A DNA stretch of 64,000 nucleotides from Utricularia gibba (lineage: Eukaryota > Streptophyta > Magnoliopsida > Lamiales > Lentibulariaceae), in the NCBI GenBank assembly GCA_002189035.1, contig NEEC01000029.1, positions 62,001-126,000 of the forward strand, written 5' to 3'. Positions within the stretch are counted from its first letter, which is position 1, and every line of letters begins with the position of its first letter. Positions 1 through 64,000 of this stretch are shown piece by piece. The notes under the pieces were generated by a model. The model saw only the letters and a list, made by a program, of their open reading frames with translations, was not told where the DNA came from and did no database searches. Both the position numbers and the translations under genes were made by a program.

Positions 1-580
1 ACAAGTTATAGAACGATTATTCTATGTTCGACAAGCGAATCAGACTGATGGACTAAAGGAAGCCGTGAAGATACTATCGGATCGGATACACAGGAACACC
101 CAATCCTGCATTCTGCACCTAACAAACAGTCCAACAGCTTGTCACCTTCCAGCCACTGCAATGGCAGAGGATCAGTTCAACATTCATCGGTTTCACCTGG
201 GGTTCAGGTTTGGTGCTTCCAATGGAGTCACAATGCATCAGTTCGAGGGGTTGCTTCGTCGAGTGATGAGTGGAGCCATCCATGACATCCAGCTGAGTTT
301 AAAAAACAGCCCAAGTGTCATCAGGATTCGAGAACTTAGAGGCGGGGAGGAGCAGCGGATTTATATCAGCAGCCAGGAATGCTGGCCATTCCATATATCA
401 TATACTTACCTACTCACTAGAGAAGGAGAAGGGGCGAGATCAGGAGGTGAAGCAATGGTAGGGTTGGAGGAGAATTCGGAGGCTGCCGTCACCACTGGAA
501 TCTCCGGCGAGAAGTGGGAGCACTACGATCCTTTGCTGGCCAGGAGATGGGCCAAACACTTGCATGGACATCGCATTTAG
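1..580 (+). CDS. WAV3/EDA40-like RING E3 ligase, C-terminal fragment
   Basis: This is the 3' end of a gene that starts left of the window; the reading frame is open from base 2 and ends at a TAG at 578-580. The visible ~190 residues match the C-terminal region of the plant RING-finger plus von Willebrand A family that includes WAVY GROWTH 3 and EDA40. Supporting motifs are FHLGFRFGASNG, the IRELRGGEEQRI stretch and the terminal LLARRWAKHLHGHR. In this family an N-terminal C3HC4 RING gives ubiquitin-ligase activity and a VWA domain follows; both would lie outside the window. Family members act in root gravitropism and embryo-sac development. An in-frame ATG occurs inside, but homology continues upstream of it, so it is not the start. 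Confidence 0.75.
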   Translation, partial: QVIERLFYVRQANQTDGLKEAVKILSDRIHRNTQSCILHLTNSPTACHLPATAMAEDQFNIHRFHLGFRFGASNGVTMHQFEGLLRRVMSGAIHDIQLSLKNSPSVIRIRELRGGEEQRIYISSQECWPFHISYTYLLTREGEGARSGGEAMVGLEENSEAAVTTGISGEKWEHYDPLLARRWAKHLHGHRI

Positions 581-968
581 TGATCATGTCTCAGAGTATT
601 TGTTCTGTTAAACTGATAAGAAGGCTTGGGACCTGCTGGCTGAATATAGTACTGTGGCCGGGGTTAATAGCTGTATGAGTTTGAGGTTCCTTATGCAATG
701 ACATAGACACTGCCACTGTTGCAAAGTCCCCTTTCAGCTACACAATTTTTTTCAGACCGCTGAAATTGTTACCCCACAACTACAATCATCCAAAGACAGT
801 GATGACATAGACAATGCCTCTGTTGGCAGCTTATACCGGCAAGATTTTGTGAGAGATTCTCAGGTCTCAAGAACTGAAACTGGGAAGTAGAATCAGACCG
901 GTTTTGGTGGATTTCATGGTCCAACTCCAGGTTTGTAAACACTGATTTGAAGCTGTGCAGCCCTCCTC
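581..968. other. Tail-to-tail spacer, probable 3' UTRs
   Basis: The E3 ligase fragment on + and PANC on - converge here. No ORF or repeat stands out; it most likely holds both 3' UTRs and their poly(A) sites. Confidence 0.5.
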
Positions 969-2144
<1,176 letters not shown>

Positions 2145-2447
2145 TGATTAGATTAGCTGGGAAGCATGCAAGAAGAACTCTGAAATCTTAGCAAGGAGCC
2201 CAGTGGAAAGCAATAAGAATCCATTGAAGGCAAAGCCGCCAATCAATACCGGTTCACTTTCCGAAGCGGTTGAGCACCGGAAACAGCGAGGGTGCGAGTG
2301 AACGTGATGGACATTTTGGGCCGGCTTTGGGCTGTAGGATTTTGACGGAACAGGCCCCGGCAGCCTTAGAAGATCCAATCTATTGCTTTAGAAAACCGCT
2401 CGATTAACCGGTAGTCCATCCATTCTGTGAGCTTCGTCGCATTCTCA
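2145..2447. promoter_or_regulatory. Shared PANC/COX6B promoter with two site II elements
   Basis: Only 303 bp separate the two divergent start codons. TGGGCC at 2317-2322 and TGGGCT at 2328-2333 form a tandem pair of site II elements (TGGGCY), which bind TCP-family factors and are known to drive plant nuclear genes for oxidative phosphorylation. That fits COX6B; effects on PANC are inferred. Confidence 0.6.
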
Positions 2448-3567
2448 ATGGCCGAGGTAATTTCGTATTCCCATCCGCCTTTTTTTCCAAAGCTTTGGTC
2501 TAATCTTCTCCTCAGGATTCATGGTTGATCGGTTTTCGCCTGTCGCCGTAAAAAAATTTTTGGAATTCGAAAGTTCTGATTTGAAATTGTTATTGCTGAA
2601 AGTGTTGCTTGTTTGCATGATATCCCGGCATCAGCTGTTCTTTTTCTAGAGTTTCGTGGATGATTATATTGCATATTGGATCGGTTTTGTGTTATTTCTG
2701 GGTCAGTGATTCCGTTCATGTGAACAACGCGTCCGGCAGGATGTGTTCCGGCTCTGTTGGGTTTCATCAATTTTTCATCGAGATGCCATAAAGATCTGAA
2801 TTTTCGTTTCAAAATTTTCGCAGATTGAGCTAAAAACCGCGCCTGCGGATTTTCGTTTTCCCACCACCAACCAAACACGGCACTGTTTCACCCGTTATAT
2901 TGAGTTTCACAGGTTAGTTTTTGTTAGGAACCACTTGATGCATTTTTTTCCTTTTTGGGTCATATGGTTCCTTCATATTTGATCTTTGAGCCTTTCGTGG
3001 TTGTCAAGTTGGCTTAAAATGTACTTGCTAATAAAAAATTGACCATGCTGGCGTCTTTGCTTGTTATCCATCGTTCATTTTCTCATTTGATGAGCATGAT
3101 GTTAGTTGGCTTCTGATGCCAATGTAAGATATATGTCCTGCTAACTGGTTGTTCGCAATGAGTGTGTTCTTGAGCTTTATTCGTTCTTCTATTGTTATTT
3201 GGGGGGTGCTTTGATTTGTTCCCTGTGAAGTTGGTTATCTTTCCAAGAAGCTGCTGGTCTTTGTACATTGCTATGATACAGCCTTGAACATGAACACTAA
3301 ATCTCATCCAACAATCGACTTGACCTTCTCCCCAGATGCATAGCAGCTAAGGGCGAAGAGTCTGGGGAATGCGATAAATTCAGTAGATACTACCGCTCTC
3401 TGTGCCCCGGCGAATGGGTATGGGATACGCACTCGAGTCCCTTTAATTACATTTCTCCGGCATGACATGGTAAAAGCTAACTGCTGTTCTCCCTTCCCAA
3501 CCTTTGCTTGCAGATCGAGAAGTGGAACGAGCAGCGGGAGAACGGGACATTCCCTGGCCCCCTCTGA
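2448..3567 (+). CDS. COX6B: Cytochrome c oxidase subunit 6b
   Basis: This small soluble subunit of mitochondrial complex IV sits on the intermembrane-space side and helps hold the dimer. Four exons, too short for a simple ORF scan, were found by reading splice sites: 2448-2456 (MAE), 2824-2912, 3336-3417 and 3514-3567, giving 77 residues. The product contains IELKTAPADFRFPTTNQ, TRHCFTRYIEFHRC, the second cysteine pair in CDKFSRYYRSLCPGEW and the terminal WNEQRENGTFPGPL. This is the twin CX9C/CX10C layout of the CHCH-like COX6B fold. The length matches the short plant isoforms (COX6b-2/-3) rather than the N-terminally extended COX6b-1. Splice phases all close. Confidence 0.95.
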
Positions 3568-4354
3568 TCCAACACATGAGTAGCGCCACCCCCATTGTGT
3601 TACAATAAGGTGTGCAAAATCTTCCATTGTGGTTTTATCAATCACTTATGCGGGCTGGCTTTCGTTTAAGACAAAAGATGCAGCCTGCGGCTGTGTGTTT
3701 ACATCGCATTGCAGTGCTTAGTTTCGGCACCGCAAATGGTATGAGAGATTGTTATTTGCGCTTGATCCCATCAAGATCACACCATTGAAGTGTGTTTAGA
3801 ACAGTTTCTTGTTTATTACAGCTTTTGTCATGTACTAATCCATATACTGAAGTTGCCTCCCCCAAAGAAGCATCATATCTCTGTCCAAAAACACTTTCAT
3901 AACCCCTACTGTCTGCGATCCAACAACCCAAATGCATGATTGGCTGCTGTCTGGTTACTTGGTTTTTAATGTTTTAGCAGCTTTCAGAGTTTAGTTGGAG
4001 ATCCAGACAGGTCTCTAGTAGCTTTCAGACATAAATAGGACCTGTTTTATAGACTGCTAATGTCTGGAAGTGGGCTGAGGAAAGAATTGGGCCGTGTAAG
4101 CCCAATTTCAGGCCGAATATGGTTTACGAGCATATCCAACAGATTTTTGCTTGTTCCGGTGCAGCGAGACCAGGTTCTGAAAATAGAGGCGCGTGCATAT
4201 TTCGCATTGTCGACCAATCAAATGTATCCATTCGCAATAACCGATGCGTCCGCACCAACACCCACGCCGCACCTGATCACATATCTTGTTTTCTTGAGTT
4301 TTTTAAGAAATCTACAACCCCTAAAAAAAAAAAATCTGTGCTCAGCTTCAGCCG
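3568..4354. other. Spacer, COX6B 3' UTR and promoter of next gene
   Basis: No supported gene. The region should contain the COX6B 3' UTR and, towards the right, the promoter and leader of the gene at 4355, including an A12 run just upstream of its ATG. Confidence 0.5.
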
Positions 4355-4917
4355 ATGAAGAAGCTTTACCGGAAAACCGCCGTCCACTCGACGCCGTCGG
4401 CTGTTTACGACCATGTCCTCACGTTCTTACCGGCGGCGATGCTCGCTTTAGCAGTGGGACTATCGCCGGCGGACAGGGAAGTTTTGGCGTACTTGGTTTC
4501 ATGCTCACCGGTGAGTTCGGGCGGGGGCAGCGCCTCCATGACCATCCTTCGTCTTTCAACTGCAATTGCTTCCGGTGCTACATGAGTTACTGGGCGAAAT
4601 GGGATTCTTCGTCTAATAGTTTACTGATACACGACATTATCGACGCCTATGAGGAGAGTGTGAGTAAGAGAGACAAGGGGAAGAAGGAGAGGCGGCGGAG
4701 GAAGTGCGTGAGAGAAGCGGGGATTGTCCCTCTGGATGTAGAGATTTCAAATGAGAACGATTCTCTGGAGGCCAATCGTGAAACAAGCGGCCTCGAGGCG
4801 GTGGTGGCCGAGAGGGAAGAAGACAAGGTTCCCGATGAGGGAGAATCGGAAAACGGGCCTGTGAGAAAGTTTGTGAGTTTTCTGGGGGCGAGGATCTGGG
4901 ACGGGCTTTGGGGTTAA
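4355..4917 (+). CDS. Plant-specific protein of unknown function, one frame break
   Basis: I recognise the general pattern as a plant-only, intronless family with no named domain; I assign no function. The N-terminus MKKLYRKTAVHSTPSA precedes a hydrophobic stretch (FLPAAMLALAVGLSPADREV, about residues 24-43). After that comes a cysteine motif, FNCNCFRCYMSYWAKWDSS, then IIDAYEE, a highly basic run (KGKKERRRRK), an acidic tail and a final VRKFVSFLGARIWDGLWG. The first half and the second half lie in different frames. They join if one G is added to the G5 run at 4523-4527, where the serine/glycine linker occurs. The repaired product would be about 187 residues. Confidence 0.7.
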
Positions 4918-6037
4918 AGACGAGGATGGACCATCGGATTCCCCATTTTTGTAGCAGCAGATAAAAGAACAGGAATTTCCCCCGTCCTGTTCATCATCCC
5001 AAGTGTAAAATTTCAATCTTTCTTCATCTTCTTCTTGTTGAGTGAAACGCTCTTCGTTCATCTTCCTCTTTACTGCAACTCGAACGCAAGCTTTTCCTTT
5101 TCTGCACTTTCCGCTTTTCTCATCACCACAATAAATGATTTCTGTTGCGTGATCCTTCTTGGCTTCTTTATGTCAGTTTTTCCTGAGCCATGGTCGCTTT
5201 GGCCCATACGGGTCAGGTAACCCGAACCCACGAACCCATTTGTATAATTATTTATATTATATTATTTTAACCAAATTATCTATTATAAAAATATTTTTTT
5301 GATCTGTATTAATATTATATTTAACAAATATGATTAAAATTGCTAATAATAGGGTTAAATTAGAAGCAAAATGAATTAATATCCAATTGCAATTCATGGC
5401 ATTAAAAACAAAAGTTATATTTATTAATGAGAAAATTGTATCTTAAATTTTAGTTAGTATAAAGATTTAAATTTCAAATTGAAAAAAAATATTTTAAGTT
5501 GTTAAAATTAGATAATGAAACTTATATGTTTTTCAATATTTTTTAAAAGTGAATCAGTTCATGACATCATGAACCTATTCTGGTTTTAAATCTTACAAAT
5601 TTTTGTATTTAAGCTTTTCACATTCGCATTTGAAATTCTACGAATTAAATGATATTCTATTAGGATTATGTCATATTTGTCTCATATCATATAAAGTAAC
5701 GATAATTATATTATATTTAAATTTCATATGATTTAAAATGATAATGATTATATTGTATCTCATGCATATATCGTGATAATAACATTAAAATCAAAATTGA
5801 TTAGTTTTAATAATATGAAATATTAAATATATAATTTCATAAGTTAGATTATAAACTATTTAAAAAAATTTGAAGAATATATAAGGTAATTTTAAAACTT
5901 AAAATTAAACTTGTTATATTGACTGCAAATTATTATATTGCCGACAAACTCCACCCATTTATTAAGATCTTGGTGTTTAAAAAAGTGAAACTTTTCAAAC
6001 CGTTTGGATCAACATCTCTGAACCGGGTTCGTGCCTA
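4918..6037. other. AT-rich spacer
   Basis: The strongly AT-rich core at about 5220-5930 has many poly-A/T tracts and no coding signal. The unnamed gene and the OSCA gene converge on it. No terminal repeats or transposase were seen. Confidence 0.5.
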
Positions 6038-9000
6038 CTATTCCAACTGTACATCAAGGCCGGTTCTCGTGGGGGAGGGGGCCTCGCTCATCTTGCTCTG
6101 CGCCGGCGTGCTCCGCCGCGACTGTCGCTTCGTGGGAACCAAGGTGGCGTCACGGCCCTGCTGCTTCCCGTTGTAATAGTCTTCATCGTCATCGTTGTCA
6201 TCTTCGTCGTCGCCGTCGTTCTTGAAAACAGGGTGGACGTAGGCGTAGTGGAGATAGCTTTTCAGGTTTAGATTTGGCTCCCTGGCACGCTCCAGTGTGT
6301 CTCTCATCATCGCTTCCTGGAATACAGAATGAAAAAGTATGATGATTATCAGCACCGATGAAGAAGCCGCCGGAATTTGATCCAAACCTGTAGAGGGTAT
6401 TTAACGAAGGCAGGCTCGTAGCGGCCCTTGCAGAAGTAATGGAAGAAGATGGTGAGCACCGGCAGGACTAGGAGGGCAGGCGTGGAAGCTGCAGCTCCTT
6501 TGGTGCTCATTAAACCCAGCAGCACCACCTGGGAGAAGATCAGAGCGAAGATTATACGGCCGTGGACATCCGGCCAAAATGCAGCTGCGCTTTCGTATTC
6601 TTGGTTGTAGACGTTGATGATCTGCAGGAAGAAGGAACGATCATCAGCTGAACTTATGGATGGCTTCAGCTGCACATCTTGCAGGAAGAGAAGGAGACGA
6701 ACCTGATGGCGATAAACCATGTAAGCAAAAGCGAAGAAGACGAGAATGAAGGGGAGGAAAATTGGTGTGACCACCGCATAGACAAGCCCAAGCAGGAAAT
6801 ACAGCTGAATCTGCGGTTCGCCGGTGTTAAACCCGATGCTGCCGGGATCCATGGCTGCCTCCCTGTCTTTTTCAGTCTTCACCAGGAAGAAGTTTTTCAG
6901 ATGGAAGATTACCAGAGGGACCAGTCTCAAGACTTCTGCAGCAACGCCAGCCCATCCGTCCACCATTACATAAGTGATAAAGAAGGTTGCCCGCATAGGG
7001 ATCGCACCTCCAATAGTTCTTGGTATCCTGAGATCATAGAAAGCAGCAGTTAAACATACAGAAACTATGCAAAGGCAGTGTAAGGGTGAGAGCATATGAA
7101 GTTGAAGGGGCGCACTCATTCGCAGATTGATTCATAAAAGCTTTGAGCTGATCAAGTGCCGTCCCGGCGATTATGCTCACAAGAAAGACGTTAATGAAGT
7201 TGAATATGTAATATTTAGTTGCAGATCGCCTAGCCAAAGTTGACAGGGACAGAAAACCCTCAAACTTTGACATGAACATCAGTATGGTAGGCAGCACTAT
7301 GAGGAAGATCTTCAAGGCAATTCCAGGCAGTACACCCTGAATCAGTGACTTGATAAAATCACTGCATGGACATTTTGGAATCAGAAATTCCCTGGAAGTG
7401 AATAACTTTGAGCTACCAAATAAGAAAAAAAAACTTACGCTTCAATGAGTGGTCTGAGGAATGGAGCTGCCTTTTCAATGCCTTCAATATTTGCCAGCGA
7501 TTGGACAAAAGCAATCGGAATCATGAAGAAGAAAGTGAGGAAGAAGAAAATAACGGAAACAATGAGCCTCCTTATTGATAATGAAAAGTATGGAATTGCC
7601 AAGTTAGGCCAGTATACATCCCGTGGTTCAGGAGCCCACTCTGTTAACCACAATGTGGGATTCCTAGATTGCTGAGTTTGTGCACAGACAGCAGCACCCC
7701 ATCGGCTTTTGAACGAGACAAATGCCGCCGGCATTATACAAGAAGGATCAGTCTTTACCCTCTCCCTCTCCTCTTCAATCTACAGGATGAAACTGTAAGA
7801 GATGCATACTGATATTCAAAAGATGCATAGTTACAACCTATGATACTCACTTCCTTTGAAAGTCTGTCAATTTCAGCAGTATAATGATCGATTGCATCAA
7901 CTTTCTTTCCAGTAAGCCCAAGAAAACCAGTCTGAAAGTTTAGTAAAACAGGATGAACTTCATAACCTCTTTAACCATAGATGTGTATCATTTGACAACT
8001 TGAATAGCAAAAACAGTGATAATGTGTGCAAAAATAAGCAGGTAGTCATGGCACCTTTGTCACAGGTCGACTCTCAGGCTTCCTTTGATATTTTAACTGG
8101 AAAAAATCGAGCCAATTCTGTTTACTCTTCTTCTCCTGGACCAGATCAGCTAGCTTATTGGCATTGATTACAACCTGCATGATCATCTGATTAATAGCTT
8201 GCAGACATACGCGAAATTGAAGTGTATGGCTTTTGTGCATTCACTGATTATTTCCTTCTTAAAGGACTGCCTGGAGAGATGCATTATATGGTGAACACAT
8301 AAAAACAGGAATTCTAAATCATTAATACACCATAGGCTAATCTCAGTGCTCAACAATGAAGCCATGCGCAAACTTTGCGGCACTCAACATTCCATGGCAT
8401 GTAATCATTCAGAGAAGAAATCAGAAGTACCAAAATAAAAGGTGCATCATCATAGCAAAATAAGTTGTATATTTCTTCTTGATTGTCAGACTATAATTTT
8501 GTGAAAATGACCTGATGAGTTAAATAATGATCTGGATGGTTGACTAAGAAAAAGTGTTGCACACTTTCCGTCACTGTTTCATCTGCATCTGGAGGGATAT
8601 TTTTGACAAGGACCTGAAAAAAAGAAGTTTGAGCAAAACAAGGAATCGAGAGGTAGGCACTCAAACTAGAGTGTGCATTGAGGCGCAGTGCATGAAGTGA
8701 ACATTACACTTGGGTTACATATTGCTTGTCAGTGAATATTACCGTGAACTGATCAGGGCGTCGTTTTTCTGATGCAAGAAAGTGTAGGCGCATTGCTGCA
8801 ACAGTTTCATATTCCTTCATCAATGCATAACATACCCAAAAGGTAAAAGCATAAGCCATTACAATATGAGTCCAAAACCTGCACACAGAAGTTTGGAAGC
8901 ATCAGCAAATTTCAGGAAGCAAAATTAAAATAATGCAGCCTACAAAAGATTAATAAGACTACTCAAAGGAGGAAAGAGGAAATAACCAAGTAACCAGGAT

Positions 9001-9638
9001 TACAATTTTACCGTTGTGAGCCATGTGGAAGGTTTGAAATAGAGAGCTTATCGATATTACTGTACTCTATCCTTCCAGCTCCTTGAGACGTTTCCAAGGT
9101 GTTGTTTGTCCAGTTGACAGGCACTAGAATGGCCCAAGCCAGCAACGTCATGGGAACAAAGATTTTCAGTCTGCAGCATCAATAATTTGCTCAGAAAACA
9201 TAGAAATACCGATTTTTTCCATGTTTTGCTTGAAGCATCAAAATTATGCCAATGCTAATACATGATAGCCAAGAAATAAGACCTATAAAAGTGTGAAATC
9301 ATACTCTGTACTAAAATAGCTTACCCCAGTAAGTAAATTCGTAAATACACAGCTGAGTCCAATCCCGCATGATCAATGAGCTCTGGCTCAGGCATCTTGA
9401 GTGCCTCAGGAACCCAATTAAGAAATCTAATGTATGATTTCCAATCTAGATTGACAAATTTCCGCACAAATGCACCCGAGCTTGAGGGACTGCCCCTTAA
9501 ACCTTTGAGGTACCATTTAGGGAAATACACTCTATCATTGAAGGGTTGAAGTCTTAGGATGGCAAATGCTATGAGGAAAACAAGTGCACTGAGGATGTTA
9601 ACTCCTGCAGCAAGCCCTATATCTCCAAAAGTTGCCAT
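6038..9638 (-). CDS. OSCA1: OSCA1/CSC1-like hyperosmolality-gated calcium channel
   Basis: OSCA proteins are dimeric, TMEM16-like mechanosensitive cation channels that open on osmotic or mechanical stress. Eleven coding exons were traced on the minus strand: 9638-9325, 9170-9012, 8878-8743, 8613-8512, 8174-8055, 7931-7851, 7779-7439, 7361-7116, 7027-6703, 6621-6388 and 6316-6038. All phases close and give 778 residues, normal for the family (~770). Motifs: N-terminal MATFGDIGLAAGVNILSA membrane helix, FNDRVYFPKWYLKGLRGSP, cytosolic ANKLADLVQEKK, the NPTLWLTEWAPEPRDVYW linker, MSKFEGF, VDGWAGVAAEVLRLVPL, DPGSIGFNTGEPQIQLYF and the acidic C-tail followed by VPTKRQSRRSTPAQ. A 5' UTR intron ends just upstream of the ATG. 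The exact OSCA1 paralogue is not resolved. Confidence 0.95.
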
Positions 9639-10945
9639 CAGGAACCACTTTTCAAATGATTAAACTTCCTACAGGAAAACAGAACAATGTTACAGAAAGC
9701 GCACATATTCCATACAAAGAGCGAATCTTATTACAGCCAAACTTGACCCACCGACGAACAATTATACTACTTTGAGTCACTGGCGTAGTAGATCGTAAGG
9801 TGTTGCAGCAAGAAAACCACTCCCTTCTGTTGATTATGGGAAAAAAGACATACGTAAAAGCAAGTCTCAAAACTACAGAACCCACAAAGCTCTTCAATGC
9901 GGTTCCACGGTTCAGCGGAACAAGAGATCAAACACCCAAAATGAAGTGATCTAGAAAAACAGAGAAATTGCAAAATCAGCAAGATCCAACTAACGTCTAG
10001 TGCTCGCCTCAAAATATCAAGAAAATCGATAGCTAACCACAAGAAAGTGATACCCAGTAAAGACAACGCACACAGAAACAGAGGATAAGGGAAAAGATGC
10101 CCGTCCCACCAACACAGAACAAAGAAGAAAGATACAAATTTTTATCGGTGGGGGTCGCTCGCCTCCACAGTGCCTATCAAGACCTCAAAAGCGCCATTTC
10201 ACCAACCCCCACACACACATTACAGCCGTAAACCCCACTCACGCGTCAAAGTGTGAACCTTTCTTTCACCGACGACACTCTGGTGGCTGGATAAACATAA
10301 ATTCAACGACGGCGAGGGTCACTGAGCATTCAGATTAAGACAACAGGGTTGGGCTCCATCCGCTTTCCCATGAATCGACAAAGCAAGGAGTGAAGTTGAT
10401 GAAACGAATCTCAAGTCAAAGATGGAAAATGAAGAATTGCCGATTTTGCGTGATGTGTGATAAAAGCAACCCGAAACGTGACAAAGAAACAGCTACTCAA
10501 TTTATTACCGTTACATCGTGGCTGTACGGTTATCCAACGGCGGTAACGCCACGCGCTAACGGCTAATAAGACAACGTGGACATGTCCTATTTTTTAATCG
10601 TTAAATTTTATTTCAAATTTTAAAGCCCGTTGATGTCGTATTTTTTTTATTTTTAAAGATAAAATATTTAAATACACCTAATTATAATTATTAAAATGAT
10701 ACATAATCTAGATATACTAACTTAGTTATTATATGTATTAATTACATAATTAGCCATCATCCAAAGCAAGTCGTCCTCTGACATAGGAATAATTAATATA
10801 ACAATAAGTCACGTATTAAATGACTAAAACGCCCCAGGTCTCCCTAGACTTGTTTTTTTAAAACTACATAGCATAATTGTTTTTACATTATTCATAAATA
10901 TAATAATAAAAATTCGTTAATTATGATAAATTGATGAGAGGAAAT
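9639..10945. other. OSCA 5' leader with intron, promoter, then SBT 3' flank
   Basis: Read on the minus strand, a 3' splice acceptor lies about 30 bp upstream of the OSCA ATG, so the leader is split and a non-coding exon lies further right. From about 10,560 the sequence is AT-rich and non-coding, up to the subtilase stop codon. Confidence 0.45.
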
Positions 10946-13900
10946 CAGACGGAAATTGGGAATACAGATACCGGAACCCTAACGATGTGATTCAAGCTGC
11001 CCGTTAGCACGATTTCCCCAAATTGAAAATCGTCTCCTGATTCTGTAACCCTAACATGGATGCGTAAGGTTTGCATTTGCTCGGGGGGTAGAGTAAACCA
11101 CACCGGATCGATGCTCACATCGACTCCTTTCGGGGAATAACTCCGGCAATGTAAGTTTCGGGCTTGCCGGCAACGTTTTTTATTACTCTATGTGTGGTTG
11201 CGGTCCCAGAAAGCGCGGTTATTGTCAGCGAAGGCAAGTTCAAGTCGAAGGAGTTGATGAAATGGGAGGAGGAGTTGATGCAGGAGCGTCCGGTGGCGAT
11301 TCTGACTTCATCCGGGCTTGTGTTAGGAAGTGAGCATAAGAAGGAGATGTAGTCTTCGAATTCTGATTCCAAGAGAAGATTTGGTGAACGATTTGAATCT
11401 CAAGCCTGCGCTTTTTGATCCATGGGTAGGAGAAGTACCTGCTGGAAAGACTAGTCCTGGATCCAAGGCTCTGGTAGGATCAACGAGACCTGCACCGAAA
11501 CCGAAGGGAGCAGCCGGGTGCACATTTTGGGGATCAAATCCTTGAGCGGTTATGAGTTCTCCATGGTTGTCGAACTTGGAAGCTGTTGTTGACATGGCTG
11601 ATCCGATAATTGATGAACTCCAGGAGGGGTGCTTTTGTTTGATCGTGGCAGCAATTCCTGCGATATGTGGAGCTGCCATGCTTGTTCCAGACATCAGCGC
11701 GAAATTGTTTCCTGGAAAACGAAGTTACTTTCTTATGAAATGTTTCCCAAACATTTGACCTCTCCGAGTTGAATTGATACCTGAGAGTATCCTCTCATTG
11801 ACACTCATGGGACTCCAAGCAGCCCAAATTTGGTGGCCTGGAGCCAAAATATCAGGCTTCAGTACATCTGCAGGGGTTCTGTTCTGGTTACTGTAATCAG
11901 GGCCTCTGGAAGAGAATCTGCTAACAACAGGTGCTCTGTTCCAATATGAGGCAACTCTGCCCTCACCAATGGCTGCACTACCACAGAATGTTACAGCCTT
12001 CCCTGTACTGTCTCTCTCTGTGTACTCTTCGTAGTATTTCAATATGATCTGCAAAATGAAGAAGCAGGCATAAGCAGGGACTGCTTGGTGCAACTTGCAT
12101 TTCTTGAGTTTAAATACTAATTACCATTGCATCACTGGTTCTTGGGATCAAAATCCCAGGAATAGAAAAGGGGACAGGTTCTGCAATAAAGTCTCCATAT
12201 CGAGGATTGGCAACCAGGACAAAACCTGCGAATCCAAGGCTCTTTGCTGTCTGAACAAGTGTTGTAAGGTTGGATGTTCCATTGTAGAAGCCAGCTGAGA
12301 AACTGCAAATGACCACACTTCCTATAACAACAGAAGGGTCTGGTGTTTCTGAAGATTGGCATTCTTCAATGTGATGTTCCCTCCCTCGGATGTTCCATTT
12401 GCTCTCACTGCATCCTTAGCCAGCACCAGCTTCTTCTTTAACAATCCTCCCCCAAAACTTGGACCTGAATCAATCCATAGTTGAGATTCATTCTAAGCCA
12501 GGATAAGAAAAGGTATTACCTGACAAGCCGACTCCATCAACCTTCTGGCCATTCCCGAGGATAAGAGTGCCAGGATAACTCCTATCTGTGCTACAAGATG
12601 CAACACTAAATGACCAGGGACTGTAAGAGACTACAGAATAAGGACCCGGTCCTTTGTTTCCAGCAGCTTGAGCTATGAAAACTCCAGCCCGGCGTGCGGA
12701 CAACATGAATATGTCGAAGAAGCTGAGAAATGTGGCCGTGTCCTCTGGCGGTTCATCAGGTCCTATGGAGAGAGTTAAGATGTCCACCCCATCTAAGGCT
12801 GCCTGCATACCAGCAGATCATGTTATGTAACAAATCCTTCTATATTCTTTAGTGGTTGCTTGGATGGATGCTCACTTGCTCTATTGCTGCTAGCACATCT
12901 GCTACAGTCCCAACTGTTGGATATATAGCTTTGTATACAGCAATTCTGTCGAACATATACAGAGAGCTGATGCCCAATTGCTTGGGTACATGCAAATAAG
13001 CAAATTTAAACAATGAAGTTTGCTCTTTGAACCTTGCACGAGGTGCCATTCCGCTAGCACGGCCGTAGAAGAAATTGTCCACCACCACCGGAACCCCATA
13101 GTTCCCGGCGGCTATAGATGCGACATGACTGCAAATAATCGAATGATGAAAAATTGCATGAGAATAAGCACCGGTTTTGAAGTATGCACCTTCCATGTCC
13201 GACGGCGTCAAACGGTGACAAAATATCCACCGTCGGGTCAAGGGCTGCCACGGCTTCAGCTCCCATCGAGAAAAACCGTGCAGACACGATCTTCCCATTG
13301 CAAGAAGATGATGGAAACAGTGGGCCCTCCTCGCAGGCTCCAGAAAAGTGAGAAACATCTGAAGTAAACGGATCAAGGGGATCATGAGCAAAGCTGGGAT
13401 TGGCAGGGTTTATTCCAGAATCCACCACTCCGATCACGACCCCTTCCCCGGCATCCCTGTCGCCTCCCTTCTCCGCCCAGACGGCCGGCAGGCCCAGGAA
13501 TTCCGGTGTGTGACTCGTCATTGACTTCACTCCTCTATCCTTCTCCACCACCCTCACTCCAAGGCGCGCCTTCATCTTGCTAGCCTACGGAGTAAAAATT
13601 TCTTATAACACGTCCGTCCAAAACGGAGTAAAAGTCGAACCTGAGATGGGGTAGTGTGGACGGCGAAGCCATTGACGATGTGCTTGAAGTCATAGACCTT
13701 GCTGTAGGTTCCCGCCGCCAGACTCTCCTCCAGGAACCTGTCGTGCGATTCCACCAACTCGCTCCGGTAAGCCGCAGCAGCATCCCTGCAGGGGAAAGGA
13801 GTTTTTCGTAATTATGTTATATTAATTTTGATAAATTGTTTTATTTCTATAATAATGAGAATAAAAGCAACAATCAAACTCAATGTTTACAACTTACTTT

Positions 13901-14174
13901 TGTATAATAAAATTACTTTTAAACCCTAATAATAATTCTTTTTGCAAAAAGTGAGCAGCGCCGTCTTAAATTATAATGGACAAAAACATATATATTCGGG
14001 TCTCATGCACTCGCTTCCTTAACGTCAGCAGCACCTGCCGCCGTGGCGTGGACGAAACGCGGCGGGCTCGCCGCCGTCCATCAGGACCAGGTAGATCCCC
14101 CGTTGCTCCGCGAAGCAACGGAGGAGCGCGGCGTAGAAGAGCAGCAGCAGCAGCACGACGCGGTGGTTCATCAT
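10946..14174 (-). CDS. SBT2-type subtilisin-like serine protease, two frame breaks
   Basis: This is a secreted, proprotein-type subtilase. Nine exons on the minus strand: 14174-14035, 13785-13641, 13584-13190, 13128-13033, 12945-12876, 12802-12520, 12464-12125, 12048-11781 and 11711-10946. Order of domains: signal peptide (MMNHRVVLLLLLFYAALL), inhibitor I9 prodomain, catalytic Asp in VIGVVDSGINP, catalytic His in GHGSHVASIAAGN, a PA insert (GFAGFVLVANPRYGDF), catalytic Ser in SGTSMAAPHIAG, then a fibronectin-like C-terminal domain ending in FGEIVLTGSLNHIVRVP. It resembles Arabidopsis SBT2.1/SBT2.2. The start was chosen because it begins the signal peptide. Two frame breaks occur, near 12379-12385 and at 11132-11135; each is fixed by one added base. 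All three catalytic residues are present. Confidence 0.9.
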
Positions 14175-15466
14175 CACAGCACCGGGGACTGGGGATAAAA
14201 CGGCGGGGAGCTCTGGCGACGCCGGAGTTTGTTTATATATGCACAGAAGGGGGCAAGGGAGCACGTTAGGAATGTGAATAAAGCGGAGAAAGAAACAAAC
14301 CATCTTCTTTTTCACTATTTTATGGCTTTTTCTCTGCTTTTTTCTTATAGAAAAAGGGTTTTTTTTTTTTAAAAAAAAAGTTGATTACAGTTTCAAATAA
14401 ATGACAAAAAACATTAATTATGATAAATAAATATTTTATTATTTTAAATTTTCTGATGAATAACATTTGCTTTTCCGGGATCCCGGGCGTCTCTCGTTGT
14501 CATCTGCTTTCCAAAAGAGATGTTGGGCTTGAACATATCCGCCCCCTTATTGAGTATATCTGGCCCAGCCCAACCCAGCCCAGGATAATAAAATAAATTA
14601 ATGAATAAATTGAAAACACAAAAATTTTCTATTTGATTCCATTTTTTTAAAAAAAATAAAAAATAAAATGTTATACCTTATTGGTTCTATTTCTCAAAAA
14701 TTTTCTATTTGATTCTTTTTTTTTTTATCTAGATCATTTTTATTTAAATCTAAATATATTAAAATTCTCATTAACCAAACAATGTCTTATATAGTATGAA
14801 AAGAAATAGTTTTTTTATAAAAAAGATTGAAATAGAAAGAAGCAAAAATCTATGGACTGATAATGTATTATGAACCCTATCCTTTTAGTCGAGTTTTGGC
14901 GAGATTCCCACATTACGATCTGATAATTGAGATCTTGAAATCGTAGATCTTGAATAGGTTTCTATAACATACAAATCATAGAAAACAATGCAATAGTATA
15001 TGTTAGTTGGGGAAGTTTGTATTTAAAGTAAATAATGATATTTTATGGATTATTTCATTTTGGTTGGTATTAAATTAGGATTTATTGAATTTCTACCGGA
15101 ATTAAATTTGGGTAGAGAAGTTTGTTGGATGGTGAAAAAAAAAACCGTTATGATTTTCAATTTTTGAATTACAAAATTTCATTTGAAAATTGAAAATGAA
15201 GCCCCGTCCTCGTGCAGCCAACCCCACAGGACTTAACTGCAGTGCAGTGCAGCGCTTCTCTGTTTTTTCTCTTCTGTTCGCTTCTCCGCGCTGCATGGCT
15301 TTGCTCCGTCTACGCCTACCAACAACCCTTTTCAATGCTCTTTTTCTTTTTCTGTGAGCTTCGTTATCCCTGTTGGCAAACGGAAAGTGTTCCGCTCTTT
15401 CTGGGGAAACTGAAGTAGCGGCGATTCCGAGGTCCCTTTTGTCTCTCGCCTTCTTGTGTCGTTACC
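14175..15466. other. Divergent promoter region, subtilase and BRX gene
   Basis: The region is AT-rich with long poly-T/poly-A tracts. A short direct repeat containing AAAATTTTCTATTTGATTC occurs at about 14,622 and 14,697. The right third (from ~15,190) is less AT-rich and should hold the BRX 5' UTR. Confidence 0.4.
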
Positions 15467-17591
15467 ATGCTGGCTTGCTTAGCTTGTTCAAAGCAGTTGG
15501 AAGACGGAGGATCTTCATCGGAAGAGGATGAAATCCGGAGCAGTCCTACGAGGAATGAAGCTGTTAAGGCCCTCACTGCCCAGGTATTTGTATATTTGAC
15601 TGAAAGAAAACTCTTGCCAGTTGTTTTTCTGTTTTCTGGAACGAAATCAATCTTTGGGAATATGGATAATGGTGTGGGAAATTGTGTTTCAGATCAAACA
15701 TATTGCAATCAAGGCATCCGGGGCGTACAAGAACTGCAAGCCCTGTTACTCTGGCTCTGTGGGCCACGACAGAGGCCGTTCCCGTGGAGGCTCGGACACC
15801 GGCTCATTGTCCGAAAGACTCTGCATTTCATACAGAAGAACAGGGAGCTCCAAGAAAAACCCGAAAGCGTTTTCTAGCGGATCAGTTACCCCATTTTCCG
15901 GGGGAACAGATTCGGCGTCCGTGGAGGAAGAAGAGCCAAACGGGTGGGTGGCGCAGGTTGAGCCTGGAGTGTTAATCACATTCGTTGCCTTAGCTAAAGG
16001 AGGAAATGATCTGAAGAGGATTCAGTTCAGGTATGAATATAAAATGGGATTTGATCCTTTCTTTCAGTTTCCAATCTATATCCATGTGTGAGTTTACTGA
16101 CTAAGCATCTTGTCCTGTTTTATTTTGTTTCTTCTTGGGTATAACACTGTGGGTGGAGTTTCCATGGAAAAAAAAATAGCAGACATAACTGAACTGAGCA
16201 CTCTCTACACATTTGTTCCCCCATTTCTGACTTTTGGACCATTTCAATACTGATAAAAGTCCCTGCAATGATCCATGTGAATTCTGTAATGAGGATTACA
16301 GAGATGGAAGCCTGGCTGTTTATTTTTCTTTTTTTTAGAGACTCTGTTTTGAGTGCATTGAGGTGACAGATACACCTATAGGATTACTTGCAACTGAGAA
16401 CAGATGCATGATGGCTTTTTGAGTTCTTGCTTGATTTCAAGAATGCCTTTCGATAGACAATGATGTAGTTGCAATAAATGGGGCATGTGATTCTCACAAA
16501 TGCACTGCTACTGCTAGTTCTAGGAATCGAGGGGCCCAAAGGGCGTGGACCTTTGAATCCATTTGCATCAGCATTCATATCATATCATGAATCTGCTCAA
16601 GTTTTTTATTCATGATACTTTGCCCCCAGATGGACGATGCCATTAATGCACCATGGAAAGTTTTTCTTTTTCACCCCTTTCTGCTTAAGGTAATGGTTTT
16701 GTGGTCCATAAACCATCTTTCCAATCTAACTCAAGCCAGCTGTGGCATTCATGTGGTGGGTTGTGATGCTGTCGCAAGTTATATCTTGTGCAATCTTCTA
16801 TGCCTGTGATTTGATCATGTTGTAGATTATAATGCTTTTTCTTCATATCATACCCTTGTTTAACAGAAATGAGAAGAAAAACTCTTTTGCATGTTACCTT
16901 ACAGCCGGGACATATTTGATACATGGCAAGCACAGCACTGGTGGGCCGAGAACTGCGACAAGGTGATGGAACTGTACAATGTACAAAGATCTGGTTGCGA
17001 ACCCATGCCTCTCCCTACGCCTCCTGGATCTGATGTCCATGATGGGGTCTGTGTTTTTGTTGCTTTTTGTTAGGAAATTTGCATCACAAAGTAGATATAC
17101 CTGATGAGCACCATTGCTGTGTTTTGTAGACCCCAAAGCTTGTGTCAGCAGAGGAGAGCCCCATGAGCAGCAACCTTCCACTCGCTGCAGCTGCCCAAAA
17201 CAAGTTGATGGAAAGTTCTCAGCATTTTCAGGAATCATCTGCGGCAGATAACTCTACTCCAAAGCTCTCGAACAACAGTAGCATGAGAAAAGAGACATCT
17301 TCAATAACCAATGCATCCTCTGGATCAAGCTCGGGCAATGTTGAAGATGAATGGGTGGAGGAAGACAACCCTGGGGTCTACATAACAATTAGATCATTTA
17401 CCAATGGAGTCAAGGAGCTTAGAAGAGTACGGTTCAGGTAGCTGTTATTCCATTATAAACAAGCCTTTTGTGGTTTGCACCACATTGATAGAGGTTTCAA
17501 TCTTCCTCACAGCCGAGAGATGTTTGGAGAAACGGAAGCAAGGCTATGGTGGGAGCAGAACAAGGCAAGAATTCAGCAGCAATACTTGTGA
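15467..17591 (+). CDS. BRX: BREVIS RADIX-family protein (first copy)
   Basis: BRX proteins are plant-specific, membrane-associated and nuclear regulators of auxin-dependent growth in root protophloem; they act through tandem BRX domains that bind partners such as PAX-type kinases. Exons: 15467-15583, 15693-16030, 16905-17046, 17130-17437 and 17513-17591, closing in frame to 327 residues. The N-terminus MLACLACSKQ holds the palmitoylatable cysteines. BRX domain 1 runs from GWVAQVEPGV to WWAENCDKVMELYNVQR. BRX domain 2 runs from DEWVEEDNPGVYITIRSF to ETEARLWWEQNKARIQQQYL. Intron 2 is the longest (~0.9 kb). The gene ends 126 bp from the convergent phosphatase gene. Which BRX/BRXL member it is cannot be decided here. 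Confidence 0.95.
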
Positions 17592-17717
17592 TTCCAATGC
17601 CACATGATGTACGCAAATAAATTTCTGCAACTTTTCCAAGTAAGAAAATCCTACCATCGCACTCCTAGTCTATATATTGTGCATCCATCTAACTACTAAT
17701 CATCTCTACGACTGAGT

Positions 17718-20072
<2,355 letters not shown>

Positions 20073-21431
20073 ATGAGGGGAGGGCTGTGGCAACTGGGTC
20101 AATCGATTACTCGCAGGTTGGCTCAGGTAGATAAGAAGGCAGTTGCCCGTCGATGCTTTGCCTCAGAATCTGATCTTAAGAAGACTGTTCTCTATGATTT
20201 CCACATTGCTAATGGGGGAAAGATGGTTCCTTTTGCTGGGTGGAGTATGCCTATTCAGTATAAGGACTCGATCATGGAATCAACTCTCAACTGTCGTGAA
20301 AATGGAAGCCTCTTTGATGTGTCACACATGTGTGGGCTGAGCCTTAAGGGAAAGGATGCAATTCCTTTTCTTGAAAAGCTTGTGGTTGCTGATGTTGCTG
20401 GCCTTGCACCAGGAACTGGAACCTTGACTGTCTTCACGAACGAGAAGGGTGGCGCCATAGACGATTCGGTGATCACCAAGGTGACGAATGAACACATATA
20501 CATTGTTGTGAATGCAGGTTGCAGAGACAAGGATCTTGCGCATATAGAAGCGCACATGAAGTCCTTCACATCAAAAGGTGGTGATGTGTCTTGGCACATC
20601 CACGACGAGCGATCCCTTTTAGCTCTCCAGGTTGCTGCCCAGAGACTTGCTCGAAGCTTTTTTGCAGAAACTGGGCATTAACATGTGTATTGTCTCCATT
20701 CCTCAGGGCCCCCTTGCTCAGCAAGTTCTACAGCCCCTGACAAAAGAAGATTTGAGCAAACTATACTTCAGTGACTTCCGGATACTGGATATCAATGGAG
20801 CGAACTGTTTCCTCACTAGAACTGGGTAAGCCGCCATGCCTGAAACATCTTTCAGTGAAGTGGTTTTGATTCGCAATCTTTCAGGTACACTGGGGAAGAT
20901 GGATTCGAAATCTCTGTCCCTTCAGAGAATGCAACTGATCTTGCAAAAGCCCTTCTTGAGATATCAGAAGGCAAGGTTCGGCTCACTGGTCTCGGAGCTA
21001 GAGACAGTCTCCGCCTGGAAGCCGGCTTATGCTTATACGGCAATGACATGGAACAGCACACGACACCAGTCGAAGCCGGACTGACATGGGCCATAGGCAA
21101 GAGAAGAAGAGCAGAAGGGGGATTCCTCGGCGCGGAGGTGATACTGAAGCAAATCGAATCAGGTCCTCCGGTCAGAAGGGTTGGCCTCTTTTCCGGTGGT
21201 CCACCGGCAAGAAGCCACAGTGAGATTCAGGATGAGAATGGACAGAATATCGGGGAAGTGACGAGCGGAGGATTCAGCCCCTGCCTGAAGAAGAACATCG
21301 CAATGGGGTACGTGAAATCCGGGTTCCACAAGCCTGGAACGAAGCTGAAGATTGTTGTCCGAGGCAAGGAGTACGATGGATCCATAACCAAGATGCCCTT
21401 CGTTCCCACCAAGTACTACAAGCCATCGTAA
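20073..21431 (+). CDS. GCST: Aminomethyltransferase, mitochondrial (glycine cleavage T protein)
   Basis: T protein transfers the methylene group from lipoyl-bound aminomethyl on H protein to tetrahydrofolate and releases ammonia. In leaves this is the photorespiratory glycine decarboxylase complex in the mitochondrial matrix. Three exons, 20073-20630, 20707-20825 and 20885-21431, give 407 residues, the usual plant length. An arginine-rich presequence ([15 protein letters not shown]...ARRCFAS) precedes [20 protein letters not shown]. Folate-site blocks follow: [33 protein letters not shown] and [18 protein letters not shown]. The C-terminal barrel holds [18 protein letters not shown] and ends in [12 protein letters not shown]. 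All splice phases close and no residue loss is visible. Confidence 0.97.
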
Positions 21432-22814
21432 CTTGTGACTGTGTTCAAGTACGTCCTCTGTATCAGACCTTGATGACGTCTCTTTCATTCGTGTACCCTG
21501 AAATGACCTTCATCTTTGGGAATAACGCCATTCTTATAAAATAAAGAAACAAGGCCCTCCGGACATGGTAGAGATGACGCACGGACTTCCGTCGCTTTGC
21601 ACGCGCTCTTCACTAGTCCAAATTTCCATTCGTCTCTGAAATCTAGCTTACTCTTTTGGGACTGGGATCCCTCAAAGAAGGGCTTGCAGGAGTTTCCGGG
21701 ACAGCTGCAGAAACGCCCAGTGAGGAACAAGGTCGATTCATTGGGCATTTTATCAATCATATTTTTTGCTCTGATTTCTGCCGAGTATTCAAGGTGTTTG
21801 CTTTTATGCCTCATCCAAAGTAAAAAAATGCATACTCTTATGGGTTTGGGTTTATATCTCTGTTGGAATGCTGGATTTTACTGGGGCTGCTGTGTCTGAT
21901 CAGGATTACGAGAGACTGAATTCAAGATTTTGGTAATCACACTTGAGAGACTGGATGTTTGGTGCTACTGTCAGCGACAGTGATATTGTTGCACAGAACC
22001 TCTCTGGTATTCAGAAACTTCAACTCAGTGCTTGCTTTTTGAAGTGGTACCACATTTTCTTTTTCAATAAGCTTCAGAACCATCATTTTCTTGTCTGTAA
22101 ATGATTCTTCCTGATGAAAGAACTACTCCAGTATGATCATAGTGATGATCACTGTTCCCGATGGACAGCACAACAGTACATGTCGTGCAGTTCTTTGAAA
22201 CATATTCCAAGGTAGATGAATGAAAATTATGCCTGCAAACTCCTCTTTTTCCTGTTTCTTCTTGTCTGGTGAGTTGGCAGCGGTTACCCTGATCCTCAAA
22301 TTTCTGATTGCAGCTCTCTGGTGCCGCATAGCTTGGCCCATCGGAGCGGCACCGGAACGCCGATGGACGGTGGAGGCCGGACGGGGGTGGATTATGCAAT
22401 TAAGGAATTGTTCAGGGGGTTTATGAAATAAATTTGGATTTAGTAATTTTCTAAATAAAAATGATGCCGTAAGCTTTTTTGTCTGGAGCGCCTTTTGTCT
22501 TCAGCGTGGAGTTTGCGTAGGTTCACAAGCGAGCGCTCCTCCAACACACGAATTTCAGACAAAATGAAATTCAAATTCGCATGAAATTCACAGTGGACCC
22601 CACTACATTTCTCTTCCCCGCTTTTATAACGACAACGGCCAGCATACTCCGGGCACAGTGAAGAGGAATCTCTACGTGAGCAAGATCTCCGTCCGGGAGT
22701 TTTGTTTCTGTTTTTGTTTTCTTATTACTTTTTTTGTATTTTTCCGGTGGCCTGACAGTCGCTGTACCGGCTGTGGGTTATTGATTTGTTGCTCTTTCCG
22801 GCGGCCTCCAATCT
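21432..22814. other. Spacer, GCST 3' UTR and S40 promoter
   Basis: No gene recognised. Short ORFs on both strands (for example 21,485-21,900 and 22,064-22,400) show no family motif and overlap each other. The S40 promoter and leader should occupy the right end. Confidence 0.4.
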
Positions 22815-23370
22815 ATGGCCATGGGTCGGAAATTCCCAACAAGCAGAAGTGAGCGCTACCTAGGAAGCTTGGGCGGCCAGTTCACATCCAACGCTGCGTC
22901 GGAGCTCGAGGAGGGCGACGTCTGGGGGATGTTAGACAACGTGGATCTCGCCGACGCACACCGTGGGTGGGCCTCACACGCCGCCGTGCAGGGGGCCCGT
23001 CGCCAAGGTTCCGGCGGCGTGGGAGGGCTGTCGCAGGAGTTCCGTGGCTCGGGGGCGCCAATTCATCCTCCCGGACAATCGTCCGATCGGCGGAGACCCC
23101 CGGCGATCCAACGTGGCGACCTCGGCGCCGGTCAACGTCCCCGATTGGTCGAAGATTTACAGGGTGGATTCGGTGGAGTCCTTTCATGAACTGGAGGATG
23201 AGGATCTTTTAAATGAGTCGGAGATGGAACCCCCACACGAGTACCTGGCGCGTGCGTACGCAACGAGCCGGGCAAACTCGGTGTTCGTTGGCGTGGGCCG
23301 GACCCTAAAGGGTCGGGACATGAGCCGGGTTCGGGACGCCGTTTGGAGCCAGACCGGATTCGACGGCTAA
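22815..23370 (+). CDS. S40/DUF584 senescence-regulator-like protein, frame break
   Basis: Intronless gene of the plant S40 family (DUF584), nuclear proteins linked to leaf senescence and stress; their biochemical role is unknown. The C-terminal half carries the family marks APVNVPDWSKIYRV, EMEPPHEYLARAY and the diagnostic VGRTLKGRDMSRVRDAVW near the stop. The N-terminus MAMGRKFPTSRSERYLGS, with the ELEEGDVWGML motif, lies in another frame. The switch falls at about 22,948-22,990, in a very G-rich stretch. Here the shift needs one base removed (or two added), unlike the other broken genes in the window. An intact product would be about 184 residues. Confidence 0.85.
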
Positions 23371-25352
23371 CGGTCCAAAGTTTTCTCCCTGGTGAGGGTG
23401 AATCCCTCTATTTGAGTATTTCTTTGATGCCACTTTATGATTCAAGAAAATGTGTGGTACAAAATGTAATAAATAAATTATAGATAGTCAAAATTTGCAT
23501 GCTACACAATTTTATTTTGTGAAATGGGAAAAGAATATAACCAAAGGTAGGGTCTAAATTTGATTTTTGGAATCGGGGGGGGATTCTCAATAATTGAATT
23601 TTAGTGACATTCATTCATGGATGTCCTCAAAGGCAAAATTAACCTCGTAAAATTACCAAAATACCCCAACTCCTTGGTTGACAAACACTAAATAAATATT
23701 ATATTTATCTAATATTAAAATTACTTTCAAAGGGCTCCACTGTAAATGATGGAAATAAAAAGACAACTAGAATTTGGCTTTAAGCAATTTAAAATGGAAA
23801 GACAACGAAAATAGGTTGTGCCACGTGCATCCAAGACACGTGTCGCGTTAGCGGTTACGACCGGTGGTTCGCGCCACGTGCAGCTATCACAATAATTGTA
23901 CAGTTGTGATGGTCTTTTATTTTTAAATAAAAAGATTTTTAAAATCATTTCAATATTGATATAATTCAGGGAGCTTCATAATTAGTATTAGTTTCTAATT
24001 ATGAATTTGGCCTAAAGAAAATGCAATAAATTATGTTTTTAATTAATTATTAAAAACTTTATATATTTTTTATATCGTAGCCAATCCTTTGGATTTGTTT
24101 AGTTTTTCAAAAATTATTTTTGGATAAATAATATTAATAAAATAGAAATTAAATATTTATGTCTTATTAAAAACATAAAAAAATAGTTTGTTAATCCATC
24201 TTCTTCATTATGACGTGTTCAAACCACCGTGGGTGGCAGTTGAGGGAGGTGGTCGTCGTTCCGACGAGAACCACCACATTGTGTTTGTTAGGAGATGAAA
24301 GGATCTCTGTCTTCAAACATGGGACTGGACTAAGACTGTTTTAAAAGACTCCTGATCTGAAAACCCTAATTTGACCGAAGGAAAGTGGGCGGTGCCGATC
24401 AAGGAGAAGCACGTATCGTGCGGATGATGCGAAGAGTGGCAGTGTGGAGGAGGGTGGGAGCCGGTGCGGTGGGCGGTGGCCGCGTTCTTTTCCGGCTGCT
24501 GTACATGAAAGAAAGAACGGGATGGGATGAACGTTGAAGAAAAGCAAGCAAGGCATATTCTAGCTCTAAAGTTCAACCTGAGGTATGAATCTACTCCGGT
24601 GAGATGTACACAGCGAAAGAAACATCCCCAGGATTCATTGATCGAAGCGAAGAACGCCGGAGGGTTCAAGATCATCTGCTCCTTCCATTTCATCGGAATA
24701 GATGGGAGGCAAAACAAGTAGTATTGTTAATATCGCGACATCAAGAAAAGGATCTGCTGCTCTCTGTCATTTTGCCCTTCTGTAATGGAAGCATTTTACA
24801 GCTCGGCCAGTTGGCAGGCTCATCCTGGCCAACAGCCGATCGATTTCAGCAACCTTTGATTGTCTGAAGCTACCGAATTCTTCTGCTTTTCGATCATCAT
24901 TTCTATAGAAAACACACACAAAAAAAAAAAAAAAACTTTTATGAATTGGCTGATTCAAATAGTTGGTAAATATTATCAAGATTCAAGTTTTCAGAGAAGA
25001 TGGTATCTTCGGATCCGTTTCCACACGGCTTGTAGCTATTGGATGGAGAGGAGGGGATCAGAGAGAATGACCCTTCGATCCTAAACCAGCTAACCACCAC
25101 AAGATATTGCAGGGAAATGAAGAACTCTTCTTCTATTCTGAGTTAGTTTCTCAAAGCCTCCCTATTAATTCATTGGTTTTTCAATCATCATGCACATTTG
25201 GAACATAATCCTTCCCGGTTGCTGCATTCATCGTGATTCCAAGCGCTCAGAGAGGTGCTGGCTCTATGATCTGCGATCAGATGCTTTCTGTTCATAAGTT
25301 TTGCGAGACAGTGTTTGTTGGTCTGGGTTGATGTTGCCGGAATCCATTTCAG
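23371..25352. other. Long spacer with G-box cluster and probable 5' leader
   Basis: 23,371-24,220 is AT-rich except for a compact block of three G-boxes. From about 24,300 composition becomes mixed and several overlapping short ORFs occur on both strands without recognisable motifs. The part next to 25,353 is probably the split or unsplit leader of the AT-hook gene. Confidence 0.4.
23822..23880. promoter_or_regulatory. Cluster of three CACGTG G-box/ABRE cores
   Basis: CACGTG occurs at 23822-23827, 23837-23842 and 23875-23880, within 59 bp. The second sits in the palindrome GACACGTGTC. Such clusters bind bZIP and bHLH factors (ABA, light or stress responses). The block lies 450 bp past S40 and 1.5 kb before the AT-hook gene, so the target gene is uncertain. 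Confidence 0.5.
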
Positions 25353-26348
25353 ATGGCGACATTGTCGACTGCAGCTCCGGCGAGACGGAAGCGAGGCCGG
25401 CCTCGGAAAGACGGCCATCCATCAAGGGAGAGCAGCAGCCTTCAGTCAATGGAAACTCCATGTCTCACCAGCACTCACCTTGCGTATCCTCCCAGTCAGG
25501 AAGGCATCAGGCCTCAGGATTTTGATGGGAATTCCAAAGACAAACATGTTGATTGTGCTGTTGGGACCGCAGTTCATGGCGTGGTCGATGGATCCTTCGA
25601 CGAAGGGTACCTCGTGTCTGTGAAAATCGGAAGCGACGACACGCCATATCGTGGTCTTGTGTTCCAACCAAGAAAGACAGTCCCTGTAACAGCAGCAAAC
25701 GATGTTGCTCCTCAAGTTAGAATGCACATGAGACAGCAAGTGCTGGTTTCTGGTTATGGTGATTCAAATCATCCGGGTGGATTCCTCGCCGTACCGGAAT
25801 CAAAGCAACCAGCTTTTCGCCCCATTTCGCCATTGTTTCAGTTGCCTGCCACAACATACCAAGCATGTAATCAGTCAAACTTGATGTTGAGGAGCAACTC
25901 TTGTTCTGATCTTGAACAGAAATGGTCTGCGTTGAGGAGCTCAATTGTAGCAGGTGTAGACACGCAGTCCCTGAGGATGGTGGAAGAAGATGAAGTTATG
26001 CAGGCGTTTGAGGTCTCATCGCCATTGAAATGGCCTAATTCAAGCATATCCATCACCGGAGACACCATCACTCCACAGTTGCATTGCGCTACAAAGAGTT
26101 TGGGTGATAAACAAGACATGAATAACAGGGGTACTGCCCCAAGTTTGCTGAGCAATAGTCAGCAGGATGATCATCATAATCTGGAGGGCCAAATAACCCC
26201 ATCACTACCAGAGACTCACCAAGAAGCACAAAAATCAGAACTCCAACCACAAGAAGAATGTCCTAAAGGTGATCTAGTAGTGCCTTCCACCAGTCCATTT
26301 GGCAACCAAGTACCTGATCTTCATAACAGTCGACTTCTTGGAGGTTAG
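25353..26348 (+). CDS. AT-hook protein, METABOLIC NETWORK MODULATOR 1-like
   Basis: A single uninterrupted 331-residue frame. A canonical AT-hook (RRKRGRPRK, residues 12-20) gives minor-groove binding to AT-rich DNA. Residues ~70-125 form a second conserved block with GVVDGSFDEGYLVSVKIG, YRGLVFQPRKTVPVTAANDV and APQVRM. This pairing is what I know from land-plant AT-hook proteins related to Arabidopsis MNM1; the family name is recalled, not searched. The remaining 200 residues are low-complexity, rich in S, Q and H, with no domain seen. A nuclear regulatory role is inferred. An overlapping ATG 23 bp upstream in another frame could act as a short upstream ORF. Confidence 0.75.
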   Translation: MATLSTAAPARRKRGRPRKDGHPSRESSSLQSMETPCLTSTHLAYPPSQEGIRPQDFDGNSKDKHVDCAVGTAVHGVVDGSFDEGYLVSVKIGSDDTPYRGLVFQPRKTVPVTAANDVAPQVRMHMRQQVLVSGYGDSNHPGGFLAVPESKQPAFRPISPLFQLPATTYQACNQSNLMLRSNSCSDLEQKWSALRSSIVAGVDTQSLRMVEEDEVMQAFEVSSPLKWPNSSISITGDTITPQLHCATKSLGDKQDMNNRGTAPSLLSNSQQDDHHNLEGQITPSLPETHQEAQKSELQPQEECPKGDLVVPSTSPFGNQVPDLHNSRLLGG

Positions 26349-26751
26349 CTTGCAAATAACTTGGAATGAACCAAAGTGAAGTAGTGATACAACTTAATGT
26401 TGGGGTTCGGGAAGTGCAGAAGAACCAAAGATTGCAGCAAACTAATATGTTGCTTCATAGGAATCAGGATGAAAGTAAAGAGGAGTGTGTAAAATTTGAA
26501 GAAAAAATAAGAATTTGTTTTCCGTTCTAAAATGGAAGAAACAAAATGAAGACCAGGATCCAAGACAAGAAGCACCCATCCTACCAAGTTTTTGTCCTAA
26601 AACTTAGGCAAGAATCTCCATCCACATCAAGTGCCACAATCAGGAAAATTAATCCCTGCCTTTTCCAGTTCTCTTAACTTCTAAACTTTCTGAAAAGCCA
26701 AGGGAACCAATGAAACCAAACACCCAAATAAATCTCTTGGAGTGAGAGATG
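26349..26751. other. Tail-to-tail spacer
   Basis: Convergent 3' ends of the AT-hook gene and the MAPDA gene. No feature beyond likely 3' UTRs. Confidence 0.5.
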
Positions 26752-28995
26752 TCATTTCGGCGACAACTCATGCTTGGTGGAAGCTGCAGCAAATATCATC
26801 TTCAGTTCCTCTTTCACTGCATCGCTTGAAAATGTGAAGTCTATGGCTCGTTGTGCCAGCTGAAACAATTCTCTCTTGCCAAGCCCTTAATACCAAAAAA
26901 TTTTTCACCAAGAGTATGATCAGAATTAATTAATGGTTGCAGTTGTTTGAATGATATTAAAAAACTGACCAAAAGTACACGAAGCAATGGCATATTCGGC
27001 TGAAAGAGTGGTAGAGAATACACCACAATCATCAGTACAAAGAACAATTGGATGATTTGATCCATATAGATCAGCTGCAATATAGAAACATCAATGTCAC
27101 AATATTGCAGTATTGCACAATGCACGCATTCTACAATGTGAGCCACATCAAAAGGTGTTTAATCGAAACTTTAAGGACATGTACATGCAAAAATCATATT
27201 GAAATCTAACCAAAATGATGAACATCTAAAGAAGAGATTGATTCTGTCTTGATGTTGGATGTCAAACAAATCTCCACCTGCCATAGAGATTAATCAGATG
27301 CAGAGCTCAAAATTTTAATACTTGCTGTTCATCAAAGGCTCATCAACGGCCAACGAAAAAAAAGACAGGCATGAATAATGAAGAAACAAATCAATGGCAA
27401 CCGGGATGTTGTTCTGTTTTAAAATTTTAAAGTTGTCTTCATCCAAGAAACAGGCATGGCCAACTCTATTCGGTTTAAAGTCCAGCATTGCTCGTATTTC
27501 ATCTGCATTAGCCACCTACAAGTACTAAGAAGAAAGATAAATTGATTAGAAATAAAAAGATTTATCACGATAAAAAGATATGGTGAAGAGGAAAGATAAG
27601 ATGCACCTCACCGCAGTGAAGAGTGATTGAAAGTCCCTGTTGTTTCGCATATTCCAAGGCAGGTAAAAAAGTAGACCTACAATGTGTTAAAGAAAAAAAA
27701 AGCATATCTTTCACTTATCTATAAGAACGCTGAGAGTCAGAAGTAAAAAAAAGTCTTTGGTGCCTACCATTCACCAATGCGAGGATTTCCAGAAAGATCA
27801 ATCCCCACGACCCCCAAGTCTCTCATTTCAATAGCAAGATCAACCTTGGAAGAACAAGGTAAATCCAGGAGAGTGAATCACAGGGTAACCTCTCACACTC
27901 TCAGAAAAAGTTTTCATTTAAAGGTGCTAAGGTATACCCACTACTTACAGTTTCCATTGCAGCTTCGGCAGTTTCCCGGCGATCAATGCTTAATATTAGC
28001 CCCACATAAATCTTATTGGTTACAGATCCATCGAATGCCACATCTACGCTTGATTTGTTGCATAAGTCTAACATGACTGCCTTGACAGATCTTATGCCTT
28101 CCAGAACTGCTTCCATGTAAGATCGTTTGGTCATCCCTTTATCAACGTTTCTCTACATATTGGAAAGTATTGATAAACTTACAATTCAACCGCTATTACA
28201 TGGAGGGAGATACAATGGCTATGGCTGTTTACCTTGGGGGTAGTTCTCAGTTCCAAGTATTTAACATTATCAGCAGCGAAATCTTCAATAACCTTTTGTC
28301 GAAAGAGACGATGGTTAAAATGACTTCCAAGAAAGACAAAATGTAGAAAGACTTGGATGAGAACCTCTTTAGTAATCCTAGTTACACCCTTATGATCCGT
28401 AGTAACAACATGAATCAAATCAAACAACTTGAACACCTCGCTAAGAGCACGATCACCTGCTCTCCAAGGATTCGAGTTATTTACAAATATACCAAATCCC
28501 AAAATCCAAAATGACCCAGATATCGGAAAGAGAACGCACAAACTTAAAGACCACCACAACATCACAAATCTATTCTGGAAAAAAATCAAGAAATTTAAAG
28601 CATAAATCACAAATTCAAAGCCTCCTCAAGGGTACTACATTGATCTTCACATTATTAAAGGGATCAAAAACTAAAGGAGAAAGAAAGATGATACTTTTCA
28701 TTATCACGTCCTCCATATCTGTGATACCCAACTCCGTGGCGAGTTCCCTGCAAAAAATTCAACAAAGCGCGAAAGAAGCAAACTTTACAACACAATACTG
28801 CGAAACACCAAAACCCAGAATCCACAATCTTTATTTGCCCATCAAGAACAAACTTAGCGCAATGGAATCAATATTATTAAAAAAAAAGGAACAATAAAAC
28901 ATAGAATCTGGGAGTTACAGCAGTGTTGAGTCCCTGACGGAGCCATTTAGATGGGCATGTAGTTCTATTTTAGGAATCGAAGCACACCACTCCAT
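26752..28995 (-). CDS. MAPDA: N6-methyl-AMP deaminase (adenosine deaminase-like, ADAL)
   Basis: MAPDA converts N6-methyl-AMP from m6A-RNA turnover to IMP, keeping methylated nucleotides out of RNA. Eleven exons on the minus strand: 28995-28919, 28747-28692, 28456-28365, 28292-28233, 28152-27949, 27844-27768, 27676-27607, 27515-27402, 27277-27211, 27074-26970 and 26885-26752, closing in frame at 351 residues. Zinc and catalytic residues are in place: the HxH pair in KIELHAHLNGS, the catalytic Glu in ITLHCGE, His in NRVGHACFLDED, and the Asp pair in VLCTDDCGVFST. Other conserved blocks are VKYLELRTTPK and VGIDLSGNP. All introns are GT-AG. It is divergent from SmE with 406 bp between starts. Confidence 0.95.
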
Positions 28996-29401
28996 GGCAA
29001 CGGCTCCCTCCATCAACACTGCTCGCAGAAACGCCATCCCTGATGGCTGATGACAAGAAGGTAGGCCCCACACTATCGTCACATTAATTACATTAATACT
29101 GTAATAAAATAATTATACTGTCGTTAATTAATATTAATTAGTTATTAATTCATTCGTTGTTGCATTACTAAAAAATAGACAACTGAACTTCAAAATGTTT
29201 AGAATGGTGTCTTTCACCAGATGGTCTCAAATAGTCAACTCGAAATATTAGTTGGGCTTATCTCGGATTTGGGATGAGGCCCAAGTAAGCCCAAAAGAGG
29301 GAAGCAAGCGACGATGCTCTATTCCTTGCTTCAATGTCTAGGGTTTTGAATTGGAGTTGAAAAAGAGGGGAAAACGGTCGTTGATCGGAGCAGCAGCAGC
29401 C
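28996..29401. promoter_or_regulatory. MAPDA/SmE bidirectional promoter with site II and telo-box
   Basis: Three TGGGCY-type site II elements are present: TGGGCT at 29253-29258, GGCCCA at 29278-29283 and AGCCCA at 29288-29293. A TAGGGTTTT telo-box follows at 29340-29348, about 55 bp before the SmE ATG. Site II plus telo-box is the known arrangement in promoters of plant translation and growth genes. Confidence 0.6.
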
Positions 29402-29668
29402 ATGGCGAGCACGAAGGTCCAGCGTATTATGACCCAGCCGATTAACCTGATTTTCAGGTTCCTCCAGAGCAAGGCGAGGATTCAGATATGGCTTTTCGAG
29501 CAGAAGGATCTGCGAATCGAGGGCAGAATCATCGGATTCGACGAGTACATGAACCTCGTTTTGGACGACGCCGAGGAGGTTAGCGTCAAGAAAAACAGCA
29601 GGAAGCAGCTCGGCCGGATTCTGCTCAAGGGCGATAACATCACTCTCATGATGAACACCGGCAAGTAG
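29402..29668 (+). CDS. SmE: Small nuclear ribonucleoprotein E (SmE)
   Basis: SmE is one of seven Sm proteins that form the ring on U1, U2, U4 and U5 snRNA in the spliceosome. The 88-residue product is full length. The Sm1 motif runs through [20 protein letters not shown] and [12 protein letters not shown]; the Sm2 motif includes [13 protein letters not shown] with its ring-forming RNA contacts. The N-terminus [19 protein letters not shown] matches plant and animal SmE. The coding sequence is uninterrupted; if plant SmE genes usually carry introns this copy may be a retrogene, although it has a full promoter. In Arabidopsis an SmE gene (PORCUPINE) is needed for cold-tolerant splicing. Confidence 0.97.
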
Positions 29669-31501
29669 CCAAGTACTTCACCGCTATGCGGAGCGTATGC
29701 ATTGCCGTGTTTTTAGGTACTAGGTTTTGTCTGGTTCATCCTCTCCCAATTTCATGTATTGCAGCGTGTTGATGGCGAACTTTTCTGTTAATCTGAAATC
29801 TTCGAATTACGTGAAAAAATATGTTCTTTGCTTGCTTTCATCAGCCAAATGACATGAAATCTTTCTTCTTGCTTCACTTTTACCTGTTTTTCATGCAACT
29901 TCTATCTCTGCTGGCATTGCATTGCCTTCACTTTCCGATTCTCGGCGGCCTCACTGAGTTGCCCGTCGCCGTTGGGGAGGATGCTGTTGACTTGCACTTT
30001 GTCCAGCGGAATCCAAGGCATCTGCATCCAACGCAGGAGCAGTGCGATCATGTTCACCTTCACAGACAACAAAGCGGGACTAGACTCGACATTCAGGTAC
30101 GAATTTGCTGTCCTTCATCTCATATTCAGCTTCATAGACATCGTCTGAAGGGTGCCTCCCCAATCACCAGATGTCATAGCACACAGAAGCGCAACAAGAT
30201 ACCCTGAGATCACCAAGGAGGATGCGCAGAACCAGAATCACCAATTGAAGTTTCCTTCACCAAATGCTAGGGAAACATTGAATTGGAAGAAAGCAATGCA
30301 GCTTACGAGTCAAGGCAGCCATACCTAAAGCTCTGCCCACCGGCTTCTTTACATTTGCCATGGAAACATTTTCACTCCTGCCCCGGAGTCTTTGTCACAT
30401 GGACGGCGGCGTGGCACCCACGTGTCGGCCCTGACCCTTTATCCTCTGATCGGGATCCAGGGACCAGACGTGACTTTTGATGATATGTGTGTGAAAAAAC
30501 TGATCTTCCTCTGTCAAATTCACTCCTTTACATCTTTTGCATCTTCCCAGAAAAGAACTGAACACAGAAGGTGAGATTGGAGCCCAGAGCCATGGTACAT
30601 TGCAATGGCACCAATACGAGGAGGAGGAGGAGGGCAGGGGACATTAAATTTGACGGAATATTTCACGTGGTCTTCAACAGAATTGAAACGATGGATGGTC
30701 CTTTTCGGATGTAAATTGTAATAAATAAAAATATTCCCACCCCAATATTACAAAACAGGAAAGAAAACCTACCAGAGCTTTCAATTTCGGACTCAACGGC
30801 CCTTTGCCCTAAAACTAAAAAATTAGTATTAACCTAATCGCTTCCTGATTAGAGTTAATCTATCAAATTATAAATTAGACAAAATTAGTAAATTAAATAG
30901 TATTATATCATCTTAAAACGATATTAATTACGGCTCCTTAACTACCAAACCAGAAAAAAGGTATAAAAATGTGGGGGCTTGTGGCACGTGGTCGCCATGT
31001 CCTAATCTGGCAACCACATCCACCGGTTTCATCTTTTATAAAATAATAAATTTAAATTTGTTTAATTAAAAGATTGCGAAAATATATTTTAAAATCGAAC
31101 TCTAATATATCCTCTGATTTATTTATGATTTTGGATTTAAATATTATAAAATCGAAATAAAAAAATCATGAATTCGAATTTAATATTATTTAACATCATA
31201 TTTTAAAATACTAGTGTGAAATGTGAATAATGTCTCTATTTTGAAAAAGGTTTTTTTAGGTCAAAATATTCCGTATTTGGAAGGGATGGGAAAAGGGGAC
31301 CAATTGACCAAATATGGTATAGCTGCTGAATGTGAGAAAGTTAGGCAATCTTTGTTACGATCCTTTTTTTTACCTGCTCGGTGAAACTGGGGGATTTACT
31401 TTTTGTTACCGTGGGATGAATAAAAGGGATTGCAAGAGTAAAATAAAATTTACTTCACCGCTTCGGTTTCAGCGGGAGCAGGGTGCCTGGATTGGTGCGC
31501 C

Positions 31502-31509
31502 ATAAATAG
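31502..31509 (+). promoter_or_regulatory. TATA-like box of zinc-finger gene
   Basis: ATAAATAG lies ~120 bp before the chosen ATG and just before the GT repeat, a plausible core promoter position. Confidence 0.4.
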
Positions 31510-31530
31510 AGAGCACCGAGCGTTTCTGTT

Positions 31531-31548
31531 GTGTGTGTGTGTGTGTGT
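31531..31548. repeat. (GT)9 microsatellite
   Basis: Nine GT units in the presumed 5' UTR of the zinc-finger gene; likely length-polymorphic. Confidence 0.85.
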
Positions 31549-31630
31549 ATGCGCGATACAGTGATTCGGAATGTGGATATCTCCGCCGCCGTAGAAAGCC
31601 GGAGGAAATGGAGTTCGTTTGAGGAGGGGG

Positions 31631-32962
31631 ATGCATCCGGAGATGGAGATGGAGGTGGAGATGGAGAAGGCGAAGGTGCCTGCGATTTGGTTCAAGGTAC
31701 GGAGGTCTTTGCAGTGTAAATCGGAACCTGGAGATGTTCACGAGCCTAGCGGAGGCGGCGGCATTCCGAGTAAGAGATCTGGTCGAGATGTGTGCGGTTG
31801 TTCGAGGTCGATTGCGAATTTGAAGGATGTGGTGATTCACGGGAGTAAGAGGCACACAGCGCGGCCGTCGATGTGCAGCCCTAGATCTATCGGAAGCAGC
31901 GAGCTTCTGAATCCGATTACTCATGAGGTTGTGCTTAGCGATTCGTTTTGTGAGCTTAGGATTAGAACTGGTGGTGGAGGTGAAACCGTGTCTGGATTTG
32001 TGGGTATGTTGAAGCCGGGAACGCCGGGACCGGGGCGGTTACACACCGGTGGATGTCAGAAGGCGGGGATTATGGGAAGCCCTGTCCGCCGCACATCCAG
32101 TAGCTTGTCGAGGCGGAGTCATGGGCTTGGTGCTGTTTCTCCACGGCCGAGAAGCTCCTTTGGATCGGATTCTCGCGGTGCACTTTTTTGCCCTAAATGC
32201 GGCGAGCAATTCCTTCGTTGGGAAGCCGTTGAAGAACACCATCTCTCCAAACACGCCGGTAATTTCATCGCATTCGCATATCCCAGTCCATTTCTCTGTA
32301 TCCCCTGTTTCGTCTATTCTTAGATCTTGCGGATTTTTCCAGTCACGGAGCTTGTAGAAGGAGACTCGTCACGAAGAATCGTTGAGATCATCTGCAGAAC
32401 GAGCTCCAGTCGATCGGAAAAGGGAATCGAGAGAATCCTCAAAGTTCACAATATGCAGAAAACATTAGCCCAATTTGAAGAATATCGAGAACTGGTGAAA
32501 ATCAAAGCAAGCAAGCTCTCCAAGAAACACCCACGATGTCTCGCCGATGGCAACGAGCTCCTCCGTTTCCACGGCGCTTCTCTAGAATGTTCCCTCGGCC
32601 TGAAAAACTCCTCCAGTCTCTGCACCTCGGAGAACTGCCGCGTCTGCCGGATTCTGAGAACCGGGTTTTCGACCAAGGAGGAGATGTTAACAGGGGGGAT
32701 CGGAGTTTTCACGGCAGCAACCAGCACAAGAGCATTGGAATCGATTCAGACACTCGACGGGAATCCCAGAAAAGCACTCGTTGTGTGCAGAGTGATCGCC
32801 GGAAGAGTTCACCGGGCACTGGAAAATGTACAGGAAATGGCGGGGCAATCGGGTTTTGATTCCGTTGCCGGAAAAGTTGGAGTTCAGGGAAACGTCGAAG
32901 AGCTGTATCTACTAAGCCCAAGAGCCTTGCTCCCTTGCTTCGTCGTCATCTACAAACTCTGA
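31631..32962 (+). CDS. C2H2 zinc-finger protein with PARP-like C-terminal region
   Basis: Two exons, 31631-32258 and 32343-32962, give 415 residues. The start is an ATG opening a Met/Glu run (MHPEMEMEVEMEK); internal ATGs nearer to VPAIWFKVRRSLQCKSEP are also possible and closer to Arabidopsis relatives. One C2H2 finger is visible in FCPKCGEQFLRWEAVEEHHL (C-X2-C ... H-X3-4-H, completed by SKH), and the intron falls immediately after it. The second exon carries the conserved VTELVEGDSSRRIVEIICR, KKHPRCLADGNELLRFHG, GVFTAATSTRALES, VVCRVIAGRVHR and the terminal LLSPRALLPCFVVI. That half resembles the ADP-ribosyltransferase (PARP) fold found in the At5g54630-type proteins; activity is not established. 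Nuclear role inferred. Confidence 0.9.
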
Positions 32963-33571
32963 AGACTCCTCACACACTGCCAAATCCAGTAAATACTTCT
33001 CACAAACTGTGGTATGTGTACCAATCATCATCAAACACGTTGCCTTCTTATTCACTTCCCAAAATTCAATCTTTTTCTTCAATGGGCCCACAAGGAATGG
33101 ACTTGTGGTTGACTTTTTAGGACCACAAGTCAGCGGTGGCCACGGCGAGTAAACAGGGGCAACCCCATTGGGGTTAATTTGGTGATCAGTGTGATTAGGT
33201 CATTTAATTACATCGATTTCCACACTCCAAGTTATTTAATTTAATTTATTCGAATTTAAATAAAATTAATTTAATGATATATGATATTAATTAATAGGTA
33301 AAACATTTTTCATGGAATTAAATAAAATTTATTAAATCTCACAAATTAAAGGTAATATAATTTTAAAAAAATTTTAATGAGGAGGATGGAGTTAGTTATT
33401 GAAAGGGCGGACACCTCTCCCTCATGCCACAATATGCCTTCCAACTTCCATCAGGACCAATCATATGTTCTCTAACAAACTCCAACTGCAAGATTCCTCC
33501 TTTTTTCTGCTCTCACAAACACACGTATATATACCACATGGCCTCTCCTTGGTCTCGGCATCGTCCACCCA
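32963..33571. other. Spacer and DYT1-like promoter
   Basis: AT-rich around 33,220-33,380; otherwise no feature except the TATA box listed separately. Confidence 0.45.
33526..33533 (+). promoter_or_regulatory. TATATATA box of DYT1-like gene
   Basis: The box is 38 bp before the ATG at 33572, so the leader would be very short. The out-of-frame ATG at 33538 is too close to the box to be transcribed, which supports the start chosen for the bHLH gene. Confidence 0.5.
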
Positions 33572-34371
33572 ATGAATCTCAGGAGGGGAAATGGGTCGGA
33601 TTCCGATGCGGAAAACGACGGCAAATTCAAGTCGAAGAACCTCAAGGCGGAGCGGAGGCGACGCAAGAAGATAAACGATCGGCTCTACGAGCTACGCTCT
33701 TTGGTTCCCAACATCTCCAATGTGGGGACTCTCTTCATGTTCCCGTTGTGTCCGATATCGCAACTGCGCTTACTGTTGCTTGGTTGATGCAGATGAACAA
33801 GGCTGCCATTTTCACCGATGCCATTGAGTACATTGAGAAGCTGAAGCAAACTGTGGAGGAGTTGAGTAGCCAACTGAGTGAGATGGAGGAGACCAAAGTG
33901 CGCATCTTTGAAGAAGTTGAGAACGATTTTAAGTATCAGCAGGAGATGAGAAAGTGGGGGATACAAGTAAGCCATCACTACCATGGTCTCAAAAGTGTTA
34001 TCTTTTTTTTCGATCATTCTGGTCTATCGTTTGATTATAGCCGGAAGTCGAGGTGAAGCCGATGGGAGGAGGGAAGCTGTGGATCAAGATTGTGTTTTTG
34101 ATGAGGAGAGGGGGGATCACAAGACTGATGGAAGCAGTGGAAGTGATGGGTTTGGTGTTACTGAGGCAAGCATCACTGCATCAAGAGGGGCGTTTCTAGT
34201 TTGTTTGGCAGCTGAGGTAATAACTACTGCTTCTGTTGTACATAGAATCTGTGAGTTTGAGTGTGGTTGCATTCTGTGCAGGAGAGTCATGGTGGTGTGC
34301 TTGATCACAATCCTGATCAAGTTAGGAAGTTCTTATGGGAAGTTATTTCCCTGAAGAAAGCTCAAGATTAA
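33572..34371 (+). CDS. DYT1: DYT1-like bHLH transcription factor, one frame break
   Basis: DYSFUNCTIONAL TAPETUM1 and its rice and tomato counterparts (UDT1, MS10) switch on the anther tapetum programme. Exons: 33572-33721, 33793-33966, 34041-34216 and 34282-34371. The basic region and helix 1 read FKSKNLKAERRRRKKIN and DRLYELRSLVPNISN. Helix 2 follows after the first intron as MNKAAIFTDAIEYIEKLKQ, then a leucine-rich coiled coil. The C-terminal ACT-like region carries KLWIKIVFLMRRGGITRLME and, in another frame, VTEASITASRGAFLVCLAAE. The two frames join if one G is added to the GGG at 34148-34150; otherwise the product stops about 50 residues early. This region is needed for dimerisation in the family. 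It converges on FQR1 with 168 bp between stops. Confidence 0.87.
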
Positions 34372-34539
34372 CAAGAAGACAATGCTTTTATACCTAATGA
34401 AATGCGACTCTGTGATGCGCTTAAACAAAGAGAAAGCTCTGTTATGAAAGGAAGAGTGGAAATGTACATAGATGCACTTATTCCTATTGCCAGCACGCAG
34501 TAAACACCTTTTAGAACGAAAAGAATAACTCTGATCGAA

Positions 34540-35627
34540 TCAAACAGAAGGCTTCAGCTTCTTTGCAACGGAGGCTATGTGCTTTCCCTGGTGGAAAGCT
34601 TGCCCCAGCTCAAGTTCAGTGGGCTGTCTAGTTCCATCACCCGCATATGTTCCGGCACCATAGGGGCTTCCACCCTTCACCTGCTCCATCTCAAACATCC
34701 CGGCTCCAAAAGTGTAGCCGATTGGGACAAATATCAGACCATGGTGAGCCAACTGTGTTATAGCTGTTAATCTGCACAAGCACCAATCATCAAGGTGTGG
34801 GAAGGTGGATATAATCAATAGCTGACAAACAAAGTATGCTTTAAAGTTATTGGAGTGTGATATCAACTTCAAACTGGAGCTACTCAAATTTCCAAGTTCA
34901 ATAAGCCATTGCCAAACAGGGAACTTACGGTGTAGTCTCTTGGCCACCTCCTTGTGAGCCGGTGCTGTAGAATATCCCGGCAGGCTTCCCAGCAAGAGCC
35001 TGTGTACGCCACAATCCCCCAGTTGCATCCATAAAAGCTTTAAATTGAGCAGCCATCATCCCAAACCTGGTAGGAAATCCGAAAATGAAACCATCGGCCT
35101 CAACAAGTTGATTCGGGGTGATCACAGGCACATCACTCTTCGGTGGAGCTCCCATTTTCCCAAGAACTTCATGGGATAGAGTTTCAGGAACCTGTTCAAG
35201 ACACACACCACATCAACATCCTCCGTGTTATAACAAGGCAACATATTTCACCTATAAAAAACAATTATCTCATACGCTTTTTCACATATATCTAGAATGC
35301 AAACCTGCCATAGCTTGGCTTCAACACCTTCCACCGACTCTGCTCCTTTTTTTATCTCTTGAGCAAGTGTCTCAACATGCCCATACATAGAATAGTAACT
35401 GAACCCCATCACCAGAACAACAAAAACAACTAAAATTCAGAATCTCAAAATCAAATCAAACTCTACTCAAACAATCGCTTAAAACACATTTCAAACAAAC
35501 CCCATCTCATAAACCACCACAAAAAAACAATCCAATCACCCCAACAAGAAAGAAAACAAAAATTGCAAAATAATCGAAGAAAACAATCATGCGGCTACAC
35601 TTACACTATGTAAACTTTGGTTGCCAT
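34540..35627 (-). CDS. FQR1: NAD(P)H:quinone oxidoreductase, flavodoxin-like (FQR1)
   Basis: FQR1-type WrbA proteins bind FMN and reduce quinones by two electrons, protecting the plasma membrane and cytosol; the gene is an auxin primary-response gene in Arabidopsis. Exons on the minus strand: 35627-35605, 35398-35305, 35191-34929 and 34771-34540, giving 203 residues. The FMN phosphate loop is [13 protein letters not shown], split by the first intron. Further flavodoxin blocks are [48 protein letters not shown] and [19 protein letters not shown]. Length and order match the family and no defect is visible. Confidence 0.96.
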
Positions 35628-36335
35628 TGCAGCCACGGGATCCGATGCTCAAGCTTCTTCAGGAAAATTATCGATGAATACAACGGAGGCAGCCTGGGGG
35701 GGATTTATACACACGCAAAGGCAGTCGTTGGGCGTTGACAATTCACCTTTTGTTATCAATTTTTCTTCGTCAGTTATCATGATAGACTTCGCATCTACTA
35801 GTAAATGAAGCGGATTAGTTGGAAGCGTCATGATTAGCGTCACCATGACGCGATTAATAATGATTTATAACTTGATTAACGACATTTTCTTTATCGCGTG
35901 GGCCGTAGTCCAGGCTCAATTATCCTGATTGGGCTACGGTGAACCATTTTGATGGCCCAAGTGAATCCAGACCTGCTACTCTCAAGTTTTTTGATTGGTA
36001 AAATATTATGATAAAAATAATTTAATAATGATATTTAAACAAATATACATTAAAATTAAAAATAAAATTAATAATTAATAGATAAATTTTATAAACATAT
36101 ATGTAAAATAATGTTCTATTTGATATATAGAAAAAAAAAACAAAATCACTAGTTTAAAAAATAAATTTTGAAAAACATCATATAAAAGTGTTTTAAAAAA
36201 TAACACATGTATTAAAAAACATGTTTAACTTACCAGGGAGAAAAAGGAAAATACATCCAGGCTTCCATCCCCTTTTGTTCATTGGAGGCCAATGAAGTAG
36301 TTGTAGTAGTTGAAGATTGGGAGCAACATACAGGT
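35628..36335. other. Spacer, FQR1 promoter and PRIM1 3' flank
   Basis: The 35,990-36,230 part is AT-rich. GGGCTACGG and GGCCCA-type motifs around 35,880-35,960 could be site II elements for FQR1. No coding signal. Confidence 0.4.
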
Positions 36336-38867
36336 TTACCAGCTGAGGACATTCTTTGACTGCTGCTGAACTTTAGCAGCATAACATCTTTCAATGTCTT
36401 CCTGCATCTCAATCAAAAGTTCAAGGATGAGACAAACTGCTGCTTGGAGCTCAATGAGGATACCCTTTCCAGAAGTGATATGTAATGCACCTTGCAAGAT
36501 TTTAAAAGGGGTTGCAAGAATGAGGTTCTGAAGTATTTGATTGATCTGCCCAGAGGTGTGTTTTCCAGATCTGTGTATTTTCAGTTTTCAGAAATGAGAG
36601 GTGGTGAGTATTTGTCTCTGGGGTTGGAAGTTGGTTTGATGTTGTACCTTTCTCATCTGCAGTTGCTGAACCTCCAGCGTTAAGTTCTTGAAGAAGCTGA
36701 ACATGGAGGAAGAGAGATGGTCAACTTTTGTAGTTACTCAGAACCAAGAGAAGTGCAAGTCGTAAGGTCTCTCTATTTTTACCCCAGAAAGAGTTGGGGC
36801 ATCAGAAGGGTCGAAGTCTTCGCAATGCTCCGGATCAATTGGCACACAAACGCGGCCTGTACAGCACAAATGCTGGATCAGTGTCAACATGCAAGTGCCA
36901 TATAGTATACTGAAGTTCAATGATTTTTTGCTCCTAACCTGTTTGAGGATGCACGCAAAAGGGTGCTTTCAGCAAGTGGTTCGTGTGTTTAGAGACCTGA
37001 ATCGGCATTCATCAAGAGCAGGCATGCATAGCATGATTTGAATTGTTTCTAAAGTGAATTAGAAATTAATGTAGAACAGTTTACAGACCTCCAAATCAAG
37101 TCTGGGATAGGTGAATGTGAATACAATTTCTTCGACACACCTACGAATACTTTGCCCCTGAATTGCGAAAGGTAAACAATTCGGTGTTTGATTAGACAGC
37201 TTCCTGAATAGAATCTAAAAAAGGCAGCCAAACAATCTCGGAAGAACATTAAGCAGCTAAACTTTCTAATGCATTAAGCTGACCTTTTGTTTCCCTGATT
37301 GCAGGAGATGCTTAAGTTGGCCCCATCTGAAGACATTGATGTCATCCCGTGGCCGCTTATTATCCTGCCATTTTCCTTCTAGCTCTGCTATGATCGCTGA
37401 GATTATTGAAAAAGTCAGCACATTCAAAATCAAGCGAAAATAAAAACTGAAGTACAAAGTTACACATACATTCATCTGGAATCATGCCCAGTATCCTTTC
37501 GTATCTTTCTTTGCTGGAGAATAAATTTTGAGTAGTGATCATGTTTTGCTCAAAGAAATCTCTTAAAACTTCTGTGTACGATCTCCTGCATAAAAGAAAA
37601 GAATGTAAAATGCTGTAACGATAAAACTCATAGTGAATGTTGTAATGAACAACTCGCCAACCCCAGGAAAGGATGAAGAGTTTGCCCTGGTAGGTTGGCC
37701 TTTTTTATGCTATTTCCACTTCCCTGAATGGGAGAAATTTAGAGAAAGACTGAGAGCAATGGATAAAGATACCGGAAGCAAACCCAGCGATTGTGGCAGA
37801 ATTATCACCTTGTGAACATGTAAATAGTCCGCAATAGCAGTCCTCTGCTCGTTGCTCAACCTTATCAATGATAACACTTCAGTAGACATTTTTTTCACAA
37901 AAGGTTGTGGTTTTGTATATTATGCAGCATTACCTTCTCGCTCTTCCATCACAAACCCAACAATGGACACCGCGGCGACCACTGTAAACCCAGAGAATGT
38001 GGTTAAAGCCAAAGTCGTCTGGGTTGAGAACAAGAAAAAGGAAAGTTAGTAATTTGGTCCCTTGAAATCCAGTCCAAAGCAACAAGAACAAACTGAAGAA
38101 TATCTAATACATAAAATCTTAAATAAAGACAAACTAATCATGAAGTAACCTTCTAAGATTTTAATTTTCATAATTTCATACCTCTGAGAGCAGTATCAAT
38201 AACTTTAATTGCAACTGTCATCAATGGCCAGCACACTGAGCAGACATTTGCTCCTGAGCAGCAAAATCGAACATCATCGTAATCCGATATGTCCTATCAG
38301 AAAAATGAAGGAATCAATCACAACAGCATCAAGGGGTATGCTTATGTCCATCTAAAATCGGCTTACAATATCAAATATAAGCTCTCTCTCTACTGGTCGG
38401 AAGACATTATCACCAGATTGCGAATATGCGTGCCTTTTTACAGGCTGCATGACATATGGAATTATCAAAGAAAATGCAAGCAAAAACATAGCATATCAAA
38501 AGAGAAACGTAGATATACATACATCTACATTGTATACTGGCCCAATATCGATTTTGAAGGGGCATTTCTCCTTAATCGAACTTTCCAACTCACCAATATT
38601 GTTGAAAGATTGGAAGCGAAGATACACATTATTCTCCAATGTGAAAGAAAATTCCCTTCTCCCAAAATAAGAATGATCACACCCAGGGTGCTTTCCATCT
38701 GAACAATCAAGTAACCAAGACATTAAAAAAAAAATCTATGAACATAAAAAACATGAATAATCTTGATTACCATTTCCATAGCTCATCCACTTGTACATAT
38801 CAGCGTAAGGAAAGAACTTTCCTGAAGAAAACGAATCCTCAAACACTCAATCTCCAAACTTGGCAAA

Positions 38868-38904
<37 letters not shown>

Positions 38905-39121
38905 ATACTAATCGGTTCAATCGAGGAAAATCATCGCGAAAGAATCGCAGCTACAGAATCAAGTTGGCCAGTCCCTGCCATAAACTTTGGAAACGATTAC
39001 ACAACTAGCATACATAAACCTTAGTACCGTAGTACATCTTGAGATAACTGGGATTGAATACTTCAATAATCTCGTTCAAAGACTTCTGATCTGCTTCCGC
39101 ACCATCGATCTCCATGTCCAT
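36336..39121 (-). CDS. PRIM1: DNA primase small (catalytic) subunit
   Basis: PRIM1 makes the RNA primers that DNA polymerase alpha extends at replication origins and Okazaki fragments. Sixteen short exons were traced on the minus strand: 39121-39028, 38821-38771, 38698-38523, 38444-38367, 38293-38182, 38018-37934, 37860-37809, 37723-37662, 37585-37470, 37396-37284, 37157-37089, 36996-36939, 36856-36783, 36696-36648, 36570-36491 and 36401-36336. All phases close at 444 residues. Catalytic aspartates lie in [15 protein letters not shown]; zinc ligands are in [14 protein letters not shown]; the nucleotide site is in [18 protein letters not shown]. Also conserved are [51 protein letters not shown] and the final NVLSW. 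Confidence 0.96.
38871..38902. repeat. A32 homopolymer in PRIM1 intron 1
   Basis: Thirty-two consecutive A on the plus strand, hence T32 in the primase pre-mRNA, ending about 50 nt before the intron 1 acceptor. It may serve as an extreme polypyrimidine tract; its length is probably unstable and poorly assembled. Confidence 0.9.
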
Positions 39122-40696
39122 TTTACTGAATTCAGTTCCCTTCAAACAAATTCAACTTCTCCTGAAACCAGATCAAGAAAAGCATTAATTACACCAAGGA
39201 AAAAGACTGCTCAAAATTAAAACCCTTGGGAATGCATGATCCAACGAATAGAACGCATAAAGGCCCCCATTTACACTAAACGGCGATGATACGAGAGCGA
39301 GACTTCACCCCGAACGGAGAAAAATGCGGGAAGAAGTCTGCAGAGTACGACATTTTTGGCGCGAAAACTAACGTGGGCCGTTACGGAATCGGATCATAGA
39401 TTGGGCCAGTAGCATATTACGGCCCATTACAATGCTCAATTATTATATTATTATTATTAACAGTGGCAAAAATCTGTCTTGGTTTCCGGAGAAACTCGCG
39501 CTTCTTGTCCTCGCAGCCGTAGTATCTACCCTCGCCTTCGCCGGCCACCAGAGGTTATTTAGGCCTAGAATGAAGATGAGGTTTTCGTTCGCTGGATATC
39601 TGATTTGGTTCCGAATACAGAAGTGAGACTTTCCGGGGAATGGCCATGAATTGGTCATAGGTTGATCGGTATTCTTGATCTGGTTGTTTTTGCTGTTAAA
39701 ATGTGCCGTTTTCCCACGGACACTCGAACAGTTTCGTTCGATGTTCGTACCCATTTTTGAACTGTTACTCGAACCGGCTTCGCAACTCGTGATGATCGGA
39801 TACTCTCCCACCCACCAGAACCACCAGCGCGGTGGACCCAATAGCCGATTGCGCCGCCGTACTCCGGTGCCTCCTCTCTGTATCCATATCGCGGAAGCAA
39901 TCGCCCATCCGTTTCCTCTTATCGAGGCGATAGTTCTCATTGATTAATTCACGCTTTGCCGTTTTGTATGACATGGAGAGATATTTGCCGATTTTGAAAG
40001 GAGCCTTGTCTGCTTTCTGGTAAAGCAATGGATATGCATTGAGTATTCTTCTTCTATCCCATTGGAATTTTGTGATGGATCTTTAAAACCAATATGCCTT
40101 ATCCCCTCACCGTCACTCTTTATTCTTCTTCTTCGTCGTCTTTTTCTCACCCTTTTTCACGATCCACAGGTAGAATTCTGAATGTCATCGATGATCGACA
40201 CAGTTAACATTTTCAGGGAGTGATACAAATTACAGATGAGCGGCAATAATTGCGCAAAGATGCGTTCTTTCTACCCTTTTTCTGGTGTGATTAGTGATTA
40301 CCATTTTCAACTGAATTTCTTGCGTGGTAAACGGCAGTCTGGTGTCGGGCGACGACATTATCCACCAACTCAAATGATTCATCCTTAAACAATCTTGAAA
40401 CATAAATGTCGCGGCAGCTGGCATGGCCCTTCTCTCCTGACTCATCAAGATTCAATTTTTAATCTTGAGAATTTTTACAGTTTCTTCAACCCCTACGATT
40501 AACCCGAGTAAATAGAAAAACTTTGCTTTTTCTAGTTTCTTCCACACCTCCGATTTTTACTGGCAGATTCTTTTCGTCCTTATTTATTCCCTGCACGGGT
40601 TGTCATCTTAGTTCCAAGTTCATCGCTGTGCTGTGTGTGCTTCCCCGTAGTAAAAAACGATATTTGATTTGTGGGTTTCGCTGGTTCATCGAAATC
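39122..40696. other. PRIM1/UGE divergent spacer with an unassigned open region
   Basis: Next to PRIM1 lie an E2F site and TGGGCC/GGCCCA elements near 39,375-39,425. The 39,440-40,150 stretch is less AT-rich and open in several frames on the minus strand (up to 165 residues), with no recognisable motif. The UGE leader occupies the right end. A conserved gene here cannot be excluded. Confidence 0.4.
39355..39366. promoter_or_regulatory. E2F binding site of PRIM1
   Basis: TTTGGCGCGAAA matches the E2F consensus (TTTSGCGC) on both strands and lies 234 bp upstream of the PRIM1 ATG. Primase is a known E2F-regulated S-phase gene, so this is very likely functional. Confidence 0.75.
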
Positions 40697-42681
<1,985 letters not shown>

Positions 42682-43017
42682 TCACTCAGGATTATTAGCT
42701 GTGTTTGTACCATTCTGTTTCCTTCAAGGGACTCAGTCTGCTCCCAGTCTTTATCTTCCAGGCGCTGAAATAATAACATCTACCTCTCTTTTTAATCCAT
42801 ACTGGGAACCTATCTCTACAAGCCCTCTTTCCACTACTCCATATTACCCATTTTGAAAGTAATGCCTCATCTTTGAGGAAATGTGCTACAACTGTTAAGG
42901 GCCATTGCCAAAGTTATGATAAAAATGGGCCACAATGTGTTAAGTAACCGTGAAGCAGTAGTAGCAGCGCACTGCAAGATCATAATGCAGAAGTCAGTCC
43001 ACAGGTATGAATCTGAG
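42682..43017. other. Tail-to-tail spacer, UGE and CBL
   Basis: Probable 3' UTRs of the convergent UGE and CBL genes; no other feature. Confidence 0.5.
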
Positions 43018-44241
43018 TTAGCTGACCAGGTCCGAGTCTTTAGCCTGGCTATCCACAATGAAGCCTGGAAATATCATTGTAATGTCCCTGCCAAAACACA
43101 AGGTTCCGAGTTCGGTGTTGAATTCGATTTCGATTGTAAGTAGCAACAAAGAAAGAGATGGATACCAACCTGAGGTGGGGAATGGTTATGTTACTGATAA
43201 GAGAAGGATACTTGGCAACAAGCAGTTTCCATTCTTCAAAGTCTATTTTCCCCTTGTGTTTCAGATCAGACTCTTGCATCGTCTGCAACACAACCATAGC
43301 GCTTGTTAGAGAATCAAGCTTCAAACCACATCTTGGAAGAAGAAGAGTGATGGTTTGAACGCTACCCTTTCGACTATTACATCCACTTCTTCTTCAGAGA
43401 GATGCAACTCACAATCACTGACTGCAGCCAGCAGCATTTTCTTCAACTGATATTGATAAAAAAAAAAAGAAGCGGTTATATGCCAAGAGAATATAGGATA
43501 TAGGTGGCTGATGGCTTGATACTCACCCCTTCTCGTTCGATATACCCTGTACCCATCACATCATACAATCTGAAAGCAACTGCAGAGAAGCAAACATATC
43601 CTCTGCATCAGCCTCAGGTATAAAAAAACTATGTTGTATGAGGAATTTTTGTCACTCACAGGCTACTTTATCTGATCTCGGTGTGTCAGGGTGGAAAATG
43701 TTTAATGTGTGAACGAATTCTCCGAACTCGATGACCCCATTAACCTTGAGATCAAAGAGCTCAAATAGCTAAAACAAAGAACTTTGGTTAAATCCTTGCG
43801 CAGAAGTGCCAAAATATAAGCAAAAGGCATAAACAAACGCAGAACCTTTTCAGCAAGCAGATTCTTCTTGCTGCTATTATTATAAAGTGCCATCAAGAAC
43901 TCTTCCTGTGGCAAAAGTATCACAATTGAAAACTTGAACAAATAAAGGATCTTGGAATCAGGGAACACTACTGATCTAACCGAAGTTGTACCTTGTGAAT
44001 TTTACCATCATTGATCAATGAGCGGCTTACTTCATCGAACAGTTTATGGAGAGCCTCCACTTGGTTCAGAGTAACTGCGAAAACCCATAACTCAGAAGCC
44101 GTTTAAAGAACCACCAAAAAGCAGGTCTAGAACATGACAATGACGACTCACACGCTGTTGCAGAAGCAAGGGATTCGAGTTCCTGCAGATCGGGGGACCC
44201 TTAACCTCTGTTGGTTTAAAACAACACAATGCTTTAAGCAT
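43018..44241 (-). CDS. CBL: Calcineurin B-like calcium sensor (CBL), one frame break
   Basis: CBL proteins bind calcium through four EF hands and recruit CIPK kinases to membranes. Eight exons on the minus strand: 44241-44152, 44074-43992, 43905-43846, 43768-43660, 43579-43527, 43446-43366, 43282-43170 and 43087-43018. Visible are [93 protein letters not shown] and [11 protein letters not shown]. The start [17 protein letters not shown] is in a different frame from [14 protein letters not shown]; one extra base in the run of five at 44192-44196 joins them. The start is therefore inferred. A Cys pair near the N-terminus could be acylated; no MGC myristoylation motif is present. The CBL subtype is unresolved. 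Confidence 0.88.
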
Positions 44242-46177
44242 ATTTTAGCAAATGAACACCAACTTCCTGCGAAAGTCAATGAACGAATTCAGGAAACCCA
44301 AAAGAAAGAACTTTGCCTCAAACCCACAAACCGTACCATCCTTCTTCAACTCTTACAGAGACGGGTAGTATTTGATTCAGGAGAATCAAGTGAAATACTC
44401 ACCAGTCACCACGCAGTATCCGCCCCACTCAACACTTGTTCTCTGTAGCTGAATTGACCATCCCCTCAACAAGTGGCTAACCTTTTATGAACAATTTGGC
44501 AATATACCATTTTTTTGTGTTTTCCGCCTCTGACTAAATCTCCCAGTTGCCTTCAATCGGGGATACCTCCATCGCACACAGAAGACTTGGCGGTTATGTC
44601 AATATACAGTTTGATTTTCCCATCTACATTAAATAAAATAAATTGACCATGAAAAAAGAATATCAATTATTTACTCCATTTAAATATAATAAATAAGGAG
44701 ACGAGAATATACTGAAGCTAACTAAAACTTCTAGCTTCAAATAGTGTCGTTTCAAAAACAATTTTGGTATCAAATATAAATAATTTTATATTCAATGTAA
44801 TGCTAGAAATCTTGTAAATATATTTTACATTCCTTAAAAAGAGAGAACATAAAAATATAAAAATAGTATGTACGAAGTGAATAATATCATATAAGTAGAA
44901 GATTTATTGTTAAATTTTTTTAAAAAAAATATAGAGATTTAATATATATTTTATTAAAAATATTTATAAGAAATTATATTTTTTAATAAAATGGAAATAT
45001 ACACCATAATCTTTTTCCACGAGTTTGACTTTGCGGGGATCCGCTTCACGCCACGTGTCCCAAGAATAGTGGTCGACATTTTTTCTATTGGTCCACAAGT
45101 TGTAATTTTCTATATAGGTGGATATATACCTCGAAAATTAAATTAAAAAAATAGAATTAATACTATACTTTGCACCTTGGGTTATTATTAACCCAAACAT
45201 GGTACCACTTGCTCTGCGTCAATGTTATAAATATATTTCGATCTTAAAAAGATAATCGCCCGATCACGACGAATTCGAGTAAATCTGTAAAATTGACGAT
45301 ATTAATTAAAATAATAATATTTTGAAAATGTCAAATTAGCATATTCCCTCTTGTGTCCTGTAGCATCACAGCATGCATGCACAAGCACGGAAACTGGTGG
45401 CGGAGGGATTTTTTTAACCAATGAAATATAAAATATTTGATTAATAAATTAGTTTGACATTATAAGGGTAATTTAGGAAATCAAAAAAAGTAAATGGGCT
45501 TATTGACCTGGGCTCAAGTTTGAGCCTAAGCCTGACTATTTTAAATAACTATTAAATTATAAATTACTTTAAAAATAATTTTATTATCAAATATAAATAA
45601 TTTTATCACATAAAACTCAAAAACTTAACTAGTATTTGATTGATGGAAGTTAAATAAAATAAATTTAATATAGAGAAATTAATTTTTTTGGATAACATTT
45701 ACTTATTGAAATTAGAAATGAAATTAATTGGTTTTTAAGTAAAGCAAAAGAAGAATGTGATTTAAAATAAAACTCTAAATAAGAAATTAAAAAACGCATG
45801 TAATCATGAACATATTTCATCTTATAATTTATAATTTTACTTTTAAATCTATATGATCTCATCAATGAAAAATACTTTTAGAAGTAGTTATTTTTAAGAT
45901 GTTACAAAATTTATTTTCTACTCTTTGAAAATTATTTATCAAAAAATATTTTTCAATAAGTTATACCAAGCATAACCTAAGATTCATATATATTCATGTT
46001 TTTGAATTTTCTGAAGAATTCCTATGTATGATGGATTCTACAAAACCCATACAGAAAGTAACAAACCAATAAGCAATATGAACTTTACATGTTGCTATCA
46101 ATGGAGTTGTTCAACCTACCTTGAAAGTGATCCTGAAAGTAGGCCAGTGGGCAATGATGGCAGCAAATCTGTGTTCA
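44242..46177. other. AT-rich spacer
   Basis: Mostly AT-rich (44,620-45,950), with no ORF of note. An ABRE-like CCACGTGTCC occurs at about 45,051. The CBL promoter lies at the left; the PPR 3' flank lies at the right. Confidence 0.5.
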
Positions 46178-47995
46178 TCAGTGGCTACAAGAACAAGTTC
46201 CTTGTCTGAAGCAGTGGTATGTGTTTCTATCCCTGACAAAGATTTCTCTTTGATAGATCACTGATATTAGTTTTGTATAGTTATGGCAATCCCTGCACAT
46301 TCTTACATTTCTGGCTATTCTTATGGGACTTCCCTCAGCTGTCTCCATTAGTGAAAAAGCAATTGCCAGCTTCTGGCTATGAGACCTCAGCCTCTGCTTC
46401 TTCTCTTGCTCATCTACATCAAGCAGAACTTGTGATGTGTCTGCAGAATACCCCTCAAATCTCAGCTGCCACTCCATCTGATGAAGCATTTCATAGATGG
46501 CATGGCTTCTAGAATGTGACCGGTCATTCGACATGAATCTGTGTATTTTCCTCTTTATTACAACGAAGCTAGATCCGGGCTCCTTTTGCAGCCCAGAATG
46601 GACCATTTCTGTCCGGATCTTGGCAGCATCTTGCCATCTTTGAGCCTGGGCATACATATTGCAGAGAACTAGATAGTCACCAGCATTGCTGAAGCTTTTC
46701 TCATGGAGAAGATTGTTGGCTGCTACTTCCCCTATTTCTACATTGCCATGAGCTTTGCATGAACTGAGAAGACTGCGCCAAATGACAGCATTTGGCTCAA
46801 CCTGCATGCTTCTTATGATGTCTAGAGCAGCTTCCAAACGCCCAGCTCTCCCCAAGAGTTCCACCATGCAACCATAATGTTGAATTGTTGGCTGGATTCC
46901 ATGCTCCAGTCTCATTCTGTCAAAATACTCCATTCCCTTTTCAACTAAACCTCCATTGCTACAAGAATTAAGAACTCCCACATATGTCACTTCATCTGGC
47001 TTTAACCCCTCATCCTGCATTTTTGAAAAAATTCTCAGAGCTTCTTCCCAGAGGCCGTGAACTGCTAAGCCAGAAATTACTACGCTATATGATTTCTGAT
47101 TCCTGTTGTCCATTTCTTGAAACAGGAGCAATGCTTTGTCTAAGCTTCCACAGTTCATATACATGTCTATTAAGGATGTGGTCACAGCAACATTGGATTC
47201 AGACAAGTTCCTTAAAATGTAACCATGCACAGACCTCCCATAATCAAGAGCACCTAAATGGTTGCAAGCTGAGAGAACACTCACCAGTGTACTCTCCTCA
47301 GCCCGGCAGCCGCCTTTGCAGTTCATGTCCCTGAAAAGCCGAAGACAATCATTCCATAAGGAGACATATGCATAAGCTGCTATGAGGGAGCTCCAGGAAG
47401 CCACAGTTCTCCTATCCATATGCTCAAAAACGCAGCAAGAATTAGACACTAAACCACATTTCCCATACATGTTAATCAAACTGTTCTGCACAAACACATC
47501 TTCCATAAACCCCAGCTTGTAAACCTGCCCATGGATCTGCATTCCTTCCTTATCTGCAGACAGTTGAGAGCAGGCCTTGATCAGAGGAGGAAATGTGAAG
47601 TTTTCAGGCTCTGCCCCAAATTCCAGCATCTCAAAGTAAGTGTTGATGGCATTTTCTGATTCCATTACCTTTGCATATCCCCTAATCATCACATTGAAAT
47701 CAAAGGAACAAGGATCATCTATTTGTCGAAAAATCGAGCAGGCGTAATCCATGCTGCCCCATTCTGAAAGGGCACACGAAGCTACAAGATTACTAGCGCA
47801 AAATGGACTCAACATCATCCCTAGTTTGATGACTAGGCCATGGAACTGCTTCAACTCCTCCATATTTTTGCATTTCTTCATCTGCAAAACACATTCCTGC
47901 TCTCCCAAGATGAAATCAGCACCTGGGGCGGTTCTGGTATGCTCCTGCAAAATCAAAACCTCATGGGCATGATTCACCAGAGATGCCCCCAACAT
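46178..47995 (-). CDS. PLS-class PPR protein with E and truncated DYW-like domain (At1g31920-like)
   Basis: A single-exon 605-residue pentatricopeptide-repeat protein. These bind organellar RNA; E/DYW members specify C-to-U editing. About ten P, L and S repeats run from residue ~50 to ~430 (for example NSLINMYGKCGLVSNSCCVF, VASWSSLIAAYAYVSLWNDC, TSLIDMYMNCGSLDKALLLF). The E region follows, then a DYW-type region with HSQKLAIAFSL, GSPIRIARNVRMCRDCHNY and IFVRDRNTYHCFRQGTCSCS. The terminal DYW triplet is absent: the protein ends CSCSH. The first half of the catalytic HxE signature reads HSQ, while the CxDCH zinc motif is kept. Deaminase activity is therefore doubtful. No clear transit peptide was judged. 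Confidence 0.93.
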   Translation of the reverse strand: MLGASLVNHAHEVLILQEHTRTAPGADFILGEQECVLQMKKCKNMEELKQFHGLVIKLGMMLSPFCASNLVASCALSEWGSMDYACSIFRQIDDPCSFDFNVMIRGYAKVMESENAINTYFEMLEFGAEPENFTFPPLIKACSQLSADKEGMQIHGQVYKLGFMEDVFVQNSLINMYGKCGLVSNSCCVFEHMDRRTVASWSSLIAAYAYVSLWNDCLRLFRDMNCKGGCRAEESTLVSVLSACNHLGALDYGRSVHGYILRNLSESNVAVTTSLIDMYMNCGSLDKALLLFQEMDNRNQKSYSVVISGLAVHGLWEEALRIFSKMQDEGLKPDEVTYVGVLNSCSNGGLVEKGMEYFDRMRLEHGIQPTIQHYGCMVELLGRAGRLEAALDIIRSMQVEPNAVIWRSLLSSCKAHGNVEIGEVAANNLLHEKSFSNAGDYLVLCNMYAQAQRWQDAAKIRTEMVHSGLQKEPGSSFVVIKRKIHRFMSNDRSHSRSHAIYEMLHQMEWQLRFEGYSADTSQVLLDVDEQEKKQRLRSHSQKLAIAFSLMETAEGSPIRIARNVRMCRDCHNYTKLISVIYQREIFVRDRNTYHCFRQGTCSCSH

Positions 47996-48877
47996 ACTGG
48001 TTCTCTACATCACTCACCACAACCCATGTATAGCAAAAGAAGCACAAAAGCGAATGTACTTCTTGCAGAAACAAAAAAAAAGTGATCGTTTAGTAAATTC
48101 TATATTACTTATTTGTCTTTGCATGAAGGAAATCCAGAAATCACCATTGCTCTGTACATGCGGGGACTTGAGAGTTACATGAAGCAACTTCAGCCACATG
48201 ATTCCGGCTCCTCGTGGATAGGATAACATCGGCTCTTGATAAATGGGCCCCGCAGAGAGCCATTTATTATTATTTTTTTCTTTTGTGGTGGTATCATTTT
48301 GGGCTTCACCAAATTTGTCCAAATGCCAGGTCCATTAAAGTGAGGTCCAAATTCTTTCAATCTGATAATTATTTATAATAGAATAAATACAAAATAACAT
48401 TTTATATTTATTTAAGATATATTCCAACAGTTTTCAAAATAACTCTAAAAAATGATTTTGTATAAATGTTTTTTTGAAGCAATTTGTATTTGATCCACCA
48501 ACTTCAAAAATATAGAAGCAAAACTTGTTTATTGTAATTTATTTAATACAAAGTTTTTATTTTTAATGATATTACTAATTTATCCTCATTAATTATTGGA
48601 ATTAAAATAAAGTGAGGGTAAAATAAGTAATTATATTTAAAAAATGCTTCATTTTTTATAGGAGCACGGTATCTCAACTTATCAAAAAAAAAAAAAAAAA
48701 TTACTTTGAAATTGAAACAGAAACAATGCATATTTTATCCGAAAATCAATTTTAAAAATATTTTTATTGAATTTGGAGTTGTATCAAAACCCACTCTTAT
48801 TATCCTTGTTTGACAAACGCGACTTTATTGAAATTGCAGTGGAAGGAACGGTATCTCCTCCGGCGGCTAGATCGGAT
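47996..48877. other. PPR promoter and PLR 3' flank
   Basis: Mixed composition to 48,350, then AT-rich with an A17 tract at about 48,684. No coding signal. Confidence 0.45.
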
Positions 48878-50054
48878 TCAGACGTACTGCTTCAGATATT
48901 CATGCATTCTCTTGTACTTGACTTGCGGATACAGCGACGAAGCTTCTACATCGTCTTCCCCAAGTTCAAAGTTGGTGGAGCTTCCCTGGTAGAAAATGTG
49001 GTAGAAATGGCAGATCCCGACCTGCTCGGCAAACACAGTGTCTGCATCTGCATAGAACAGGGGTGTTATATGGTAGAAGAAGCGTGATTGGTTCATGCTG
49101 TGAAACCTACCGTTGAGCCTCGCTAGGAAATCCTCTTCCGGAATGGGTGTTTTCTCCAAGGTTTTTCCGGATACCTTCTCCCACTCTGCAACCAGTTCCC
49201 TCTGCGTCAGAAAGTTCTCCTTCGGCCTTATGTGGAGCGTCTTGTTCAGTGTTCGAGGGCCGTCGATCGCCATGACTGTGTACGTTGCCACGTCGTCTTC
49301 ATCCATGAAGATTGCTGGCATGGAAAAAGGGAAAAGACTGTGGATTGCGCTATTCGTATCTTATCAAGAGAGTGAGTAGTATGAAGTAAATGACGGTACT
49401 TTTGACATCTCCGCTTCCATAGATGAAGACTCTGTTTTCCGGCGGAAGAAGGGCGCCCATCTGGGAGAGGTTTCCGGCGAAGTATCCTCCGAAACAATTG
49501 GCAACGACGTAAGTATGTGGGATGTTAGCTTCCTCGATCGCCCTCCTCACCACCATCTTCTCGTCGAACGTGACTCGCCCTGGCGCCAGGGAATGTCCCA
49601 TTCTCCCCGGATCTAACCCGAACTCCGATGGCAAGAACCTCTGCAACACGTAATTCAAGAATACAAAAACGCCATTCATTTAATCATCTTTGCCAGGGGA
49701 GAAGCGAAGCTTCAGTTTCCTCACCTTCACATTCCCTGCTTCTTCAATAGCTTTCACGAGCTCCAGCTGCATCAGCAAATTGTGGCTTCGGAAATGAACG
49801 CCGGACATGGCGCTGATCACGACATCGACCTGCTTCACAGCGTCTACGAGACTCCGGCGATCGGCGAAGGAGGCGTGGAGGATGGTCGCCCCCTGCTTCT
49901 TGAAATGGAGCAGCGTCTGCAACTTGTCGATATCCAAGCCGATCTCTCGGCGGCATAGAACGAATGTCCGGTGCCCTGCCGCGAGGCTCGCCGCCACGAT
50001 CCTCTTACCGATGTACCCCGTTGCGCCAACCACCAAAACTCTACTCTTCGCCAT
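48878..50054 (-). CDS. PLR: Pinoresinol-lariciresinol reductase-like NADPH oxidoreductase
   Basis: PLRs reduce pinoresinol to lariciresinol and secoisolariciresinol in lignan synthesis; they belong to the PIP (isoflavone reductase-like) family of atypical short-chain dehydrogenases. Four exons on the minus strand, 50054-49725, 49640-49400, 49314-49111 and 49047-48878, give 314 residues. The NADPH loop is VVGATGYIGKRI. The PLR-type signature is RFLPSEFGLDPGRMGHSLAP followed by GRVTFDEKM, with the catalytic Lys; phenylcoumaran reductases differ here. Other blocks are HTYVVANCFGGYFAGNLSQM, IFMDEDDVATYT and VGICHFYHIFYQGSSTNFE. The frame extends upstream, but MAKSRVLVVGATGYIG is the usual start. 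Substrate is inferred from the signature only. Confidence 0.9.
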
Positions 50055-50734
50055 CAGGGAAACAGCAGGGGGTGGGGGGCGGCTCTGGGGCGAGACAGAG
50101 GAAGGAGATCGATCCCTTTTATTGACGACTTCATCTGTGGCAGTTGTAGCGGTTTCAGACGTTGAGTTCACATCAACCTTGTCTTTTTTCAATGTTAAAT
50201 AAATTGTTTTGGGCAAATATTATTATTTTTTATATTTTAAATTCTATAATAAATGAAACGCGCACCAAGGGCAATTTAGTCAACAAAACTTTCTTATTTT
50301 TTTCCAGAATTGCGGGGTTGGTTTGGTTGGCACCAACTACTATTTCGCTGGCATGACGTCAGTATGATGCGAATACGAATATTAAAAAATTCGTTACCTA
50401 ACATCCTAAAAATGATAAAATTTCCTAAATTGTAATATAAACAATAAGTTGTCTTTTTAGAATTTGGAGTAGGTGCAGGATTTTAATTTGAATAAAATAT
50501 ACTAAAATTGTAATTAAATAAATTTAATTTAATTAAATATTGATTAAATCACCGAAAGCAGAATTTGAATTTCTTTTCTCCGTCGTCCTGGTTAAGTGGT
50601 TGACAGCTTGTTTTGATGCCTTTTTTTGTATTTGATTTCATCTTCCTGGACGTAAGCACACGCCCACCGGATTCTTCTTTTATCTCTATGGAATAGTTTG
50701 TACGATCCTACCCCGTTTCTCACACTCGACAGCC
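50055..50734. other. PLR/MOB1 divergent promoter region
   Basis: 680 bp between divergent starts, AT-rich in the middle (50,380-50,570); no ORF of interest. Confidence 0.5.
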
Positions 50735-52186
50735 ATGAGTCTCTTCGGCCTTGGCAGGTGAAATTTCATCTTCTTTGTACGGTTATTTCGTGTTGCGTTG
50801 TGGGTGTTTGTGTTTGATCTGGAAGGGGGATTTGGATGTGCTGTTCCCTGATTGGGATCGGCTTTTTAGTTGATGGGTGGATGGCGCGTGTTTTGTCATC
50901 TGGGTGTTTTGCGTATCATGGGATTTTGCCCGTTTCGTGGGTGAAATTTTGACGGAGATTACGAGGTGGGGGATGAAGCTTGTTAATTTAATCTAAGGAA
51001 CTTGTTTTGATGGAAGCTGATTGTAGAATTGGGATTGGTTTATGGCTTTTCAGGGTTTGGTGGAATTCTGTATTGATTCTTGTATTAAATGTTTCTGAAG
51101 CGTTATTGTTGTTTGGGTTGATGTTTTCTGCAGAAATCAGAAAACATTCCGCCCTAAAAAGAGTGGCCCATCAGGAAGCAAGGTAGATAACAGAAGAGAA
51201 GTATCTCTTCAATGATGATGCTGCAAATTGAGCATAAATTAATGACATTCTGTGTTTCTTCTTCTTTTGTTTGTGTTGAGCGTATGAATGAGCGTCGTTT
51301 ATTTCAGGGAGCACAGCTAAGACAACATATTGATGCCACTCTGGGAAGTGGTAACTTGAGAGAAGCCGTAAGGCTACCTCCAGGAGAGGATATCAACGAG
51401 TGGCTAGCCGTCAACAGTAAGCTCTGATACTCACAATGACTCATTTTTGTATCCCCTGTTTTGCTTCTTCTAATCAACCTGAAATTTTCCAACATCCAGC
51501 CGTTGATTTCTTCAACCAGGTGAATCTTCTGTATGGCACTCTCACAGAGTTCTGCACACCAGGGAACTGTCCTACAATGTCTGCTGGCTCAAAGTATGGA
51601 AATTTCACTTATTCTTTCAACTGAAATAGCCCAGATTTATGCATAACTTATACTACGAATTGAATGCAGGTATGAATACAGATGGGCAGATGGGGTGCAG
51701 ATAAAGAAGCCCATAGAAGTTTCTGCTCCAAAATACGTAGAGTATCTAATGGATTGGATCGAAACGCAGCTCGACAACGAGTCAATCTTTCCTCAAAAAC
51801 TTGGTAAATTCACAATCCCCTTCCCTTTGATGGCTTGCTTGAGACAGTCGCTCTCTTCTGCTAACACAAGAGACTTCCAGGCACCCCATTTCCTCATAAC
51901 TTCAAAGAAGTAGTGAAGACCATCTTCAAGCGTCTGTTCCGCGTATACGCCCACATATACCACTCTCACTTTCAGAAGATCGTGAGTCTCAAAGAGGAAG
52001 CTCATCTGAACACATGTTTCAAGCATTTCATACTGTTTACCTGTGTAAGCAACACCCCTTCCGAAGCACTCACTCAATTCATATACCACACCTCACTGTG
52101 ATCTACTGCTGCAGGAATTCCAGCTGATTGATAAGAAGGAACTCGCTCCTCTTCAAGAGCTCATAGAGAGCATCGTCCCCTACTAG
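50735..52186 (+). CDS. MOB1: MOB1 kinase activator
   Basis: MOB1 is the co-activator of NDR/LATS (Hippo-type) kinases and in plants affects growth, cytokinesis and gametogenesis. Seven exons: 50735-50757, 51134-51182, 51308-51416, 51500-51593, 51670-51803, 51881-52044 and 52115-52186, giving 214 residues. The sequence starts [20 protein letters not shown]. It holds [20 protein letters not shown], the zinc ligands in [14 protein letters not shown] (two Cys), the YEYRWADG block, and the His pair in [12 protein letters not shown]. It ends [19 protein letters not shown]. Every splice phase closes and length equals plant MOB1A/B. Confidence 0.97.
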
Positions 52187-54164
52187 AAATGGCACCCATC
52201 CCTCCATTTCAGAACATATTATTCTAGCATTCAGAGCTTGATTTTTACTGCTTCTGAACCCTTTTTTTGAGCATAACTTCAAGTGTACCGTACTGATATC
52301 GGGCTTCGCCCTTTGGGATACAATATTTATTAGAATAAATTAGTCCCCCTTTCGAAAAATGAAACAAATGCACGTGTAGAAGTTTACCATTTGTTTTTTT
52401 ATGTGGGCTTTGGTCTAGACTGGGCCCAAATGGGCTCTAGTTGGGATGGACTATGAGTGGGCCTAAGGGAATTTCAATGAATAATAACTAAACTGAAGCC
52501 CACTATACTAAATCCAAACCCTAGTGCGGATATGAATTTCAACAGCTGTGGTTCAATTCTGCTACTGGAATGTTGATCCTTTTTGAATTTGAGTTGGGAT
52601 CAATCGAAAAGTGTGGTAAAGAGAAAAGCCCAAGACAGAGAAGGATGGGTTCTTCTTTTTGTGTGAAGAGAATGGGAGCATCGGCACACAAGGTGGCGCC
52701 TTGTCCAAGTTATTCTGCAAAAGGAAAGCATTGGAGGTAAAGGAAAGGGAGGGCCTCGGGAACCAGTAAAATCAGGACAACAATATCTTACCTTTGCATA
52801 TCCGTCCATCATTCAGACCTTTCACATTCCTTTTGTTTCTTCAGATGTTGCTTCCATTTTGATGGAGGATTTGAATTAAAAAAACGTAAAGCTCGAACCG
52901 AGCGCCAAACTGCATGGTTTGGAGTTGGGCCCTGCCTGCTGAACAGCATAGAAATGCAAGCACAGGGTAAATGGCAGTCTGCAACCTGTCTGGAGCCGAC
53001 TCCCCATTTTAGAGTGGCCACCGGATAATGGCGGCGTTAAAGTCTCTATAAAAAAAACCCCGTGATAGTCTCTGGTTTCCCATCTGCACAGCCCACAGTC
53101 GCACCACCAACACGGATTCATCCCCCTGTATCCAAATATTGAAATTTCGAGTCTGATAGGCTACTCTATTGGCATCAACTCAGAAGCCCAGAAGCGTGCG
53201 AAGTCGCTGTTTGTTTTTCATGAGGGGAAAAGAAAGCCCGGCGGAAACTACCCCCAGTTAAAGTTTTCTGATCGCCTGCATGAGTATGAGACTTTTATTT
53301 GTTAAGTCTTGATGGGATTTCTATTGGCATTTCGTCTTTTTTCCCATTTCTGAAATGTCGAAGAGTTCTGGGTAACAAAATAAGTCTCAATGATCATTGA
53401 GAACCTAGCAATGTCGATTAAAGTGTGGTCATTTCTGATACTTGGTGTTTCATGTATTTGGAGTCAGTTTTGAATTTCTGTGTTTCTGAAGTTAAAGTTG
53501 GTGATGGGGTTGCTTCATCCGTTAACATGAAGTCGTGATCACTTAATGCTCATCGTACGGGTTCTTCAATATGTTTGACATGTGCTTTCATTGCGCGCCA
53601 ATTGAAGCATTCAATTTGGCTTCAAGAACAGCCTTTTGTGAACTCCTAACCCATTTTTCTCTGTCTCCATCTTCATGTAAGAAGCTATGTTCTGTTAATT
53701 GTGTGCATAGTGTGAGTTTTTACCATCAAAAAAGCGGAGAGGGAAAAAGGCGGTGTGCTTCGTTTTTCCGGATCAAAAACCTGCAGAGAAATCCTCATTC
53801 TTTATTGTTCTTTATGGACATCAAAACAGATGCAGAGGCGCAGCAGCGCACTTTGCTATTTTTTGCAGTCAATTATACATCTATTCATGTACCCTACTCA
53901 CTTCTCTTGCTTCTTTAATCTCTGCCTCCGCTGATCCCGAGTCTGTTTACCCCTCTCTATAACCTATTTCCTTTTATTTATTACACTTTCCATCATGCTT
54001 GAGGAAGAAGGGCATTGGTGTGTTGCAGTGACATGGAATATGCCTGTTTTCTAGGCATTTGTAGAACAAGGGTCTTGTATTTGGTTCCATTCTCCGCCAC
54101 TCAAGAAGTGCTTTGTTTCAGGTGAAGAAGAAGAAGACGAGGAAGTACTAAGAAAAGGGTAAAG
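52187..54164. other. Spacer and BRX second-copy promoter/leader
   Basis: AAACCCTAG (telo-box-like) at about 52,516 and TGGGCC/GGGCC elements near 52,430-52,460. The rest (52,560-54,160) has only short overlapping ORFs and is probably the promoter and a long, possibly spliced leader of the BRX gene. Confidence 0.4.
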
Positions 54165-55479
54165 ATGTTAACTTGCATTGGTTGCTCCAAGCAGAGAATG
54201 GAAGATAGTGACGAGGAGGCTCAGCCTGATACCAAAGACTCGATCAGAACCTTGACTTCTCAGGTTCTCCAACTTTAAAACAGTAGCATTTCCTTCTGCT
54301 TCTTTGCTTCATCTTCTTCCTCCATGTTTAAATAAAAAAGAAGCAGAAAATCTTATGTCACCATGAAAGTGACGTTTCAAGCATCCATATTTAATTTGGT
54401 ATAGACATGTTTTGTTTTGTGTGGCAAGGATGATGCTGTCGGGTTCTGTATCCTCAGTTCCTCACCTAACATCCTTTGGTCCCATTCCCTTGTTTTGATC
54501 GTGTTGCTGTTTTTCCTCACCTTGGATTTTAAGGAATTTATGGCTCAAAGCAGATGAATATTCCCTTTAGTTGCTGTTATTAACAGATCAAAGGTATAGC
54601 TCTGAAGGTCTCAGGAGTGCAGAAGGGAAAGGCAGCTGCCGGAAAAGCCTCACATTCTCCTCATCCATGGGATGCCCCTGAGTCGACCTCATCGCAGCCG
54701 CCCCAAGACGAAGCTGAACCCAAAGAATGGATAGCTCAGGTGGAGCCAGGAGTGCAGATAACCTTCATATCACTTCCTCAAGGAGGGAATGACCTCAAAA
54801 AAATCCGTTTCAGGTACTGGTTCCAGCAAGCTGTGCTTATGACCATCTCTGATATAAATTGCTCAACTTTCATCTCTTGGATAGCCGAGGGATGTTTGAC
54901 AAATGGCAAGCTCAAAGGTGGTGGGCAGAAAACTATGATCGGATCATGGAACTCTACAATGTGCAGAGGTTCAGTCAGCAAGCTCTCACTACACCCGGGA
55001 GATATGAGGATGGCGTATGGTGTTCTCTGACTTTAGCTCTCTCTGGGAGGCGGTTGTAATCAAACTTCTGTGTCTTCTTTTTTCTTTTGCGGCAGAGAGA
55101 TTCAACCTACTCAAGAACTGGTTCTGCACTGGAAAGTCCTCCAATCCCACAAGAATATGGCGGATCAACCTCCAGCAGTTACCTGCTGAAGGGCGACATG
55201 GAGGCATCAGCCTCCATAAGCAATGCGAGTGAAGTTGAGGTGGAGTGGATCGAAGAAGACGAGCCGGGCATTTACATCACCATCCGGAAGCTAATCGACG
55301 GCACTCGAGAGCTCCGTCGGGTTAGGTTCAGGTACATGTAGCTTGAGTTACTATATGCAATCAACAATCAGGGGATCACAGTTAGTTTTTGCAGCCGAGA
55401 ACGGTTTGGGGAGGTGGACGCGAAGCTGTGGTGGGAGACAAATAGAGACAGGATTCAGTCACAGTATCTTAACTTGTAG
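54165..55479 (+). CDS. BRXL: BREVIS RADIX-like protein (second copy)
   Basis: Five exons, 54165-54263, 54587-54813, 54885-55014, 55096-55331 and 55395-55479, give 258 residues, shorter than the first copy at 15,467 because the linkers are reduced. The N-terminus MLTCIGCSKQRMEDSDEE keeps the Cys pair. BRX domain 1 is EWIAQVEPGVQITFISLPQG to WAENYDRIMELYNVQR. BRX domain 2 is EWIEEDEPGIYITIRKLIDG to EVDAKLWWETNRDRIQSQYL. Exon number and intron phases are the same as in the first copy. BRX domains mediate homo- and heterodimers, so the two could interact. The stop is 135 bp from the convergent DUR3 stop. Confidence 0.95.
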
Positions 55480-55614
55480 AACTTGGTAAAAGCACACTAA
55501 CAGGTTTCAAGCCTAACGAAATACATGGAGAGGAGACGGTGAATCCAGCAATGCAGATTCTTACACCGTTGAAGAAGGAACTCAAACCAGAACAGCAGTG
55601 TTCTTCTGTAACAG

Positions 55615-58394
55615 TTAGGCCGGTACAATGTCATCATCTGGATCATCTGTTTTTTTCTTTGCCTTCTCCTTCTCTAACAAGTAGAGTCTTTCCGCTTCTG
55701 GCATGGATGTGATGATTGAATGGAGTTGCAGGTTGATTTCATCGATCTTGTCCATTAATCTTCGGTTAGTGAACATCCCCTCGAGCACAAGTTTGATTGT
55801 TGCCCAGCTTTCTATTAGCGGTAAGGCAATGATCACAGCTGAACCAATTGTACCCCAAGCAATGGCTACAACTGCCCACAGTCTGAAGTACCCTTTGCTG
55901 AACTCCCCTGCAAAACCAGAGGAAAAAAGGATGATCACTTCTGAAGCATCATCAATATTTAGTCGTGGATCGAAGCTTGCCTGCAGGGAGTGTGAGAATC
56001 GGCCAGAGGACGACGATGACGAGGGTGAAGCCGATACCCCACTTCACTATCCATCTCTTTGCTCCGATCAGCTTCTCCTCGAACTCGTCGGCTGCCAGGT
56101 GGCTCTTATCGTCCTGCTCAACGAGTTTGATCTTCTTAGTTGTTTCCCAGTCGTAGTTTTGAGGCCACATGAAACTGCAAACTCCATGAACCAACCCGCC
56201 AACAAGTATGGAAACAAGGTTTCCGGCAAGCATCGGCGCGTTTCTCCCGGTTGTGTCGAGGTTCACTCGGCCGTACTCCACTTTTGTGACTGTCAGCCAT
56301 GTTATGATTCCGAGGACACACCCGGAAACTGTACCAAGAATTGCACCATAGCTATTTGCTTTCCTCCACAGCAGCATGAAAGCTATGGGGAGAACAGCTG
56401 AACCGATGAAGACTCCCATTGCCAAGTACATCCAACCCAAAGAAACTCCAGCTTTGTTCAGAATCACTGCCAGGATTCCCATCAAACACCCGAAGATCAG
56501 AATGATAATTCTTGACACTCTGAGAATATCCTTCCCAGTGGCATTCGGGTTGATGTAAGTGCGGTAGATGTCATATGTGCACAGTGAAGAAACAGCAATC
56601 AGCTCAGAGGAGCCAGCAGATGTCACAGCCCTGAATCAGTTTCAGCAAACGTGTGTCATTGATCAAGATCGAAAGGCTAATGTTCTCTGAAATCTACTGA
56701 TTTTTAAACCCCTACATGAAAAGCATTGTGAGCAGAAGAACAGAGCCTCCTTTCCCCATCAAGGCAATGGCGGTGGCCGGAGGCACGAGCCCGTGGCCAG
56801 CTTCACTTGCTGTTAATGGCAGATCCAATGCTAATGCTCCAAGGCCGAGTGATGTTGCTAAAGAAAATGGCACAGCGAACCACACTAAGCCTCCCAATAA
56901 GTAGCCCTTGTGAGTTGAAGATGGCCTTGCAGCAATGGCGCTGATCCAGTATCCCTGCACTTCTTCCTCGTCAGAAGATGAAACCAGATGGATTCGACAC
57001 TGAAGAATGTTAAGATACTCACGTTGTCGACAAAAACCGTTCCGAAATTCCCGACAATGTTGATGATGCCGAACACTAACCCTCCTGTGCTCATCATAGT
57101 GATGTAGGAGCCCCCACGGTTTCCGCTTACAGGCCCACAAGCTTGCCCCAGATTGGAGATGGGGAATTCACAATTCCTCGATCTACTCGAAACCTCGAGC
57201 AAACGCCGGTAAACGATATCCGGGCTGCCAAGTTTACTACTACCCGCGTATACAAGAAACACAAAGACGACCAAGACAACATGAACTGCAATAAAACAGT
57301 TGTTATGGTCCTCCGAGAAAACTGTTAACGCATCTTGTAACTAACCTATAACAGAGTGGATGTAGCTTGCCAAGAAGGTAGCTTTCAGCCCACCGGCAAG
57401 AGTGTAGACAATGACACCAAGAGGGATTAGGAAACTGGCGGCGTAGATATTGACGCCGGTGAGGGCATTTACGACCGCGGATCCGCCGAGAAGAAGCATC
57501 GCAGTGACGATTATGTTTGTCATGAAACAGAATACAAGAAACACCACATGGGCTGACGTCCCCCATCTGAAAGCGCAGGTTTTTGAAATAAATGAAGCAA
57601 GCTGGAGAATGGAATCATTGAACGAAATGGGGCAGAAAATTGAGACCTGGCCTTCACGATTTCGCAAACTGTATGGGCGTTTGGACTTTTCGCTTGATTT
57701 CAATGGCCATCACCCCAAACAAGAGCACCTGTTGGTTGATTTCATTAGTCTGCTACGTCATAGTTGTCCTATTCTTACAACAACAGCGGGGAAATGGGCG
57801 TGCCTGAATCGTAGCGCCGCTTGCATACCAGAAAGGTCCGCTGATTCCATATTCCCAGGCAACGTTCGAACTTTGCAAGATTGTAGCAGCCCATGTCCAC
57901 TGAAACATACAAGTCAACGACTTTCCTTAATTGTAAAAGACTGGAGGAGCAAGAGTGTTCTTCTTCACACTGTTTTTGACTTGTGACTGGGGGAAATGGT
58001 TTGTTGATCACGAATAAATAGTACCTGGGACACGATGACACTCGCAATGAGCCCTGTTTTAACAGTTCTCCCAGCCGTGTTGAACCACTCGGAGTTGTGG
58101 CGAGAACCCACATACTTCTTCTCCAGCCACACCTAGATTCCACTCCCCAAAAGAAATCGATTAGGTCCAAGAATTGAATCCGGGAGAGAGAAAGATTCCG
58201 TCTTGACGAACCAGAAAAGAAGTGAAGACTGCGAAAAATGCACCAAATCCCAGAATCACAGAATACCCAACTCCCTGATTCAGCACAGCCTTCCCCCCGA
58301 AGAAGCTGCTGTCCCTCACGCATCTTCCTCCAACTTGTTGATAATATTTCCCTGCGAAATCCAACGGGGGACAGCTGCCCATCATCCCAGCCAT
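55615..58394 (-). CDS. DUR3: Urea-proton symporter DUR3, one frame break
   Basis: DUR3 is the high-affinity urea/H+ symporter of the plasma membrane (sodium:solute symporter family). Nine exons on the minus strand: 58394-58212, 58132-58025, 57899-57804, 57728-57647, 57566-57346, 57285-57023, 56954-56716, 56630-55981 and 55907-55615; about 711 residues if repaired. Conserved blocks are [82 protein letters not shown] and [20 protein letters not shown]. The frame breaks after EIKRK in exon 4; one extra base in the run of four at 57687-57690 restores [14 protein letters not shown]. Introns 3 and 8 begin with GC (CAG|gcacgc and CAG|gcaagc); the second fits the GC-AG consensus well. Confidence 0.93.
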
Positions 58395-60618
58395 GAAATC
58401 CGCAGATTACTGGAGTGCCAGTTCACTCCCAGATTCAAGAATCATGCCTCTCTTTTAAATAATCCAGAGTCAGAGGTTCGGATTCCGATGACGACCGCGC
58501 TACTCTTGTCCTTAATCGGCGCTTGGCCAATGAGTGAGATTTGACTTTCGGTTTTCGAAATTGCAAACTGGGAGATGACGCCTCCTGCCAAGTCCTGATT
58601 GGCTGCTCACCCCCTCAACATCCCTGAAAATCCTCCAAGAGCCATACGCCGGGAAACGAACGCCAAAAAACGTCATGGCTCTTGAGTTAGTACACAGCTC
58701 ATAACCATTTGAAATCGCAAATATCTCTCTTAACACTCAAGACCCGAACGTGGGGATTTCAACGGTTATTTTTGTCCCTTTGTGTCCTTCCTAGTGACCT
58801 TAGTCTTGGATCATACATCTCATTCCTTTTTTTTTTTACCCAATTACTTTTCATTTCACATAATCATTTTCTAAATTTCAGAAATTTTTAAAAATTAAAA
58901 TTGTATATTTTTTTTGATGAGACATCCAATGTAACTACATCTGCTCAAATTTGCTTATCTTTTAGGGTTGTCAATGCAGGGCAATTCCAAAAGTCAAAGA
59001 AGAATTATTTTAGTGGGCCCTTCGCGTATTTTTTTTATTCAAAATTTCAGAAGATTCAATTCAAGAAATCGGAATCGTATATGAACAAACGAATGACGCT
59101 TGTTGATTCCGTGGCATGAAAGGTGTCCTTCCTCTATTGGTTAGAGCAGGGCCAGGCTAATCACCCCTCCCTCCCCACTTGCCAAATGGGACAAAAAAAG
59201 ATTATGATATAAAGTTTCTATTTCGGGTAATAATTTCAAAATATAGCTCGAATTTAATTTAAAATGTAATTATTGAATAGGGCTGGGAGGCCCATGGATT
59301 GATAATAATACATCATCTTAAAGCTATCGTGTTGGGCCAAAGAGCCCATAGAGCCGTTACGAGTGACAAGAAACTGGGCATATGATAACGAAAACAATTG
59401 GGCCGGAGGTCGAAGAGAATCCAATAAGGAAAATATTGGCCAAAAACACTCTATAAATAATTTTTTATTACATATAAACTATTTTTATTAATATAATTTT
59501 TAAGAAATTGAAGAAATTTACGAACAATAAGCATTTTTTTTTCCAGAGACAGAATTAAATATTTATTTTTACACTCTAAGAAATTTGTTTTTATAATACG
59601 TATTGTCATAGACATTCGTTATCTTAGTAAATAAAACGAAAATTACGACTTTAGAATATTTTAAAATTATGAGAATTGATTTTTGAGATGTGTTATTGTA
59701 ATTTGGATACCATTTTGTTGAAATTTGGACTAGTCAAAAGGCTGGGGGGCATTCAACGGTTAAAATTGATGTAGGGGTCATTAATGAAAATCAGGAATTC
59801 ATTTTCCATAATTTCGTGTGGACTTAACTTTGTGGTCTGTGTACAACTTATGAAGGAAAAGTCAGCTTTGGCCTTCATATGCCCCTGCAAGCAATTTCCT
59901 AGAATTTATGGACTGAAATGGAAAAACATGCTAACTTGGGGGACTTTAAAGCCACTCGTCAAAAATATGTTACGTGAGACTTAAGAGTCAACTCGCCCAT
60001 TAATTTATCTTACATTCAGTTACATTTTTCCAAATAAATATTATAAAATCATTATAATTGAAAATTAACCAAAACATTACTGGTTTCAATTCTTATTAAT
60101 CGAATTTGGTATATTGTGTCTGTGAGGTCTTATTCTAAACAGATATTTTAATTTAAACCTATTTTAGATAAATTTACTATTTATGGAAAACTAAGAGGAT
60201 GAAGTATTTTGTTTTAAATATCTTATATATAGGAGATTTTCTGTAATTTAAAGTTATGTTTAAAATTATAGAAATAGTTTTAATATTGCAAAATTATATT
60301 ATAAAATTTATTAAAATTTAAAGTTTAATATATTAAACTATTATATTACTTAATAGTATGATTAAAGAAAAATTAATCATAATTGACTCCATTTACGGTT
60401 TGTATAGGTGGATGGTTTTGATTGGCGTGTCGGATTCTATGCCACAGCATGCGATTTATTTTAGAAATTATATTAATTTCAATGTCGCATTAATGGGAGT
60501 TGACAATTTATTAAGACTAATTTTGTAATGAATTGACTCCATTTAATTCAGGTATGCGATTGGCTGTAGAAGAGAAGTGAATATAAAATGGAATATTTAA
60601 AAGTAAATATTAGGTAGC

Positions 60619-60628
60619 ACCACGTGGT
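60619..60628. promoter_or_regulatory. Palindromic G-box upstream of AOX
   Basis: ACCACGTGGT, a perfect 10-bp palindromic G-box about 210 bp before the AOX start codon. It is a likely bZIP/bHLH site, consistent with the known stress induction of AOX genes. Confidence 0.5.
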
Positions 60629-60748
60629 AATACTTCCTTAATGGTGAGCCATGGGAATTCTACAATTAAAAACAGGCATATTTGGATTTTAACCGGTCAG
60701 CGTATCTGACGGTCATGATTGGACCATAATGGACGCTCCAGATTCGTC

Positions 60749-60756
60749 TATTTAAA
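60749..60756 (+). promoter_or_regulatory. TATA box of AOX gene
   Basis: TATTTAAA, 80 bp before the chosen ATG, giving a leader of about 50 nt. Confidence 0.55.
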
Positions 60757-60835
60757 CCCTCGCTGTGCGTTGGTAAGCCCTGTCCAGGAGCTCATTACGA
60801 ATCTTGTTGTCCAGGCTTTCCCGGAGAGGAGAAGA

Positions 60836-62097
60836 ATGGCGACAAAGATGGCAGTAATGGCTCTCGGCCGGCGTTATTTTTCCACCGCCATGGCGACTGG
60901 CGGAGTCGTGAATCATGTGGCGGGGATTCGCTGCGCCAGCGCTCCGTTTTCTGGGAAATTTGGGGAGAGAGTGGCGTTTGCGTGGGCGAGGGCACCGATT
61001 TTGGGGGTGCGTCGCTCGAGTGCGCTGGCGATGGACGAGAAGGAGGCGACGGATGGTGGAGAAAATGAAACGGTTGGAGCTGGGAACAGGAAACTGGAAG
61101 TTACGAGTTATTGGGGAGTTGAGCCTTCGAAGGTTGCCAAAGCCGATGGAACGGAATGGAAGTGGACTTGTTTCAGGGTAAGAACACGATTCCCAGGAGA
61201 ATCTTCTTCATTACACTTTTCAATTCGATTCACTGAACGGATTCTTGTGCGGAAGCGTAGCCATTGGATACCTACAAGGCGAACCTGACGATAGATCTGC
61301 ATAAGCACCACGCGCCGGTCAAGTTCATGGACAAGGTGGCGTATTGGACTGTGAAAACTCTGAGATATCCCACAGACATATTTTTCCAGGTCATCTACAT
61401 GTTTACAAACTGTTTGTTTGATCCTTGGATCTCCCTTTTACTCTCTGTTGTTAAACGGCGCCTCCCTGTACAGAAGCGCTACGGGTGCCGTGCAATGATG
61501 CTGGAGACGGTGGCCGCCGTGCCGGGAATGGTGGCCGGGATGATCCTCCACTGCAAGTCCCTACGGCGGTTCGAACACAGCGGCGGGTGGATCAAGGCCC
61601 TGCTGGAAGAAGCTGAAAACGAAAGAATGCATCTAATGACATTCATGGAAGTATCTCACCCAAGATGGTACGAGCGCGCTCTGGTCTTCACTGTGCAAGG
61701 CGTCTTCTTCAACGCCTACCTGTTGGCATATCTCCTGTCCCCGAAGCTGTCACACAGAATCGTGGGGTATCTGGAGGAAGAAGCAGTTCATTCTTACACC
61801 GAATTTCTCAAGGAACTCGACAAGGGAACCATAGAGAACGTCCCTGCTCCAGCCATCGCCATTGACTACTGGCAATTACCACCTGGTTCGACTCTCAGAG
61901 ACGTGGTTATGGTCGTCCGCGCAGACGAAGCCCACCACCGCGATGTGAACCACTTCGCCTCCGTAAGTGGCGCAGATTTCCGATGAGTTAAGTTTCATGG
62001 GGATCCACCATTCTTACGAAATGTGTGTTTCTCGCAGGATATTCACTGTCTGGGGCGGGAACTCAAGGACATTGCAGCTCCATTAGGGTATCACTGA
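60836..62097 (+). CDS. AOX: Mitochondrial alternative oxidase (AOX2-like)
   Basis: AOX is the di-iron ubiquinol oxidase of the inner membrane that bypasses complexes III and IV. Four exons, 60836-61177, 61261-61389, 61474-61962 and 62038-62097, give 339 residues. A presequence ([16 protein letters not shown]) comes first. The iron ligands are in [35 protein letters not shown] and [13 protein letters not shown]. Regulatory CysI is in WKWTCFR and CysII in [10 protein letters not shown], so redox and 2-oxo-acid control should be kept. Conserved W in the usual RPW(D/E)TY, at the exon 1/2 junction, is Leu here (RPLDTY; TTG for TGG). [11 protein letters not shown] and [10 protein letters not shown] favour the AOX2 subfamily. 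An upstream in-frame ATG at 60719 lies before the TATA box, so it was not used. Confidence 0.95.
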
Positions 62098-64000
62098 ACA
62101 CAGAGACAGCGGGAGGTTCAGGATCCACCGTCCACCGGAGACGCATAGGATACGCCCCAAGAACACGACAGCTCGAGATATGGAAGACTATTTGCCACTG
62201 CCATCGAGCTCTATATCTTTCCTTTTTCTTCAATAATAATATTTTAAATCACATATCTGATTTCATCGAATAATTCAAATTAAAGTTATATTCAAGAATT
62301 TAATCCTAAAATTTTAAAATTTCATCATAATACCTAATAAAAAATTTTGTTTGGTTTGAAATCAAGGTTAGTTCACAATTCAATTTTTAAAAATTTTGAA
62401 AATTGTTTAGGTTTTTATTACATGATTTTGATAGCTTAATGTGTTTTTTTCCGTAATTTTGAAATTTGAAATTTAAACTATTTATACTGATATAGACTTT
62501 AAATATAAAAAAACGAATAATTCAATTATTTCATTACATATACCGTTTTTCGGCGAAACAACTATTGGGCTCCATCGGGCCGGACAGCTCATCGCAGAGG
62601 TCATTTTCTAATAACATTGCACGGAATAAAAAAAAATATTAATTAATAAATAATAGTATCTGAGTGGGATGGATTGATGATAATGAACCAACAATAACAC
62701 GTCACGATTTCTTGGAAACTCCGGTCATGGATCTGATCCACCTCAACAAGCCGGACGTGCGGCGGCGCCGGCGGCCCTCCAGGTGGTGCGCCGGACAATG
62801 GCTCGTCTGGAATCAAACAAGGATGAGCAGCTGTGGCATTCTTACAATTTTGTTAGTATTATAGGATCATCATCATCATCGACGTCAGGTGTTCAATGAA
62901 AGGAAGCTGCCAACAAACCGGGGATTAGGACAAAAGGAACCAACTCCCTCTACGTGTAACCCAGCAATAATTGCAAGTCTGATATAACACCTGGTTCACA
63001 ATCTAGTGTAAATTGGTTTCGATCTTCCAAATATTTTAGGGTCAAAATTGTCGGAACTGGAACGAAAACAAGGTGTGTAGTTTTTCGTCGTCCCCGGTTT
63101 TCTGAAACCTCCGGGAGGTAGCGGTTAGCACACAGCATGGTTTGGGAGTCTGGGTTTTGAATCGGAGCTCGAGGAATTGTGACACGAGTCGGATAGAGGA
63201 GGAGCCTCAGCCACATGAATTAGTAGCAGTAAACTACAGTGGCGATAAGTTCAGATTCTTTTTTTTTAAATTTCGTTAAGGGGGCTAAATGCAAAGCACC
63301 TGCGATAGAGCAGACGTTAAATCATGTCGGCTGCTTGACCCGGAGCCGACGCCATGGACGAGACTAGTGCATCTGCTCCAGTCTCGTTTCCTGTTATAAT
63401 TAAATATGGAGCCAGTGACACGTGTCCTGCTGATGCCTGCACGATACCCCCCAATCCGTGTCCGACATGACCCGCTGAGCTTTTTCACCTTGCAGTAAAG
63501 GAATGTAGGTTTGAGGTAAGTGGGGTGCTGCGTTTTCACAGCGGTGGCTGAGGATTAGGTTTTTGAGCGTTCAACAGTTCAGCCATTGCTGGGTTCATAG
63601 CTTTACGTCCGATCCCGATCAGGAATCTCGGAGAGGGAGACCCCAGTAGGTTAATGCGCGGTAGGATGTGTTGAGAGTGTGACCTCTGGGATCACAGGCC
63701 AGGATATCTTCTTGCTGCGTCCCCAGCAAGTGGCCTGCAAAAGGCCAATTTCCAACTTTTCCTGTTGGAATGGCTCCTGGTTTCCGTCACGTGGTCGTCT
63801 ACTCCAAGTTCCCATTCCCGCCACACCTTCTTTTAATAACTTAACCCAGATACACAGATCTATACATTGACGTACGTGGCGGCTCCGGCGGGCGGCGGTG
63901 TACCAACTTGATTAGTGTGTGTGTTGGTTTTCTTTTCTTGAGATACCAACTTGGTTTATTTTGATCTCGGCTATAATTCTGAAACTTTATTGGAATTGTA
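62098..64000. other. Unannotated right end
   Basis: 62,220-62,660 is AT-rich. A GC-rich island at about 62,690-62,830 is open in two plus-strand frames but matched nothing I know. 62,880-64,000 has mixed composition, short ORFs only, and a short ATC repeat near 62,866. A gene fragment or the promoter of a gene to the right is possible. Confidence 0.4.

Follow-up and report, generated by a model that had tools for sequence, protein, structure and literature searches.

Nine frame breaks in seven genes of a Utricularia gibba contig, read as consensus errors that each dropped one base

Introduction

Across long-read assemblies in general, homopolymer deletions are known to make false pseudogenes (PMC12007338), and 561 single-base homopolymer deletions were counted in the PacBio consensus of Enterococcus faecium ATCC 700221 after Quiver (PMC4888979). 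The Utricularia gibba assembly has been described as PacBio-based, for a genome of 82-100 Mb (PMC10663240). From size, contig number and type of error, we infer that PacBio long reads lie behind the assembly considered here, which comprises 100.09 Mb in 516 contigs, the first of them 8.5 Mb long. The window, i.e., the whole stretch of 64,000 nucleotides that was analysed, corresponds to positions 62001-126000 of contig C508.

The frame breaks found in the window are closely related to these described cases. As in the PacBio RS/CLR consensus (PMC4888979), one base is lost in a short homopolymer, the reading frame is broken and contiguity is unaffected. Unlike the E. faecium case, the setting is a plant draft assembly, the bias towards G/C runs is strong, and the losses are known from the assembled sequence alone. 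The Kastor study (PMC12007338) likewise describes intact genes that are annotated as pseudogenes through homopolymer deletions; it deals mainly with nanopore assemblies of bacteria, in which A/T runs dominate, whereas G/C runs are mainly affected here. Duplicated plant pseudogenes also present frame breaks in recognisable coding sequence, yet the true pseudogenes of this assembly, such as an alpha-tubulin copy on contig C1, combine several lesion types, unlike the genes of the window.

We are highly confident that each of the nine breaks described below is a leftover consensus error in which the assembly dropped a single base, and the seven genes themselves are most likely intact. In the proposed mechanism, the consensus caller would have written short homopolymers one base short, mainly G/C runs with a true length of about 4-7. 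The finding is thus almost certainly an artefact of the assembly and of minor interest for biology, to be taken as a quality warning and not as new biology. Gene loss, pseudogenes or short introns inferred from this assembly may be misleading at G/C-rich coding runs, and gene-loss claims that depend on a single frame break need to be checked against reads.

Frame breaks in the window

Breaks were located by three-frame translation and by the codon positions of homologous peptides flanking each site. The preliminary description had listed eight frame switches in seven genes, all but that of S40 at or next to a short run. The switches do exist in the sequence as written: three-frame translation and flanking homology confirm them for all seven genes, and every run named in that description is found at its position in the window. 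The number of events has to be corrected to nine, since the S40 gene holds two: PANC, an unnamed plant gene at 4355, the DYT1-like bHLH gene, CBL and DUR3 carry one each, and the subtilase and S40 genes two each. At all nine sites, the codon positions of the flanking peptides are offset by 2 modulo 3, which means that one base is missing at each. The earlier statement that one added base restores the frame in seven of eight events therefore holds for those seven but is too narrow, as all nine breaks, S40 included, require a single base. Coding sequence is highly conserved on both sides of the breaks (e.g., DUR3 compared with a solved DUR3 structure), although "perfectly conserved", as first worded, is too strong. 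Nonsense substitutions and larger deletions are absent from the lesions of the seven genes, which consist of one-base losses only.

The PANC gene (1077-2147, minus strand) is the sole copy recovered in a search of the assembly. PANC is required for vitamin B5 synthesis and is essential in other plants. Its break lies at 1807-1811, a run of five G on the sense strand (C5 as written), and splits the Pfam domain PF02569, of which positions 2-96 and 100-162 fall in successive frames, leaving too little space for an intron. The gene at 4355 breaks at a G5 run (4523-4527, plus strand), a site across which its duplicate on contig C213 stays in frame. In the subtilase gene (minus strand), the C-terminal break (11132-11135; C4 on the sense strand, G4 as written) divides the fn3_6 domain PF17766, whose positions 1-41 and 38-99 are read in successive frames. 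The break in the PA domain of the same gene falls at GGGAGGG on the sense strand (12379-12385, CCCTCCC as written), PF02225 being matched in the downstream frame. A subtilase paralog on contig C3 was considered as a reference for both sites and proved uninformative, being a truncated fragment.

S40 had been set apart as the exception to the one-base pattern, a view that its C213 ohnolog contradicts. Alignment to this ohnolog and the path through the three frames place two single-base losses on the plus strand, one at a G5 run (23051-23055) and one at a C5 run (23097-23101), with PF04520 matched in the last frame. Between the two breaks, the third-frame peptide GGANSSSRTIVRSAETP matches GGNPESRRIVHQFRSPKTP of the ohnolog.

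The break in the DYT1-like bHLH gene (GGGTTT, 34148-34153, plus strand) lies inside the ACT-like domain, leaves no gap for an intron and coincides with the end of a weak PF22754 match. In CBL (minus strand), the break is located at 44192-44196 (C5 on the sense strand, G5 as written), within the N-terminal exon starting at 44241. Support for the upstream frame of CBL comes from an N-terminus that begins with ATG in the other frame (44241). This break is less secure and dependent on the exon model, as splicing to an acceptor shortly before the run could leave the frame intact. The DUR3 gene (55615-58400, minus strand) is the sole SSF-family match found in the assembly, and a DNA search gave no match elsewhere in it. 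Its break falls at an A4 run on the sense strand (57687-57690, T4 as written), and the alignment to the solved DUR3 structure 9j7c runs across it without a gap. The neighbouring DUR3 intron at 57731-57804 apparently starts with GC and not GT (a GC-AG intron), if the frame is kept. The interval 31629-32962, considered as a further break, was ruled out; it holds an intact C2H2 zinc-finger gene, whose 84-bp intron (32259-32342) is of the ordinary GT-AG type.

Run length and base composition

The preliminary description had noted that a run of 3-5 identical bases lies at or next to seven of its eight breaks. The runs are indeed present, but a run of at least three is found in 42-78% of random coding intervals of 12-30 nt, so this criterion alone says little. 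The real signal is in the G/C runs. Across 17.2 kb of coding sequence in the window, with approximate exon limits, 5 of the 26 G/C runs of at least five bases are broken, compared with 1 of 73 runs of four and 2 of 285 runs of three, an enrichment that grows with run length as homopolymer deletion predicts. Only 1 of 125 A/T runs of at least four is broken, and all runs other than the longest G/C class (G/C of 3-4, A/T of at least four), when pooled, account for four breaks in roughly 480. G/C runs of at least four make up 2.5% of coding bases yet hold six of the nine breaks, for which P is about 2e-8 if breaks fall at random over coding bases. The DYT1 and subtilase PA-domain breaks count against this reading, as they sit at runs of only three.

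Redundant contigs as an internal control

A direct view of the consensus is provided by contig C251 (29 kb), which repeats part of contig C244. Over the shared 9,750 bp, three substitutions and six indels separate the two, and each indel is a difference in homopolymer length: C4/C3 twice, C6/C5, G5/G4, A10/A9 and A14/A12. Separately assembled copies of the same DNA thus disagree at homopolymers, as would be expected of consensus deletions. Three of the six indels are coding, and in each case it is the copy whose G or C run is shorter that loses the frame. An LRR gene is broken in C251 and intact in C244, while one pectin methylesterase is broken at one run in C251 and at a different run in C244. 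Because the two versions differ almost only in homopolymer length and the shorter one breaks the frame, the shared technical cause proposed in the preliminary description is shown directly for this pair; the same loss in essential gene families elsewhere supports it further. The pair could also serve as a free internal measure of the consensus error rate.

A whole-window DNA search of the genome, run in three pieces, returned a diverged ohnolog block on C213 but no redundant contig for the window, and the window's own runs are therefore without a second assembled version for comparison. This block (C213, 515000-638000) is syntenic with the window in inverted orientation and probably dates from an old whole-genome duplication. 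At the DNA level, it gave no match to PANC, DYT1, CBL or DUR3. The ohnologs on C213 carry one-base losses of their own, two in S40, one in the gene matching that at 4355 and one in the C2H2 gene, and at these sites it is the window copies of the three genes that stay in frame.

One-base losses elsewhere in the assembly

Thirteen further one-base losses were identified on eight other contigs, comprising the C213 cases, the coding cases of C251 and C244, and losses in HSP70 and CCT3 genes. All 13 have the same sign as the nine of the window, in keeping with the single-base, one-sign lesions expected of homopolymer deletion. Alignment to close paralogs places the HSP70 losses on contigs C451, C496, C255 (two) and C1. 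They are most simply read as G4 to G3 (C451), C4 to C3 (C496), G6 to G5 together with one event outside any long run and not pinned to a particular run (C255), and G4 to G3 (C1). In a CCT3 exon on C413, a run reads G4 against G5 in the paralog. The losses thus extend across the genome and reach essential genes (HSP70, CCT3), at an uneven rate. The 30 kb of PPR coding sequence checked contain no break, compared with nine in 17 kb of window coding sequence, and none was seen in matches to histones and genuine tubulins. The window was considered as a local hotspot, since its rate exceeds those of PPR and HSP70 genes; no special local cause is claimed, because C213 and C251/C244 genes, in small samples, are affected to a similar degree. 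Two other candidates were set aside, namely a CCT gene on C412, where the apparent frameshift is a short intron, and gaps between chaperonin copies on C2 and C451, which are mostly non-coding sequence or alignment noise.

Alternative explanations

Parallel gene death, in which the seven genes would be recent pseudogenes of a shrinking plant genome, is highly improbable. The genome is indeed small, with many duplicates lost, and genuine pseudogenes do occur in the assembly. The alpha-tubulin copy on C1 (5059200-5060300) combines several frame changes with an in-frame stop and represents a true pseudogene rather than an error. A tandem HSP70 copy with a non-homopolymer lesion (TTT to AT), identical in contigs C304 and C241, is probably another. 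The mixed lesions expected of pseudogenes, including nonsense changes and larger indels, do not appear in the seven genes, where nine one-base losses out of nine, six of them at G/C runs of at least four, come without a single nonsense change or larger deletion. Gene death would moreover remove PANC and DUR3, whose single-copy state argues against it; it would leave both S40 ohnologs null through different lesions and, outside the window, both assembled copies of one methylesterase. A narrower version, in which one or two of the breaks are real mutations (most plausibly the DYT1 or the subtilase PA-domain site) and the rest are errors, is unlikely. It draws on the rarity of breaks at runs of three (2 of 285) and on the real lesions of this genome, in the HSP70 copy and the C1 tubulin. 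The breaks in question nevertheless match the others in sign and size, and one HSP70 event on C255 also falls outside a long run. There is likewise a slim chance that a few genes, such as DYT1 or DUR3, have been truly inactivated by real one-base deletions hidden among the technical errors; if so, the loss of such a gene from a rootless aquatic plant would be informative.

The genes might also work as written, with the frame restored by programmed frameshifting, RNA editing or micro-introns, given that ribosomes or polymerases can slip on homopolymers. This is scarcely credible for the window. A programmed shift site should be conserved in relatives, whereas the C213 ohnologs of S40 and of the gene at 4355 keep their frame across the sites that are broken in the window and need no shift there, which leaves programmed frameshifting unsupported. 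The affected genes are unrelated, breaks with zero gap leave no space for introns, and the redundant contigs C251 and C244 disagree on run length. Consensus deletion error thus remains the preferred reading of the nine breaks.

Further observations on repeated sequence

Contigs C241 and C304, which share the HSP70 lesion, are identical over about 3.5 kb bar one A-run difference, and C241 seems to be without about 3.5 kb between the HSP70 copies. Within the window, the A/T-rich interval 5440-5965 has about 30 copies in the genome at 67-79% identity and looks like a dispersed repeat. The intervals 45657-45876 and 48433-48788, with many genome matches at 68-83% identity, are probably dispersed repeats as well.
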